Below, piece by piece: positions 1 to 64,000 of a DNA stretch of 64,000 nt. Numbering within the stretch: the first letter of the stretch is position 1; each line of letters begins with the position of its first letter. The notes beneath the pieces were generated by a model, which was not told the origin of the DNA, made no database searches, and saw only the letters and a program-made list of their open reading frames with translations. The stretch is taken from contig JAYKKI010000064.1 in assembly GCA_039881145.1 (NCBI GenBank), forward strand, positions 5,017,001 through 5,081,000, written 5' to 3'. The position numbers were made by a program, and so were the translations under genes. This stretch comes from Druceiella hillmani (Eukaryota; Arthropoda; Insecta; Lepidoptera; Hepialidae).

Positions 1-262
1 AAAAGATATTAATCTGCACATGTCTCAAGCGGAAACTCTCATAAATATTTCTATGGAAATTTTCGACGGGGCAAATTACTTGAAATAAATTGTTTTTAAT
101 TCTGTATATAGTGGGAATACTGTTTCAAAGGACTAATAATCAAAGCTTCAAGTATTTTTTTCATAATTTTATGTAGTTTATCTTCGCAGATATACTGAAA
201 AATATGCAAAAAAACATGTCTCCCCCTTGATTTCCTTATCAACTTAAAATTATGAAAAAAAA
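1..262. other. AT-rich DNA, nothing identified
   Basis: No gene, repeat family or RNA is seen. The short minus-strand frame here has no recognisable features and partly overlaps the end of element D1. Confidence 0.5.
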
Positions 263-812
263 TTGTGCGCGTCGGCTCCACCGCGCGATTGGAGTTTACT
301 CCTTAAGTACGATTGTCTTGGAATATATAAAATAGGTAATACTATATATAAATATAAATATCATTAAATGGAAGGGGAAAATTCTTTAATAATGAAAATG
401 CTGAGAATATAATTATTTTCAAGTAAAACACAAATGAACAAGATTAAATTTATACAACAAAATTAAAAACTTTTAGTAACGTCAGACTAAAAAGTTAAAA
501 TTGAAAGAGTCTTTTTAATTTTGTAGGATAGAAGACACAAAATATTGACACAAAATGACATTTAATGATTACATCTTGGTATAAGCGAACAATATTAAAC
601 TATGTGTGTCACGCTCCGTCATTGCGATTATGTTAAATAAACATTCATATCTCAATCAAAAGAAGCGCAGAAATGTTGCACGGAGAAGCCACCTAACGGT
701 TACACTTTCTTAACGCTCTGAACTTTGTACGTTTTGAACTTCTAACTTTACTCCTAATAAAACTTCATACCGGGCGCTATATGTGAAAATCGATTGTTTC
801 GGAGTTAACTCC
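263..812 (-). mobile_element. Palindrome-ended element, family D copy 1
   Basis: The element is bounded by two 12-bp palindromes, GGAGTTTACTCC at 291-302 and GGAGTTAACTCC at 801-812. On the element strand the right palindrome is followed by about 28 bp that folds as GCGCG/CGCGC with a 10-base loop, then a T run (A run at 255-262). The left palindrome abuts another T run (A run after 812). The interior matches copies at 14.4 kb and 24.2 kb, including the motif around ATATATAGCGCC next to the left end. No reading frame is present, so it is non-autonomous. The layout (terminal palindrome, 3' hairpin, T-run target) fits Helentron/HINE elements; a MITE is the alternative. Confidence 0.75.
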
Positions 813-1398
813 AAAAATGGTGTTTTTAGAAGCCTATGTAATTATAAATTATAGTGAGTATTATAGATTTTTATCATTTTTAAAATACGTATCATGTTTT
901 TACGTCTGTTAAGGATGTATTATGTTACTTATGTTGTGAATGTACGGAACGCTTGTAGTACGAGTTCTACTCGTGTATGATAGGTTTTTTTTTATATACC
1001 TTATATATTATTATTATTTAACATTTCTTACATTCTTTCAAACAACTGATTTTTAAAAACTTAATGTCATGGTTGATTAGAAGAGATTGCTCACGTGGCA
1101 ATAGGTAGCCTTATGTATTTATACTTTGAAGACAAATAAATAAATATGTAGACTACAATTGCTCATTGTCCTAAATAATAATTAACATTACAGTTGGACA
1201 TGTGACACTTTTGAAAAGTTATGCGTCCCAGCTGCAATAAGATTGCGCATTGCGATTGCTTTATGCAAAAAAAATATAAAGATGATACATGTTATATATT
1301 ATAAACAAAATAGTTATATATATTATAAACAAAATAGTAAACTTGTCAAGTTTTAATAGTAAGCAAGTGATAATTTTTCTTTTGAAATAATTTGAACA
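813..1398. other. AT-rich DNA, nothing identified
   Basis: No gene or clear repeat family is seen. A short direct duplication around AGTTATATATATTATAAAC lies near 1290-1340. Confidence 0.45.
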
Positions 1399-1719
1399 AT
1401 GTTATATATTTCTGCACGTAACTTTGAAGGAATTATAATAGAACTTGGCAACGACTTAGAGTCAGCCAAGCCGACAAACCTACTTTTTTGTGCCGAACTT
1501 GGCCTCTTTTTCCACATTTATGTTTTTGGTGCGATATCGTTACTCTATGCATTCTATTTACAGTACAAATTCGTTTTAATTAACATTTACGTTCGATTAC
1601 CTCTTTTGATAAAAAACATTCTAAATATAATAAAAAGGCAAAGTTATAATTATATGAAAATAACCGCACCAATAATTTTGTCTTCAATTTTGACTATTCT
1701 CTACGAACATTATTTCTGA
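1399..1719 (+). CDS. Unrecognised 106-residue reading frame, probably chance
   Basis: An open frame of 106 codons rich in Leu, Ile, Phe and Tyr, with two hydrophobic stretches near residues 30-55 and 85-102. I recognise no domain, and it has no signal-peptide-like N terminus. By hand estimate, at this base composition one or two frames of this length are expected by chance in 64 kb, so length alone is not evidence. No promoter or splice context was found. Confidence 0.12.
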   Translation: MLYISARNFEGIIIELGNDLESAKPTNLLFCAELGLFFHIYVFGAISLLYAFYLQYKFVLINIYVRLPLLIKNILNIIKRQSYNYMKITAPIILSSILTILYEHYF

Positions 1720-1961
1720 TTGTTCCTAAATAACAAGCCTCGAAGAAAAAACTGGAAGTGGTCTAGACTTTTAAACATTTAATCAGTGAATTAGTTAATG
1801 TTAAAGTAATAATATTCAGTCGTCAATATCTGGGGCACTATTTGAATTTGTTTTATAATATTTGGTATTCTGGGTAATAACTCTTAATAGATAAACATTA
1901 CAAGCGTACAGGCGAAACAGATTTTGAATTATAGTAGGATCGAACGTAGCTTGAAATATGT
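1720..1961. other. AT-rich spacer
   Basis: Nothing identified between the open frame and the 96-bp array. Confidence 0.4.
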
Positions 1962-2447
1962 TGTGTAATATAACACACGGTCAGTGCATTGCCTTTTTTT
2001 TCCGAATTTGGCTGACACTCTGCTGTGTGTCTAGATTATTATTTTACATAAAATTTATAATATATAACACATACGGTCAGTAAATTGCCTTTTTTTTCCG
2101 AATTTGGCTGACACACTGCTGTGTGTCTAGATTATTATTTTACGTAAAATTTATAATATATAACACATACGGTCAGTACATTGCCTTGTTTTTCTGAATT
2201 TGGCTGACACACTGCTGTGTGTCTAGATTATTATTTTACTTAAACTTATAATATATAACACATACGGTCAGTAAATTGCCTTTTTTTCCCGAATTTGGCT
2301 GACACACTGCTGTGTGTCTAGATTATTATTTTACATACAATTTATAATATATAACACATACGGTCAGTACATTGCCTTGTTTTTCTGAATTTGGCTGACA
2401 CACTGCTGTGTGTCTATTTAACATAAAATTTATAATATAATTAAATC
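1962..2447. repeat. Tandem array, five units of about 96 bp
   Basis: GGTCAGT recurs at 1979, 2075, 2171, 2266 and 2362, a spacing of 95-96 bp. Each unit carries a T-rich stretch and a short hairpin, GACACAC-TGCT-GTGTGTC (first unit slightly diverged), followed by TAGATTATTATTTTAC. The units differ by only a few bases, so amplification is recent. Function unknown; similar minisatellites are common inside non-autonomous elements. Confidence 0.9.
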
Positions 2448-3765
2448 AATATATAATATCAAAAATATCCCCTGCCGCATGTCTGCTAAATGTACATAAT
2501 TTTCTCAGCAATTACTGAATGGATATTGTTCTGATTTTATTTAATGGATAAATTCATCCATGTGCTTAACATATAATTTATGAATATTTTGTGAAACTTA
2601 TCTGCTGAGGCATGCATTGCTTAAATTCTTGGCATGCATTGCTTAAATTCTAAAACGATGAATTGACAATGTTGCTTCTCCCAATAAAGTTCCATGACAA
2701 AGTCTGCAATAGCATATTTGGAAATACTACATCAACTCTCAATGCATACATTCATATGCTTTTTTTAACCCGTAGAGGGCCTAGGCTAAAATTAGCCAAT
2801 AGACGCAGAAGGCCAAAATCTAGATTTTGTATATATTTCATCTGTATAAATTTGTACGCTTGGGACGTCTAATTGTTAATATCATATCTGTGTAATATTA
2901 AGGTTAATTAAGTTTTCTATTTCTTGTACTTGTCTAGAATTGTATTTGTCTAGAATTTATGAATCATGAAATTTGAGGATGTTTTTAAAAGGTATGCAGC
3001 ACACTTCATAACACTTCACTATCTCGGCTAAAAACCTCTCTTACTTCCTTCCAAAATGCACACTATTTCTCGGGACACAGTGGTCCATCTAGGTAGAACA
3101 CATGCTGTGTATCTTGGGAAAGTGGATGTAGTAATTGTCATGTTATATTTAATTCAATTTATCGTAACGCCACTCCAACAACTAAAAACAAAAGCAATTT
3201 GATATTTATCTGATAAACATAAACTATTTATATAATATTACTATTTCGCTATCTATATGCAGGACTTTATTCTGTCAGTTTTGAAATATATTTTTATTTT
3301 TTTTTTAAATTAAAACGAAATAGCAGCGATAAAATCTTATAGAGGACAATATCATTGCCGGACGTTGCTCCAGGGGTTACAGTGTAAAAGCTATCAACTT
3401 TGACCGGAGTAAAATACAAATATTTTCATCGTGAGCAAGGTTATAGTTACAGAAGTATGTCGGAAATTTAAATAAATTTGTTTTTCACATAAGCAGAATA
3501 AAAAACTACAGAAAAACTGCTTTTGAAAAAAGTATTTTTGTAACATATTTTTGAAGTTTCAGTTAAAATTTGAAGTGAATCGAAAGAAAACTTTCTAGTT
3601 ATGCCGGAAGCAAACGGTTATTTTCAGAAAAATGGCTTCAAAATTTTGCACCACGTTACTGGCGCAAAATCACACTAGCTATAAATTAGCTATAAGCTAT
3701 TTTTAAGTATTGGGCTTATGCAATTTTATTTTTGAGTATGGTGTTATATTTTCTTGAAAATTTCA
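2448..3765. other. AT-rich DNA with one small duplication
   Basis: The motif GGCATGCATTGCTTAAATTC is duplicated in tandem near 2609-2650. Nothing else could be identified; the 69-codon frame at 2663-2872 has no features. Confidence 0.45.
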
Positions 3766-3813
3766 TTTTTATATATATATATACATATATATACATATAC
3801 ATATATATATATA
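3766..3813. repeat. TA/CATA microsatellite
   Basis: Imperfect (TA)n with CA interruptions. A 94-codon frame reading through it (start 3732) gives a run of Tyr-Ile and is not a gene. Confidence 0.85.
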
Positions 3814-4640
3814 GCGTACTTATTAAAGCACTATGTATTTATATATTTATGTTGACAAGCAAACAGTTATTTGGGATTGTGCCAAATTTGATAATGAATG
3901 CTGATCGTAATTTCTATGCAATACGTAAACTTTTGCATAAAGGTCATCATGTAGGTAGTACTGTATGCTGGGATTTGTATATAGCGCATGTAGCATGTCC
4001 ACCTGCTATCAGTTGACGAATATGCAATTTGAGTATCGATATTAGCTTAGTCGGGACCAGTAGAATATATAAGGAGAATGTTTAAAAAAGTTATTTAGAT
4101 ACGAAGCTAGAACGTGATATTATTTTGAACTGATGATGAAATGTTTTGCATTTATTGTGAAGAGCAAAATTTAAGCATTGTGGATTTCTTAAGCGTATAA
4201 CGGTTGTTGTGTAAATTTACTTTAATTGGATGATATTATGAACTGTTCTATATAAATTGGATGAATAAACTGTGGATGGTAAATAACCTCATTGATGGCA
4301 TATTGTTACAAGAAAGTTAATAAAATATTTTTAAAATGCCTTTGACCGAAACAAACCAAAAATCAATTACTTACATGTTTGCATCTTCTGTACACTCTCA
4401 GCATGCATCCTCTATACACTTGTTGATTTTTCAGCATTTATACTTGTCTCATTCATAACGGGACTTATTCATGAAATGGTCCCTTGTACTGAAGCGATTG
4501 AAGTAAACTATGCACTGTATCAGGGACTCCCTTCGAATGAATGAATAATAACTAAATATGAAACTGAGTAATAAAAGAATTATTTCGATGACTGAATTTA
4601 TTCGTAGCTACAATTCATCTTTTGTTGTGGCCAGATCTGA
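3814..4640. other. AT-rich DNA, nothing identified
   Basis: No gene, RNA or repeat family recognised. Confidence 0.4.
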
Positions 4641-4925
4641 AACTAAAATTTCAGGTACATTTTGTGTGACTTGTGTCATTCACAATTAAATGAGTTTCGT
4701 TGTATTACAACATCTTCAGGTGGGCTATTAGCAAAGATCCTAAGCAAGCAAAAAAAGATTATAAGCAATCTTTGCTAATAGCCCACCTGAAGATGTAATA
4801 CAACGAAACCTAGGTCGTGGTAAAGAACTTAAAGAAAGTAGAAATAATGCTAAATCATGTAGTTTCATTTAATTGTGATTAATAAATTTCTACAAAATTA
4901 ACGCCAAATATATTCAATATTTGAA
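4641..4925. mobile_element. Foldback element F copy 1
   Basis: Two arms pair as a hairpin, 4694-4738 with 4768-4809, nearly perfect over about 42 bp with a loop of about 30 bases. The right arm continues outward (CCTAGGTCGTGGTAAAGAAC ... AACGCCAAATATATTCAA) and recurs at 29.5, 51.3 and 60.9 kb, so this is a dispersed foldback or long-TIR element. The left arm of this copy has lost the segment between the CACAATTAAATGA motif and GTTTCGTTG. No coding capacity. Confidence 0.75.
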
Positions 4926-5437
4926 TTGTGTCATTTTAAGACACAATATTTTTTATTACAGAGCAGGACCAATGACTTCTAAGTATGACCATTTACCATA
5001 TTATGTGCTGTTATATTTCTATTATATTATATTGGTACTGCTGTTAACTAAAGATTGCCTAACAATAAATCCGACCGCCTAATAACTATTTAATGCTTGA
5101 AATTTCTATTGAATCCGAACGTGTTAATTGTTTTCTTGTGTCCTTTGACTGCACTGAAAGGTTATTGTATAAGAGCTGATAATGAGAAATTTTTATGCCC
5201 ATCACAATTAACCAAAATTTAGACTTTCAACGTTACAAGTGGTGTTGCAGCTATGTCTGAATATCCAAACATCCTGTAAACGGTCATTTCCAGTAGATCA
5301 ACACTTAGCTGCTACTGCATGCTGACATCACATTGATAATATTGCACATAGCATCTTGGTATTAGTTCAAGTGGCTGTGTGATGTGTGGTATCAAATATA
5401 ATATGCTACAACTTCATTGAGTTTTGCATTTATAAAA
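4926..5437. other. AT-rich DNA, nothing identified
   Basis: No gene or repeat family recognised. Confidence 0.4.
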
Positions 5438-5957
5438 GGTATCTCAACGCAGAATTCAAACTTTAAATAATAATAAAAAAAACAATTATTATATTTTAAT
5501 TACAGTAATCTAAAGTACATTTTTGCACATTTTTTGTACGGAATATTACACCATCAAGATGTCTCCCATAACGATGAACGCACTCCTCAAAGTGTAAGCG
5601 CAAATTTGCAGTGACATTCTGCAGAAAGTCAACTGAGATGGCTCTCACTTCTTCCGTTATTTTAGCCTTCAGTTGCTCCAAACTCATACGAGAGGTATCA
5701 AAAATTCTTGCTTTGAAATAAGCCCATAGAAAAAAGTCAGCCGGGGTTAAGTTGGGTGATATGGGTGGCCAAATTAGGTCTCCAAATCGGCTTATGACTT
5801 TTTCCAGAAATATCACTCTAATTGTGTCCATGAGACCCTAGCTGTGTGGGCGGTGGCCCCGTCTTGCTGAAACCACACATCTGACTAAAACCACAAATCT
5901 TGCTGAAACCACACATAGTTTTTTAGAGTTCAAAGTTTGAATTCGGCGCTGAGACAC
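5438..5957 (-). mobile_element. Internally deleted Tc1/mariner element with both TIRs
   Basis: Imperfect terminal inverted repeats of about 28 bp flank the element. The left end (5438-5466) reads TCTCAACGCAGAATTCAAAC. The right end (5926-5957), read on the minus strand, gives TCTCAGCGCCGAATTCAAAC. Between them lies only the C-terminal part of a transposase frame, so most of the N-terminal half has been lost. The segment around 5866-5920 carries a small repeated block (TTGCTGAAACCACACAT twice). Confidence 0.75.
5496..5905 (-). pseudogene. Tc1/mariner-superfamily transposase, C-terminal fragment, frameshifted
   Basis: On the minus strand the segment at about 5837-5875 encodes the motif WFQQDGATAHTA, which carries the second catalytic aspartate of the DDE/D transposase core. 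One frame over, 5831-5496 encodes ISRFGD, then WPPISPNLTPADFFLW with the third-acid region, and the usual C-terminal tail. The two pieces are in different frames, so at least one frameshift separates them; the DNA-binding N-terminal domain is absent. The enzyme family cuts and pastes its own element at TA dinucleotides. Both ends of the element survive, so it could only have moved with help from another copy. It is not functional as read. Confidence 0.8.
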
Positions 5958-7037
5958 AAATTGCTAATTTTGAGGTTATAGACTAATTTAATTACAGAAA
6001 GAAAATAATGCAGTTAGTTATTTGACTGAACGAGGTATGCTATAATTTTTTTAAAGGAAGTTATTGTTATTTTTAATGATGAAAACAGTCATATGGAATT
6101 CATGTTTGCTAAAATAGAAATATACATCACAAATGCTCAATGAATTTCTTATTCGTATCAATACGAGCAAACTATGTGCGTCGCAGAACATGGCGAATAT
6201 TCAATTTGCACCTTGCTTAAAAAAGTTGTACTTGAAAAGTTGTTATGTAAAATGTAAAATTAACAAGAGGGGAGGATTTAGTTGGCTGTAAAGCTATAAT
6301 GTATTATTCAATCTTATATGATTTAATAAGTGGGTGACGCAAACTGTTTGGACGGGCGGTGAATTTTTACATTACAAAAATTGCGCATTATATGGAGAAT
6401 GTTGCAAAACTAGTCTTGAGAGTTTTTGAATTTTAACCTTGCGAAATATAATGAAAACGAGTTAATATGAACCTGACCCGTCTTTTGGATACATTGCCAA
6501 AAGTGGGCGCTGGGAGGATTTCCGAATCTCATATACAGTGGCTTATAGCATAATAGAATTTTGTAGTATTATTAGATAGTGGCTATCATTAGTTTTACAT
6601 TTGGTTTAAAAATAATAATTTTCTGTCCTATGGTAGATTAAAAATGGCATAAAAAAGCTATTAATTCGAAGTTATTTATGGCTGTCAGAAATTATTAAAA
6701 ATTATTCTCCATAGAACATTATTTTTTAAGACGACCGCAACAAATGAAATGAAATGACATATTTATTAATTTGTATTGTTGGGCACGTTGCGTAGTGTAG
6801 TTTCGTTAGTAATTTTCTATAATTATGTGCGTTTTATGCAAATTGATAACGATTTGATTTGTTATTTTTGCACACGTTGTATTTTTGACAAATTGTATTT
6901 TGTACACGTGCAAATTTCTATGTCAATAATAGTTTTCGGAGACAAAGGCAAACGTGATGTATATAGAAGAGTGCGCAGGCAGTAAAGTCATTGGTAAACA
7001 AATCGTACAAGTGATAACGCGCTCGGTGCATACTGTT
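5958..7037. other. AT-rich DNA, nothing firmly identified
   Basis: No repeat family seen. A 69-codon frame at 6776-6985 has no recognisable features. The stretch ends at the candidate promoter described next. Confidence 0.4.
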
Positions 7038-7072
7038 TTTATATTAAACTTGTTAGTGACTGTTGCTTCAGT
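7038..7072 (+). promoter_or_regulatory. Candidate TATA box and initiator
   Basis: A TATA-like TATATTAA at 7040-7047 precedes the arthropod initiator TCAGT at 7068-7072 with about 28-30 bp between the TATA start and +1, the spacing expected for an RNA polymerase II core promoter. TATA-like words are common in such AT-rich DNA, so the support comes from the spacing and the gene model downstream. Confidence 0.3.
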
Positions 7073-7454
7073 ATTGGATCAAAATTTTTAATGACAATTT
7101 TTAACCCATCGATTTATCATTCCAATATGTTTAAGTGATCATCTCTAACCCGGGTAAGCAGTGATGACTTAATAACATTCTTCTCTATTCTGGTATGTCT
7201 TTTGTATCAATCATTCTCATAAATATTTCTATTTTTAGTGTTTGTACCAAAATATAAAACAAGAAACTAATTTTGTGAAGATTATGTTTATTTATTTAAT
7301 TTTATATGCAACACTTGTACAAATGACAAACTTATTGCTACAAGCGCAATCACTTCCATTCAACCACAACCAAAGAATGCAATCAATTTGTTCCGAGTTG
7401 AACTGCAAAAGATTGTATTGTTGTAATTTTGAAAACGGAAAATGGTGCATGTGA
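7069..7454 (+). CDS. Candidate small secreted cysteine-rich peptide gene (CDS 7284-7454)
   Basis: Span covers a proposed 5' exon (7069-7153), an 85-bp intron (7154-7238, donor GTAAGC, acceptor ATTTTTAG) and a coding exon. The proposed start is the ATG at 7284; the frame also has an upstream ATG at 7242, but only the 7284 start places a hydrophobic stretch (FIYLILYATLVQ) at the N terminus as in a signal peptide. Residues about 24-56 would be the mature peptide, with five cysteines spaced C-x4-C-x4-CC-x7-C, ending WCM and TGA. A possible AATAAA polyadenylation signal is at 7825. I do not recognise the family. An odd cysteine count would leave one free or paired between chains. Signal peptide and spacing are seen in the sequence; secretion and expression are inferred. 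A chance frame remains quite possible. Confidence 0.3.
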
Positions 7455-7940
7455 AGTCAGGAGAGGTATAAGTTTTTGAGATGGTTTTTGAAGGCTATAT
7501 AGGCGGTGAATTTCTGATGTTGGTGTCCAGTGGTTTGCATAATTTGGCCGCGTCAACAGTGAAGGAATATTTATGAAAATAAGAACAATGTTTAGGGATA
7601 CATAGGTTTTCATAATGTAGACCTAGGTCAAGCGGAGATAAGTCCGTGAATCTATCACTGAGGTAAGGTCTGTGTGGATTTTTTTAAATATTATAAAGCA
7701 AACAAAGAATGTGAAGATTATGACGGTCGTGAATTATTAGACTCAGAAAGGTCAAATATCAATAAGGAGGCCAAATATCAATATTTAAATTTTGAAGTCT
7801 TTCTAGTTTGTTAAGTAATTACTTAATAAACTGGATAGCACACATCTCCATAGTCGAGTAAAGTTAATATAAAAAAAGTAGATAGACATGCTTCGACACA
7901 AACCAAAATGAAAAAGATATTAAAAATTGTCTATTTGTTG
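7455..7940. other. AT-rich DNA, possible 3' UTR
   Basis: No independent gene. It would hold the 3' UTR of the candidate peptide gene if that is real (AATAAA at 7825). The minus-strand frame at 7383-7613 overlaps that gene and shows no features. Confidence 0.35.
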
Positions 7941-8217
7941 TGTATAGGTTTTTGCACAGAAGGACTTTTTATATAAATTTATTTTTTTATTATACATATA
8001 GGTTTTTGCACAGAAGGACTTTTTATATAAATTTATTTTTTTATTATACATATAGGTTTTTGCACAGAAGGACTTTTTCTATAAATTTATTTTTTTATTA
8101 TACATATAGGTTTTTGCACAGAAGGACTTTTATATAAATTTATTTTTTTATTATACATATAGGTTTTTGCACAGAAGGACTTTTATATAAATTTATTTTT
8201 TTATTATACATGTGTTA
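7941..8217. repeat. Tandem array, five units of 53-54 bp
   Basis: AGGTTTTTGCACAGAAGGAC recurs at 7946, 8000, 8054, 8108 and 8161. Units are almost identical. Because 54 is a multiple of three, a repetitive 65-codon frame is open through it; this is an artefact. Confidence 0.92.
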
Positions 8218-8455
8218 TTAAACAAAATAAAACGATTATATTCAATAAAATTTTCAATATTTTAATTCATGATAATTTAATATTTTATACATGTAACATT
8301 TTACGGCCATGTGGCATTTTTTTTTCCTTCTTGGGGTTATAAAATGGAAGTTAATAATGCTAGGAATTTAATTCAGGTAAATCAATTGAATCAATTCGTA
8401 AAACCAATGATACGGAACATTTGTGAGACGAGTTCGGTTCGCATTTGATCAATTG

Positions 8456-8745
8456 CTTTATCCTGGCAAATTTAGACTACGTTTACATAGAATTCCTTAA
8501 AATAGTGATATGAAAAGGAAATTTTAATAATAGTGATATTAAAAGCAAATTTTAGGCTGTTGCTTTATCCTGGCAAATTTAGACTACGTTTACATAGAAT
8601 TCCTTAAAATAGTGATATGAAAAGGAAATTTTAATAATAGTGATATTAAAAGTAAATTTTAGGCTGTTGTTTTATCCTGGCAAATTTAGACTACGTTTAC
8701 ATAGAATTCCTTAAAATAGTGATATGAAAAGGGTTCAGCCTAAAA
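8456..8745. repeat. Tandem array, about 2.7 units of 107 bp
   Basis: TCCTGGCAAATTTAGACTAC begins at 8461, 8568 and 8675. Within each unit a shorter sub-repeat AATAGTGATAT occurs twice. The last unit is truncated at about 8732. Confidence 0.9.
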
Positions 8746-10059
8746 TTTGCTATAAGTTTTAGTTTTTTTTTAATTTTTGGTATTTTGTCAGAGGTTTGGT
8801 CAAAAAAAATTATGGTTATAATAAGAAAATGCTATTTTTAAGAACTATTTTTTTCTGAAGTTGACTTTTTAATTCTTATAACTTTTAAGTAACGGTTTTG
8901 AAAGCTGAAAATACTTTCTTTTTTCATAGATATTTTCAAAAATGCTCTTTTGCTTATTTTTAACATAACTGTCCCAATAGTTAGTATATATTAATTTTTT
9001 GATGAAAATACGTCACATAAAATTCATTAATAATACTCATTTGGTTTCCATATTATAAATTATCAATATTTATAAATTTTTATAATGTATATCCTCAAAA
9101 ATCACCCCCAATCACAACTTTAAGATTTTAATATTGTCAGTTTATTCATTTCGTTGATATTTTAAGAAACTACTAAAATACAACTCCAGACAAGATTTTC
9201 TTTCCCCGAATTATATAAGCCTTCCAAGAGAAGTTCAACTATATTGAGGTTTCTAGCCAGTAAAAATTTCCTTTTGTGAGTTTTCCTATTTCTTAATTTT
9301 GAAAAAAATCCAAAAAATATTTTATTAGGACTATGAATTCCTCTAAGATTCATTTTGTGCCAACAACATCACAATGCGGAAAAGCGGAAAACTTTCTAGT
9401 GAACTGTTTATTTATGATGAAAAATACAATAATATCAGGAACTCGTATTATAGTTAACTACAATTACTCGTCTGGAAAAATGTTGAGTGCTCACAAAATA
9501 CATTAAACTAGTTCACGAAAATTACTTACAGAAAATATACTAAACCCATAATTTCCTAATACGTATTATTCCGCGAAAATCTTCTTTTCCTAACTATAAA
9601 AACAAAGATATTTATACAGAAGGAGATTGGCGAAGAAATATTTTGGAATTGGCGAAGAAGAAGATAGAGTACCCATATTTTTGTGTCTGATTAAATGATC
9701 ACTGTGGAAATTACGAAACGAATTAAATTATCATCGTTGTTACAGATTGTGGAAAATTTGGAACATATTAAAAGATATATAGAATTGTTAATTGGTCGTC
9801 ATTAGTTTCAACCTGGTCTTTTAAAAGATAACAGTAGAAATATCAGTTTTTCAAAAGTAACGTTATAGATTTTCCCCATTAAAACACGCAAATGTACAGG
9901 CAAACAAACGGAAAGTCGGTTTCTTTACTGGTTTTTATACTTTATATACATTATAATTCTTACTATTTTTTCACGTTTCCTGTTTGGATTCTTAACAACA
10001 AAATAACACGATTATGATCGATTAATTTATTTTCGTATGTCATCCCTTTCTCTAAATTT
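8746..10059. other. AT-rich DNA, nothing identified
   Basis: No gene or repeat family recognised over about 1.3 kb; a 63-codon minus-strand frame at 9162-9353 shows no features. Confidence 0.4.
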
Positions 10060-10170
10060 ACTGTTTCAGCGTTAATGTAAGGGTTAAACGTCTTGCAGTG
10101 CACGCACACCGGGTGCTGCGCGGCATATCGATGCTATAAAATGCAATACGGCGTACGCCGTATTCAGATT
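10060..10170 (+). promoter_or_regulatory. TATA/initiator-like element with 20-bp palindrome
   Basis: TATAAAAT at 10135-10142 lies 31 bp upstream of the A in TCAGATT (10164-10170), a normal TATA-to-initiator spacing. Between them, 10145-10164 is a perfect 20-bp palindrome with half-site AATACGGCGT. The upstream part (GGGTTAAACG ... GCACGCACACCGGG) recurs in diverged form at 12160-12230. This could be a gene or retroelement promoter; no coding region downstream is recognised, so its target is unknown. Confidence 0.35.
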
Positions 10171-10411
10171 ATAGTGAGCGATACAAATACTATTTCGTAG
10201 AAAAAAAAATATATACAGCCTTATGTTGTTATCATGTTACTTTATGGATAACGTCACCGTTACGGAACTATTAGTCTTTAAGCTGACATCTGCCACGTTG
10301 TATGATCGTGAAACCTTTATTTTGACAGCCACGTACTTCAAAATGGCGCCTTATTTCACTTTATGTAAAGGCAGCTAAAACAGTGGGCGTTACGGCTGAC
10401 TTTATAGAATA
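10171..10411. other. Sequence downstream of the promoter-like element
   Basis: Less AT-rich than average, with an AAATGGCG motif at 10342-10349. No coding frame recognised. Confidence 0.35.
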
Positions 10412-11084
10412 TTTAAACATTTCTATCGATAATTCAGTAAACTTAGCCTAACTGGTGTAATGAATTGAGCAAACCGCAAGGTAAAAATAACTAATTTTTA
10501 GTGTAACCTTAAAACAATTATGTTATGTATTAAATTAGATACCAACAAGTGTCATTATATCTCATAAAAATGATTTTGTATTAAACATTTCTATCGATAA
10601 TTCAGTAAACTTAGCCTAACTGGTGTAATGAATTGAGCAAACCGAAAGGTAAAATAACTAATTTTTAGTGTAACCTTAAAACAATTATGTTATGTATTAA
10701 ATTAGATACCAACAAGTGTCATTATATCTCATAAAAATGATTTTGTATTAAACATTTCTATCGATAATTCAGTAAACTTAGCCTAACTGGTGTAATGAAT
10801 TGAGCAAACCGAAAGGTAAAATAACTAATTTTTAGTGTAACCTTAAAACAATTATGTTATGTATTAAATTAGATACCAACAAGTGTCATTATATCTCATA
10901 AAAATGATTTTGTATTAAACATTTCTATCGATAATTCAGTAAACTTAGCCTAACTGGTGTAATGAATTGAGCAAACCGAAAGGTAAAATAACTAATTTTT
11001 AGTGTAACCTTAAAACAATTATGTTATGTATTAAATTAGATATCAACAAGTGTCATTATATCTCATAAAAATGATTTTGTATTT
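10412..11084. repeat. Tandem array, four units of about 167 bp
   Basis: The unit start ACATTTCTATCGATAATTC occurs at 10417, 10585, 10752 and 10919. Units are nearly identical (single-base changes such as ACCGCAAG to ACCGAAAG). Each carries TATCGATA (10424, 10592, 10759, 10926), the core of the DREF/BEAF-type site known from Drosophila. Confidence 0.93.
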
Positions 11085-11786
11085 GTAGAAACGCTTGTAG
11101 AACCCGTGCTCTAGAATTGTGGGATGTCTCGAATCCATTTACGTCACCAAATAGTACTTTCGTAAAATATTTTTGACTATATGAATAAAAAACAAAACTT
11201 TGACAATTTTCAGCTGAAAGTGACAGGACAAATGAATCTTAATTGACGCGCAACAAAACAAATTAATCTATAAAAATGTCCTGTCATACCTAGATAAAGT
11301 ACAGAATTATCATCGTCGACAAAATAGCTCCGTCCTTTTCGTTCTGCTCGTAAAATTACCGATGCTATTCTTTTGTCCCGAGCCACCGAACTTTAACGTA
11401 AAATAAAGGCAAGGATAACGGGAGTGCAATACAACAAGCCGATTTTTAAAGCGAATGTTTTGGCAATCGGTCGTGCGTTAGCTAACGTCTACGTTAAGTA
11501 AAGAAATGTTATAACATAGGGCGTATTGTGTATCATTCAATGTTTTTGAAAACAAAAAAAAATTACAAATTATTTTTCTCTAACATTTTCGTAAGGAATG
11601 CAATAAAAAAATCGTAATAACCATCTTCTTTCTTATTAACCATCACCTGTATATGTCACTCATTTTTTTTAAGTTTCGTTTAAAAGATAAATTTACTTAA
11701 AGCTCCACGAGGTTACGATTTTCTTTTACGATAAATACACAAATATAAAAATTAAAAAAATCATCGCAACATGTCGCAGTCCAGTT
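11085..11786. other. Unassigned DNA
   Basis: Mixed composition with CpG-containing patches (11330-11500) but no gene or repeat family recognised. Confidence 0.35.
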
Positions 11787-12143
11787 TTGGCAGGTGTACT
11801 TCGTCTCAGAGTTATAAGCGTCTCCGATATGTGGGTAGTCGGCAGATCGGCTTTGATAAACACTGTGCAGATGTCTGCGCATCTGCGTCGCAGCATCCTT
11901 ATCTACGCGTTTTCGGCTCGACTGTCTGCAGATACGACACTGAACTGTTTGAAATGCAAACAGTGTTTGTTTGTCAATATTTCGGTTAATTCTAAATCAC
12001 TCGTCGCGATTAACGACTCGATATTAGGACGGCATAAAGTTTTTAAACTCGCTAAGACTGAAAATAAATTGGGCTCTTCAGAACAAAATGAGATTCTTAT
12101 AATCAAACTTTTTTTTTCATATCTCATTCCTTTCACGAGATAA
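11787..12143 (+). CDS. Unrecognised 118-residue reading frame, doubtful
   Basis: This stretch is less AT-rich than its surroundings and stays open in several frames on both strands (another plus frame 11771-11989; minus frames 11697-11882 and 11903-12205). That pattern reflects base composition more than coding selection. The 118-residue product has no recognised domain. If anything here is coding I cannot tell which strand. Its 3' end runs into the diverged copy of the 10.1-kb promoter-like sequence. Confidence 0.12.
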   Translation: MAGVLRLRVISVSDMWVVGRSALINTVQMSAHLRRSILIYAFSARLSADTTLNCLKCKQCLFVNISVNSKSLVAINDSILGRHKVFKLAKTENKLGSSEQNEILIIKLFFSYLIPFTR

Positions 12144-12370
12144 AATGTCTCAACCTCAATGAAAGGGTTAAGCGCGTTGCAGTTTACACACACCGGGCAT
12201 CGCACGTCGTTATCGACGCTAGTTTAAGTGTTATGCTGTAATCGATATATGTATACTTCTACATCAGTCTGAACTGTGAAGTAAATGTTGGAACCACTCT
12301 TTTTAGCCATCTTTCGTACGGCCATTTGGAAACCGTGCCTCATTTGCGATCATAAAACGAATACTTCGAA
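12144..12370 (+). repeat. Diverged second copy of the 10.1-kb promoter-like repeat
   Basis: About 80 bp (12160-12235) match 10075-10135 at roughly 70 percent by eye, including the word ACACACCGGG. An initiator-like TCAGTC at 12265-12270 stands where TCAGATT stands in the first copy, but the TATA box and the palindrome are not conserved. Two copies in the same orientation 2.1 kb apart could be decayed LTRs, but I see no pol or gag remnants between them. Confidence 0.35.
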
Positions 12371-12698
12371 GTTTATCCCTGGTTTTTAAACCTAAAAAAT
12401 TACGGGTTAAGGACATCAAATGTACGGTGTCTGAGTAGTAAATATAAACGTATTTATATAAATCTGTTTGTTTATCTATGGTAAGTGAAAGGGCTGCAGA
12501 ATTATCGTGATGAAAGAGTCTGCAGTATAAATACTAGTTTGCAGTATTTTTTTCTGATATTCCGTAAAGAAATAGGATATAACTTATAAATAAAACTGTA
12601 ACAAAAAGTTAACTTCTCGATTAAATTAACTGGAATGGACTGAAAAAAAAAACTATGGAGGGTAGGAGAGGAATTGAAAAGTTGAAAGAAAAATAATT
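12371..12698. other. AT-rich spacer, nothing identified
   Basis: No gene or repeat recognised before element B1. Confidence 0.35.
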
Positions 12699-13191
12699 GA
12701 AGTTATACTTCTTTAGCCCCGTTACGAAGAAATAATGAGAGTTTAGTGAGCAACTTCATCCTGTCGATTTTTGTTGCGCGCGCACGATGCAGCAAAAGTC
12801 GACATGATGAAGTTGCTCACTAAACACATATTTATATGCGTGTAGTGACTGATGCTATTATTCATGATAGTTATTGAGGTATTTGTAAATATTCGAAACG
12901 TATTTTATATTCATACAAATTTAAGTTATATCTGTGATTTTAAATATTTATTAATACTTTTAATTTAATAGTGGTCCATATGATAAAAAACATTTATATA
13001 TTGTAAATACGTGATAGAAATAATGCTTATAAGCTTTTTAAAATATATTTTAAGTGTATTTCTCTAAGTGAGGTTAAGTTTCGGTATGTATTTATTTACA
13101 TTATGTGTTATACATTATTTTAAAATTTAATTATTTGATTCAATACAGATTTTACCAACCGTATTTATAATCGCCGTCAAGTTCTTTTATT

Positions 13192-13534
13192 GAAGTAAAA
13201 CTTCTTTACGCACGCTTGACTTGGGGAGTAAGCTGGTGAATGCGTGACGAGAGCGTTACGAAAAGTGTGATCGGGCGAGGCGAACGGAAGTTGAGAGGGA
13301 TATATAAGTTAGTGAAGACAGAAAGAGAGAGAGAGTTACGTTTCGTATATTACTATAGGGACAAGAGAGAGAGGTGCGAGCACACATTTTCTTTCTCTCT
13401 TTCTCTCATAGCCAGTTATGTTTCGTATATCTAAGACACAGTGCAAGACTATTGTCTGTATCACACTGTAGGAGCAAGAGAGAGCAGTGCGCGCGCACAT
13501 TTTCTTTCCCTCTTCCTCTCATAGCCAGTGCATG

Positions 13535-13580
<46 letters not shown>

Positions 13581-13783
13581 GCGAGTTTGCTAGCGTTACG
13601 CCAACGGTATTTTTTGATTATTTGGTAATTTCATTTCGTTCTTGAGCCATTTTATAAATTATTATTTTGTTCAATACATTAAATATTCTACGTTTAAAGT
13701 GAATAAAATTGTAAATTCATTTTAAAGTTCATATTTTGTGAATTTGAAGTTTTACTTCAGTCGTGTGGTCTAAAGCACAGTGG
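13192..13783 (+). mobile_element. Palindrome-ended element, family A copy 1 (long form)
   Basis: Bounded by GAAGTAAAACTTC (13192-13204) and GAAGTTTTACTTC (13746-13758), followed by a 3' segment in which GTGTG pairs with CACAG/CACAC, then a T run. The interior has (GA)n/(CT)n tracts, two related blocks ending CTCTCATAGCCAGT (about 13409 and 13521) and a (TA)n tract (13537-13577). No protein; the 64-codon frame inside is spurious. This is the reference for the seven copies in the window. Helentron/HINE is the best structural match. Confidence 0.85.
13537..13577. repeat. (TA)n microsatellite inside A1
   Basis: About 20 perfect TA repeats at the fixed internal position where every nearly complete family A copy has them. 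Confidence 0.9.
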
Positions 13784-13889
13784 TTTTTTTTGTTATTTTA
13801 TTTCCATTAATTATTTGTGTGCTAAACAAAGTTATTCTTGTATTAAACCAAATAATATAACGCCTAACGCGTACATAATACTGGCACAA

Positions 13890-14416
13890 TTTTTTTTTAG
13901 TACAATTTCTTTAATTTATAAATGTAAGTAAGGGACAATACATATAATACCAAAGAATATTATAATTAATTTTCGTTAGTTTAATTCATTATCTTAACAG
14001 ATTATATCGAAAGTCACATGTCGCTACGATTAATTTTTTTGGTATGAATTTATTTTAAAAAAAGTAAAAGTTTCTAAATGTTTTTTTGTTTAATTAAAAG
14101 AAAATTTAAAATAAATCGTTTTTAAATTTTGAAAAAAAAAATGATTTTAGACGCGCTCTTTTAATAAAGAAACTACCATCAATTTACTGTCAAACATCTA
14201 ATTTATAACACTCTGTTTCCGCGGTGTTTTTTTCCTTTTTTCAAATTTAGATTTTATGTCAATATTTTTTTTTTGTAAATTTGTAATTAAAATATTGTTT
14301 GTATTTCAATTTGACAAAGAATTGTAATTAAGTCGAACAAATTGTTATAAATAGTCCAAAGTATAGATTTGTCAAATCAATTTTTATATAAAATAATCAC
14401 GGACGGCTAATATTTA
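13890..14416. other. AT-rich DNA, nothing identified
   Basis: Long T and A homopolymers; no gene or repeat family recognised. Confidence 0.4.
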
Positions 14417-15232
14417 AGAGTTTACACCTTAAGAATCGATTTTCATATATAGCGCCCTGTATGAAATTTTATGAGGTGTAAAATCAGAAATTCAGAGCGT
14501 TAGAAAAGTGTAACCGTTAGGTTCTGATCGTACGAAGTTCAGAGCGTTAAAAAAGTTTAACCGTTAAATGGCTTCTCCGGCCAACATTTCTGCGCCTCTT
14601 TAGAGTGAGATATCAATATGTTTATTTGTCATATCTTATGGCGTAATGGCAATGACGGAGTGTGACACACATATTGGCATTTTCTTATGGCGTAATCGCA
14701 ATGACAGAGTTTTCCACACATATTGACATTTTCTCATGGCGTAATCGCAATGACAGAGTGTGACACACATGTTGGCATTTTCTCATGGCGTAATCGCAAT
14801 GACGGAGTGTGACACACATATTGGCATTTTCTCATGGCGTAATCGCAATAACGGAGTGTGACACATATTGGCATTTTCTTATGGCGTAATCGTAATGACC
14901 GAATTTACTATCGTTCGCTTATATCAAGATGTAATCATTAAATGTCATTATGTGTCAATATTTGGTGTCTTCTAACCAACAAAATTAAAAAGTCTCTTTT
15001 AATTTTAACTTCTTAGTCTAACGTTACTAAATGTTTTTAACTTTGTAGTATAAATTTGATCTTGTTCATTTGTGTTTTACTTAAAAATAATTATATTGTC
15101 TGCATTTGTTTATTAAAGAATTTTCCATTTACATTTAATGATATTTATATTTATATACAGTGTTACATATTTTATACATTCCAAAACAATCAGGAGTAAA
15201 CTCCAGTCGCGCGTCGGAGCCTACACGCACAA
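14417..15232 (+). mobile_element. Palindrome-ended element, family D copy 2
   Basis: The left palindrome is decayed (AGAGTTTACACC, 14417-14428), but the adjoining ATATATAGCGCC region matches D1 and D3. The right palindrome GGAGTAAACTCC (15193-15204) is intact and is followed by TCGCGCGTCGGAGCC, CACGCACAA and a T run, as in the other D copies. The interior differs from D1 by a local expansion of a 49-bp unit. No coding capacity. Confidence 0.78.
14634..14905. repeat. 49-bp minisatellite inside D2, six units
   Basis: GCGTAAT recurs at 14641, 14690, 14739, 14788, 14837 and 14884. D1 has only one diverged unit here, so the array grew within this copy or its lineage. Confidence 0.9.
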
Positions 15233-15609
15233 TTTTTTTGTTGAACGCGTCGCTGTAAGAGTTCTGTAGCCAAATCACCTTTACAGTTTCGCCATGTCCG
15301 TCTGTCTTTCTGCCTGTTTGTCACAGTATAGAGTATCGTTGACAAGGTCTTTTGGAAATATTGAGGGTGTATCGTGAACTCTTTTTCGATGCAGGGATCC
15401 GTTTATTAAATATTAAGGTTTAAATGGTCAGTTTTGTTAGAATTACGTGTCCCCACCCCCTAACAGCTAAGCCGTTATTTCTTAATATATGGAAAATATT
15501 CATAATTGTAGTATGTATAACGTACTAGGAATAAATAAATATTTTAGTGAATTGAAAAAAATATGTAATGGAAATTTAGGACTTTATCCCTTGAAGGCGG
15601 TAGTAGTAG
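15233..15609. repeat. Fragment of dispersed repeat E (short)
   Basis: CCGTCTGTCTTTCTGCCTG near 15297 and TCACAGTATAGAGTATCG resemble the middle of repeat E (best copy 25530-25700). The rest of this stretch holds nothing recognised. Confidence 0.4.
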
Positions 15610-16415
15610 CGTAATGACCTTTGGAAAGAAGTTTCGAAAGAAAATTTAGTTTCAATAGAAAATAAACAGCCATCAACCGGAGAGTTTTAGTTTCAATACC
15701 TCCTAATGTAGTCTTGGAACACCCTAATGCTGAACCTAGACTATTAATGACCTTTGGAAAGAATTTTCCAAAGAAAATTTAGTTTCGATAGAAAATAAAT
15801 AGCCATCAACCGGAGATTCGAGCTTCAATACCTCTTAATGTAGTCTTGTAACGCCCTAATGCTGAATCTAGGCTATTAATGACCTTTGGAAATAATTGTC
15901 GAAAGAAAATTTAGTTTCGATAGAAAATAAATAGCCATCAACCGGAGATTCGAGCTTCAATACCTCTTAATGTAGTCTAGGAACGCCCTAATGCCGAACC
16001 TAGGCTATTAATAAACTTTAAAAAAGAATTTCCATAAGAAAATTTAGTTTCGATAGAAAATAAATAGCCATCAACCGGAGATTCGAGCTTCAATACCTCT
16101 TAATGTAGTCTAGGAACGCCCTAATGCTGAACCTAGGCTATTAATAAACTTTGAAAAAGAATTTCCATAAGAAAATTTAGTTTCGATAGAAAATAGATAG
16201 CCATCAACCGGAGATTCGAGCTTCAATACCTCTTAATGTAGTCTAGGAACGCCCTAATGCTGAACCTAGGCTATTATTAAACTTTGGAAATAATTTTTGA
16301 AAGAAAATTTAGTTTCGATAGAAAATGAATAGTCATCAACCGGAGATTCGAGCTTCAATACCTCTTAATGCAGTCTTGGGACGCCTTAATGCTGAACCTA
16401 GGCTATTAGTTTGCC
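15610..16415. repeat. Tandem array, six units of about 133 bp
   Basis: The word GCCATCAACCGGAG (last copy GTCATCAACCGGAG) begins at 15669, 15802, 15934, 16067, 16200 and 16332. Each unit also has CCTAATGC and, in most, CCTAGGCTATTA. An 81-codon frame starting at 16325 begins in the last unit and is not supported. Confidence 0.93.
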
Positions 16416-17473
16416 TACTAGCAATCATAGAATATATATTACCATTAGGGTATTTTCAGGTAGTTTTAAAGGTCAGTCTTAAACCAAGCTTCAATTTAGT
16501 TAGTGGATTTGTGTTCATTCGTCTAATTTCCTTCAATGGTGGGCAATATAGAGGTATAACAAAATTTTAATGAACAGTTTTTTTATTTTTATAAAAAATA
16601 CTTGTAAAAATGTCCAATAATCACTATAAGAACTATTAAAATCTCCCACTTATTCCGTCCTTGAGTCAAAATATAATTATAACCATGATTCTCTATCAAA
16701 ACTAACAATAAAGGTACCATCAAATGGAAGTAAACAACAGAGTAAGCAAGACAAGTGGAGAAAAAAAAATTAATGTCACGATGATCAAAATACTGGTGTA
16801 TTTAGATTGTAAGATATAACATATTTAATTTTATGACCGATTTTGAATGTGTTTGTTTTTCTTTAACTTGTACTCAAAAATCACCATCGCGAAGAAAAAA
16901 AAGGAGTGTGATAATGATCAAAGTACTAGTTATTAAGATTTTAAGATATAAAGTACTCGTTTTAATTTTATGACCGATTGTGAATGTATTTGTTTTTTTT
17001 TACTCAAATACCAGGAGGCGTATATGTTAAAATCGCTGGATTTTAGTGTCAAGGTTAATGAAGGTATCGTCAATAACCTTTAATATATAGGGCTAATGCT
17101 AGCCGATTCTAAGGGTTTTTAGTGCCACTTGACATGGGAAACCCTTATTGATTTCTCATAAACCAAAAACCTTTGTTGTTACTACGAGTACCTGGCCACA
17201 CGTTGAAAATGAAGAATCGGGTTTTATTATTTTTTATGTTTCTATGTTAGACGTGACATTATGAACTAAGTAAATCGAATAAAATATAGGTTTATGAGCT
17301 AAATTAAATGACAGTGTTTATTTTGCTAAAGGTGACTTTAAAAATGGTGATTATTTGACTCGTTTGAAGGTTCTTTCGATGAGACAATAATCAGAAAATG
17401 ATTTTAAGATGAACATAATATCTGGTACGGAGATACGGAGGGCCACAATAGTAGAAATGGAACTATACATATG
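16416..17473. repeat. Diverged tandem duplication plus unassigned flank
   Basis: About 100 bp near 16775-16875 (GATCAAAATACTGG ... TTTATGACCGATTTTGAATG) is repeated at 16910-17005 (GATCAAAGTACTAG ... TTTATGACCGATTGTGAATG). The rest shows nothing recognised. Confidence 0.6.
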
Positions 17474-17548
17474 CTCGTTTGACTTGTCTCAATGAGACCT
17501 TTGGTTACTATATGTAACCAAAGGACTCATTGAGACAAGTCAAATGAG
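17474..17548. repeat. Long hairpin at the start of the 123-bp array
   Basis: Arms 17474-17508 and 17514-17548 pair over 35 bp with two mismatches and a 5-base loop. The left arm is an inverted partial array unit and the right arm is the first direct unit. Confidence 0.92.
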
Positions 17549-18610
17549 TCCAAACACGACGGGTTTACTGTTAGCCGCTGAAAAGTTCCCATCACTACTT
17601 CTCTCGTCCATCATCGTATCATCCTGGTTACAATATGTAACCAAAGGACTCATTGAGATAAGTCAAACGAGCCCAAACTCGACGGGTTTAGTGTTAGCCG
17701 CTGAAAAGTTCCTATGACTACTTCTCTCCTCCATCATCGTATCATTCCGATTATAATATATAGTCAAAGGACTCATTGAGATAAGTCAAACGAGCCCAAA
17801 CTCGACGGGCTTACTGTTAGCCGTTGAAAAGTTCCCATCACTACTTCTCTCGTCATCGTATCATCCCTGTTTCAATATGTAACCAAAGGACTCATTGAGA
17901 TAAGTCAAACGAGCCCAAACTCGACGGGGTTAACTGCTAGCCGCTGAAAAGTTCCTATGACTACTTCTCTCCTCCTTCATTATATAATTCCAGTTACAAT
18001 ATGTAACCAAAGGACTCATTGAAACAAGTCAAACGAGCCCAAACTCGACGGGTTTACTGTTAGCCACTGAAAAGTTCCCATGACTACTTCTCTCCTCCTT
18101 CATCATATCATTCCAGTTACAATATGTAACCAAAGGACTCATTGAGACAAGTAAAACGAGCCCAAACTCGACTGGTTTACTGTTAGCCACTGAAAAGTTC
18201 CCGCGACTACTTCTCTCCTCCATCAACGCATCGACCCGGTTACATTATGCAACCAAAGGACTCATTGAGACAAGTCAAACGAGCCCAAACTCGACGGGTT
18301 TACTGTTAACCACTGAAAAGTTCCCATGACTACTTCTCTCCTCCTTCATCATATCATTCCAGTTACAATATGTAATCAAAGGACTCATTGAGACTAGTAA
18401 AACGAGCACAAATTCGACGGGTTTACTGTTCGCCTCTGAAAAGTTCCCATGACTACTTCTGTCCTCTATGATCATATCATACCGGTTACAATATGTAACC
18501 AAAGGATTCATTGAGACAAGTCAAACGAGCCCAAACTCGACGGGTTTACTGTTAGCCGCTGAAAAGTTTCTATAATGGCCTCCCTCCTCCACCATCATAC
18601 CAGTCGATGG
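17509..18610. repeat. Tandem array, about nine units of 123 bp
   Basis: AAGGACTCATTGAGA (with variants) starts at 17521, 17644, 17767, 17886, 18010, 18133, 18256, 18379 and 18502. Units carry a GTAACCAAAGG motif and a block around ACTTCTCTCCTCC. The minus-strand frames at 18029-18226 and 18275-18511 are repetitive and spurious. Related diverged units occur at 27.24-27.56 kb. Confidence 0.93.
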
Positions 18611-18726
18611 CCATGTTATTGTTTTGTAATCACAATTGCATAAGTTTGCCAAACTTCAGATCAGTACGACAATTAGAAGTTGGTGTAAATCAACTTGCTG
18701 GCTTTGTTCATATACATAGTTACATA
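18611..18726. repeat. Conserved downstream flank of the 123-bp array
   Basis: TTGCATAAGTTT, a GACAATTA-like motif and CTTGCTGG occur in the same order after the related array at 27.6-27.7 kb, so array and flank belong to one dispersed element. Confidence 0.65.
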
Positions 18727-19129
18727 TACATATGTTAAAATCATAATATGGTAATTCGCTTTCCACAAATGGCGATGGCCATAATGCTGTTCTGTCGCCA
18801 TGTAAAGAGATCAACGTCATGTCACCTTGTGGTACTTATATAAATTCATCGATATAGCTTATCGATAGCGTCGTATGTCGCGACTGACGCCAAGGGTAAC
18901 TTCCAAATGCTATCAATGGATCCTTCACAGAGTTTCGTCTGTCAAAGCAAGAGATTTCATTTCAAAACTTGTAACACCAAAGTACGTGTCAGAATTAATT
19001 TTCCAACATGATGCTATAAGTAATCCATTTGATTAATTAAAATATTTACATCAAAATATAAACAAATGTCATTACAAAAAGATTTGAAGTTATCATGTCA
19101 TGGGCATAAAAGGAGCTTTGCATGCTTAT
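18727..19129. other. Unassigned DNA with a TATCGATA site
   Basis: TATCGATA at 18860-18867 and AAATGGCG at 18777-18784 are the only recognisable motifs. No gene. Confidence 0.35.
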
Positions 19130-19560
19130 GAAGGAGACCAGGGAAAATGGGCCTAGCGTGGCAGAAATAGAATATAATTTTTAAAAAGGCTGGTATTTTT
19201 TATAATATAAAAAAGCAAACAATTCAGAGACTTACAATAGGGAAAGAACAAAAAATCAAACCAAATTTGTAATTTGTAACCATAATACAAAACAAAAAAT
19301 ATACCTTTTTAATATGTCTAAAACTGTTAATAATAAATATAAAAAGTAGCAAAAACTTTAGAAACCTTCACAAAAAATAAACAGTACCGATTGTTTTTTT
19401 TTTGGAAATTGTAGTCATTGCCAAAATTAATTAAAAATAAACTTTTAAATGACATTAACTTTCGTTGTGTTGTCAAAATGAATGTCTTTTTAGCTCTTCG
19501 AGTTTTGCGTGATTTTTTCGGTGACACTGCCAGACCTGCTAGTTTCATACATTAACATGG
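19130..19560 (+). repeat. Dispersed repeat K copy 1
   Basis: From GGGAAAATGGG through CAGAAATAGAATATAATTTT, CTGGTATTTTTTA and GTTGTCAAAATGAAT this matches the copies at 24.77 and 29.81 kb in the same order. No coding frame is shared. Probably an old transposon body of unknown class. Confidence 0.7.
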
Positions 19561-20814
19561 AGAATACAACGAGACACGACTTGCCCTTTGTTACATATTG
19601 CTGATTCAAGGAGTTCCGCAGAAAAGGAGTTTTTTTAAATTTTCTATATTTAAAAGTGTGATTTTTATTTGGACCCGAAGCTATATGGGACATTTCCGGT
19701 TTCTTTTCGTATTATGAAAATGTAAATTTTTTTTCAAAGAAATAGGTAAAGATATCAGACTAGTTATTTAGTACCAGTTAAGTATTATTTGAAAATAATT
19801 TTCTAGACCTGATTTTATCATTTGTTGTGGTTCAATGCGGCGTGTCTAAAGTGTGACTAAAATGGCGTTTAGTAACCAATGAATTGTAACCAATAAAGTA
19901 AAATACCACGTAAATATATTCAAAAATAAATAATATCTTTATAACGATACAGTGATGAGTAGAAATACGTATTTGTGTTGTGTTTTACCTATTGACTATA
20001 TGTAAATGTTGTCGCGAACTTTTCCCATAGATTTAGCAGCGCGTTGAATTTTTTATGTGTGGACATAATTTTCTTAGCGTTTATGTTAACTGCTTTAGTC
20101 ATATATAGCCTATCTTTTCATCTAGGATGTAAATTATCTATATTCAAAATTTCAATGATACTGAACCATTTAAGAAAAAAAGAAAGACAAACAAACAAAC
20201 AGACAACGTTGCACTTTTGTTATGTTGGTAGCGGTTGATGTTTTTGTAAATTTTATCACTTGTTGTATGTTCTTATTATTCATTTACTTCATAAAAACTG
20301 ACTTATCAAATCACCCGAAAAGTTGTGGTTCTTGTAAATTTTATGACTTTGTAAATTTTATGGCTTTATATTGGAGTTTTAGCGTCGAGATTGTCATTAA
20401 TTAGAACAGTAATCCCAGTGTAGATTACGTGTGTTTCGGAATCACAACTGGTACTGACTATAAAAAGGTGTATATTTTTATGATAATAAACAATTTTTTT
20501 TTAACTTACCAAAGATTGTAAGTTTAGTGATAAAAGTAAGAAAAGATTCAACAAAAGACTCAAGAGAGAACAGAAAGCTGTTCACAAAATCACGAAATGT
20601 GATAAACAACTAGACGTTACGAGAGGGGGATCGCCGCCGAAGGTCTTAACAAGGCGCAAATCCGGCAAAGTTTTTGAAGTGAAGAAAATAGTCATACATT
20701 TTACTTTCTATTCCCAATCTCTGTGCAAATATTTATATTTAATACCAATACCACCATTCATAAAAAATGCTTGAAATCATTTACGTATGATTTCAAACGA
20801 CCTAAAAACAGCAA
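19561..20814. other. AT-rich DNA, nothing identified
   Basis: Several short frames (19490-19693, 20044-20238, 20222-20404) show no domain. AAATGGCG occurs at 19858-19865. Confidence 0.35.
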
Positions 20815-20930
20815 CTCTCTCTCTCGACTTACCGCCCCTCTTCCCGCGCCGGCTGATTTTGCATCGTAAATGTCACGCGCGCTCAGAACGCGCGAGTAGG
20901 CTCCTGCTGTCGGACGCGTCGTTTGATAAT
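20815..20930. other. CpG-rich patch
   Basis: A GC-rich island in AT-rich DNA (CCCGCGCCGG, CACGCGCGCTC, GAACGCGCGAG). It could be a promoter remnant or part of an element. No coding evidence. Confidence 0.4.
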
Positions 20931-21407
20931 AATTTATAAAATGCAAAATATAAAAATAATTATTGTCCGACCGAAATCGGGGCTGGTCGCTAGTTTTACA
21001 ACAAATTTAAGTAGTGTTTGCATTGGCAACAAGTTGTTAGTTGAGCAAGCGATATAATAAATCAATATGAATCATTACCTCACTATTATTAGAACGAAGC
21101 GACAAGGTGAGACAAATGCGTGGGATTAAAATGATACAGATGTGGGCGTGAGAAAGATATGGTAACATCGTTTAGTCACTTGGAGTAAATAGACGAAGAG
21201 TGGCTTACAGTAAGCATGAATGAAACTGAAATACGTGGGAAAGGAGACGAATAGTAGGTTTGTCTGGAAATATTTTCAGATTTCCGAGACATTTCATATT
21301 TTCAATGTATCGTTGCAAATTCGCTAAAAACGAAAGCTTACAATCGATGCGTTCTGCACGTAGTTACGTATGACGCTAAAACGTTGACATTCATGGTCTA
21401 CCTGATC
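20931..21407. other. Unassigned DNA
   Basis: Nothing recognised upstream of the LINE fragment. Confidence 0.35.
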
Positions 21408-21766
21408 CATAAATTTAAAGTCCCTCAGCGAGCGATGGAAGGTGATGGAGTATGCTCGAAATGTTGAAACATACAATTTGTAATTGTGAATTCCGACGGA
21501 GAACCAAAGTAGTCGTTATAGTGCTTAACATCAGCAAAGTGAAGTGGTAATAGGCAGGTCGTATTTTTCGAAGAACCGACACCGATGGGGTAGACGAGTT
21601 CTCGAGTAGAGCCACGAACTTCGAAGTGTAATGAAGGACACCTGTCAGCCATATGGACTGATGACCTAAAGTCTGCGGGAAGAGGTAGGATGCGGAAGGC
21701 GGAGAGGAACGTGTGTGGTATCGCGTTTTGGAAAGTTGTGTGTCCAGCACTGGATAGTTACAGGCT
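21408..21766 (+). pseudogene. RTE-type LINE, C-terminal fragment of the ORF2 protein
   Basis: In one frame, 21423 reads PQRAME and, exactly 76 residues after the Q, WTDDLKSAG followed by RMRKAE, FWKVV and PALD. In insect RTE-like LINEs as I know them, QRAME and RWTDD stand the same distance apart, and PRT also falls at the expected place. The intervening frame has several in-frame stops but no length change, so it decayed by point mutation. This is the segment after the reverse transcriptase domain; the catalytic regions are missing. Minus-strand frames at 21415-21750 and 21425-21652 are shadows. Confidence 0.7.
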
Positions 21767-22738
21767 TATAATTATGCAAATGATAGAATTAGTTATTCCG
21801 CGTTTATAATAGACTGTACTATCACAATCAGTTTAAATGACTTGTTTTAGACCGAGTATTTCAGATTGACTCTCACGCGCTCGGAAACGCTGGTGCATTT
21901 AGTATTCAATATTTTTTCTTGTTTTTCAGGGTTTAGCGTATGTCAAAAGAAAAAAAACCCGCATCTTATGAGATCACTGACGTATTTTTCTATCTGACCG
22001 ATTACATAACGATTTAGATAAAGTTTATGCTATAAGTTACTTAACCTCTTCAAGGGTAGTATGAGATGAAAATATTATTGTTGGAGAAAAACTACGTCGT
22101 AATCATTAAAAATATACGCGAGCTAAGCCGCGGGCAGTATATAGTTATAAGACATGGAGAAGGCGACAGTTCAGACTTTAGAATGTGTGCCAACTCTAAT
22201 ATTTACATACAGCTGTTTAAGTGGTAATGAAGAAGAAGAAGACAATTTACAACCAACGGAGTGGGCGGTAATGACGTAGTGGCACACCCAACACTTCTGT
22301 CACACTTTGTTCGCTTCACACGTATTCGTACAAAACTATTTCGATGTATCCTTGTTTTCGCAACAGCGCGCGTCCAGTCTCAAGTTCATTGGCGCGCCGT
22401 TTTTAGCAATGAGGTCAGTCTAAATGCATCTTCTAGGCAAAGGCTGTTAGTCGTTTTCAGGTCAGGAGGTGTTTATCATGTTTGTAGATATTTAATAATG
22501 TCAAAATGTTTTTAAACGTATACTTGTTTACGTCCAAGCGATACAAGGACTGAAGGTTCAGTAATCTTTCAAAAATTCGTAGTGGATTTGTTTTTTTATG
22601 GAAGCTGACCAAAACGGAAATTCAAAAATAAATGTGTCTGCTTCCGTTTCATGGTCTAACATTTAGACGAAAGGACAATCGGAATGGTGCGTGCTATTTG
22701 ATAGTTCTTATAAATATAATATTCAGATTATTTTTAGT
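21767..22738. repeat. Repeat E fragment plus unassigned DNA
   Basis: 21926-22010 (AGGGTTTAGCG ... CATCTTATGAGATCACTGAC) matches the start of repeat E at 25.53 kb. The rest, including the 84-codon frame at 22261-22515, shows nothing recognised. Confidence 0.5.
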
Positions 22739-23939
22739 GAAGTTATACTTCTTTAGGGGTATTATGAAAAAATGATGACAGTAAAATTTTACTACGCGTG
22801 CGCACGATGTAACAAAAATCGACAGGATGAAGTTACTCACATAACACATATTTACATGCGTGTAGTGGTACTATATTCATGATAGTTATTGAGGTATTTG
22901 TAAATACATTATACGTGTTTTATATTCGTACAATTTTAAGCTATATTTGTGCTTTTAAATAATATTTTTTAGTAATTGAAATTTAATAGTGGTCCATATA
23001 ATAAAAAACATTATTTATTGTGAATATTCGTGATAGAAATAGTGCTTATAAGCTTTTTAATATATATTTTAGGTGCATTTCTCTAAGTGAAGTTAAGTTT
23101 CGGTATGTATTTATTTGCATTATAAAATATATCATTATATAATGTATCATTTATTAAATATTTAAAATTAATAAATTTCCAGTATATTCATTTATTTTCA
23201 TTATTAATTAAACTTTATTTAGATTATTTTAGTAAATGTAACAATTCATTATATGTGCTTGTTTATATTAAATTGAATGCTGACTATTCATTTAAATTTT
23301 AAAAAAAATTAAATAAAGTAAAAAATAATATTAATAATATAATAATATTAATTATTACTATTAATAATAAGAATATTGTTGTTATTAATATTATTAATCA
23401 TTTGATTGAATTTAGATTTTACCAATCGTATTTATAATCATGCTTCGGTCTTTTTATTATTTTATTTCCATTAATTATGTCTTTTTATTATTTTATTTCC
23501 ATTAATTATTTGCGTGCTAAATAAAGTTATTCTTGTATTATGCCAAAGAAGTATAACTTCTGACGCGCATATATAAGTACACGTACAATTTTATTTCCAT
23601 TAATTATGTCTTTTTATTATTTTATTTCCATTAATTATTTGCGTGCTAAATAAAGTTATTCTTGTATTATGCCAAAGAAGTATAACTTCTGACGCGCATA
23701 TATAAGTACACGTACAATTTTATTTCCATTAATTATATCTTTTTATTATTTTATTTGCATTAATTATGTCTTTTTATTATTTTATTTCCATTAATTATGT
23801 CTTTTTATTATTTTATTTCCATTAATTATGTCTTTTTATTATTTTATTTCCATTAATTATTTGCGTGCTAAATAAAGTAATTCTTGTATTATGCCAAAGA
23901 AGTATAACTTCTGACGCGCATATATAAGTACACGCACAA
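22739..23939 (+). mobile_element. Palindrome-ended element, family B copy 2, with amplified right end
   Basis: The left palindrome GAAGTTATACTTC is at 22739-22751. The right palindrome GAAGTATAACTTC occurs three times (23548-23560, 23677-23689, 23899-23911), each followed by TGACGCGCATATATAAGTAC. The last ends CACGCACAA before a T run. The interior matches B1 on both sides of the A1 insertion. No coding frame. Confidence 0.8.
23450..23939. repeat. Terminal amplification in B2: 129-bp and 31-bp units
   Basis: The palindromes are spaced 129 bp then 222 bp apart. The difference, 93 bp, equals three extra copies of a 31-bp unit (TTATGTCTTTTTATTATTTT plus ATTTCCATTAA). Repeat thus lies within repeat at the element's right end. 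Confidence 0.85.
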
Positions 23940-24246
23940 TTTTTTTAACCTAAAAATTTAGTGTTTTTTTTGTGAAAAAAAATAAAAATTCGATTTCCTC
24001 AAAAACGGCTCCAAAATTTTTCTTCGAACGTCCAATATTGATAGTAGTTTATCTAATCAATATATCACACTTTACTTTCCGCGAAAAACTCTGGTTAATT
24101 TTTATCAATATCGTAATAAAATAATATGATTTTATTGCTAATTTATAAAAAAAGACCTAAAACAGGGTAGTTTTTTATAAGAAAGTGTCTACCTATAATT
24201 TATTGGATATAGTTCTTGATGTCACTGGTAAATTCTAAATTTTTTT
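23940..24246. other. AT-rich spacer
   Basis: Nothing recognised between B2 and D3. Confidence 0.35.
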
Positions 24247-24642
24247 GGAGTTAATTCCTTAAAAATCGATTTTCATATATAGCGTCCGGTATGAAGTTTT
24301 ATGAGGAGTAAAATCAGATGTAGGAGATAATCTCCGAAACGACTCATCCAATTTAAAAAATTCTTTCACCAATATTTAGAAAGGACCTTCAGGCTGGACA
24401 TATGTTGTATATTATCCCGTAACAAAATTTCACGGCAACCAGTTTTACAACGTAAGTCAACAGAAAAACAGTCGAGCGAGGTATATTTACATACAAATGG
24501 GTTTCTTATGAACTCTGCCCTAACGGTAAGAGCTTTATTGATATTTAGGTATATTTACATACAGTGTTACCTATTTTATACATTCCAAGACAATAGTAAT
24601 TAAGGATTAAACTCCAGTCGCGCGTCTGAGCTTACACGCACA
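24247..24642 (+). mobile_element. Palindrome-ended element, family D copy 3
   Basis: The left end GGAGTTAATTCC (24247-24258) and right end GGATTAAACTCC (24604-24615) are both slightly decayed. The subterminal ATATATAGCGTCC and the right tail TCGCGCGTCTGAG ... CACGCACA plus T run match D1 and D2. The middle is shorter and diverged. Confidence 0.72.
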
Positions 24643-24764
24643 TTTTTTTAAATCAGAAAGCGATCTAGCAAGATTGCCAAGTATTCTATGAATCTGAAAA
24701 ATCCACGAAACGTCCTAGTAGGAAATGGATTTGTCCATTTTTCAAGCCTTTCTTCCTCGTCCAC

Positions 24765-25215
24765 ATGTAATGCAAATGAGACCGGGGAAAATGGGGTTAG
24801 TCTTACAGAAATAGAATATAATTCAATAAAAATTCTGGTATTTTTTAATATAAAAAAGCAAATAATTCGGTGATTGACAATCTGGAGAGAGTAGAAATTA
24901 AATTCAATTTGTAACCATAATATAAAATAAAGAAGATATTTTCATAAACGCGCACATTTTTAATATTAATAATTGTCGAAAAGAAATAAAAATGTCGATT
25001 AAAATATAATGAAATAGAGATGATTACAAACGTCCAAAAATAATGTCAAAATCAATCGATTTTTTAAAGTGTATCCATTGCCTAAACTATTTAAAAATAA
25101 ACTGTTCACCCATATTGACGTTTGTTGTGTGTTGTCAAAATGAATATATTTTACCATCTTTTCGAGTTTTACATGGCTTTTTGGGGCGACTCAGTTGGAT
25201 AGCGTGTTTCATGAA
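24765..25215 (+). repeat. Dispersed repeat K copy 2
   Basis: Colinear with K1 (19.1 kb) and K3 (29.8 kb): GGGGAAAATGGGG, CAGAAATAGAATATAATT, CTGGTATTTTTTAA, then GTTGTCAAAATGAAT. The 92-codon frame at 25043-25321 spans its end and is not conserved in the other copies. Confidence 0.7.
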
Positions 25216-25246
25216 TTTGTATATCACATCTCTGTGTACGGAGGTA

Positions 25247-25463
25247 ACAACTGAAAAAAGAAAAAGAAAATGTGTGCTCGCACCTCTCTCTCTTGTCGCT
25301 ACAGTAATATACGAAACGTAACTCTCTCTCTTTCTGTCTTCACTAACTTATATCTCCCTCTCAACTTCCGTCCGCCTCGCCCGATCACACTTTTCTTTAC
25401 GCTCTCGTCACGCATTCACCAGCTTACTCACCAAGTTAAGCGTGCATATAGAAGTTTTACTTT
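25247..25463 (-). mobile_element. Family A copy 2, truncated
   Basis: Only the left-end part of family A is present, reversed, ending in a decayed palindrome (GAAGTTTTACTTT, 25451-25463). The (TA)n and the right-end half are missing; the break is inside the first CT-rich block. Frame 25270-25491 is spurious. Confidence 0.8.
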
Positions 25464-25529
25464 AAAAATACAAACCTTCTTTTTTATCTGATAGCTATTT
25501 AAATGAACCTTTTAATTGACATATTTTTA

Positions 25530-25700
25530 ATTAGGGTTTCGTACCTCAAAAAGAAAAACGGAAACCTTATGAGATTACTCACTTATTTTTCTGTCTGTCA
25601 CAGCTGTTTTTCTCAGAAACCACTTGACGTAGAAACTTGAAATTTGGCACAGTGATAAAACATATTAATCCCAAGCCACATCTCAATAAATTAATACTCT
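25530..25700 (+). repeat. Dispersed repeat E, best copy
   Basis: AGGGTTTCGTACCTCAAAAA, then ACGGAAACCTTATGAGATTA, CTGTCTGTCACAG and GAAACTTGAAATTTGGCA. This layout is very common in lepidopteran genomes as I know them. Fragments recur at 15.3, 21.9, 40.7 and 49.2 kb. Non-coding; class uncertain. Confidence 0.65.
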
Positions 25701-26221
25701 AAAAGATTGATATGAAATATACGCAATAGGGGTATATAAGGAAAATAAGGGTTTTAAAAGCCTACGCAGATTCCAAGCGATTATCTTGGATCTCATAATT
25801 CTGAAATGTACACCATGTTTTAACGCCTGTGAAAGATATAGTAAGCAATATATTTACATTGTAATTAATATTTGTAAACAATTTAATTGAAGTACTATGT
25901 ACCTTTAAATATTTAGAAGTGCATAAATGTGTAGCGACCCTTCGAAGTGCTAGTTCTACCGTGCTTGACAGGTTTTCTCCATATAAGATTGTCATTTTTT
26001 TATCTTGTAACACCTGGGTCTTTTGACAAAGAACAATGTTTTTGACGTGAATAGGTCTTTAAATTTGCTACCATACGGGGGCAATCCAAAAAACCTAACG
26101 ATAACATATTCGGGGGATACAGTTTGGCGTTGCAGTTTCGAATCTATAATCTACATCAAAAATTAAATTTAAATTCATTTAAAAAATTAAATTAATTAAA
26201 TTTAATTTTTTATTAAAGTTA
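25701..26221. other. AT-rich DNA, nothing identified
   Basis: An 83-codon minus-strand frame (25762-26013) has no recognised features. Confidence 0.35.
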
Positions 26222-26480
26222 TACCACTGGATAGCTAAAAGATCAAAGAATTCATTACGATAAGCGAGAACAGTGACGCATTGCGCGCGGTGGAGGGGGA
26301 AGTGCCGCCATTTTGAGATTATTTTGCAGCGTATCGAGATTTGCAATTAGTATAACTTTTGATTCGGAAAAGCTACGATGTTTGTTTAAGTTTTAGTCGT
26401 CAGCTGTCGTCAAAATCTATCGATTGTATATAAAACATTAGTTTAAAGTAGCGACAGTGAATATAATAAGGTGTTAGAAT
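26222..26480 (+). repeat. Dispersed repeat I copy 1 (CpG-rich core)
   Basis: GATCAAAGAATTC, GTGACGCATTGCGCGCGG and GCCGCCATTTTGAG match the reverse complement of 45.73-45.97 kb in order. The core is GC-rich and has the AAATGGCG word on the minus strand (26306-26313). Confidence 0.7.
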
Positions 26481-27239
26481 AAATAAATATTATCAAAAAT
26501 ATATAATGTCGGCCTGTACGCTATTGTAACACAATAATTATTTGTTTCCTTGCTTTTATCCTAAATACATAAATACAAATATTTTATTTAAAAATATAAC
26601 CCGTTACATAGACGTATTCACGTACAACACACCGCCGTGTCCATGACACAGCAACACCCAAATTTTTCGTTCATTAAAAATATACCACTTTGATGTGCTT
26701 CTATCCACTTAGTCAACAAATATGGTAAGCGGTAGTACTAACTATCCGCATGTTGGAATGGTAACTTTACGATTTGATCTTGTGTGTATGCGTGCGAGTA
26801 ACTTGTTAATGGAACCAACAGATGGCGTTAGGGTCGCATTAATAAGTAAATAATATTGAGCGTCACACAAATGTTTTTGTCCCAGCGTGACGGACCATCT
26901 TTTCTAAAAAAGTTATGTTTTAAAATAGTAACAATAGTAGATAAATTATATTGTCCAATTCATTAGTGTAATTTTTTTACTTGTATTTCTTAAATACGTA
27001 GCATAAAAATGTTATTAAATTTCACACGAATTTGTATGTTATGTTCTTCTATAGAAGAAGCAAAAGCTGATCCCGATTTGATCATTATCATTATATGTTG
27101 TCACTGGAAACAAGTATGTGTACCAAGATTCAAGTCTCTAGTTCATGGAGAAGTGGGTAAAATATCGATATAAATATTTTTAGCAGATAGACAAAACAAC
27201 AAAACAAATTAAAAAGTAAGAAAATTTAAGTTTAAAAAA
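26481..27239. other. AT-rich DNA, nothing identified
   Basis: An AGATGGCGTTAGGG motif occurs near 26820. No gene. Confidence 0.35.
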
Positions 27240-27720
27240 AAATAAAAAGCTCCAAAGCAAAGGACACATTGAAACAAATCAAAGAACAACAAATAATGTT
27301 AGCCATTGATAAGTTCTTATCACTAACGCCCTCCATCATCAGACGATGATTATAATATATAGTTAATGGGTCCTTTAACTATATAGAGACAAATAAAACG
27401 AGTCCAAACAAGCTTTGTTCGTTTTTAGTTTGATAAGTTCCCCTAATCACTTCCCTCCTTCATCATCAGATTTTTCTTGTTAAAATATGTAATCAAAGAA
27501 TTCATTGAAATAACCCAAACGAGCCCAAAGTCGATGGGTTCACTGTTATCCATTGGGAAGTTCCTATGACCAACTGCTTGCTCCATTATCATATCAACTT
27601 GATGTATTATTGTATGGTCATCGGAATTGCATAAGTTTAGAAATTTTCATATCAATACAATTAAAAATGGGTGAAGTTGACTTGCTGGTTTTGCATCCAC
27701 AGATCATAGAGCTAAGGTTG
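27240..27720. repeat. Second locus of the 123-bp repeat, three diverged units plus flank
   Basis: Units carry AAAGGACACATTGAAAC, CTCCATCATC and AAACGAGCCCAAAGTCGA, followed from 27560 by the same downstream flank as at 18.6 kb (TTGCATAAGTTT, CTTGCTGG). The frame at 27553-27735 is spurious. Confidence 0.7.
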
Positions 27721-27924
27721 TACGTAAAAGTATGACTTGTACTGTAAGGGCTACCCGTACACACTTAGGTACTTAAACATTTAAGTGTACGTTGCATGTC
27801 TATTAAACTATTTACTATACACGGTAATTTTTATTCGTTTTACACCTAGAACTAAAGTTAACGTCTGTCATAAATTTTATTTTGAAAAAAATAATATTAC
27901 GAACAATAAACAATTAAACACTGC
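27721..27924. other. AT-rich spacer
   Basis: Nothing recognised. Confidence 0.3.
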
Positions 27925-28040
27925 GTGCATTCAACTCGGTGCGCGTGTACTCACTGAGGCGCTCGTACACACGCAACGTACACACGTTTGTACTGCGTGA
28001 GCGCACGCGTACTGTACTGAGTTGAATCGCGCACGCATCG
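27925..28040. repeat. CpG-dense inverted repeat
   Basis: ATTCAACTC at 27929 pairs with GAGTTGAAT at 28019-28027, and the interior is packed with GTAC, ACGT, CACG and GCGC words. About 115 bp of high CpG in AT-rich DNA. It could be a promoter-like or element-end structure; unknown. Confidence 0.5.
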
Positions 28041-29519
28041 TGATGAGTGCCAGCCAACTAACATTATACGGCGACTAATAGCGGGATCAAGGTTACGCCT
28101 CGGAACGTTCTGGATTACGCGCGTGAAACTGTATACAGTTGATTATTTTTTGTTTCGTATTTTAGACTTTGCGTATAAAATTTCGTCATCGCGGATTGTG
28201 TCTGATAATTATTTTAATGTTGCTAATGGATAGTATTCATGATAAATATGTTGTAAAACTGAAAAAAATGGTGTCACATATTATCTTAGAAAATTATTTT
28301 AACACTGCGAATGGACTTTATTCATGAAGGACATCAACTTTAGTTCTAGGTCTAAAACGAATAAAAAATCACCGTATTTATAAGTATACATTTTAAAATA
28401 CAAACTTGATTTTGCAGTTAGTCACTTCTGTGGAGTTTATATGAACTTTTTACAGACTCAACTACATGTCATAAACTGATCGGCAATTACTCGTAAACTA
28501 GTTAGAACCTACTTAGCTGCGATAATTCTACTTTAATTTCTTTATATATACCACTATTTTGAATACTTTTCTAACATACAAAACTAATAAAAATGATTCG
28601 TGTATTGCAAAAGTGTTCGCAACGTATTCCCAATATTTTTGAAAGACGTATTCAATGATGTCCTACGCAATGAAGTATACGAATAAAAAAAATCACGTCC
28701 ACTTATTTAAAAAAATATAGTGTACTCATTTTAAAAAAATGTGTACCTCCACTGCATGTAAAATTCAGGGGAGCTACACTATTTTTTTACGACCGCATTT
28801 CGTGACGTTATAAGCGTTATAAATATATATAATTATGTCGTGCATTCCAACTTTATAACACCAATAGTCTGCGAGTAAAGTGGCTGTGACATACAGACGG
28901 ACATGGCGAATTTGTAAGTGTTCCTAATTTGGTTGCGGAATCCTATAAAGGAATGAGATTCCTATGACATAACTAATTGATATACTTTATTAAAAGGGTT
29001 GCAGTACTGGCGTACTTTGAAAGTTGCGATACAATTGCTACTGTGTCCTTTTGATTTATTTTTCGCAATTTTTTTTGTTGGTCGAATAGTTTAAACCACG
29101 TTATTATAAAATGTTATTGATTAATGAAGCACGCAAAGGCATCACGCTATTTCCACACGTATTCCGTTTTGAACGTTCCCGCAGTATGTCGGTTAGAATG
29201 CGATTTTCCTCATTTGTCACGCAGCAAACGTCGTGATGTTCATAAACATTTTTTAAGCACATAATTTTGGTTGCTTTTAGTGTCGTGTTAAAATTAGAAA
29301 AAGATATACATACAAACGGACGGACAGACATCAAGTTGTTTTTTGAGACGACACGCGCCCAAGTGTCAGATTGTGACATAGTTGTACTAAACAACCCAAA
29401 CATAAGTTCGAGTCATTACTAAATCATTATTATAATTGTTAATATACTTAATATAACTATAAGATAAAACCATGTATTTTAATTTTAATTTGGTAAATAA
29501 ACTTTTTTTACACAATTAA
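28041..29519. other. AT-rich DNA, nothing identified
   Basis: About 1.5 kb. A short CGGACGGACAGACA motif near 29320 resembles the primer-like words in LINE/SINE tails. The 99-codon minus-strand frame at 29104-29403 shows no domain. Confidence 0.35.
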
Positions 29520-29755
29520 ATGAAACTACGTGGTGTAGTATTATTTCTATCTTTAAGTTCTTTACCACGATCTAGGTTTCGTTGTATTACGACATCTTCA
29601 GGTGGGCTATTGGCAAAGATTGATGATGTTGTAATATAACGAAACCTAGGTCGTGGTAAAGAACTTAAAGAAAGTAGAAATAATACCACATCACGTAGTT
29701 TCATTTAATTGTGAATAATAAATTTCTCCAAAATTAACGCCAAATATATTCAAAA
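29520..29755. mobile_element. Foldback element F copy 2
   Basis: 29520 onward pairs with the stretch ending at 29704 as arms of roughly 80 bp with few mismatches, closing around a short middle near 29600-29630. The right arm continues with AATTTCTCCAAAATTAACGC as in F1, F3 and F4. The 62-codon minus-strand frame inside is an artefact of the hairpin. Confidence 0.85.
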
Positions 29756-29809
29756 CTTTTTGTACCTAAAATACGAAACATTTTAATTACGCAGAGATGT
29801 AATGATTCA

Positions 29810-30265
29810 CAATTTTTTTATTGTCGAGTCCATCATCTGGAGATGAAAATGAAAGTGCGGTGAAAATTGGTCTGGCGTTTCAGAAATAGAATATAATTTT
29901 TTTGGAAATCTGGTATTTTTTAAAATATTGAAAACCAAAAAATTCGGCGTATGACAGCGAAAAAACGGCAAAAAATAAAATAAAATATCTAATCATAATA
30001 CAAAACAAAAAAACTATCAGCATAAATGCGCATATTTTATATTTTTAATAATAAGTCAATAGCAAATAAAAATCATGAAAACGTAACAAAAAACATCATA
30101 ATTTTTTAGAAACGATTATAAAAAATTATCATTAATGGTTTTTTTATTTGTAGCCATTGCTAAATTAATTAAAAATAAATTGTCAACTGACGGTGACTTT
30201 TGTTCTGTTGTTGTCAAAATTAAAGTTTTTAGATCTTTCCAAATTATACGTGGCTTCTTCAACAA
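29810..30265 (+). repeat. Dispersed repeat K copy 3
   Basis: Colinear with K1 and K2 (GGTGAAAATTGGTCTGGCG, CAGAAATAGAATATAATTTT, CTGGTATTTTTTAA, GTTGTCAAAATTAAAG). The 87-codon frame at 30135-30398 overlaps its end and is not conserved among copies. Confidence 0.68.
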
Positions 30266-31244
30266 CCCTCTTGAGCCTTTGAATTTTATTGTTAGTATCT
30301 TTTATCGGTATATGGAGGATATAATCGGCACTTTGTTCCATCTTGCTGATGCAAACAGTTCTTTAGAAATAGCATTTACGAACTATTACGGAAAATAATT
30401 CGACTTTTCATAAAAAAATGCTAGATTTTTATTGCATTGCTTTTCATAAAAATGCTAGATTTTTATTCTCGTAATATCTGAATACTTTTGCCGGTCACTT
30501 TTACAATAAGAGGTAGTTTAATTACGCGCTGAGCAACAAAATTATTGCATATTTCAAACTCTATTTCATAATGGTATCTTAAATAACTCGATCAATTTAT
30601 ATACCCATTAAACAGATAATATATAATCTACAACGCGCGGTTGCCGCTTGCTTTACCACGAGCGGCAACTGCGCGTATAAATTGCGTAATTATCTACGAA
30701 CACGTGGTAACGGAACCCTAAGTTTAAAGCGTGTCCGAAACGCATTTTAATTGAAAATGATTCGCAGTTTAAATTCCATCCTGTAACAACTCTTGGATCA
30801 GTTCCAACTGTGTCTTTCACATTTTAGTACCAGCCTACGCGTTGTCTACACGCTACATTCGTCAAGTGCTTCTCGACCATTCGCTGCTGTGACTCAGTTA
30901 GAGATAGGATATCATGATCCAACCTGATACTTTCAAGTATCGATACGACAATATTCGATATGGTAGATCGATACAAACATGGCGGATTTTGTTTTGTTTA
31001 TATATATTCATGCTCTAACTTCGAACTGTATATGACGGGAGATTATGCTTTGAAGTTTGAAGGTGGGTAGATATATATGTATATACATGTTTTGTTGTTC
31101 AATGTTTCCACAGAACACTCGCTTAATATTATTAAGTCATTTGTTATTTTTTCGTCATTGAGTGTAGTGGTGGTGCAATCTGTTGTTTTTTAGATTAATT
31201 GAAGACAATGTCTCCATAAAAAAAAACTTACTTAAACTTTTGCT
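30266..31244. other. Unassigned DNA with a TCGATA cluster
   Basis: A 26-bp direct duplication (CTTTTCATAAAAA...ATGCTAG) lies at 30402-30465. Several ATCGATAC and TTCGATAT words cluster at 30935-30985 and again at 34560-34600. No gene. Confidence 0.4.
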
Positions 31245-31412
31245 TAAAATTCACAAAATATGAACTTTAAAATGAATTTACAATCTTATTCACTTTAAAC
31301 GTAGAATATTTGATGTATTGAACAAAATAATCATTCGTAAAATTGTTCAAGAACGAAATGAAATTACAAAATAATCAAAAAATCACCGTTCGCGTAACGC
31401 TGTCAAACTCGC

Positions 31413-31443
<31 letters not shown>

Positions 31444-31781
31444 TATTTCATGCACTGGCTATAAGAGGAAGAGAGAAAGAAAATGTGCGCGCGCGCTGCT
31501 CTATCTTGCTCCTATAGTGTGATACAGACAATAGGCTTGCACTGTGTCTTAGATATACGAAACATAACTGGCTATGAGAGAAAGAGGGAAAGAAAATGTG
31601 TGCTCGCATCTCTCTTGTCCCTACAGTAATATACGAAATGTAACTCTCTTTCTGCCTTCACTAACTTATATCTCCCTCTCAACTTCCGGTCGCCTCGCCC
31701 GATCACACTTTTCGTAACGCTCTCGTCACGCATTCACCAGCTTACTCCCCACGTCAAGCGTGCGTAAAGAAGATTTACTTC
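31245..31781 (-). mobile_element. Palindrome-ended element, family A copy 3 (long form)
   Basis: Reversed copy. The left-end palindrome reads GAAGATTTACTTC (31769-31781), one base off. The right-end palindrome, at about 31228-31245, is decayed beyond clear recognition. (TA)n at 31412-31448 and both CT-rich blocks are present. Confidence 0.8.
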
Positions 31782-32066
31782 AAAAATCGAAGATGGTCTG
31801 TATTGAAGAAAATGCTTGGTTCAAACTTATTTAAACATGTCAAAAGGTGTCCTGTACATAGTCGGCCCAAATATTTATTATTTTGTATTTTACCTATGGC
31901 GTTTACGTTATGTTTTAAGTTATTAGTTTCTATTTTCACTAAACTATTGCTGAAATTATATTTACTTACAAACTACTCTAATATTTACTTACATTTTATA
32001 CTTAATTAAAATTGTTTATACATACCAAATAGTAATAGTATAAGCAACACATTTTTTTTAATTTTT

Positions 32067-33013
32067 GAAGTGAAACTTCTTTGGGTGTGATGAGAGTAAA
32101 ATTTTCAAGGTCACAACGTTTCTATAACATCAGAATGTAACGAATCTATCACAAGAAGGATGGAAAATAGGTACTTAGGTATTAACCGAGAGAGATGGAT
32201 GAACACGATAGAATAAGATGAGAAGTATGCGTATGCGAAACAAAAATGGCGCTCACTACTCGCTATCAGCTGTTTTGTACGTTATGTGTGTCAAAAGTAA
32301 ACTGTCAAAATTTTGTCCATTTATTTATCTATTCGTTTCTATAACATCAGAATGTAACGAATCTATCACAAGAAGGATGGAAAATAGGCACTTAGCTATT
32401 AACCGAGAGAGATGGATGGACACGATAGAATAAGATGAGAAGTATGCGCATGCGCGGAAACAAACAAAAATGGCGTTCACTACTCGCTATCAGCTGTTTT
32501 GTACGTTAAGTGTGTCAAAAGTAAACTGTCAAAATTTTGTTGATTGATTTATCTATTTATGATTGATATATTACTAATTTTGCGTGTATTTCATCTATCA
32601 CAAGATTAACAATGTATGTATTTAATTTATTTAAAAAGCCGCAATGAACCCGCAAATATAGTTGTCGCAAAATTTAATTTACAACAGGAGCAATACATCC
32701 TGACGTCTTTCAGCTCCATTTAACTCTGTTCTGGTACTCGCGTCGTGGTTATTTTTAATTGACAATTGTCTGTAATTTTTTATGAATTTTAATTTTATTA
32801 TATGTTTACATCGATTTGTAATGACATATTATTCATTTTCTGAATGTATAGTATTAAAATCTTATTACACGAATTTAGTACAGTCCATAGAATTCCACTT
32901 AATATATCCTCTCTCTTTCCCTCTGTTATTTTACTCTTTACTGACAAATCGAGATTTAAATCGTTAAAGAAGTTTCACTTCTGTCGTATACTGAGTTCCA
33001 TTCGATTAATTAA
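32067..33013 (+). mobile_element. Palindrome-ended element, family C
   Basis: Bounded by GAAGTGAAACTTC (32067-32079) and GAAGTTTCACTTC (32969-32981), then a tail of about 32 bp and a T run. The subterminal TTTGGGTGTGATGAGAGTAA resembles the family B left end. The interior has a 217-bp tandem duplication. It sits in T-rich satellite sequence. No protein is recognised; the 71-codon frame at 32218-32433 is in the duplication. Confidence 0.8.
32121..32560. repeat. 217-bp tandem duplication inside element C
   Basis: TCTATAACATCAGAATGTAA begins at 32121 and 32338. Both units contain AAATGGCG (32244 and 32468) and a motif around CTCGCTATCAGCTGTTTTG. Confidence 0.9.
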
Positions 33014-34480
33014 TTTTTTTCTTATTTTTTAATTTATTTTTCCTCTGACGTTAATTATATGTGTATTAACTGACAATTTGCAGATATATAAATAACGGCG
33101 CCATAAGAAATACACATCCCTAAAGCCTCTTTAATCTTATACTTAGTTAACAATCTTTATACATACAAAATAATAATAGCATAAACAACATTTATGTCTT
33201 AAAGTTTTTTTCTTTTATTTATTATTACGTTACATACATGTATATATTTAACAAACAATTAGCAGACATAAAAAATAACGATATCCGAAGCAAAACGTTT
33301 TTCCTAAATCATTTTACTTTCACTTAACTAACAATATTTATATTTTACAAATAATAACACAAGCAAAATTGTTTTCTTAAAGTTTTTTCATAATTTGATT
33401 ACATGTTACGTAGGTATATACTTAAATAACAATTTACAAACGTAAAAAATCATATTTTACGTTTGTATAAGTGATGCCACAAGCAAAATACTTGTATTTA
33501 CTTATAGGTTCACTTAACCAACAATATTTATATTTTACAAATAATAATACCACGAGCATCATTGTTTTCTTAAAGTATTATCCTAACTTGATTATCTACA
33601 TAGATATATACTTAAATAACAATTTATAAACATAAAAAAACGATGCCATAAGCAAAATAATTTTCTTAAAACCTTTTACTCGTATTGTCTTACATATAAG
33701 TTACACTTAAGAAATAATAATACCACGAGCAACATCGCTTTCTTTCCTTGTATTTATTACTGTTATGTAGTTGTATACTTAAATAACAATTTATAAACAA
33801 AAAAAAAACGATGCCACAAGCAAAATAATTTTCTTAAAACCTTTTACTCGTATTGTCTTACATATAAGTTACACTTAAGGAATAATAATACCACGAGCAA
33901 CATCGCTTTCTTTCCTTGTATCTATTACTGTTATGTAGTTGTATACTTAAATAACAATTTATAAACACAAAAAACGGTGCCACAAGCAAAATAATTTTCT
34001 TAAAACCTTTTACTCGTATTGTCTTACATATAAGTTACACTTCAGAAATAATAATACCACGAGCAACATTGCTTTCTTTCCTTGTATTTATTACTGTTAT
34101 GTAGTTGTATACTTAAATAACAATTTATAAACACAAAAAAACGATGCCATATTAAATAACAATTTAGAAACACAAAAAAACGATGCCATAAGCAAAATAA
34201 TTTTCTTAAAACCTTTTACTCGTATTGTCTTACATATACGTTACTTACAGTTACACTTAAGAAATAATACCACGAGCAACATCGCATTCTTTCCTTACAT
34301 TTGTTACTGTTATGTATACTTTAATAACAATTTGAACTTTAATAAAAACAACATGCCTTTCTGAAAACCTTTCACTTTTATTTTCTGATGTGTACTTTAC
34401 TAATAATTTTCAAATATACAAAACAAAGATTTCTTCGGTAACATCGGTTTATTTATATTTACTTATACTTTACTCACATG

Positions 34481-34894
34481 TTTACTTAACTATAATATAC
34501 GCATAATATTGTAACTAAAGTGTATTAAAATATATTCCGTAGTTCATACGATATTTGGAAGATCGATATCGATACAAAGAAATATATCGTACATCTCTAG
34601 TTAGAGAATGCGAGATGTGGCCGTAATATTTTTTAACTTTTAAATTCGGCCCGAGTTAGGTTCGAATGCAGTAACTCGGATTTCACATGAAGGTACAGTC
34701 ATACGCATTTTGGATGAGATCCAAAAGATATTAATACTTTAATACATACGACAATACATTTTTTATCAATTTGAGTGTAATTTTAGAGACACTGGCGTTT
34801 GCCCGCGGTTTCTCTGGCGTATATTTATATTTTTATTCCAGTGTTTTTTCAACCTTCGTCAGGATAAAAGTATTTTGTACCGTAGCATAAATTT
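34481..34894. other. Unassigned DNA
   Basis: ATCGATATCGATAC at 34562-34575 recalls the cluster at 30.95 kb. Nothing else recognised. Confidence 0.35.
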
Positions 34895-36010
34895 TAAGAC
34901 TGCAAAAGTCTCGAGAATTTGTATTCGTCAGTTTAAAGCCCGCGCGCTTAGTCTTACTGCTTGAATGCTTATAATTTCATTTCACATTCTTTAGGTAATA
35001 TTTTATTAAAAAGTACGTTAGGTAATAATCTATAAATTAGAATATGATTTAAGCTAAATGACTTATAGTCTTGAGAATTTGTATTTGTAAGTTTTAAAGC
35101 CCGCGCGCTTAGTCTTACTGCTTGAATGCTAATAATTTAATTTCAAATTCTTTAGGTAATATTTTATTAAAAAATACGTTATGTAATAATCTATAAATTA
35201 GATTATGCTTTAAGCTAAGTGACTTATAGTCTCGAGAATTTGTATTTGTAAGTTTTAAAGCCCGCTCGCTTAGTCTTACTGCTTGAATGCTAATAATTTC
35301 ATTTCAAATTCTTTAGATAATATTTTATTAAAAAGTACTTTAGGTAATAATCTATAAATTAGGTTATGCTTTAAGCTAAGTGACTTATAGTCTTGAGAAT
35401 TTGTATTTGTAAGTTTTAAAGCCCGCGCGCTTAGTCTTACTGCTTGAATGCTAATAATTTCATTTCAAATTCTTTAGGTAATATTTTATTAAAAAGTACG
35501 TTAGGTAATAATCTATAAATTAGGTTATGCTTTAAGCTAAGTGACTTATAGTCTTGAGAATTTGTATTTGTAAGTTTTAAAGCCCGCTCGCTTAGTCTTA
35601 CTGCTTGAATGCTAATAATTTCATTTCAAATTCTTTAGATAATATTTTATTAAAAAGTACTTTAGGTAATAATCTATAAATTAGGTTATGCTTTAAGCTA
35701 AGTGACTTATAGTCTTGAGAATTTGTATTTGTAAGTTTTAAAGCCCGCTCGCTTAGTCTTACTGCTTGAATGCTAATAATTTCATTTCAAATTCTTTAGA
35801 TAATATTTTATTAAAAAGTACTTTAGGTAATAATCTATAAATTAGGTTATGCTTTAAGCTAAGTGACTTATAGTCTTGAGAATTTGTATTTGTAAGTTTT
35901 AAAGCCCGCGCGCTTAGTCTTGCTGCTTGAATGCTTATAATTTCATTTAAAATTCCTTAGATAATACTCGTATTTTATTAAAAAGTACGTTAGGTAATAA
36001 TCTATACTTT
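34895..36010. repeat. Homogeneous 161-bp tandem array, seven units
   Basis: The word GTCTT of TTAGTCTTACTGC falls at 34951, 35112, 35273, 35434, 35595, 35756 and 35917, exactly 161 bp apart each time. Two unit types differ at linked sites: CCCGCGCGC with TAGGTAAT and TACGTT, versus CCCGCTCGC with TAGATAAT and TACTTT. The first and last units are the most diverged. Confidence 0.95.
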
Positions 36011-36410
36011 AGGCATTAATTCAGTGAAAGTTTAAATCAGTCTACTTGTTTTCATATGATGCTTAAAAGATAGATAAACAACAAACAGATCGACAGACAA
36101 ACACACGTCCCTTGGGAAATATTTGACAGGAACAAAGGATAGCTTAATTTGAATCCCTAGGTTTATTCCAGTGAAAGTTCTATTAAAATCTGTCAAATAG
36201 ATTATTAGTGATATTCTACTTACGGACAACAGATACAGAGACGGATAAAAATCGTAGACAGACGGACAAACATTTTATTAAAGTGGAGAAAGATACCCTA
36301 AATTTTAAATGAACCCCAATGTTTACTTCAGTGAAAGTTCCGTTCAAATATGTCCTGTAGTTTTTGCGTGATACTCGAACAAACGAATAGACAGATAAAA
36401 TTTATAAAAA
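36011..36410 (+). repeat. Three LINE/SINE-tail-like motifs in tandem
   Basis: TTCAGTGAAAGTT or TCCAGTGAAAGTT followed by a TCTGTCAAATAG-like word and then GACAGACAAAC- or GACAGACGGACAAAC-like words appears three times (about 36020, 36165, 36325). Such words are typical of LINE or SINE 3' parts in Lepidoptera. No coding part. Confidence 0.5.
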
Positions 36411-37078
36411 AAATACTTTTTGGATTCAGAGAAGCCTAGACAGCATATTCTACTAATTTTTTTCAAAATGTCTTCAATGTGCAGACGTACTTCTGTTACA
36501 GTTATATAGTAGTCTTTATATACACATCTTCTTTCTCTTTCTCGAATGCTGTTTTTGTTGCACTAATTAAATTCTCGTTTTTTTTGTTATTAAACGTTTT
36601 TTCAGCCTTTTTTCGAAATAAATATCTTATTAAAATTATAAAAAGAAAACTAGCAACAGTTTAGAAAAAGTGTGGTCTAAGAACACAATATTCGATTTAA
36701 AATTAAATAGATACCACCATCTAGTGGAGAATTGTAAAACTACTTTTAATATGCACTGAGATCACAAGCTGTAATAATTTCATACATGTTTATGATGGTT
36801 GCTTGTCAAAAAAACAGATGTCGCTCTTAATTAACTTACGTAATCGATTTAATAAAATTTTCAAATCATTTATACAGACTGTAACAAAAAATATTAAATA
36901 ATGAACTTAATTTCTAATATTTCGAATATAACAATAAAATGCTGGCTTGGGAAATATTTAACGCCTATTTATCAAATAAAAGAAAACTTAATAATTTATT
37001 GCAAAAAATAAATGGGATATTCGAGTAATGATTTAATCTTTTATAAATAATTTCTAATATTCTTCTCATATTAATTAT
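36411..37078. other. AT-rich DNA, nothing identified
   Basis: No gene or repeat family recognised. Confidence 0.4.
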
Positions 37079-37142
37079 CACTGATCAGTGAAACGAAATG
37101 TTATTATAACCATTTAATAACCTTTCGTTTCACTGATCAGTG
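37079..37142. repeat. 64-bp miniature foldback with CACTGATCAGTG ends
   Basis: The 12-bp palindrome CACTGATCAGTG stands at 37079-37090 and 37131-37142, and the arms between (AAACGAAATGTTATTA / TAATAACCTTTCGTTT) pair as well. Either a miniature foldback element or a local inverted duplication. Confidence 0.8.
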
Positions 37143-37353
37143 TTCGCCAAAACTAAAACAGATAATAGAAAACTGTTGGTATAGTGTATATCATTACAAA
37201 TACCAATTAACACTAAGAATAATATTGTGTTTGAAAATATTAAGGACCTTTATGAAAATTCTAAACCGTTCGTGAAAAAAATTATTGTCAAAGTTGCTAT
37301 ATCAATAAAAAAAATTGCATTTCTTTTTTTAAAGAAAACGCGTCAAATATATT
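37143..37353. other. AT-rich spacer
   Basis: Nothing recognised. Confidence 0.3.
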
Positions 37354-37429
37354 AACGACAATCAACTGTTTTTCAGTCAAGGAGTAAGGTCTTTCTTTAT
37401 CCGACTCCTTATTCCCGGTCACCGTGTAT
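37354..37429 (+). repeat. Dispersed repeat H copy 1, probable element end
   Basis: ACGACAATC, TTTTTCAGTCAAGGA, TCTTTCTTTATCCGAC and CACCGTGTAT match 55108-55181 in order. The sharp end ACCGTGTAT suggests a transposon terminus. Confidence 0.6.
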
Positions 37430-37822
37430 TATTTCAAAAATACTTAACCTAACATTTTGAAAAAAAAATAGAACTTTTAGAAGCTCAGGCAAAGTTTGTC
37501 GTAAAACTATAACTTATTCTAGATCTTTTGAAGAATCTCTAGAATCTTCCTAGAATAGTATTATATGCTTATGAAAGGTACAGTAGACAACATATTTATG
37601 TTGTGAAAAATGAATATTTATAAATAATGTTATTATTATTATTAACATTTATACATGGTTTTGATATAAATGCTGTGAACCCATAAATTATTGTAAGTGC
37701 CTAAATATTTACGGAACCTTCATAGTTTTAAGTCTACTCGTGCTTCACAGGTTTTATTCTTTAATACACTCGACCTAGTCTATTTTTTAAAAATTAGTCT
37801 AAATGCACTTGCTTGGTGTTCT

Positions 37823-37864
37823 GGTTGGCTGTAAGATATTGCTCTTATAGCAATAAATCCGCCA
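37823..37864 (+). repeat. Dispersed repeat M copy 1
   Basis: GTTGGCTGTAAGATATTGCT followed by CTTATAGCAATAAATCCGCCA; matches 42746-42786. Similar words are frequent in lepidopteran sequence near LINE 3' ends. Confidence 0.6.
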
Positions 37865-37890
37865 TATGTATTAATTATTTATTTATATAT

Positions 37891-37891
<1 letters not shown>

Positions 37892-37928
<37 letters not shown>
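37892..37928. repeat. (TA)n microsatellite
   Basis: Pure TA run, not inside a family A copy. Confidence 0.9.
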
Positions 37929-37933
<5 letters not shown>

Positions 37934-38640
37934 AAAAAATAAATGCAATGGCAAAATATCTAGCGGTTGGTCCTTTGGGACTGAAACTTTTTTCTTTAAA
38001 ATACCATTTGGTCAATAACTTAAAACTCCCAGCCCGCTAGGATAGTTTTCAGGGACTTATCTTGCTATAATATTTTTAAAAATAACAAAATGTTGATCCT
38101 ACGACAGACAGACAGGTAGACAGAAAAACGTAAGCTATGACGCTGCGCAGACGTTTATAAAACCCGTGACGGAATGAAGCTAACAATAGCAAAGTGCAAA
38201 TCAATTTGCGCGTCCTCGTGCACGAACGCATGCCGAGTCGCGGCGGAGAGCGCGTGCGCAGCAAATCAGCAGCGTGACTGATGCAATTTTCCATCTAAAG
38301 CGATTCGTCATGGAAGACCACACCAGGCTTTGTTGGGCACTACAATGCCAATTAATATACCACTGCTATTGATAATGAAATATTCGCGTACTGCTTTTTG
38401 ACTTTGGATAAATTATGATAAAAATGATATGTTTTACTTGTATGCTTTTGTACAAAACAATCGGTCAAGTACTATTTTGAGAGTGCCGTGTCATAAAGCG
38501 GACGATATAGCTGTGAATTAAATAACATTCAAGTATTATACTGCGCGGGCCTTTAAGATGGGCGGACGTGTAAAATTTATAAAAAAAATAATATTTAAAT
38601 TAAATAGACAATCGGAAAAATTATATCATCCAGGAGTGAA
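37929..38640. other. Unassigned DNA with CpG-rich patch
   Basis: 38195-38275 is CpG-rich (GCGCGTCCTCGTGCACG, GAGTCGCGGCGGAGAGCGCG). A 72-codon minus-strand frame there has no domain. Otherwise nothing recognised. Confidence 0.4.
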
Positions 38641-39640
38641 CTGTCTAGACGCAAACTCTCTTCAAAACTGGCCCTATATGCACTTTGCACGTGAAATAGC
38701 CATTTCTCGTCGGATATTTGTTCTCAATCAAATCGGCAATCGATGTTGGTTTGTTAATGTAAACTCGGCTTTTCAGATATTCCCAAAGAAAGGAGTCAGG
38801 GGTATCGAATCTGGGCTCGTGGGAAGCCATGGAATTTTCCCTATAGCACGATATGACTTTTCCGGCAAACTTTTCGTTAACTACTGCCATTGATTCGTTA
38901 GACGTATGGCATGTCGCTCCATCTTCTTGAAACAATGTCCTGCTGTTATAAGCTTCAAATCTATGCAGTTGTAGGAAGAAAAATTTACGTAACATTGCTA
39001 CGAACTGGTCAGAATTCATGGTGAAAGATTGTCCTAGCTGATTTTGAAAGAAATAAGGACCAACTTTTGGTGAATGTAAGGGTTTTGGATGTTTTTGGAT
39101 TTTCTGTTGCCCAATAACAGCAATTTTGTTTGATAACGTGTCCCATTTACGAAAAAATGGGTTTCGACCTAAAAAAGAATTTTGTTTAGACCCATAAAAA
39201 GCACCAACGTGGTTTCGACAAAAGCACGAAGTAATTGTGGTCATTTGGCTTTAGTTTCTGCACTTGTTCAAAATGCGCCGCAAAGATTTTCGTGATGTGG
39301 CCAGCTGAGCTGATCTCTTCCTTCCTTTTTTTTTGTGTTGTACGTAAGTTCTAACTTCCTTAATTGTTTCCTCTGTTCCTGTCGACCCTGGACGTCCCAG
39401 TAGCTTCTGGTTTAGAGTTGAACCTTCTAACCCACGGCCGAATCGCACTTTCAATAGGATTTCGGTCACGGAATTCATCCATATTCAGAGAGAAATAAAC
39501 TCCCTGTAAACAATACATGAATCGCCAATTTTGTCAAATTGCCTATAAACACTGAATTTCCGCGAGCTGAGCTACTTATCCTCACAGCGTGCGCACCGTT
39601 CCCACATACGTACGTTTTTGTGGCCACCTTGTACATAATA
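38641..39640 (-). pseudogene. Tc1/mariner-superfamily transposase, near full length but broken
   Basis: Minus-strand frame 39478-39251 encodes the helix-turn-helix region (LLGRPGSTGTEETIKEVR, then SRKSLRRIL). Frame 39244-38645 encodes the catalytic part: HSPKVG, then GPYFFQNQLGQSFTMNS, LFQEDGATCHTSN with the second acidic residue, and FLWEYLKSRVYINKPTSIADL. The two frames do not join, and the region usually reading WPPRSPDLTP is eroded (SHEPRFDTPD). Upstream, 39540-39640 ends TGGCCACCTTGTACA, a likely terminus. The other terminus was not found, so the element is truncated near 38640. The plus-strand 111-codon frame here is a shadow. Confidence 0.8.
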
Positions 39641-40713
39641 CGTATTGAAATTCATTTAGCCGGTCACACAATTTAGTTCTCGTAAATACACAAAAATATC
39701 CACATCTTCAGAAAGCATTGTGTTAGCTTTCCTTAGTAGTGTCATAAGTAAATTATAATAACTAGCGTGACCAGTGCGAAGTCTTCGCATTATAAATTAT
39801 TCAACTCAATTTAATAAATCAAAATTGATTGCAGGTATTCAATTCATTTCTAATTTTGCACACTGCTTATTACGTTTTTATTCCATTATGAAGCTCAGAT
39901 GACAGATCAAACAAATATTTTACTAAAATTGACATACAGAGGCGCAAGTATCAAAAACATTGAGCTAAAGCGCCACTTTATTTATACGTGAGTGGATTTG
40001 AAATTAAACAAAAATTTTACCGACCGTCAATCATATTGACGTTGAGCCGTTAGATGGCAGCATTGCTGTTTTGTGTATATAATTTTAATAATTAATTAAT
40101 TTGCAAAAACAATAGCAATAATAAATTTTTTAGTTGTGGATGCCGGTAGAGCAAGCAAATATCTATAAAATGATATATAATTTATGTGGATTAGTTGTGA
40201 GGTTTTTTCTAAAAAGGGAGAGTAACATCTTAACCTTAGCGTATTAATATATATGATTTTTTAACTTCACTGTTTTGGAAATGAAAAAAGGCGAGTGTGT
40301 AGCTAGTTTTGCATAATGTTTTAAGAAAATGTCAAAAATTGTGTGACATAAAATTCTGGAAAGAATACTTTTAAATTCTTTAAAAAGCCCTTTTAAACTA
40401 TACCGAGGAAAAAAGTTAGTTTCTAGTACAAGAAAAATAGCGTGGTATATTTGTGTGTGGGTTAACTGTACCGATACCCAACCTTTCTGTGTCACACATT
40501 GTCATGCGTCTTGGACGCCTTCAGCGCGTGATGTGGTTGGTACTTCATGTTTTCCACAATATTATACAGGTATTTTATTCCTTACGATATTTTGTTCACA
40601 GGTCTGATTATCTTTCTTAATTCTGAGCTTAAAATGTTTTTAGTCCTAAAAAATCCAATAATTTCCCGGGTAGTCGGATTCAAAATTCTAAATAAGGAAA
40701 AAATTCAAATTTT
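39641..40713. other. AT-rich DNA, nothing identified
   Basis: AGATGGCAGCATTGCTG near 40053 is the only notable word. No gene; the 83-codon minus-strand frame at 40244-40495 shows no domain. Confidence 0.35.
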
Positions 40714-40870
40714 TTAGGGTTTAGTATCTCCGAAGTGAAAATTGAATATCGCAGAAGAATCTCAGAAGTGAAAATTGAATCACTCACGTATCTGTCTGCA
40801 TGTCTATCACAGAAACTTGAAACTTGGCAAAATAATAAAGTATATAAATCGCCATATCTTTCAATAGATA
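40714..40870 (+). repeat. Dispersed repeat E fragment
   Basis: AGGGTTTAGTATCTC, then GTATCTGTCTGCATG, ATCACAGAAACTTGAAACTT and GGCAAAATAATAAAG follow the order of the copy at 25.53 kb. A small local duplication of AGAAGTGAAAATTGAAT lies at 40730-40785. Confidence 0.55.
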
Positions 40871-41045
40871 CCACTTAAAAATAGTCATATTGGAATTTGG
40901 GGCTGAGAGTAAAGTCGCGAAAACATTTTTCATTGCATATGTATTGTAAAATATTTTTTTTTAGATTATAGGGCGTCAAAAATTTTTTTTCGTAATTGTG
41001 GGATATTATATGTTTAAAGATAACCAGAAAAAATGTACAAAAAAA

Positions 41046-41430
41046 GTCGCGTGTGTGCTTATGTATACGCGTTAGAAGTTATACTTCTTTGGCATAATAC
41101 AAGAATAACTTTATTTAGCACGCAAATAATTAATAGAAACCAATAATTTACAATTTATAATGCAAATAAATATATATTTAACATAACTTCACTTAGAGAA
41201 AAACACTTAAAGTATATTTTAAAAAGCTTACAAGCACTATTTCTATCACGAATATTCATAATAAATATATGTTTTTTTATTATATGGCCCACTATCAAAT
41301 TTCAATACTAAAAATACTATTTAAAAGCACAAATATAACTTAGATTTGTATGTATATAAAACACGTGATGTGTATTTACAAATACATAATAACTATCATG
41401 AATATAGCATCAGTCACTACACGCATGTAA
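41046..41430 (-). mobile_element. Palindrome-ended element, family B copy 3, truncated
   Basis: Reversed copy. Its right end begins after an A run with GTCGCGTGTGTGC, then GAAGTTATACTTC (41075-41087), TTTGGCATAATAC and the B interior to CACTACACGCATGTAAATAT, where similarity stops. The left terminus is missing. Confidence 0.78.
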
Positions 41431-41528
41431 ATATATGAATATCCTCAATAATCCAGTTACATCTTTATACCTTAGACTTGGATTCCAATAATTCTCATAC
41501 CATGACCTCGAACTACGATCGAAAAACA

Positions 41529-41575
41529 ATATATATCATTCTGTATATTTGGACCACAAATATACAGAATGATAT
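41529..41575. repeat. Hairpin at the start of the 41.5-42.6-kb array
   Basis: ATATATCATTCTGTATATTT pairs with AAATATACAGAATGATATAT across a short centre. As in the 123-bp array, the left arm is an inverted partial unit and the right arm the first direct unit. Confidence 0.9.
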
Positions 41576-42660
41576 ATGTGCTCCCTCGGTGTCTGCGTCC
41601 AAAAATCGTTTGAAATTACATTATTTATCATAATCGGTAGATCGAAATTCCTTCTATAACCCGTCCCTACTCCTAACGTGTCGTTAATCTTATTTTATTC
41701 ACTGAACCACAAATATACAGTGATATATACGCGCCCTCGGTATCTGCGTTCAAAAATTGTCTGAAATTACATTATTTATCATAATCGGTAGATCGAAATT
41801 CCTTCTATAACCCGTCCCTACTCCTAACGTGTCGTTAATCTTATTTTATTCACTGAACCACAAATATACAGTGATATATACGCGCCCTCGGTATCTGCGT
41901 TCAAAAATTGTCTGAAATTACATTATTTATCATAATCGGTAGATCGAAATTCCTTCTATAACCCGTCTCTACCCCTAATATGTCGTTTTGTTTTTAATTA
42001 ATCTTATTTTATTTACTGGACCACAAATATACAGAGTGATATATGTGCACCCTCGGTGTCTGCGTCCAAAAATCGTCTGAAATTACATTATTTATCATAA
42101 TCAGGAGATCGAAATTTCTTCTATAACCCGTCCCTACCCCTAATGTGTCGTTTTGTTTTTAAGTAATCTTATCTTATTCACTGGACCACAAATATACAGA
42201 GTGATATATATGCACCCTCGGTGTCTGCGTCCAAAAATCGTCTGAAATTAGATTATTTATCATAATCGGCAGATCGAAATCCCTTCTATAACCCGTCTCT
42301 ACCCATAATGTGTCGTTTTGTTTTTAAGTAATCTTATCTTATTCACTGGACCACAAATATACAGAGTGATATATATGCGCCCTCGGTGTTTGCGTCCAAA
42401 AATCGTCTGAAATTACATTATTTATCATAATCGGCAGATCGAAATCCCTTCTATAACCCGTCCCTACCCCTAAAGTGTCTTTTGTTTTTAATTAATCTTA
42501 TTTTATTCACTGGACCACAAATATACAGAGTGATATATATGCACCCTCGGTGCCTACGTCCTAAAATCGTCTGAAATTACATTATTTATCATAATCGGCA
42601 GGTCGAAATTCCTTCTATAACTCGTCTCTACCCCTAACGTATCTTATTTTATTACCGTGC
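41549..42660. repeat. Tandem array, seven units of 153-165 bp
   Basis: ACCACAAATATACAG begins at 41553, 41706, 41867, 42020, 42185, 42350 and 42515. Units contain CCCTCGGTGTCTGCGTCC and ATTTATCATAATCGG. Early units are 153-161 bp, later ones 165 bp with the extra TTTTGTTTTTAA. Confidence 0.93.
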
Positions 42661-42745
42661 GTTATAATATATTTTATTTTTAAAAGTGTAATTAATTAAT
42701 GTTTAAAAATCATTTACAGCCTACCACGGCACTTAATGTTCTCAT

Positions 42746-42786
42746 GTTGGCTGCAAGATATTGCTCTTGTAGCATTAAGTCCGCCA
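42746..42786 (+). repeat. Dispersed repeat M copy 2
   Basis: GTTGGCTGCAAGATATTGCT and CTTGTAGCATTAAGTCCGCCA match M1 at 37.82 kb. Confidence 0.6.
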
Positions 42787-43706
42787 CTGTATACTTAGTT
42801 TTCTAAGCTGGCAGTAAAGTTATTTATATGAATAAACTAAATATACAAAGCTTCTGGGAAAGCTATAGCGAGTATTCTCTATATATCTGCGAAAGATAAG
42901 TTGGTAATATATCTACATTGTGAAAAATTAAAATTTATAAATATATTAATACCCTTAAACCTCTCGTGGGAGTTAAAGCATACAATATCAGTATTTTATC
43001 GTACTAGGTAATTCTGTTACGAGTATTAAAAGTGGTAAGTACCTTATACTTGTTATAAAATATTAGGACGTACGTAGCACGCATACTTGCTTGTTGGATG
43101 TTCTGTCGTGAGTACATAACATACTCGTCACAAAGTATTCAATATTTGTTTGTTTGTTACATACCAGGATTTCTCATGTTATGGTATTTCACTTATTACA
43201 ATGAAACTAAACAAAAAGTTACGAAAAATCGAATGGTTATTGTTCTATTCTTATGAAATCTTTTGTGATGGTCCTTCAGAGACTATGAATGAACATGTGC
43301 GCGCCAAATGTCTGTATTCAAAGGAGTTTAGACACATTAGAGAATAACTATTATGAAGCAAGCACTAAGTACGACTAAAGAAGATAGTAGTTTATCCATG
43401 AGCATGACATGTTACGAATATGAACCATGAATATTACGCGGAACGTTTTTTGTTTCATTCTTTCCTAAGGAGGGGTTTATACGTCGAACGGAACAGCCTA
43501 CGCACGACTGTAATAGCTTTGTTTCTTTTACTCTTATGGTAGTTGTTTCATTACAAAGAGAGACACAAAGTTGCGTATTTTGTAACAGGTATCTGCGGAA
43601 CGTCATACGCTAGTAGGTCCGTTCCACGGAAATAATCTGTACTCTTATGGATTAAAGTATATACACCCCGCCTCTAGATTTTGGTACGTTTTTTATCACA
43701 AAAAAA
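42787..43706. other. AT-rich DNA, nothing identified
   Basis: Short frames at 43150-43347 and 43412-43606 have no recognised features. Confidence 0.35.
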
Positions 43707-43907
43707 CGAGTGTGCTTTAGACCACACGACTGAAGTAAAACTTCAAATTCACAAAATATGAACTTTAAAATGAATTTACAATTTTATTCACTTTAAACGT
43801 AGAATATTTAATGTATTGAACAAAATAATAATTTATAAAATTGTTCAAGAACGAAATGAAATTACAAAATAATTAAAAAATCACCGTTCGTGTAACGCTA
43901 GCAAACT

Positions 43908-43998
<91 letters not shown>

Positions 43999-44272
43999 CA
44001 TGCACTGGCTATGAGAGGAAGAGAGAAGAAAATGTGCGCGCGCACTGCTCTCTCTTGCTCCTACAGTGTGATACAGAGAATAGGCTTGCGCTGTGTCTTA
44101 GATATACGAAACATAATTGGCTATGAGAGATATATATACAGTAATATACGAAACGTAACTCTCACTCTTTCAACTTCCGTTCGCCTCGCCCGATCACACT
44201 TTTCGTAACGCTCTCGTTACGCATTCACCAGCTTACTCTCCAAGTCAAGCGTGCGTAAAGAAGTTTTACTTG
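43707..44272 (-). mobile_element. Palindrome-ended element, family A copy 4
   Basis: Reversed copy with a good right end: CGAGTGTGC and GTGTGG flank the hairpin, then GAAGTAAAACTTC (43732-43744). The left end reads GAAGTTTTACTTG (44260-44272). The central TA tract is the longest in the window (43911-43997). Part of the second GA-rich block is deleted (around 44128-44150, replaced by TATATATA). Frame 44011-44208 is spurious. Confidence 0.83.
43911..43997. repeat. (TA)n microsatellite inside A4
   Basis: About 43 TA units with one GT interruption. Confidence 0.92.
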
Positions 44273-45314
44273 AAAAACTTCAATACTCTTTTTATATGAA
44301 TTTCTATGAAGTTTCTTGTTATAGAAAAAATAAAACTGTCGGGAAACCTTTTTAAAAATTAAACGCAATTTATAAAATCAGCTGATTATTCGTAAAGCGT
44401 CGACATGTTTTTTTTTTATAATTGTTATTGTAGATATCATTCGTCACATTGTGAACAGGAAAAATAAAAATATAATTTTATTAAAATTTTTATTTTTCAA
44501 AATAATGAGCCGCCGAATCATTATTTTGATGAAAATGCCCCAAGGAAAAGAACACGCTGTATATTCCTCAATATTTGAATTTATACTGTTTTTATTCACG
44601 TTTTATCAATACTGTTTACAGTTTTATCAGTGACTTGTTGACTACGATGGCGTTCAAAGTCCCTGAACTGGACGATGAATCGATCAGTTGGATATATAAG
44701 AACGTATAAATGAATATTTCTACACATTTTTTATTGTTCCCATTGCGAAGGTTAAGCCGGGTTTCACAAACTGACATCCAGTGAGTCATCTGAATGGAAG
44801 CGAACGTGCGACAAGTAGCGGCACGGTTTTTTGATAGCATGCACAGTGCTACGCGCTGAGCAAACTATGTGGACAAAATTATTTATAGGTCTTTTATGTT
44901 AGTAGAGCGTCTGATATATAACTAACTATTTAAAGAATAAATAAATGCCGAAACTAAGGAGGGTTGCCCTAGAAAACTTAAAAGAAAAAAAAACATATTT
45001 TTCAAGATAATTTATTGAGCACATGAATCGTAACATTTAAATTACGTTAAGATTTAATTAAATATTTAAAAATATCGAAAGATTAAAATGGTAAAAAATA
45101 CATATATCTGGTTTAATGGTACGTAATTAAAAAAAGAACAATTATAGTAAAGAAATAAAAAACTTGCTTTTATAGCGATATGAATTTAAAAAATTATTTT
45201 TAAATATTTAAAGATTCTGGTCAAGAACGAAAAGATGTCTGACGACTCGGTATTACTTATTTTTCTTAATCGGCGTAATGGGAGGCCTTACAGCATAAGT
45301 ATGTTGTCATTTTT
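44273..45314. other. AT-rich DNA, nothing identified
   Basis: Short frames at 44451-44633 and 44616-44840 show no domain. Confidence 0.35.
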
Positions 45315-45640
45315 TCACACCAATTTCCAGGCCGAGTGATCTCCCGTTTTGGAGATTATAACTGGTCGTCCAGATCGTCAGATCTAATGGCGCCAGACTT
45401 ATTCCTTTGGGGCTTTTTGAAATCTCGCGTTTACTACAACAAACCACGAACCTTGCAAGTCTTGAAAGCTGACATTGAAGAAGAAACCGCCAATTTGGAG
45501 CAACAATTCAAAATGCCGTAAAACGAGGACAATTGTGCATTTCGGGAGGTGGCCATTTGAGCGATATAATTTTTTCCAACTAATGTCATCAATTTTACTC
45601 TTTCAAATAAACTTTTCATGAAAACAGAGCTCCTTTTTTA
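45315..45640 (+). pseudogene. Tc1/mariner-superfamily transposase, C-terminal fragment
   Basis: From 45324 the frame reads FPGRVISRFGDYNW, then a decayed SSRSSDLMAPDLFLWGF, KSRVYYNKPRTLQVL and a glutamate-rich helix, stopping at about 45521. In another frame 45533-45575 continues with GGHLSDIIF, the usual family C terminus, so there is a frameshift. The FQQDGA block and everything before it is gone. Related to the element at 38.6 kb but a separate copy. Confidence 0.75.
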
Positions 45641-45729
45641 ATTTCTAACAAAATGGCAGCCAATTCAAATTATGACATTATTTTTGTGCCATTTTGTATA
45701 TATTCAACATAACTATTTCACTCTAATCT

Positions 45730-45965
45730 TTATACACGCAATTAATAAATCTTGACGGGAGCTGTCGATTAACGAGCGTTGTAGCTTCTCCGAGTCAACA
45801 TTTATATTAAACGGAAATTATGTGACGCGGTGTAATGGCCTCAAAATGGCGGCGCGTCCCCTCCGCCGCGCGCGATGCGTCACAGTCCCTACTCAACGTA
45901 ACGAATTCTTTGATCCATTAACTATCGAATGGTGTAATTAAATTTTGGACGTATATGACAGTTAC
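45730..45965 (-). repeat. Dispersed repeat I copy 2 (CpG-rich core)
   Basis: Reverse complement of 26.22-26.48 kb: TCAAAATGGCGGCGCG, GCGCGCGATGCGTCAC and GAATTCTTTGATC in inverted order. Contains AAATGGCG at 45844-45851. Confidence 0.7.
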
Positions 45966-46099
45966 GTAGCTGCAATGCCAACTTAATCACTTGATTTTGT
46001 TATCACCAAGTTTTCTGAATTGCCACCCACTATGAAAGCAAATATAAAGACGTATTCACGTTAAACAATTTAGTTCCGACCTACGTCCCTAATTTAAAC

Positions 46100-46240
46100 C
46101 AGAGGTTCCCAAACTTTTTTTCTCGTAGATTGCTTTCAAAATTTTACTGGTTTCGGTGGACCACCTGCTGCTACATTTCTACTATATTCCCAAACCCAAA
46201 CTTTTTTTTTTCACCAACGTAGACCCCCGTTGAAACTTAA
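46100..46240 (+). mobile_element. Possible hAT element terminus
   Basis: CAGAGGTTCCCAAACTTTTT at 46100-46119 has the CAG start and TTCCCAAACTTTTT form common to hAT termini. No matching inverted end or transposase was seen nearby, so this is a solo or decayed end. Confidence 0.5.
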
Positions 46241-46722
46241 ATCAACAGGTAAGGATTATAGTAACGAATTTAAAAAATTAAATCAACTTTGAGACAGAGT
46301 TTCAAAATTCCTGGCAAGTAATTTTAAGTTTTAGTCTTAATAATTTAAGATAATTTGTGATTATTTGTTTTTTAGTTAGTCCATCCATGGAATAAATTAA
46401 TGTGAAATTAATAAAAAAATGCATTCTTTAAAAGCCCGGAAACTTAAAAAAAACTCAAAATAGTATCCGGGGAAAAGGGAACGGATGACAACCCTAAATG
46501 AGATGTTATTAAAGGTTAAAATTGTAATTAGTTGGATTACGCAGTTGCTTAATATTGACCCCCACAACGTGTATCACTGTGAAATGTTTGACACAAACAT
46601 TTCTAAGAATCGTCCACTTGAAAAGGTTATTTACCATCTTTAACTATCAATTCACGGAAACGTAGATGCGAATTTTGGCCAATGAGCTTTTTCTACGTGA
46701 AAAACTGTGAATAGGTGTATTA
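46241..46722. other. AT-rich DNA, nothing identified
   Basis: No gene or repeat family recognised. Confidence 0.35.
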
Positions 46723-46986
46723 GGCTGATTTTTCACCAACGAGATTGTATGGAACTATTTAATTTATTTTCTCGTGCATTTTCCTCGAATACTCGGTTGA
46801 TATACGATCTAGTAAGAAGGATATTGATGTTTAGATCCAACCATGGATATCGCAAGGACTTGTGGCTTGGCATCGATCCTTAGCGTAATGGATCGCTAGC
46901 CATCAATCTATATCTTCGGTGGACAACACTAAGCGATTTTTAAATCCTTGTCTTGCCTTTCGCATCTTAGTCGGTGGAAAATCAGC
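46723..46986. mobile_element. Small TIR element (MITE), about 264 bp
   Basis: GCTGATTTTTCACCAACGAG at 46724 pairs with the segment ending at 46986 (ATCTTAGTCGGTGGAAAATC plus AGC) as imperfect TIRs of about 22 bp. No coding capacity. Target-site duplication is not evident, so the superfamily is open. Confidence 0.6.
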
Positions 46987-47186
46987 TTTATAGCGTACTG
47001 ATTGTGATGATTGTAAAGGAGTCGATGGACTAAGGTTCAATACCCGACCAATAATTGTGCATTTTTTTTGTGCAGGGTTATTTTATTCATTTTTTTTTGG
47101 ATTGCGCAACATAGTAATAACTGGGTCAAGGCGCTGAGATAACACAAATATATAAAAATAGGTATTGTATATATACAAGTAAATAA

Positions 47187-47725
47187 ATAAATTATCGCGT
47201 TTAAGAGTCGGCTTGTGATAAGATGGAGAGTAGGTAATTTTACGACACAATCATTGTATGTGATACGGTCGGTGTTTGGATCGGACGGATAAATGGACTG
47301 CGCAGTACGATGGCCATTTCGAAGTAATATAGTCAAACAGTTATTGTCAACGAATTTCCAAAATAAAACGAAAGCAAATCGTTCGATCTGGATGTAGACA
47401 AACGTTGCCTTCAAGATTTGATAATAAAATTTCTCGTAAGATATGTTTATAAAACAAAAATTAGAGATGCGACTAAAAAGATAAATTATCGCGTTTAAGA
47501 GTCAACTTGTGATAAGATGGAGAGTAGGCAGTTTTACAGTACAATCTTTGTATGTGATCAGGTCGATATTTGGATGGGACGGATAAATGGACTGGGCAAT
47601 ACGATGGCCATTTCGAACTAGATATAGACAAACAATCGTTACCTTCAAAATTTGACAATAACATTTCTCTTAAGCTAGATATATTTATAAAACAAAAATT
47701 AGGGATGCGACAAAGATATGCTAAG
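47187..47725. repeat. Tandem duplication of about 240-290 bp
   Basis: TTATCGCGTTTAAGAGTC occurs near 47192 and 47484, GATAAGATGGAGAGTAGG near 47218 and 47512, and GATGGCCATTTCGAA in both. The first copy has about 60 extra bases around 47325-47390. The 125-codon minus-strand and 70-codon plus-strand frames overlap it and do not agree between copies. Confidence 0.8.
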
Positions 47726-47864
47726 AAGAATAGCCATGGCTACACAGAAATTCTGAAAATTGATCTCACTGATCACAAATAGAAAGCAGAAAACCAATAT
47801 ATAGACAGTGGTTCTCCGGTTTGAAGGAATCTGAACAATTTTCAAAGCAGCACACAAAGAACTA

Positions 47865-47995
47865 AAAGCTTTAGAGGTGCGGTGCTGGAGGAGACCAGAA
47901 ATGATTCAGTAGTCGGAAAGACCAGACGCTGCACTTTGTAAATGAGAAAAGGAAAGTAATGGAAGTGATCAAAACACGAAGACTTTAAATGGATC
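47865..47995 (+). pseudogene. Non-LTR retrotransposon fragment, region after reverse transcriptase
   Basis: The plus strand reads KALEVRCWRR, then after a frameshift VNEKRKVMEVIKTRRL. This resembles the 'ALEMWCWRR ... NEKR ... IKxRRLxxxGH' block that follows the reverse transcriptase domain in many insect LINEs. It is short and broken, so the clade is uncertain. Confidence 0.5.
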
Positions 47996-48004
47996 AAACA
48001 TTAG

Positions 48005-48063
48005 AAACCATTGAGGGCAGAATTCTAGGGGCTGTGCCGGAATTCTGCCCACAATGGTTTCAT
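48005..48063. repeat. Hairpin next to the LINE fragment
   Basis: GAAACCATTGAGGGCAGAAT pairs with ATTCTGCCCACAATGGTTTC, one mismatch, short loop. Confidence 0.85.
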
Positions 48064-48644
48064 GGATGAGGTCTTAGTGAGGAAGGCCAAGTGATACCTT
48101 TATCGACCAGATAAAAAAAACCTTAAAGCACTAACTAGGGACATTTGAAAAGACTAGTAGAAGACAGATAAATACGATACCAGTTCAAACACTTATTTTA
48201 TTAAATTTATAACAATAATGACCAGCGACATCTGTGTGTCGAATTTAATAACATTCGTTTCAATGAATTTGTTAGATAGCATTATAGAAATACTTACAAA
48301 GGTCGATCGATAGATGACGTTAGAGAAACGTTATATGTCAGCCAAACAATATCAATTGATCTCTCAGCGTTTCTCCTACGACTAAAAGATGGTTTCGCTT
48401 TAAAGACTTAAAATATTAACCGTTTTAGTGCAATGGTTATTTACTCATATATACTTAAAGATGCCAAAGAAATCTATTGTTTTTGATGTAATCTACCCTT
48501 GTCTCGAAAAAAAACTGTATCTTTTAAAAATTATCCAATTTTAATAATTTTTTCGGTGTTTTCTTAATAAAAACTTGTACAAGGATAATAAAATACAAAA
48601 AAAATTATGGAAATATATATTGTGAACAAAAATTGAAATCAAGG
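48064..48644. other. AT-rich DNA, nothing identified
   Basis: No gene or repeat family recognised. Confidence 0.35.
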
Positions 48645-48836
48645 TCACATCGTTTTTTCGCAGTCCGGTACATCCTCCGTATCAGCAAAATAATTGTTAT
48701 CGTCACTATTATCACTATCACTCAAAACTTGCATTACGCCAAATTGTGAGCGCACCACAATGCCACTCCCACTATCACTTTCTTCACAACTTGAAAAACG
48801 ATCTTTTTCACTCGAATTATTTTCGTATTCCGACAT
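48645..48836 (-). CDS. Unrecognised 63-residue acidic frame
   Basis: A very acidic, Ser- and Asp-rich product (SEYENNSSEKDRF, SDSGSGIVV, SDSDNSDDNNYFADTEDV). Composition is unlike the Ile/Phe/Tyr-rich chance frames around it. Acidic N-terminal segments of this kind occur in piggyBac-type transposases and in many nuclear proteins, but no catalytic part follows within reach on the minus strand. It could be the 5' end of a decayed transposase gene or an exon. Start at 48836 is the first ATG. Confidence 0.3.
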   Translation of the reverse strand: MSEYENNSSEKDRFSSCEESDSGSGIVVRSQFGVMQVLSDSDNSDDNNYFADTEDVPDCEKTM

Positions 48837-49196
48837 TATGGGTTAAAAATTTTCTTTTCCTGGATCCTTTATACATTGTAATTACTAATAAAATTATAAT
48901 TTGAACTTTATGTAACACATAGAAAGATAAAACAAGTTCTCCTATGCAGTTACCCGTTGTATCCATTAACCTCCATAATTTTCATAATTATTTTCTTTTG
49001 CTAATGTTGATTTTTTGATCCATATTAACTTCCAACGATGTATTTGGGAAACTTAAAAATTTTCTGATACTTTTGTTACAACTTTCAATTATAAATTAAT
49101 TCGATTAACTTTCATTACAATTAAAAGAGATATGAGAAAAGTACAGAGGTTTACTTTAGCTGCCCTTTTTATTTTAAAGTGTTGACGGTAATTTTT
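48837..49196. other. AT-rich DNA, nothing identified
   Basis: No gene or repeat recognised. Confidence 0.35.
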
Positions 49197-49345
49197 AGGG
49201 CTCAGTATCCAAATTTGGAACCCTTACTTTTTCGCATTATGTCCATCTGTCTGTCATAACCGTTTTACTCGCAGATTATTAGTACTATAACGCAGAAATT
49301 TGGCACGGTTATGCGTATTTACAGCGCCTACAAAGTTATGATATA
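49197..49345 (+). repeat. Dispersed repeat E copy
   Basis: AGGGCTCAGTATCC, GGAACCCTTACTTTTTCGC, CATCTGTCTGTCATAACCG and CGCAGAAATTTGGCACGG follow the order of repeat E. Confidence 0.6.
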
Positions 49346-49769
49346 AAATCTTTTAAATTTTTTAGGTTACCTCGTCTACGTGTAAGGTAGTGGTGGGAGG
49401 GGGGGGGGGTAGGTGATTATTTTAATCCCCATACCCATCGTTGAACAGGTTTTTCAAAAATATCGGAGTAATGAACACTTTTCCGATACAGGGATCCATT
49501 TACCAAAAATGAATTATTGACTTTTGGTAAACGGATACGGAAACGGGGTACTCGTACCACCTAAATCGCTATTTTCGAATATCTAAAAAGTATTCATAAT
49601 AGCAGTATATATACAAAAAATTGGCGACTATAGGTATTAATGTGGTGTAATATTAGTGTCATTAATAGAATATACTACAGGATGCCTTTATATACAATGT
49701 TTACAGCTGTTTTTGCGGTTTATAGTGTCGCGCTGAAAAGCACGGTTTTATTTTTTTTTATTTCGCTTA
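49346..49769. other. Unassigned DNA with an 11-G run
   Basis: A run of 11 G at 49399-49409 is unusual in this composition. A local inverted duplication around GATACAGGGATCCATTTACC and GGTAAACGGATACGG lies at 49485-49545. Confidence 0.4.
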
Positions 49770-49895
49770 CTCGAGAGCTCCGATAAACGCGTGCGATCGC
49801 TGCAAATCGTATAATGCGATAGGGTGACGCGCGGCCTGCGACGCGCTATTTATAGGCACGCACCGCCGCCGCCGTCCGTGCACGGCATCGCGAAT
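49770..49895. other. CpG-rich patch
   Basis: CGATAAACGCGTGCGATCGC, GACGCGCGGCCTGCGACGCG and CACCGCCGCCGCCGTCCG. A short TATTTATAGGC follows the first part. Could be promoter-like; no coding frame recognised. Confidence 0.4.
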
Positions 49896-50101
49896 ACTTA
49901 TTTTTTGGTAATTTTAAATCTGTGGTATCTTCTAAAATATTAATGATAATGATTTGCTGTACAGAGCAAATTTTATCTACATTAAATGCTCAACGTAAAC
50001 AAATTATTTAAGTGTAACCCACAAAAAAAAATATCAATCGTATAAAAATGATCCCTGTGGATTATCCGTAGGATATAAATATATACCATGGCGGAATGTT
50101 T

Positions 50102-50432
50102 GAAGTAAAACTTTTTTACGCACGCTTGGGGAGTAAGCTGGTGAATGCGTGACAAGAGCGTTACGAAAAGTGTGACCGGCTAGGCGAACGGAAGTTGAGA
50201 GGGAGATATAAGTTAGTGAAGACAGAAAGAGAGAAAGTTACGTTTCGTATATTACTGTAGGGACAAGAGAGAGAGGTGCGAGCACACATTTTCTTTCTCT
50301 CTTTCTCTCATAACCAGTTATGTTTCGTATATCTAAGACACAGTGCAAGCCTATTGTGTGGATCACACTGTAGGAGCAAAAGAGACTGCCGCGCACATTT
50401 TCTTTCTCTCTTCCTCTCATAGCCAGTGCATG

Positions 50433-50494
<62 letters not shown>

Positions 50495-50696
50495 GAGTTT
50501 GCTAGCGTTACGCGAACGGTGATTTTTTGTTTATTTTGTAATTTCATTTCGTTCTTGAACAATTTTATAAATTATTATTTTGTTCAATACATTAAATATT
50601 CTACGTTTAAAGTGTATAAAATTGTAAACTCATTTTAAAGTTCATATTTTGTGAATTTGAAATTTTACTTCAGTCGTGTGGTCTAAAGCATACTCG
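50102..50696 (+). mobile_element. Palindrome-ended element, family A copy 5 (long form)
   Basis: Left end GAAGTAAAACTTT (50102-50114), right end GAAATTTTACTTC (50659-50671) plus GTGTGG ... AAGCATACTCG and a T run. (TA)n at 50436-50488. Both CT-rich blocks present. Frames inside (50238-50420, 50308-50562, 50426-50638) are artefacts of the repeats. Confidence 0.85.
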
Positions 50697-50859
50697 TTTT
50701 TTTGTAGATATTTTTAAAATACACAATTCCACAGTACAGTATTATGATACATTTCGTAAAGTTTAGTCAGCGTTAGCAATGGAAGCGCCCAAAATTCTAC
50801 TTTTTTACGAAACATTGATTTTTTTTATATTTCTTGTAAATATAACATGCATGTATTAT
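50697..50859. other. AT-rich spacer
   Basis: Nothing recognised. Confidence 0.3.
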
Positions 50860-50999
50860 ACCTATAAACCATCCGGTAGAAATTGCCTGAATGATAGCGG
50901 AAACCAGATCAAAATCAATTGCGTAGTTTAAGAGATCTAAGCGTACAGAGGGACAGACAGACGCGGGAAGCGACTTTGTTTTATACTATGTAAGGATTA
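50860..50999 (+). repeat. LINE/SINE 3'-tail remnant
   Basis: CAATTGCGTAGTTTAAGAGA, GGACAGACAGACGCGGG and CGACTTTGTTTTATACTATG form the tail commonly seen at the 3' end of lepidopteran LINE-derived repeats. No coding part upstream. Confidence 0.55.
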
Positions 51000-51180
51000 A
51001 AAGAAACATTATCACAGCTAAGTAGGTTCTACCAGTTCACGACTAATAGTCGATCAACCTATGATATGTAGTTGGGTCAGTAGAAAATTCATAGAAACTC
51101 CATACAAATGACTTAAATCAACTGAAAAAATTACTTTGTGTTTTAAAACGTATATTTATAAAAATATACTTGGCTATATA

Positions 51181-51286
51181 TTTATATATTTACATTTTGA
51201 ATTAATATATTTACATTTTGAATTTATATATTTACATTTTGAATTGATCTATTTACATTTTGAATTTATATATTTACATTTTGAGA
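51181..51286. repeat. 20-bp tandem repeat, five units
   Basis: TATATATTTACATTTTGAAT repeated with small changes. Confidence 0.85.
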
Positions 51287-51530
51287 AATATTGAATATAT
51301 TTGGCGTTAATTTTGTAGAAATTCATTGTTCACAATTAACTTTCTTTAATTAGGTTTCGTTGTATTACGACATTTTCAGGTGGGCTATTAGCAAAGATTA
51401 AATCAATCAGACAATCTTTGCTAATAGCCTACCTGAAGATGTTGTAATACAACGAAACTTAGGTCGTGGTAAAGAATTTAAAGAAAGTAGAAATAATACT
51501 ACATCACATAGTTTCATATAATTTAACATA
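51287..51530. mobile_element. Foldback element F copy 3
   Basis: Left arm TTGAATATATTTGGCGTTAA through TTTCGTTGTATTACGACATT and GCTATTAGCAAAGATT; right arm is its reverse complement to about 51525. This copy keeps the outer left-arm part that F1 lacks, giving an arm of more than 100 bp with an internal deletion. Confidence 0.82.
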
Positions 51531-52363
51531 AGTACTACATATGTACGCTTAAAATGTTTATATGCGCCTAGATATTTACGGAACGCTCGTAATGCGAGTT
51601 ATGTTCGTACTTAATTATTTTTTTACTTGACACAGAATCACCATAGTGTTTTAAGACTTTCTGTCTGTCTCAACAGATATTATTAAACATATTGGTATAT
51701 TTATGTTATTATAGAATTATTTTACCAAGTAAGTCTAGTTTTTTGAAGTTGGATTAGGATTGTAGGCAGATATTTTAAAACCAGCCTAGCCGCGGATCCG
51801 GTCAGTTTCTTGATAGGTTATTTTGTATGCACTGTAAGTACTGTCACACCACCGCCATATAGGATGGACAGGTCCCTACGGGTGACCTCAAGTCACTAGA
51901 CAATGACCTTAACATCATTACGTGGTAGCCGGCACTTGGGCAAGGTCCAGTAGCCGGTGCCTATTGGTTTGTTTAGTCGTTTCACAACATAACGGGTGAG
52001 ATGTTGGATTCGGGTTCGTAGGTATTAGCGTTTTTGTTGTGCAAAAAGTGTGACCAAACATTTTGGTTTTTAGAATATATATTGTGAAATATGATTTTAT
52101 ATTCGTACTTTTGTTTAATAAAAATGATGCCAACGCGAATTGTGTTTGTGAGAGTGTATCAGGTTTTTCCGCCGCAGAAAATGCGAGAAAATTTTGTACA
52201 CCTTACTCGAGACGTTATACCCATGGTGGTGGGTATCATTTCCGTTTTCCACAAAATCATTACAATATTTAGCCGTATGTTAGTAAAGAAAATGAGAATT
52301 GAGACAATCGTTTAGTTTTCACAATGAACGTGTAGGTTTATGCAATTATTATTTCATATAATC
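51531..52363. other. Unassigned DNA
   Basis: Less AT-rich between 51770 and 51960 (GGTGACCTCAAG, GTAGCCGGCACTTGGGC, GTAGCCGGTGCC). Overlapping frames at 52063-52315 have no recognised domain. Confidence 0.35.
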
Positions 52364-52422
52364 ACTATGTACATACGTGTAGTATGTAATTACTATATAC
52401 ATACGCGTAGTATGTACATAGT
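52364..52422. repeat. 59-bp near-perfect inverted repeat
   Basis: ACTATGTACATACGTGTAGT pairs with the segment ending at 52422 (TACGCGTAGTATGTACATAG plus T). Sub-repeat GTAGTATGTA occurs in both arms. Confidence 0.85.
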
Positions 52423-52825
52423 AATTACCTGAAGATTTTAGGGAACATTGCTTGTAAGGAAGTCTTAGCAACTACCGGACATCGCAAACAAACTGAATAA
52501 TCAAATAGTCAAATTTTAAAAGCGTTTATCCCAATATCTATAAACCCTCGACCAGCAGAGAGAGACGCCTCTATAAGAAAAAACAAGAAGGAGAGACTAA
52601 GCGGTATTTCTATCTTAGTTTTGCATAAAGGGACCTCATTATCAGCTTGTCGTGCAAAATGAAAGCACTTTAGACACATATCAATCGGAAAGAAAAAAAT
52701 ATTGTTGGTTATTCGCTAGTAAATTTTCTGGGATAGTGTTACCCTAATGTTAGACCGAAACACGATCTCCACTTATGCGAAATGTATTGAGGATGTCGCA
52801 AACAATTGTTGAGTTGTTAAATTCC
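52423..52825. other. AT-rich DNA, nothing identified
   Basis: No gene or repeat recognised. Confidence 0.35.
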
Positions 52826-52865
52826 AGTCGGCAGGGTGTCTTTGCCAAAAGAAACCCTGCCGACT
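52826..52865. repeat. GC-rich hairpin
   Basis: AGTCGGCAGGGT (52826-52837) and ACCCTGCCGACT (52854-52865) pair perfectly, 12 bp, with a 16-base loop. The GC-rich stem stands out in AT-rich DNA. The overlapping 74-codon minus-strand frame (52773-52997) has no recognised domain. Confidence 0.85.
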
Positions 52866-54484
52866 AGCAGCCCCCCTACAGCGACTTTTTGATTGGGATT
52901 TGTTAACAGTTCCATTATGAGTATATAACAAACTTGGCGTCACCCCAGCGCGAGGGTCCCACGTCAGCCGCCATTTTGATTGACGCCTTTTCGCCAAATA
53001 TATCGAAAGCGGTCAGTCCTATAAAAATATACGTCAAACATTTTTTGTAGAAAAAAGAAATATCTTTAATTTGTATTTGAAGCATTTTTTCGTAATATCA
53101 ATATTTTTATAGTAATTGCGCTACGAAATTGTTGTTTTTCCTTAGAAAGTTGTCTTATGTTTGCAATTATGTAAACTTAGCTTAATAACGTCCAACTCAG
53201 CTCAACGCGTCTTCTTTGTAATATAATATTTATATCCAATTGGTGTGTAAGGTGGCATTACGTCCATTACTTAATTTGGACAACCCTGATCACGATGCAG
53301 CGTTCAAGAATGCCATGACTAAACATTATTTTGTTAACATCGCGATATGTCGGTTGACGAATTGTCTGCTGCCGCTGGTGCGGTTACAGGTTAAATATTT
53401 AAAAATTGAGACAATGAGATAAGGGGGCGGGCGGAGACAGACGCGCGGTCGTTGCATGCACCGAAGAGATGCATACGGTCTTTATAGGGTTACCAACTAA
53501 AGTTTACATAATGTTGCACATTTTATGGTGTTAATATATTCTATATTACAGATGTATGTAATCGGTGGCTCATTCTATGATTACGAGAAATATAATTTGT
53601 TATAATCTTGATTATAATACATTGTGTTACATTCCTTTGTTTGTTTGTTCGCGCTTATCTTTTGAGCCATGCGTCCGATTTCAAAAATAGTTTTTGCCTC
53701 GGAAAGCCTTTAATTTGTGAAAGATTATAATCTATATACCATAACGCTACGATTCCTAGGGGCGGAACAGTGATTAAGAATGTGACAGAAGATAAAGGAC
53801 GCTGTTTCAAGGGTACAAGGTCGAGAGAAAACACACCTAGGGCTGCCAGCTTTGCTAGACACAAAATTCAGAGATCAGTCAAAACAAGGACTACACAGCT
53901 TATAGAAAATGCAGGAACTTGAGAGTAATTCTTTATTTAGTCAGGTTAAATTTGATGATTTCGGATGCTATGGCGTACGAAAGAATGATGGAGACAGACA
54001 CGACGACATGAAGATTCCGTTTTTTCAATCAGCTACGGAACTTGAAGGAAAGTATTATATCATTCCTGTGTAAAGAATGTAAAAGTAAATAATGAGAGTC
54101 CTGTCAATAGGGGAAAAATGGCGGCCGTAAAACAGGACACTATTGGCTGGGTGCGTGACATCAGCGTCGCCTACCGTCCGCAACTTTACAGGCGCGTCAA
54201 TTTTATTTGTATGTTTCAAATTAACGGCTCTTATAAATGTTTACGTGAATAGTATAAAAATAACGAAAGACATAAAATGTGATACATTTTTTTCCTTATA
54301 ATATGTTTGTCACTATTTATCAATTGTTTTTTTGTTATTGTTGTCGAAAAAATAAGTATTATTAGTGTTTTCGATAGTCATGTTAAGTTATATTAGATTG
54401 CTTGTCTTGTAGTTTATTGTAAGGTAGAGAAAAATATCTGAATAAATGCTTTCATTAACGAATAACAAGATTTAATACGATAGT
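52866..54484. other. Unassigned DNA with GC-richer patches
   Basis: 52925-53000 and 54110-54190 are GC-richer and carry AAATGGCG words (52969-52976 on the minus strand, 54116-54123 on the plus strand). 53227-53430 (frame 53240-53422) and 53655-53864 (minus) are open but unrecognised. Confidence 0.35.
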
Positions 54485-54840
54485 TGACTCATTCTGAATT
54501 TTGATATTTTTCGTACAATATTGTAAAATATAAGTTAATTAAAAACCAGTCTTGAAAAAAAATCAAAAATTTATTGAAAAATAAGCCAGTTTGTAGGCTT
54601 CTAAATTTGAAGATACGGATAGAGTTGGATATATCCTTGTCTCTTTTCCTCTCGTAGAATATAATGTGCAATATTAAAAATGACCTCACAACACAGTATT
54701 GCCGTCCTTCTCTAAAGGTTAAATTTAAACTTTTGTAACTCGGTACATTTTTAAGATTATTAAAAAAAATTTTCATCTTCATCAGCTTGTACCTTGAAAT
54801 TATGATTAATGAAATTAAAAAAAAATTAGTCAAATACCTA
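54485..54840 (-). repeat. Dispersed repeat J copy 1
   Basis: About 345 bp whose reverse complement is at 61.78-62.13 kb. On the minus strand a 114-codon frame (54489-54833) is open; in the other copy the same frame has a stop and indels, so coding is not supported. Confidence 0.8.
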
Positions 54841-55107
54841 ATTGTTCGTACCTATTATATATAAAATCGTTTTGTTTTCACCTCAACAAAATGAGTACAA
54901 TAATCAATGTATTACCCGTATTATAATCTTCCAACCACAAATATGTTAATATGAAACGCTTCGGGCGTTTCGTCCAAGTTCCTAGCCGACATCAACTAGC
55001 ATTTGTAATCTCGCGCGCAACTATCGTGTGTACGAAAAAGATGACAAATAATTATGAATATTATTTTCAAATTTCTGAAAAAAAAGTCATCTTTTAAATT
55101 TTATTTT
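54841..55107. other. Unassigned DNA with small hairpin
   Basis: GAAACGCTTCGGGCGTTTC (54953-54971) is a 7-bp stem with a TTCGG loop. Otherwise nothing. Confidence 0.4.
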
Positions 55108-55181
55108 ACGACAATCGACCATTTTTCAGTCAAGGAATAATGTCTTTCTTTATCCGACACTTATTTTCGGACACCGTGTAT
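55108..55181 (+). repeat. Dispersed repeat H copy 2, probable element end
   Basis: Same order of words as H1 at 37.35 kb, ending CACCGTGTAT. Confidence 0.6.
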
Positions 55182-55240
55182 AGTCCCATTCTATACAAGA
55201 GTGAACTGTTGAACAATACAACCAATTTATAATGTTTTTT

Positions 55241-55476
55241 GAAGTAAAACTTCTTTACGCACGCTTGACTTGGGGAATAAGCTGGTGAATGCGTGACGAG
55301 AGCGTTACGAAAAGTGTGATCGGGCGAGGCGAACAGCAGTTGAGAGGGAGAATAGTGAAGATAAGTTAGTGAAGACAGAAAGAGAGAGAGTTACGTTTCG
55401 TGTATTAATGTAGGGACAAGGAAGAGAGGTGCGAGCACACATTTTCTTTTTCTCTTCCTCTCATAGCCAGTGCATG

Positions 55477-55523
<47 letters not shown>

Positions 55524-55722
55524 AGTTTGCTAGTGTTACGCGAACGGTGGATTTTTTGATTATTTTGTAATTTCATTTCGTTCTTGAACAATTTTATAAA
55601 TTATTATTTTGTTAATACATTAAATATTCTACGTTTAAAGTGAATACAATTGTAAATTCATTTTAAAGTTCATTGTGAATTTGAAGTTTTACTTCAGTCG
55701 TGTGGGGTCTAAAGCACACTCG
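55241..55722 (+). mobile_element. Palindrome-ended element, family A copy 6 (short form)
   Basis: Perfect GAAGTAAAACTTC (55241-55253) and GAAGTTTTACTTC (55683-55695), then GTGTGGGG, AAGCACACTCG and a T run. (TA)n at 55479-55520. Only one of the two CT-rich blocks is present, which makes it about 110 bp shorter than A1 and A5. Confidence 0.88.
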
Positions 55723-56029
55723 TTTTTTTTCTATCTCCTGAGTCGTATTTCACATTGGGCCTTCTTTAGTCCAGGTATCTTACTGTATATGACTGCGCTG
55801 TGGTCGGATGTCTGCATGGGTGTTGTTTTGAGACGAAACCTGATATTGCTATTTGTATATCGATATTTAGATATAGAGAATTCCACAGCACGGGTGGTCG
55901 GCGGTACTATATTCGAAGAATACACGTTCTGCAGACTAAACAAACAGGTTTGAAGCATATCGCATTCACACGACATTTTCTACGCAGTATTTTGCATTCA
56001 TTGCACCAGAGTTGAAGCTGTTTTTTGGA
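55723..56029. other. Unassigned DNA
   Basis: Open in several frames on both strands (55675-55953, 55731-55976, 55800-56015) without a recognised domain; likely composition. Confidence 0.3.
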
Positions 56030-57085
56030 AATTGAATTGAAAATGTATTATTTAGAAATTGGATTAGAATATTTCGAAGCTGACATATGCCAAAATTTTC
56101 AGAATTCTTATATTTCGAAGCTAACATATTCCATAATTTTTAGAAGCTGTTTTTGGAAATTGAATTTAATATTTCGTTTAATATTCTAAATTTTCAGAAA
56201 AATAATATTCCATAATTTTCAGATTCCACTATTTTCAGAAGCTGTTTTTGGAAATTGAATTGAAAATTTATTGTTTAGAAATTGGATTAGGACATTTCGA
56301 AGCTGACATATTCTAAAAATGTATTATTTAGAAATTGGTTTAGAATATTTCGAAGCTGACACATTTCATAATTTTCGGAAGCTGTTTTTGGAAATTGAAT
56401 TTAATATTTCGTTTAATATTAATATTCCATAATTTTCATATTCCACAATTTTCAGAAGCTGTTTTTGAAAATCGAGTTTAATATTTCGAAGTTGACATAT
56501 TACATAATTTTCAGAAGCTGTTTTTGGAAATTTAATTCAAAATTTATTATTTAGAAATTGGATTAGGACATTTCGAAGCTGACATATTCTAAAAATGTAT
56601 TATTTAGAAATTGGTTTAGAATATTTCGAAGCTGACACATTCCATAATTTTCGGAAGCTGTTTTTGGAAATTGAATTTAATATTTCGTTTAATATTAATA
56701 TTCCATAATTTTCATATTCCACAATTTTCAGAAGCTGTTTTTGAAAATCGAGTTTAATATTTCGAAGTTGACATATTATATAATTTTCAGAAGCTGTTTT
56801 TGGAAATTAAATTTAATATTTCGTTTAATATTCTATATTTCCAGAAATTAATATTCCATAACTTTCATATTCCATAATTTTCAGAAGCTGTTTTTGAAAA
56901 TTGAATTTAATACTTCGAAGCTGACATATTCTATAATTTTCAGAAGCTGTTTTTTGGAAATTGAATTGAAAATGTATTATTTAGGGATTGGTTTGGAATA
57001 TTTCGAAGCTGACATAATCCATAATTTTTATATTGGTTTAGAATATTTCGAAGCTGACATGTTCCATAATTTTTAGAATTTTCGT
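56030..57085. repeat. Irregular minisatellite over about 1 kb
   Basis: Words AGAAGCTGTTTTTGGAAATT, ATTTCGAAGCTGACATATTC and CATAATTTTCAGAAG recur many times in varying order, with a longer block (GAAATTGGATTAGGACATTT to CGAGTTTAATATTTCGAAG) duplicated at about 56270-56480 and 56550-56765. Frames here are spurious. Confidence 0.9.
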
Positions 57086-59126
57086 GTAAAACTAAAGAAC
57101 CGATTTGAAGCAGTTGCATTTTAGCAATAGTTAATTCTAACTGTTTTTCTTGACTTAATTGTAAGAAAAGGTATACTGAATTTTGTTTTGGATAGGGATA
57201 AAGGTGATAAATTAATCTGTAATATTTTATAATAAAAATCGATGTAATCAATTTTTTACATGCAAAATATGTTTTTTGAAATGAACGACTTAATAAGCAT
57301 TTTATTTTAATAAAACTTGATAAACTATGATTAATTACAAATTAATCTTAAAAAATCGGTTAAGTGAAAGTTTGCATAATTTGTGTTTCGTGGCATCAGC
57401 CCCCGACAAAAATTATGGATAGGTAGTGCACTCCGACTGTGCAGCGCTGCTCTTGACTTGGAAAGCCAGCAACAGTAAAAATTAGTATCCAAAGACGAAG
57501 CCAACATTGCACATACTCGGAGAGCGTACTAATTAAAAAAAAAAATTGAAAACGTATAAGGACAACAAAAGTTTTTTAATATTTTTTCTCGAAAAACTTC
57601 TCTAAAACTAACGGTTCAGCTGAATTATAAGGAAAACAATTATTCATTTGTTTATTTTCATATAACTACTGAATTTTGATAATTTTAGTTAATTCTCAAT
57701 ATTCATGATATATAATTTTTTCAGATTTTTCTGAGCGACCAATTTAGCAAGAACCGAAATTTTTAGGCGTTTTCCCCGAGAAAATGTTTAAACAATTACA
57801 TAATATATATTTTTGAATTCGTGCTTCAATAAGTTTTCATTTGACACCCTACTAGATCCTCTTGATTTTTTTTTGTATTGTATCCCCTGAAATTAACCCC
57901 TAAAATAAAAATTGAAATTTCTAGACTTCACGTCTGTAATTGAACTTTCGTACAATATCTCTGTGCTAAATATGTTTTTATATAGAATAATTGCTAAGAA
58001 AATCGCCTTAATGGACATCTGTAGTGACTGTAGTGATATAGACTCACTTTTCAGTTTTAGCAATTTTGCCACAAAACACTGAAAATATAAAGTAAAAAAG
58101 TGACATAATCGTTTTTTTTTGTAAATTAACCATGAGCGATCTTGTTAACAGTTAAGTACGTTGTTTTTTATGACTTTTCTTTGATTTAAAAAAGAAAAAC
58201 GATTAGAGGTTTTCTTTGGCTAAATTGCACTAAAATTTCACGAAGACGTAAATGTATGTCTTGCATTGATAATATTAAACTTGATATGTGGCTTTAAAAT
58301 GGTTTAACCCTAACTTACATCGTATGACTTTGATATTTTGTGATTCGATTTTGGATAGATATGAATCGATTTTGGAAAATATTATGATGTATTAAATCGA
58401 TTAAAAAAATCGGTAGGTCGTAACTTAAGCGATTGATATTTAAAAAAAAATATTCAAATACGAAGTTCCTACTCGAAGAAGGGTGGCAACCCTTCTTAAA
58501 TTAAAACTGCTTTTTTCGCAATACTTCTTGTACATAATCCGGATGTGGAATTTGAAGCAAAATTAAAAATAAAAGCTCATTGAAGTAAATTTTTTTATTA
58601 CTTTTTTATTTAAACTATACTTTATGAATCAATATATTAAAACTATTAGTGGTTCAAGAAAAAAAAATTGTTTGACCCAAGAAAGGATTTGTTTGAACCC
58701 AACAAAACATACAAATCACTAAAAATAAATAAACTTGTTTTTTACTATAAAAATAAAATAAAAAACTTTGAACAAAAGTGTTAATCACTTTTGTTAAACC
58801 TCATGAATAATTTAATACGAAACAGTTACATTAATCATATTTATCTAAATTACTAAAAGCTAATACCAATATCGGCAAAAGTAATTTGTACTTATTTACT
58901 GCTATTTGGTTAATCAATCTTATCTGATGTCAGTTAGGAACTCAACTTTCGTAGTTTGACGATAACAAGAGTTTGTTTATTATATCTATCTTTTGATTTA
59001 GTCATTTTGATCAATTTCTTGAAAGCTTCGATTGTTTAATAACAACTGTTGAAATCAACAATAATACTCTGCAAGTCATTCGAATTCTAACTAATATTTT
59101 AAATGCGTAAGTGTGTTTATTTATTT
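57086..59126. other. AT-rich DNA, nothing identified
   Basis: About 2 kb without recognised gene or repeat; 57395-57530 is somewhat less AT-rich. Confidence 0.4.
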
Positions 59127-59660
59127 CACGTGGTAATGGAGTAATGAATCGACATGATTTTTTGCAGTTTATTTGTCTTTCTTTCACGTGGTAATGGAGT
59201 AATGAATCGACATGATTTAGCACCTTTTATTTGTCATTCTTTCACGTGGTAATGGAGTAATGAATCGACATTATTTTTTGCACAGTTTGTTTGTTCTTCT
59301 TTCACGTGGTAATGGAGTAATGAATCGACATGATTTTTTGCACAGTTTATTTGTTCTTCTTTCACGTGGTAATGGAGTAACGAATCGACATGATTTTTTG
59401 CACAGCTTGTTTGTCCTTCTTTCACGTGGTAATGGAGTAATGAATCGTCATGATTTTTTGCACAGTTTGTTAGTTCTTCCTTCACGTAGTAATGGAGTAA
59501 TCAATCGACATGATTTTTTGCACAGTTTGTTTATCCTTCTTTCACGTGGTAATGGAGTAATGAATCGATATGATTTTTTGCACAGTTTGTTTGTTCTTCT
59601 TTCACGTGGTAATGGAGTAATGAATCGACATGATGTTTTGCACAGAGATAATTGATGTGC
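59127..59660. repeat. Tandem array, nine units of 58-60 bp with E-boxes
   Basis: CACGTGGTAATGGAGTAATG begins at 59127, 59185, 59243, 59303, 59363, 59423, (59483 as CACGTAG), 59543 and 59603. Eight of nine units carry the palindromic E-box CACGTG. Because most periods are 60 bp, long frames are open on both strands (59260-59655 plus; 59234-59485 minus); these are not genes. Confidence 0.95.
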
Positions 59661-60027
59661 TAAGAAATTACGTAGTAATAATGTTGGATTATGTGTTTAT
59701 TCAATTAACCAAAATATTCTTAATTTAACAAACTCTTATTTAAAGTAAATGAAATACGATTGAAAATGCAATACGTGCAAGAAGAACCAGTTAACTAATT
59801 AACGCATACATAGTGCTGCCATCTAGTGTTAAAAATGTACAAGTTTAATTTTGCTTTTAATCAAATATATACTGGGAAAATATCACTTTATACTGGAAAA
59901 TCTAATTTTTTCAAGAAAATTTTTATTTGAAACTGAAAAAGTTCACAGACTGCATAACGGAGCAGCGTCACAAATGAGCAACGGATCACGTGATGTTTTG
60001 AAACACTGCATACTTTGCTACTATGGC
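59661..60027. other. AT-rich DNA, nothing identified
   Basis: TGCTGCCATCTAGTG near 59816 is the only notable word. Confidence 0.35.
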
Positions 60028-60304
60028 GTAGTCCTACTATGGCATTTTGATGAATGTCGGTAATGGGATTCTTCGACGTTTTGAAGTAAAACTTCTTTAC
60101 GCACGCTTGACTTGGGGAGTAAGCTGGTGAATGCGTGACGAGAGCGTTACGAAAAGTGTGATCGGGCGAGGGCGAACGGAAGTTAAGAAGGAGATATAAG
60201 TTAGTGAAGACAGAAAGAGAGTTATGTTTCGTATATTACTGTAGGGACAAAAGAGAGAGGTGCGAGCACACATTTTCTTTCTCTCTTCCTCTCATAGAGT
60301 GCAA

Positions 60305-60365
<61 letters not shown>

Positions 60366-60859
60366 CGAGTTTGCTAGCGCTACGCGAACGGTGATTTTTG
60401 ATTATTTTGTAATTTCATTTCGTTCTTGAACAATTTTATAAATTATTATTTTGTTCAATACATTAAATATTCTACGTTTAAAGTGAATAAAATTGTAAAT
60501 TAATTTTAAAGTTCATATTTTGTGAATTTGAAGTTTTACTTCAGTCGTTTGATCTAAAGCACACTCGTTTTTTTTTAATTTCTTAACATTATATCTGTCT
60601 ACCTGTGAATATGGGTATAAAACATTCAATGGAGGTAAATTATGAGAATACTATAAGTTATATGTATTGCTTATTAGATTGAACCTAGTATTTGCTCGGA
60701 TTAATTCACATACTCGCCAAAGCGTCTCGGCGAACATTCTGCTAGAATCTCGGCACGATTACGGCTACAAGCATATGTTCATATGCTCGGTGAATATCAT
60801 CGAATATGAAAAATTATACAATTATATGAATATAATCAGTTTTATGTCATGAAATTGAG
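60028..60859 (+). repeat. Duplicated segment, copy 1 (contains A7)
   Basis: 60028-60082 and 60568-60859 together match 63553-63902 in order (GTAGTCCTACTATGGCATTT ... TACTCGCCAAAGCGTCTCGG ... ATTATACAATTATATGAATA). The match is interrupted only by element A7. Confidence 0.88.
60083..60567 (+). mobile_element. Palindrome-ended element, family A copy 7 (short form), with empty site
   Basis: Perfect GAAGTAAAACTTC (60083-60095) and GAAGTTTTACTTC (60530-60542), tail to CACACTCG (60567) and nine T. (TA)n at 60306-60363. One CT-rich block. Compared with the empty site (63601-63607, ACTTTTT), the element plus several T replaces nothing: four T precede it, nine follow, five stand in the empty site. 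Confidence 0.9.
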
Positions 60860-60922
60860 TATTTGATGAGTATATATGAGATGGTCATCGTTAAAATAAA
60901 TTTAGTTTAAATAATTTATTTT

Positions 60923-61000
60923 AGAAATAATACTACATCACGTAGTTTCATTTAATTGTGAATAATGAATTTCTACAAAATTAACGCCAAATATATTCAA
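60923..61000 (+). mobile_element. Foldback element F copy 4, right arm only
   Basis: AGAAATAATACTACATCACG through CAAAATTAACGCCAAATATA matches the outer right arm of F1 and F2. The left arm is missing. Confidence 0.75.
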
Positions 61001-61760
61001 AAATAAATAGATTTTATTAAGACAAAATAATCTTGTTTAGTATTGTATGAGTACTACTGTTTAATGTAATAGTAGATTTATATTTTAATGATTTAATTGT
61101 CCTGGGGTTTTAGTTAAACATTTCTTGTTTTCTAAAATATGTTATATGTAACCCATGTCTATCTGGTCACTAAAAACTATGTCAACGGAAAATGACGTTA
61201 TATTACTAAACCATAAAAAAACACCCTGGTTATAAAGTTAATAGGATGATTTTATTTTTTATTAGCACGTCGGTAACGTGGAAAGTTATTGGCGGCTTCG
61301 TTCGTATCGTCCAATTTCCACGCATAAATATACGGTGTAAATGAACTTGAATTGGGTTATGGATTTTTGTTGGCGTTAACCGGCGAACATTGTTTGTTTA
61401 TAATAGTACATTTAAATATTGAAATAAACAAATATACAATAATGGGTTATGTTTGAATGTAGCCATGTCTGCCGACTACGAGGGATAGTTGGGACGTCCT
61501 GACACCAAGGTCAAGTGCACGATCGATATTGTGACAAATATGCCAATAATGTGGTGTCTCTTTAGCCTCGTTATGCCTTTCTGAAATGTGGATGAGTATT
61601 TTGGGGTTTCGTCGGTAAATAAATTAAAGGATCTGATATTGTTTTTCTATATTTTTAACTTTCAGATCTTTGAGAAAACATGATTGACTTGCTTTAATAT
61701 ATTATACGAAACCGTGGTAAAAGTCAGGGTGATCGTTATAAAAAAATCATCAGAAATGAC
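61001..61760. other. Unassigned DNA
   Basis: No gene or repeat family recognised. Confidence 0.35.
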
Positions 61761-61779
61761 TGATAGTAAAAACATATCA

Positions 61780-62135
61780 CCAATTGGGTATTTGACTAGT
61801 TTTTTTTATTCCATTAATCATAATTTCAAGGTACAAGCTGATGAAGAGCGAAATTTTTTTAATAATCTTAAAAATTGACCGAGTTATAAAAGTTTAAATT
61901 TAACCTTTAGAGAAGGACGGCAATACTGTGTTGTGAGGTCATTTTTAATATTGCACATTATTTTCTACGAGAGGAAAAGAAACAGGGATATACCCAACTC
62001 TATCTTCAAATTTAGAAGCCTACAACTGGTTTATTTTTCAATCAATTTTTAAATTTTTTTCAAGACTGGTTTTTAATTAACTTATATTTCACAATATTGT
62101 ATGAAAAATATCAAAATTTAGAATGAGTCAACTAC
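61780..62135 (+). repeat. Dispersed repeat J copy 2
   Basis: Reverse complement of 54.49-54.84 kb over about 345 bp with scattered substitutions and indels. The 64-codon frame at 61684-61878 ends inside it. Confidence 0.8.
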
Positions 62136-63552
62136 CGTAGTGTGCACGTTTCGTTAGTTGCTTGGTATAGGTAATGCAGAGGTCCTTGATGACGCAGTTG
62201 CCGAAGTTCTGCGCAGAATGTTAAGAAAAAGGTGGAAATAGAGGAAACGGATATAAATAAATAACTAATTATATAATTTCTGCTATTTTCTTTTTTTTTA
62301 TTTAGAATGTGAAAAAAAGTGCAATGAGTTAAAAGGCCATTTATATCAATTTGTAAAGGATTTCAAATAAAGGTAATGTTTAGTGTTTTTTTATTAATGT
62401 ATTCACAGTTGTAACCATTTAAGTTTGAAGTTACATAGAAAAAAAGTAATTTTAGATATACGCATCGATTTTTTTAACCCATTCGTAACCAATCTTGGAA
62501 TAAAAATATTTCTCAAAATGCATATAATAATAGAATAACATACATTTTAATAATAATATATTTATAATTTTTTATTTAAAAATCGTAATCCATAAACTAT
62601 TACAATGAATAGTACGTGTTTAAATGCAGGCTATTTTTGCTACATTGACCAGCATTTCCAGGTGCTTAGGTAACAGGGCTATGAAGATAGACTTGGTAAG
62701 AAAATAGCGAGTATCCCATATCGTTATGTCTCAACGAACAAATATATTTAAAACACGTCTGTACTCCACTCAGAGCGCTCTTTTCAACGATATATTACAG
62801 TTCTGTATTGATAAGTGAAACACTAAAGGTAATTAATTCCATAGAGTTCCGCCGACATATAACGCTATGGTAACGCCATCTTTCGGACAATTTATGCAAT
62901 TATTTCTATAATTCTATCTTTAATATTCATATTTTTTGAAGTAACGTCTCGAAAAATGTTTATATATCTGCGTTTATGTCTATAATATCCAGACGAAAGT
63001 CTCCTATATGTTGCTCGACGGTATAAACTATTACCATACCAAATTCATAACAATTTTGTGTAATTAAAGGACAAATTAACAGACAAACAAAAATTCTAAA
63101 AATAGGTTTTCTGGCTTCTATAATCATTCTATACGCTAAATCAATTATTTTTTTTTAAATTGTTTCCGTGTACAGAATTAATTCTGTTACAATGTTATTA
63201 TATGTATAGACAATTAAACTAGTTACAAATAAATCATTGAAAATAAAATGTTTTACTTTAAACGCCCGGGCTCGGGATTATTTCTATCAACGGTCCGAAA
63301 ATAACGGTAGTTTTGCGCCAATAGATGGCGTTAGCTGCGAATAACCCATTACCTCTGCCTGTCCTAGAAAATACGCAAATATACACAATGGTGTAACGTT
63401 GATGTGTTAAGTTATTATGAATATGACATTAATATGATAAGTGGTTACGGTATCTGTTTGCCCGTTGAGGGTTGAACCTTTGTTTTAGCGTTTGGCGGTC
63501 GAGGCATACGAATAGATATACAAGGTCTTATGACACTTTCGCGACCGATAAT
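62136..63552. other. AT-rich DNA, nothing identified
   Basis: About 1.4 kb. AGATGGCGTTAGCTGCG near 63325 and ACGCCATCTTTCGG near 62873 are the only notable words. Confidence 0.35.
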
Positions 63553-63902
63553 GTAGTCCTACTATGGCATTTTGATGAATGTCGTTAATGGTATTCTTAG
63601 ACTTTTTAATTTCTTAACTTTATATTTGTCTGCCTGTGAATATGGGTATAAAACATTCAATGAAGATAAATTATGAGAATACTATAAGTTATGTGCATTG
63701 TTTATTAGATAGAACCTACGAGTAAAGTAGTATTTGCTCGTGTCAATTCACATACTCGCCAGAGCGTCTCGGCGAACATTCAGCTAGAATTTCGTCACGT
63801 ATAGGGCCACGAGCGGATGTTCACATGCTCGGCGAACATAATCGAATATGAAAAATTATACAATTATATGAATATAATTAGTTTTATTTCATGAAATTGA
63901 GA
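63553..63902 (+). repeat. Duplicated segment, copy 2 (empty site for A7)
   Basis: Matches 60028-60859 without A7. At the insertion point it reads ATTCTTAGACTTTTTAATTT. A short insertion of about 10 bp (ACGAGTAAAGTAG region, 63718-63730) distinguishes it from copy 1. Confidence 0.88.
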
Positions 63903-64000
63903 CATCGATAAAATAAATTTACCACTATTTATACTTTTAAATATATATAAATATAAATATATATAAATATATATATAAATAATATATACTTTAGCAAACT
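63903..64000. repeat. TA-rich simple sequence at window end
   Basis: ATATATAAATATAAATATAT-type low-complexity sequence. Confidence 0.7.

Follow-up and report, generated by a model that had tools for sequence, protein, structure and literature searches.

Four repeat families in Druceiella hillmani with shared palindromic ends are very probably short non-coding Helentron passengers

Helentrons and their short non-coding passengers, the HINEs, which are the same group as that described under the name Helitron2, have been characterized at their ends in two papers. In the mite Metaseiulus, the subTIRs of HINE-Mo "are themselves palindromic," and palindromic subTIRs were also reported from Culex and from a single Helentron family of D. 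willistoni and D. ananassae, with families that are less than 70% identical yet carry identical or nearly identical subTIRs (Thomas, Vadnagara & Pritham, 2014, PMC4067079). For Helitron2, the equivalent repeat, termed the ATIR, lies 0–2 bp from the end of the element on the 5′ side, where it is included in a hairpin, and approximately 20–30 bp from the end on the 3′ side (Bao & Jurka, 2013, PMC3627910). According to the same paper, Helitron-1N1_CRe goes in after TTTT without target duplication, target duplications of approximately 7–19 bp accompany CRe-1, 2, and 3, and two related Culex elements show compensatory changes in their ATIRs; it was suggested that the 5′ hairpin is opened when the two ATIRs pair, and that this pairing determines where replication ends.

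The window analyzed here, a stretch of 64,000 nucleotides (64 kb) from one Druceiella hillmani contig, contains four repeat families, A to D, and we consider it highly probable that they are passengers of this kind. Their end architecture is already known, as the families match the published descriptions of Helentron/HINE and Helitron2, and the individual families may be unreported. The original prediction, made from the sequence, had guessed at a Helentron/HINE mechanism, which is probably correct, and had taken the palindromic end motif to be undescribed, which is wrong, given the palindromic subTIRs described in PMC4067079.

Family A comprises six longer copies (A1–A6) and one fragment (A7), with an AT microsatellite inside the element:

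13192–13791, plus strand: A1, family A of the probable HINEs, left end GAAGTAAAACTTC, right end GAAGTTTTACTTC at 13746, T8 end; lies within B1.
31244–31781, minus strand: A2, left subTIR GAAGTAAATCTTC after T5; the right end is missing just before the subTIR.
43700–44272, minus strand: A3, both ends present, first base of the left subTIR altered; T7 end; 3′ hairpin.
50102–50703, plus strand: A4, one altered arm base at each end; T7 end.
55241–55730, plus strand: A5, subTIRs intact at both ends; T8 end.
60083–60576, plus strand: A6, subTIRs intact at both ends; T9 end; empty site within the window.
63553–63759, plus strand: paralogous empty site of A6, GAC TTTTT AATTTC, uninserted.
25255–25463, minus strand: A7, 5′ fragment.

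The remaining three families have fewer copies, with D1 situated beyond the part of the window for which shared ends had been predicted, and with B3 and D1 joining A2, A3, and A7 on the minus strand:

12699–13898, plus strand: B1, family B, left end GAAGTTATACTTC, right end decayed, T9; split by A1 (13192–13791).
22739–23946, plus strand: B2, family B, right-end palindromes at 23548, 23677, and 23899; final T7.
41039–41437, minus strand: B3, family B, 5′-truncated, right end GAAGTATAACTTC, hairpin tail, T7.
32067–33020, plus strand: C, left end GAAGTGAAACTTC, right end GAAGTTTCACTTC at 32969, 16-bp inverted repeat, T7.
33134–33224 and beyond: uninterrupted paralogue of the C site, 79% identity, gapped.
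255–812, minus strand: D1, family D, left end GGAGTTAACTCC, right end GGAGTAAACTCC, tail with a borderline hairpin, T8.
14417–15239, plus strand: D2, family D, 49-bp minisatellite (14634–14899), left end decayed, right end GGAGTAAACTCC, T7.
24247–24648, plus strand: D3, family D, one altered arm base at each end, T7.

Other repeats are also present in the window. Among the tandem arrays of the window, seven with units of 60–168 bp lie at 10413–11083, 15612–16408, 17503–18568, 33607–34149, 34907–36013, 41550–42644, and 59124–59645, and an inverted repeat at 29514–29753, with relatives at approximately 4686–4922 and 51286–51523, appears to be a separate repeat family.

That a short palindrome lies at the ends of several element bodies, as originally predicted, is real, as evidenced by both the excess of the motifs and a scan that was blind to them. 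Within the 64-kb window there are 15 matches to GAAGTN3ACTTC, where 0.05 would be expected, and three to GGAGTN2ACTCC against an expectation of 0.01. The blind scan collected palindromes whose arms were 5 bp long and contained G or C at least once, around a centre of 2–4 bp, and paired each with an exact reverse complement 150–3000 bp downstream. From 252 palindromes it returned seven pairs, all seven of which were GAAGT pairs, namely the ends of A1, A5, A6, B2 (with three right ends), and C; the control of 20 first-order Markov sequences yielded one pair in total. A broader scan, which accepted any inverted repeat of 12 bp with a T run on its right, yielded 24 overlapping rows, compared with 0–9 in 20 simulations; at 15 bp there were 10 rows in the window, and 4 of 60 simulations had any row at all.

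A further HINE-like candidate, present as a single copy at 28151–29819, was suggested by the 15-bp scan. It has a 15-bp repeat, TGTTTCGTATTTTAG, on the left by a T run, the reverse complement at 29766, and a tail in which an ATTAC...GTAAT stem is followed by CACAATTTTTTT; this stem was equalled by 45 of 200 shuffles and is therefore no better than shuffled sequence.

The same ends were also sought in viral contigs of IMG/VR using five end patterns, four of which had zero matches there, with the left-end pattern of 15 specified bases matching 113 stretches. None of the 113 had a mirrored partner (allowing up to one mismatch) within 4 kb downstream, and the one stretch with two matches resembled a coding repeat by eye; these stretches are therefore taken as chance matches.

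The right ends stop at a T run, in agreement with the original prediction, with T7–T9 in all 12 that survive (A1, A3–A6, B1–B3, C, and D1–D3), A2 and A7 being without a right end. In the six copies that were measured, 25–32 bp separate the right palindrome from the T run. Nearly all of the left ends adjoin T, as had also been predicted: at least two T are present at 11 of the 13 (B3 has no left end, and A2, A7, and D2 were read by eye), a single T is found at B2 and none at the decayed left end of D2.

The joined flanks of the 14 copies, some with approximate boundaries (e.g., A2 and D2), were compared with the window in search of empty sites. A usable match across the join was found for three of the 14 (A1, A6, and C), and the window held no usable empty site for the other 11. 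Weak matches were obtained with the joined flanks of A4, B1, D3, and B2, the last being a match of 74% across 54 bp of the opposite strand, at 8795–8848 (E 0.002). The empty site of A6 is clear, with the copy from 63553 running through GAC-TTTTT-AATTTC, and the filled site reading GACGTTTT, the element, and then TTTTTTTTT-AATTTC. For C, the paralogue reads AAG-TTTTTTT-CTTTTATTT, and in the filled site the element is found between TTTTT and TTTTTTT-CTTATTTT; this join is uncertain by several bases, owing to the 79% match and to gaps in its T-rich part. Comparison of B1 with B2 places the insertion of A1 in an ATT/T-rich stretch, at a join that is blurred by the 31-bp repeats of B2. Apart from T, no duplication of the target was seen at A6 (clear), at C (gapped), or at A1 (blurred).

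Together, the empty sites, the T7–T9 right ends, and the 25–32 bp between palindrome and T run place the palindromes inside the element boundaries: the left palindrome adjoins the 5′ boundary itself, and its right counterpart is subterminal. The possibility raised at the outset, that the palindromes lie outside the true boundaries, was therefore not borne out in the copies in which it could be tested.

The right end of B2 is present three times, within tandem repeats whose subunits measure 31 bp (23459–23946); its palindromes are separated by 129 and 222 bp, and the inner two are followed by four T only. These three right ends could have arisen from rolling-circle read-through or from unequal exchange.

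The GAAGT/ACTTC arms are common to families A, B, and C, and the three bases at the centre are specific to each family, the right centre being the reverse complement of the left (AAA/TTT in A, TAT/ATA in B, and GAA/TTC in C). Mirrored centres were seen in all nine end pairs compared (five A copies, the B2 left end with each of its three right ends, and C), a set that is not independent, representing three families and including three B2 pairings that share a single left end. The "variable centre" of the original prediction does therefore differ among families, but it is not free, as it is mirrored between the two ends in A, B, and C. Because of this mirroring, the two palindromes together make up a 14–16 bp inverted repeat, which measures 14 bp in A (with one flanking T counted); in B and C it reaches 16 bp, extending three bases inward beyond the palindrome. 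The 11–15 bp inverted repeat expected of Helentrons and HINEs, placed at the boundary on the 5′ side and set back from it on the 3′ side, is exact in the best copies of A, B, and C, has one mismatch in D1, and is more decayed in D2 and D3. A sharing of subterminal bases between B and C beneath the left palindrome had also been predicted; B2 and C both carry GATGAnAGTAAAATTTT at this point, but it is absent in B1.

Mirrored centres in three families would be expected by chance with a probability of approximately 1e-5, given the window composition and with sites taken as independent. Family D follows the pattern less well, with a right centre of AA in D1, D2, and D3 and a left centre of TA in D1 and D3 (TT in the otherwise decayed D2); the one-base mismatch in D1 and D3 disfavors a strict rule of mirrored centres. 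Common arms around centres that are specific to each family and mirrored do agree with end-to-end pairing. If A, B, and C share ancestral ends, the centres would have changed in step at both ends, which may suggest that the ends must anneal (or be read asymmetrically) and are not merely bound at the arms by a protein, a proposal that we regard as tentative and on balance rather doubtful. The mirrored centres are also explained if each family descended separately from an ancestor whose inverted repeat was perfect. Were the proposal true, a single set of arms carrying three different centres would make a better case for end pairing than the two Culex elements of Bao & Jurka.

Ten tails (A1, A3, A6, B1–B3, C, and D1–D3) were folded as single-stranded DNA, with 200 shuffles each. 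The 3′ hairpin of A3 was equalled by none of 200 shuffles, that of A1 by 3, and that of B3 by 4, with D1 borderline at 14 of 200. At the 5′ end, each of the four families has palindromic arms in its best copies, giving a hairpin in or by the inverted repeat, and the predicted folds are weak: −1.6 kcal/mol for the 13-mer subTIRs of A to C (equalled by 18, 5, and 20 of 200 shuffles) and −1.0 kcal/mol for the 12-mers of D (32 and 28 of 200). The Helentron/HINE reading of the original prediction fits the asymmetric inverted repeat, insertion into T-rich sequence without target duplication (clear at A6, less so at C and A1), the internal micro- or minisatellites, and the 3′ hairpin of some copies. 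The other 6 of the 10 tails (A6, B1, B2, C, D2, and D3), where a hairpin is absent or no better than shuffles, count against it.

Among the 19 listed ORFs of at least 100 aa in the window, none contained a Helitron, helicase, or transposase Pfam domain, and none had a Pfam match above the family cut-off, although an ORF in tandem repeats at 59221–59655 had three weak matches below it. An autonomous partner was not seen in the window, a point that counts against the Helentron reading. Searches for Rfam families and tRNAs gave no matches. ORFs at 38645–39250 and 5496–5837, both on the minus strand, resemble mariner transposase fragments, which was not confirmed by Pfam or PDB; structure searches with the two returned none and three weak matches (E 0.59–0.96; histone H4 and an uncharacterized protein).

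Other kinds of element could account for part of this evidence. MITEs belonging to a cut-and-paste DDE transposon that has short terminal inverted repeats would likewise be short, AT-rich, multi-copy, and free of recognized domains, with inverted repeats near both ends. The repeat here is asymmetric, however: on the left it is found at the boundary, and on the right 25–32 bp plus a T run separate it from the boundary. The empty site of A6 has no target duplication other than T, and none is seen for C, so that a MITE origin is very unlikely. Canonical Helitrons (Helitron1), which have 5′ TC and 3′ CTRR ends and insert between A and T, would explain the 3′ hairpin of some copies; yet the intact left ends start with GAAGT or GGAGT, the right ends are T7–T9 and not CTRR, and the insertions are in T-rich sequence, which together leave this assignment with almost no probability for the copies in this window.

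A reading in which the palindromes are scattered binding or recombination sites, and not transposon ends, draws on the general knowledge that palindromes of this size are typical of protein sites. Against this, they are situated at the boundaries of repeated bodies and mirrored in pairs, and the empty site of A6 is without the whole unit between the palindromes, which refutes the idea for A6 and makes it extremely improbable overall.

As Helentron passengers, the four families would move through the enzyme of another element. The subTIR (or ATIR) would be the palindrome at the left boundary together with its reverse complement 25–32 bp before the right T run. An autonomous Helentron would supply a Rep-helicase in trans, leading to a nick at the T boundary; the Rep-helicase would then displace one strand and stop near the right T run, and the copy would join a T tract without target duplication. 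As the subTIR is self-complementary, each end could either fold back into a small hairpin or anneal to the opposite end, and such folding or pairing may set the end point of replication, as suggested by Bao & Jurka (PMC3627910). That movement is by rolling circle, that the enzyme is a Rep-helicase, and that all four families use a single one are what membership of this element family would lead us to expect. A single trans-acting machinery, as originally proposed, is plausible for families A to C, and the case for its extending to D is weaker.

Compared with HINEs and Helentrons as described in PMC4067079, the elements of this study share palindromic subTIRs of 12–15 bp, with the 5′ copy by the terminus and the 3′ copy set back, subTIRs that are near-identical across families, a T-rich target with a variable number of T and no target modification, and, in some of the copies, microsatellites or tandem repeats. 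The 3′ stem-loop described there is seen here in some copies, with 6 of the 10 folded tails having no convincing hairpin, and the sequence itself is different. The 5′ subTIR directly follows T here, as opposed to lying 2–4 nt in, a position that becomes equal if flanking T are counted as part of the element, and in six copies the 3′ subTIR lies 33–39 bp before the point where the T run stops, which is close to or slightly below the published 38–60 bp (PMC4067079).

The likeness to Helitron2, as described in PMC3627910, extends to the positions of the ATIRs, the 5′ ATIR in a hairpin, insertion in T tracts without duplication, and changes that preserve pairing. There, however, the hairpin is formed by part or all of the ATIR with bases downstream of it, whereas here it lies wholly within the ATIR, and the duplications of approximately 7–19 bp of CRe-1, 2, and 3 have no counterpart among the sites seen here. 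Lepidopteran Hel-2/BmHel-2 (PMC4344730) and Drosophila DINE-1 (PMC4067079) also belong to the non-autonomous elements of the Helitron class, and they have subterminal inverted repeats as well as a 3′ hairpin. Hel-2 differs in having TC and CTRR ends with A/T flanks (PMC4344730), and DINE-1 in a subTIR that is not itself palindromic (PMC4067079). A pattern that is striking in the raw sequence is thus an already described transposon signature, to which this window adds four HINE-like families, three of them with common arms and differing mirrored centres, offering a small natural test of the end pairing proposed for Helentrons.
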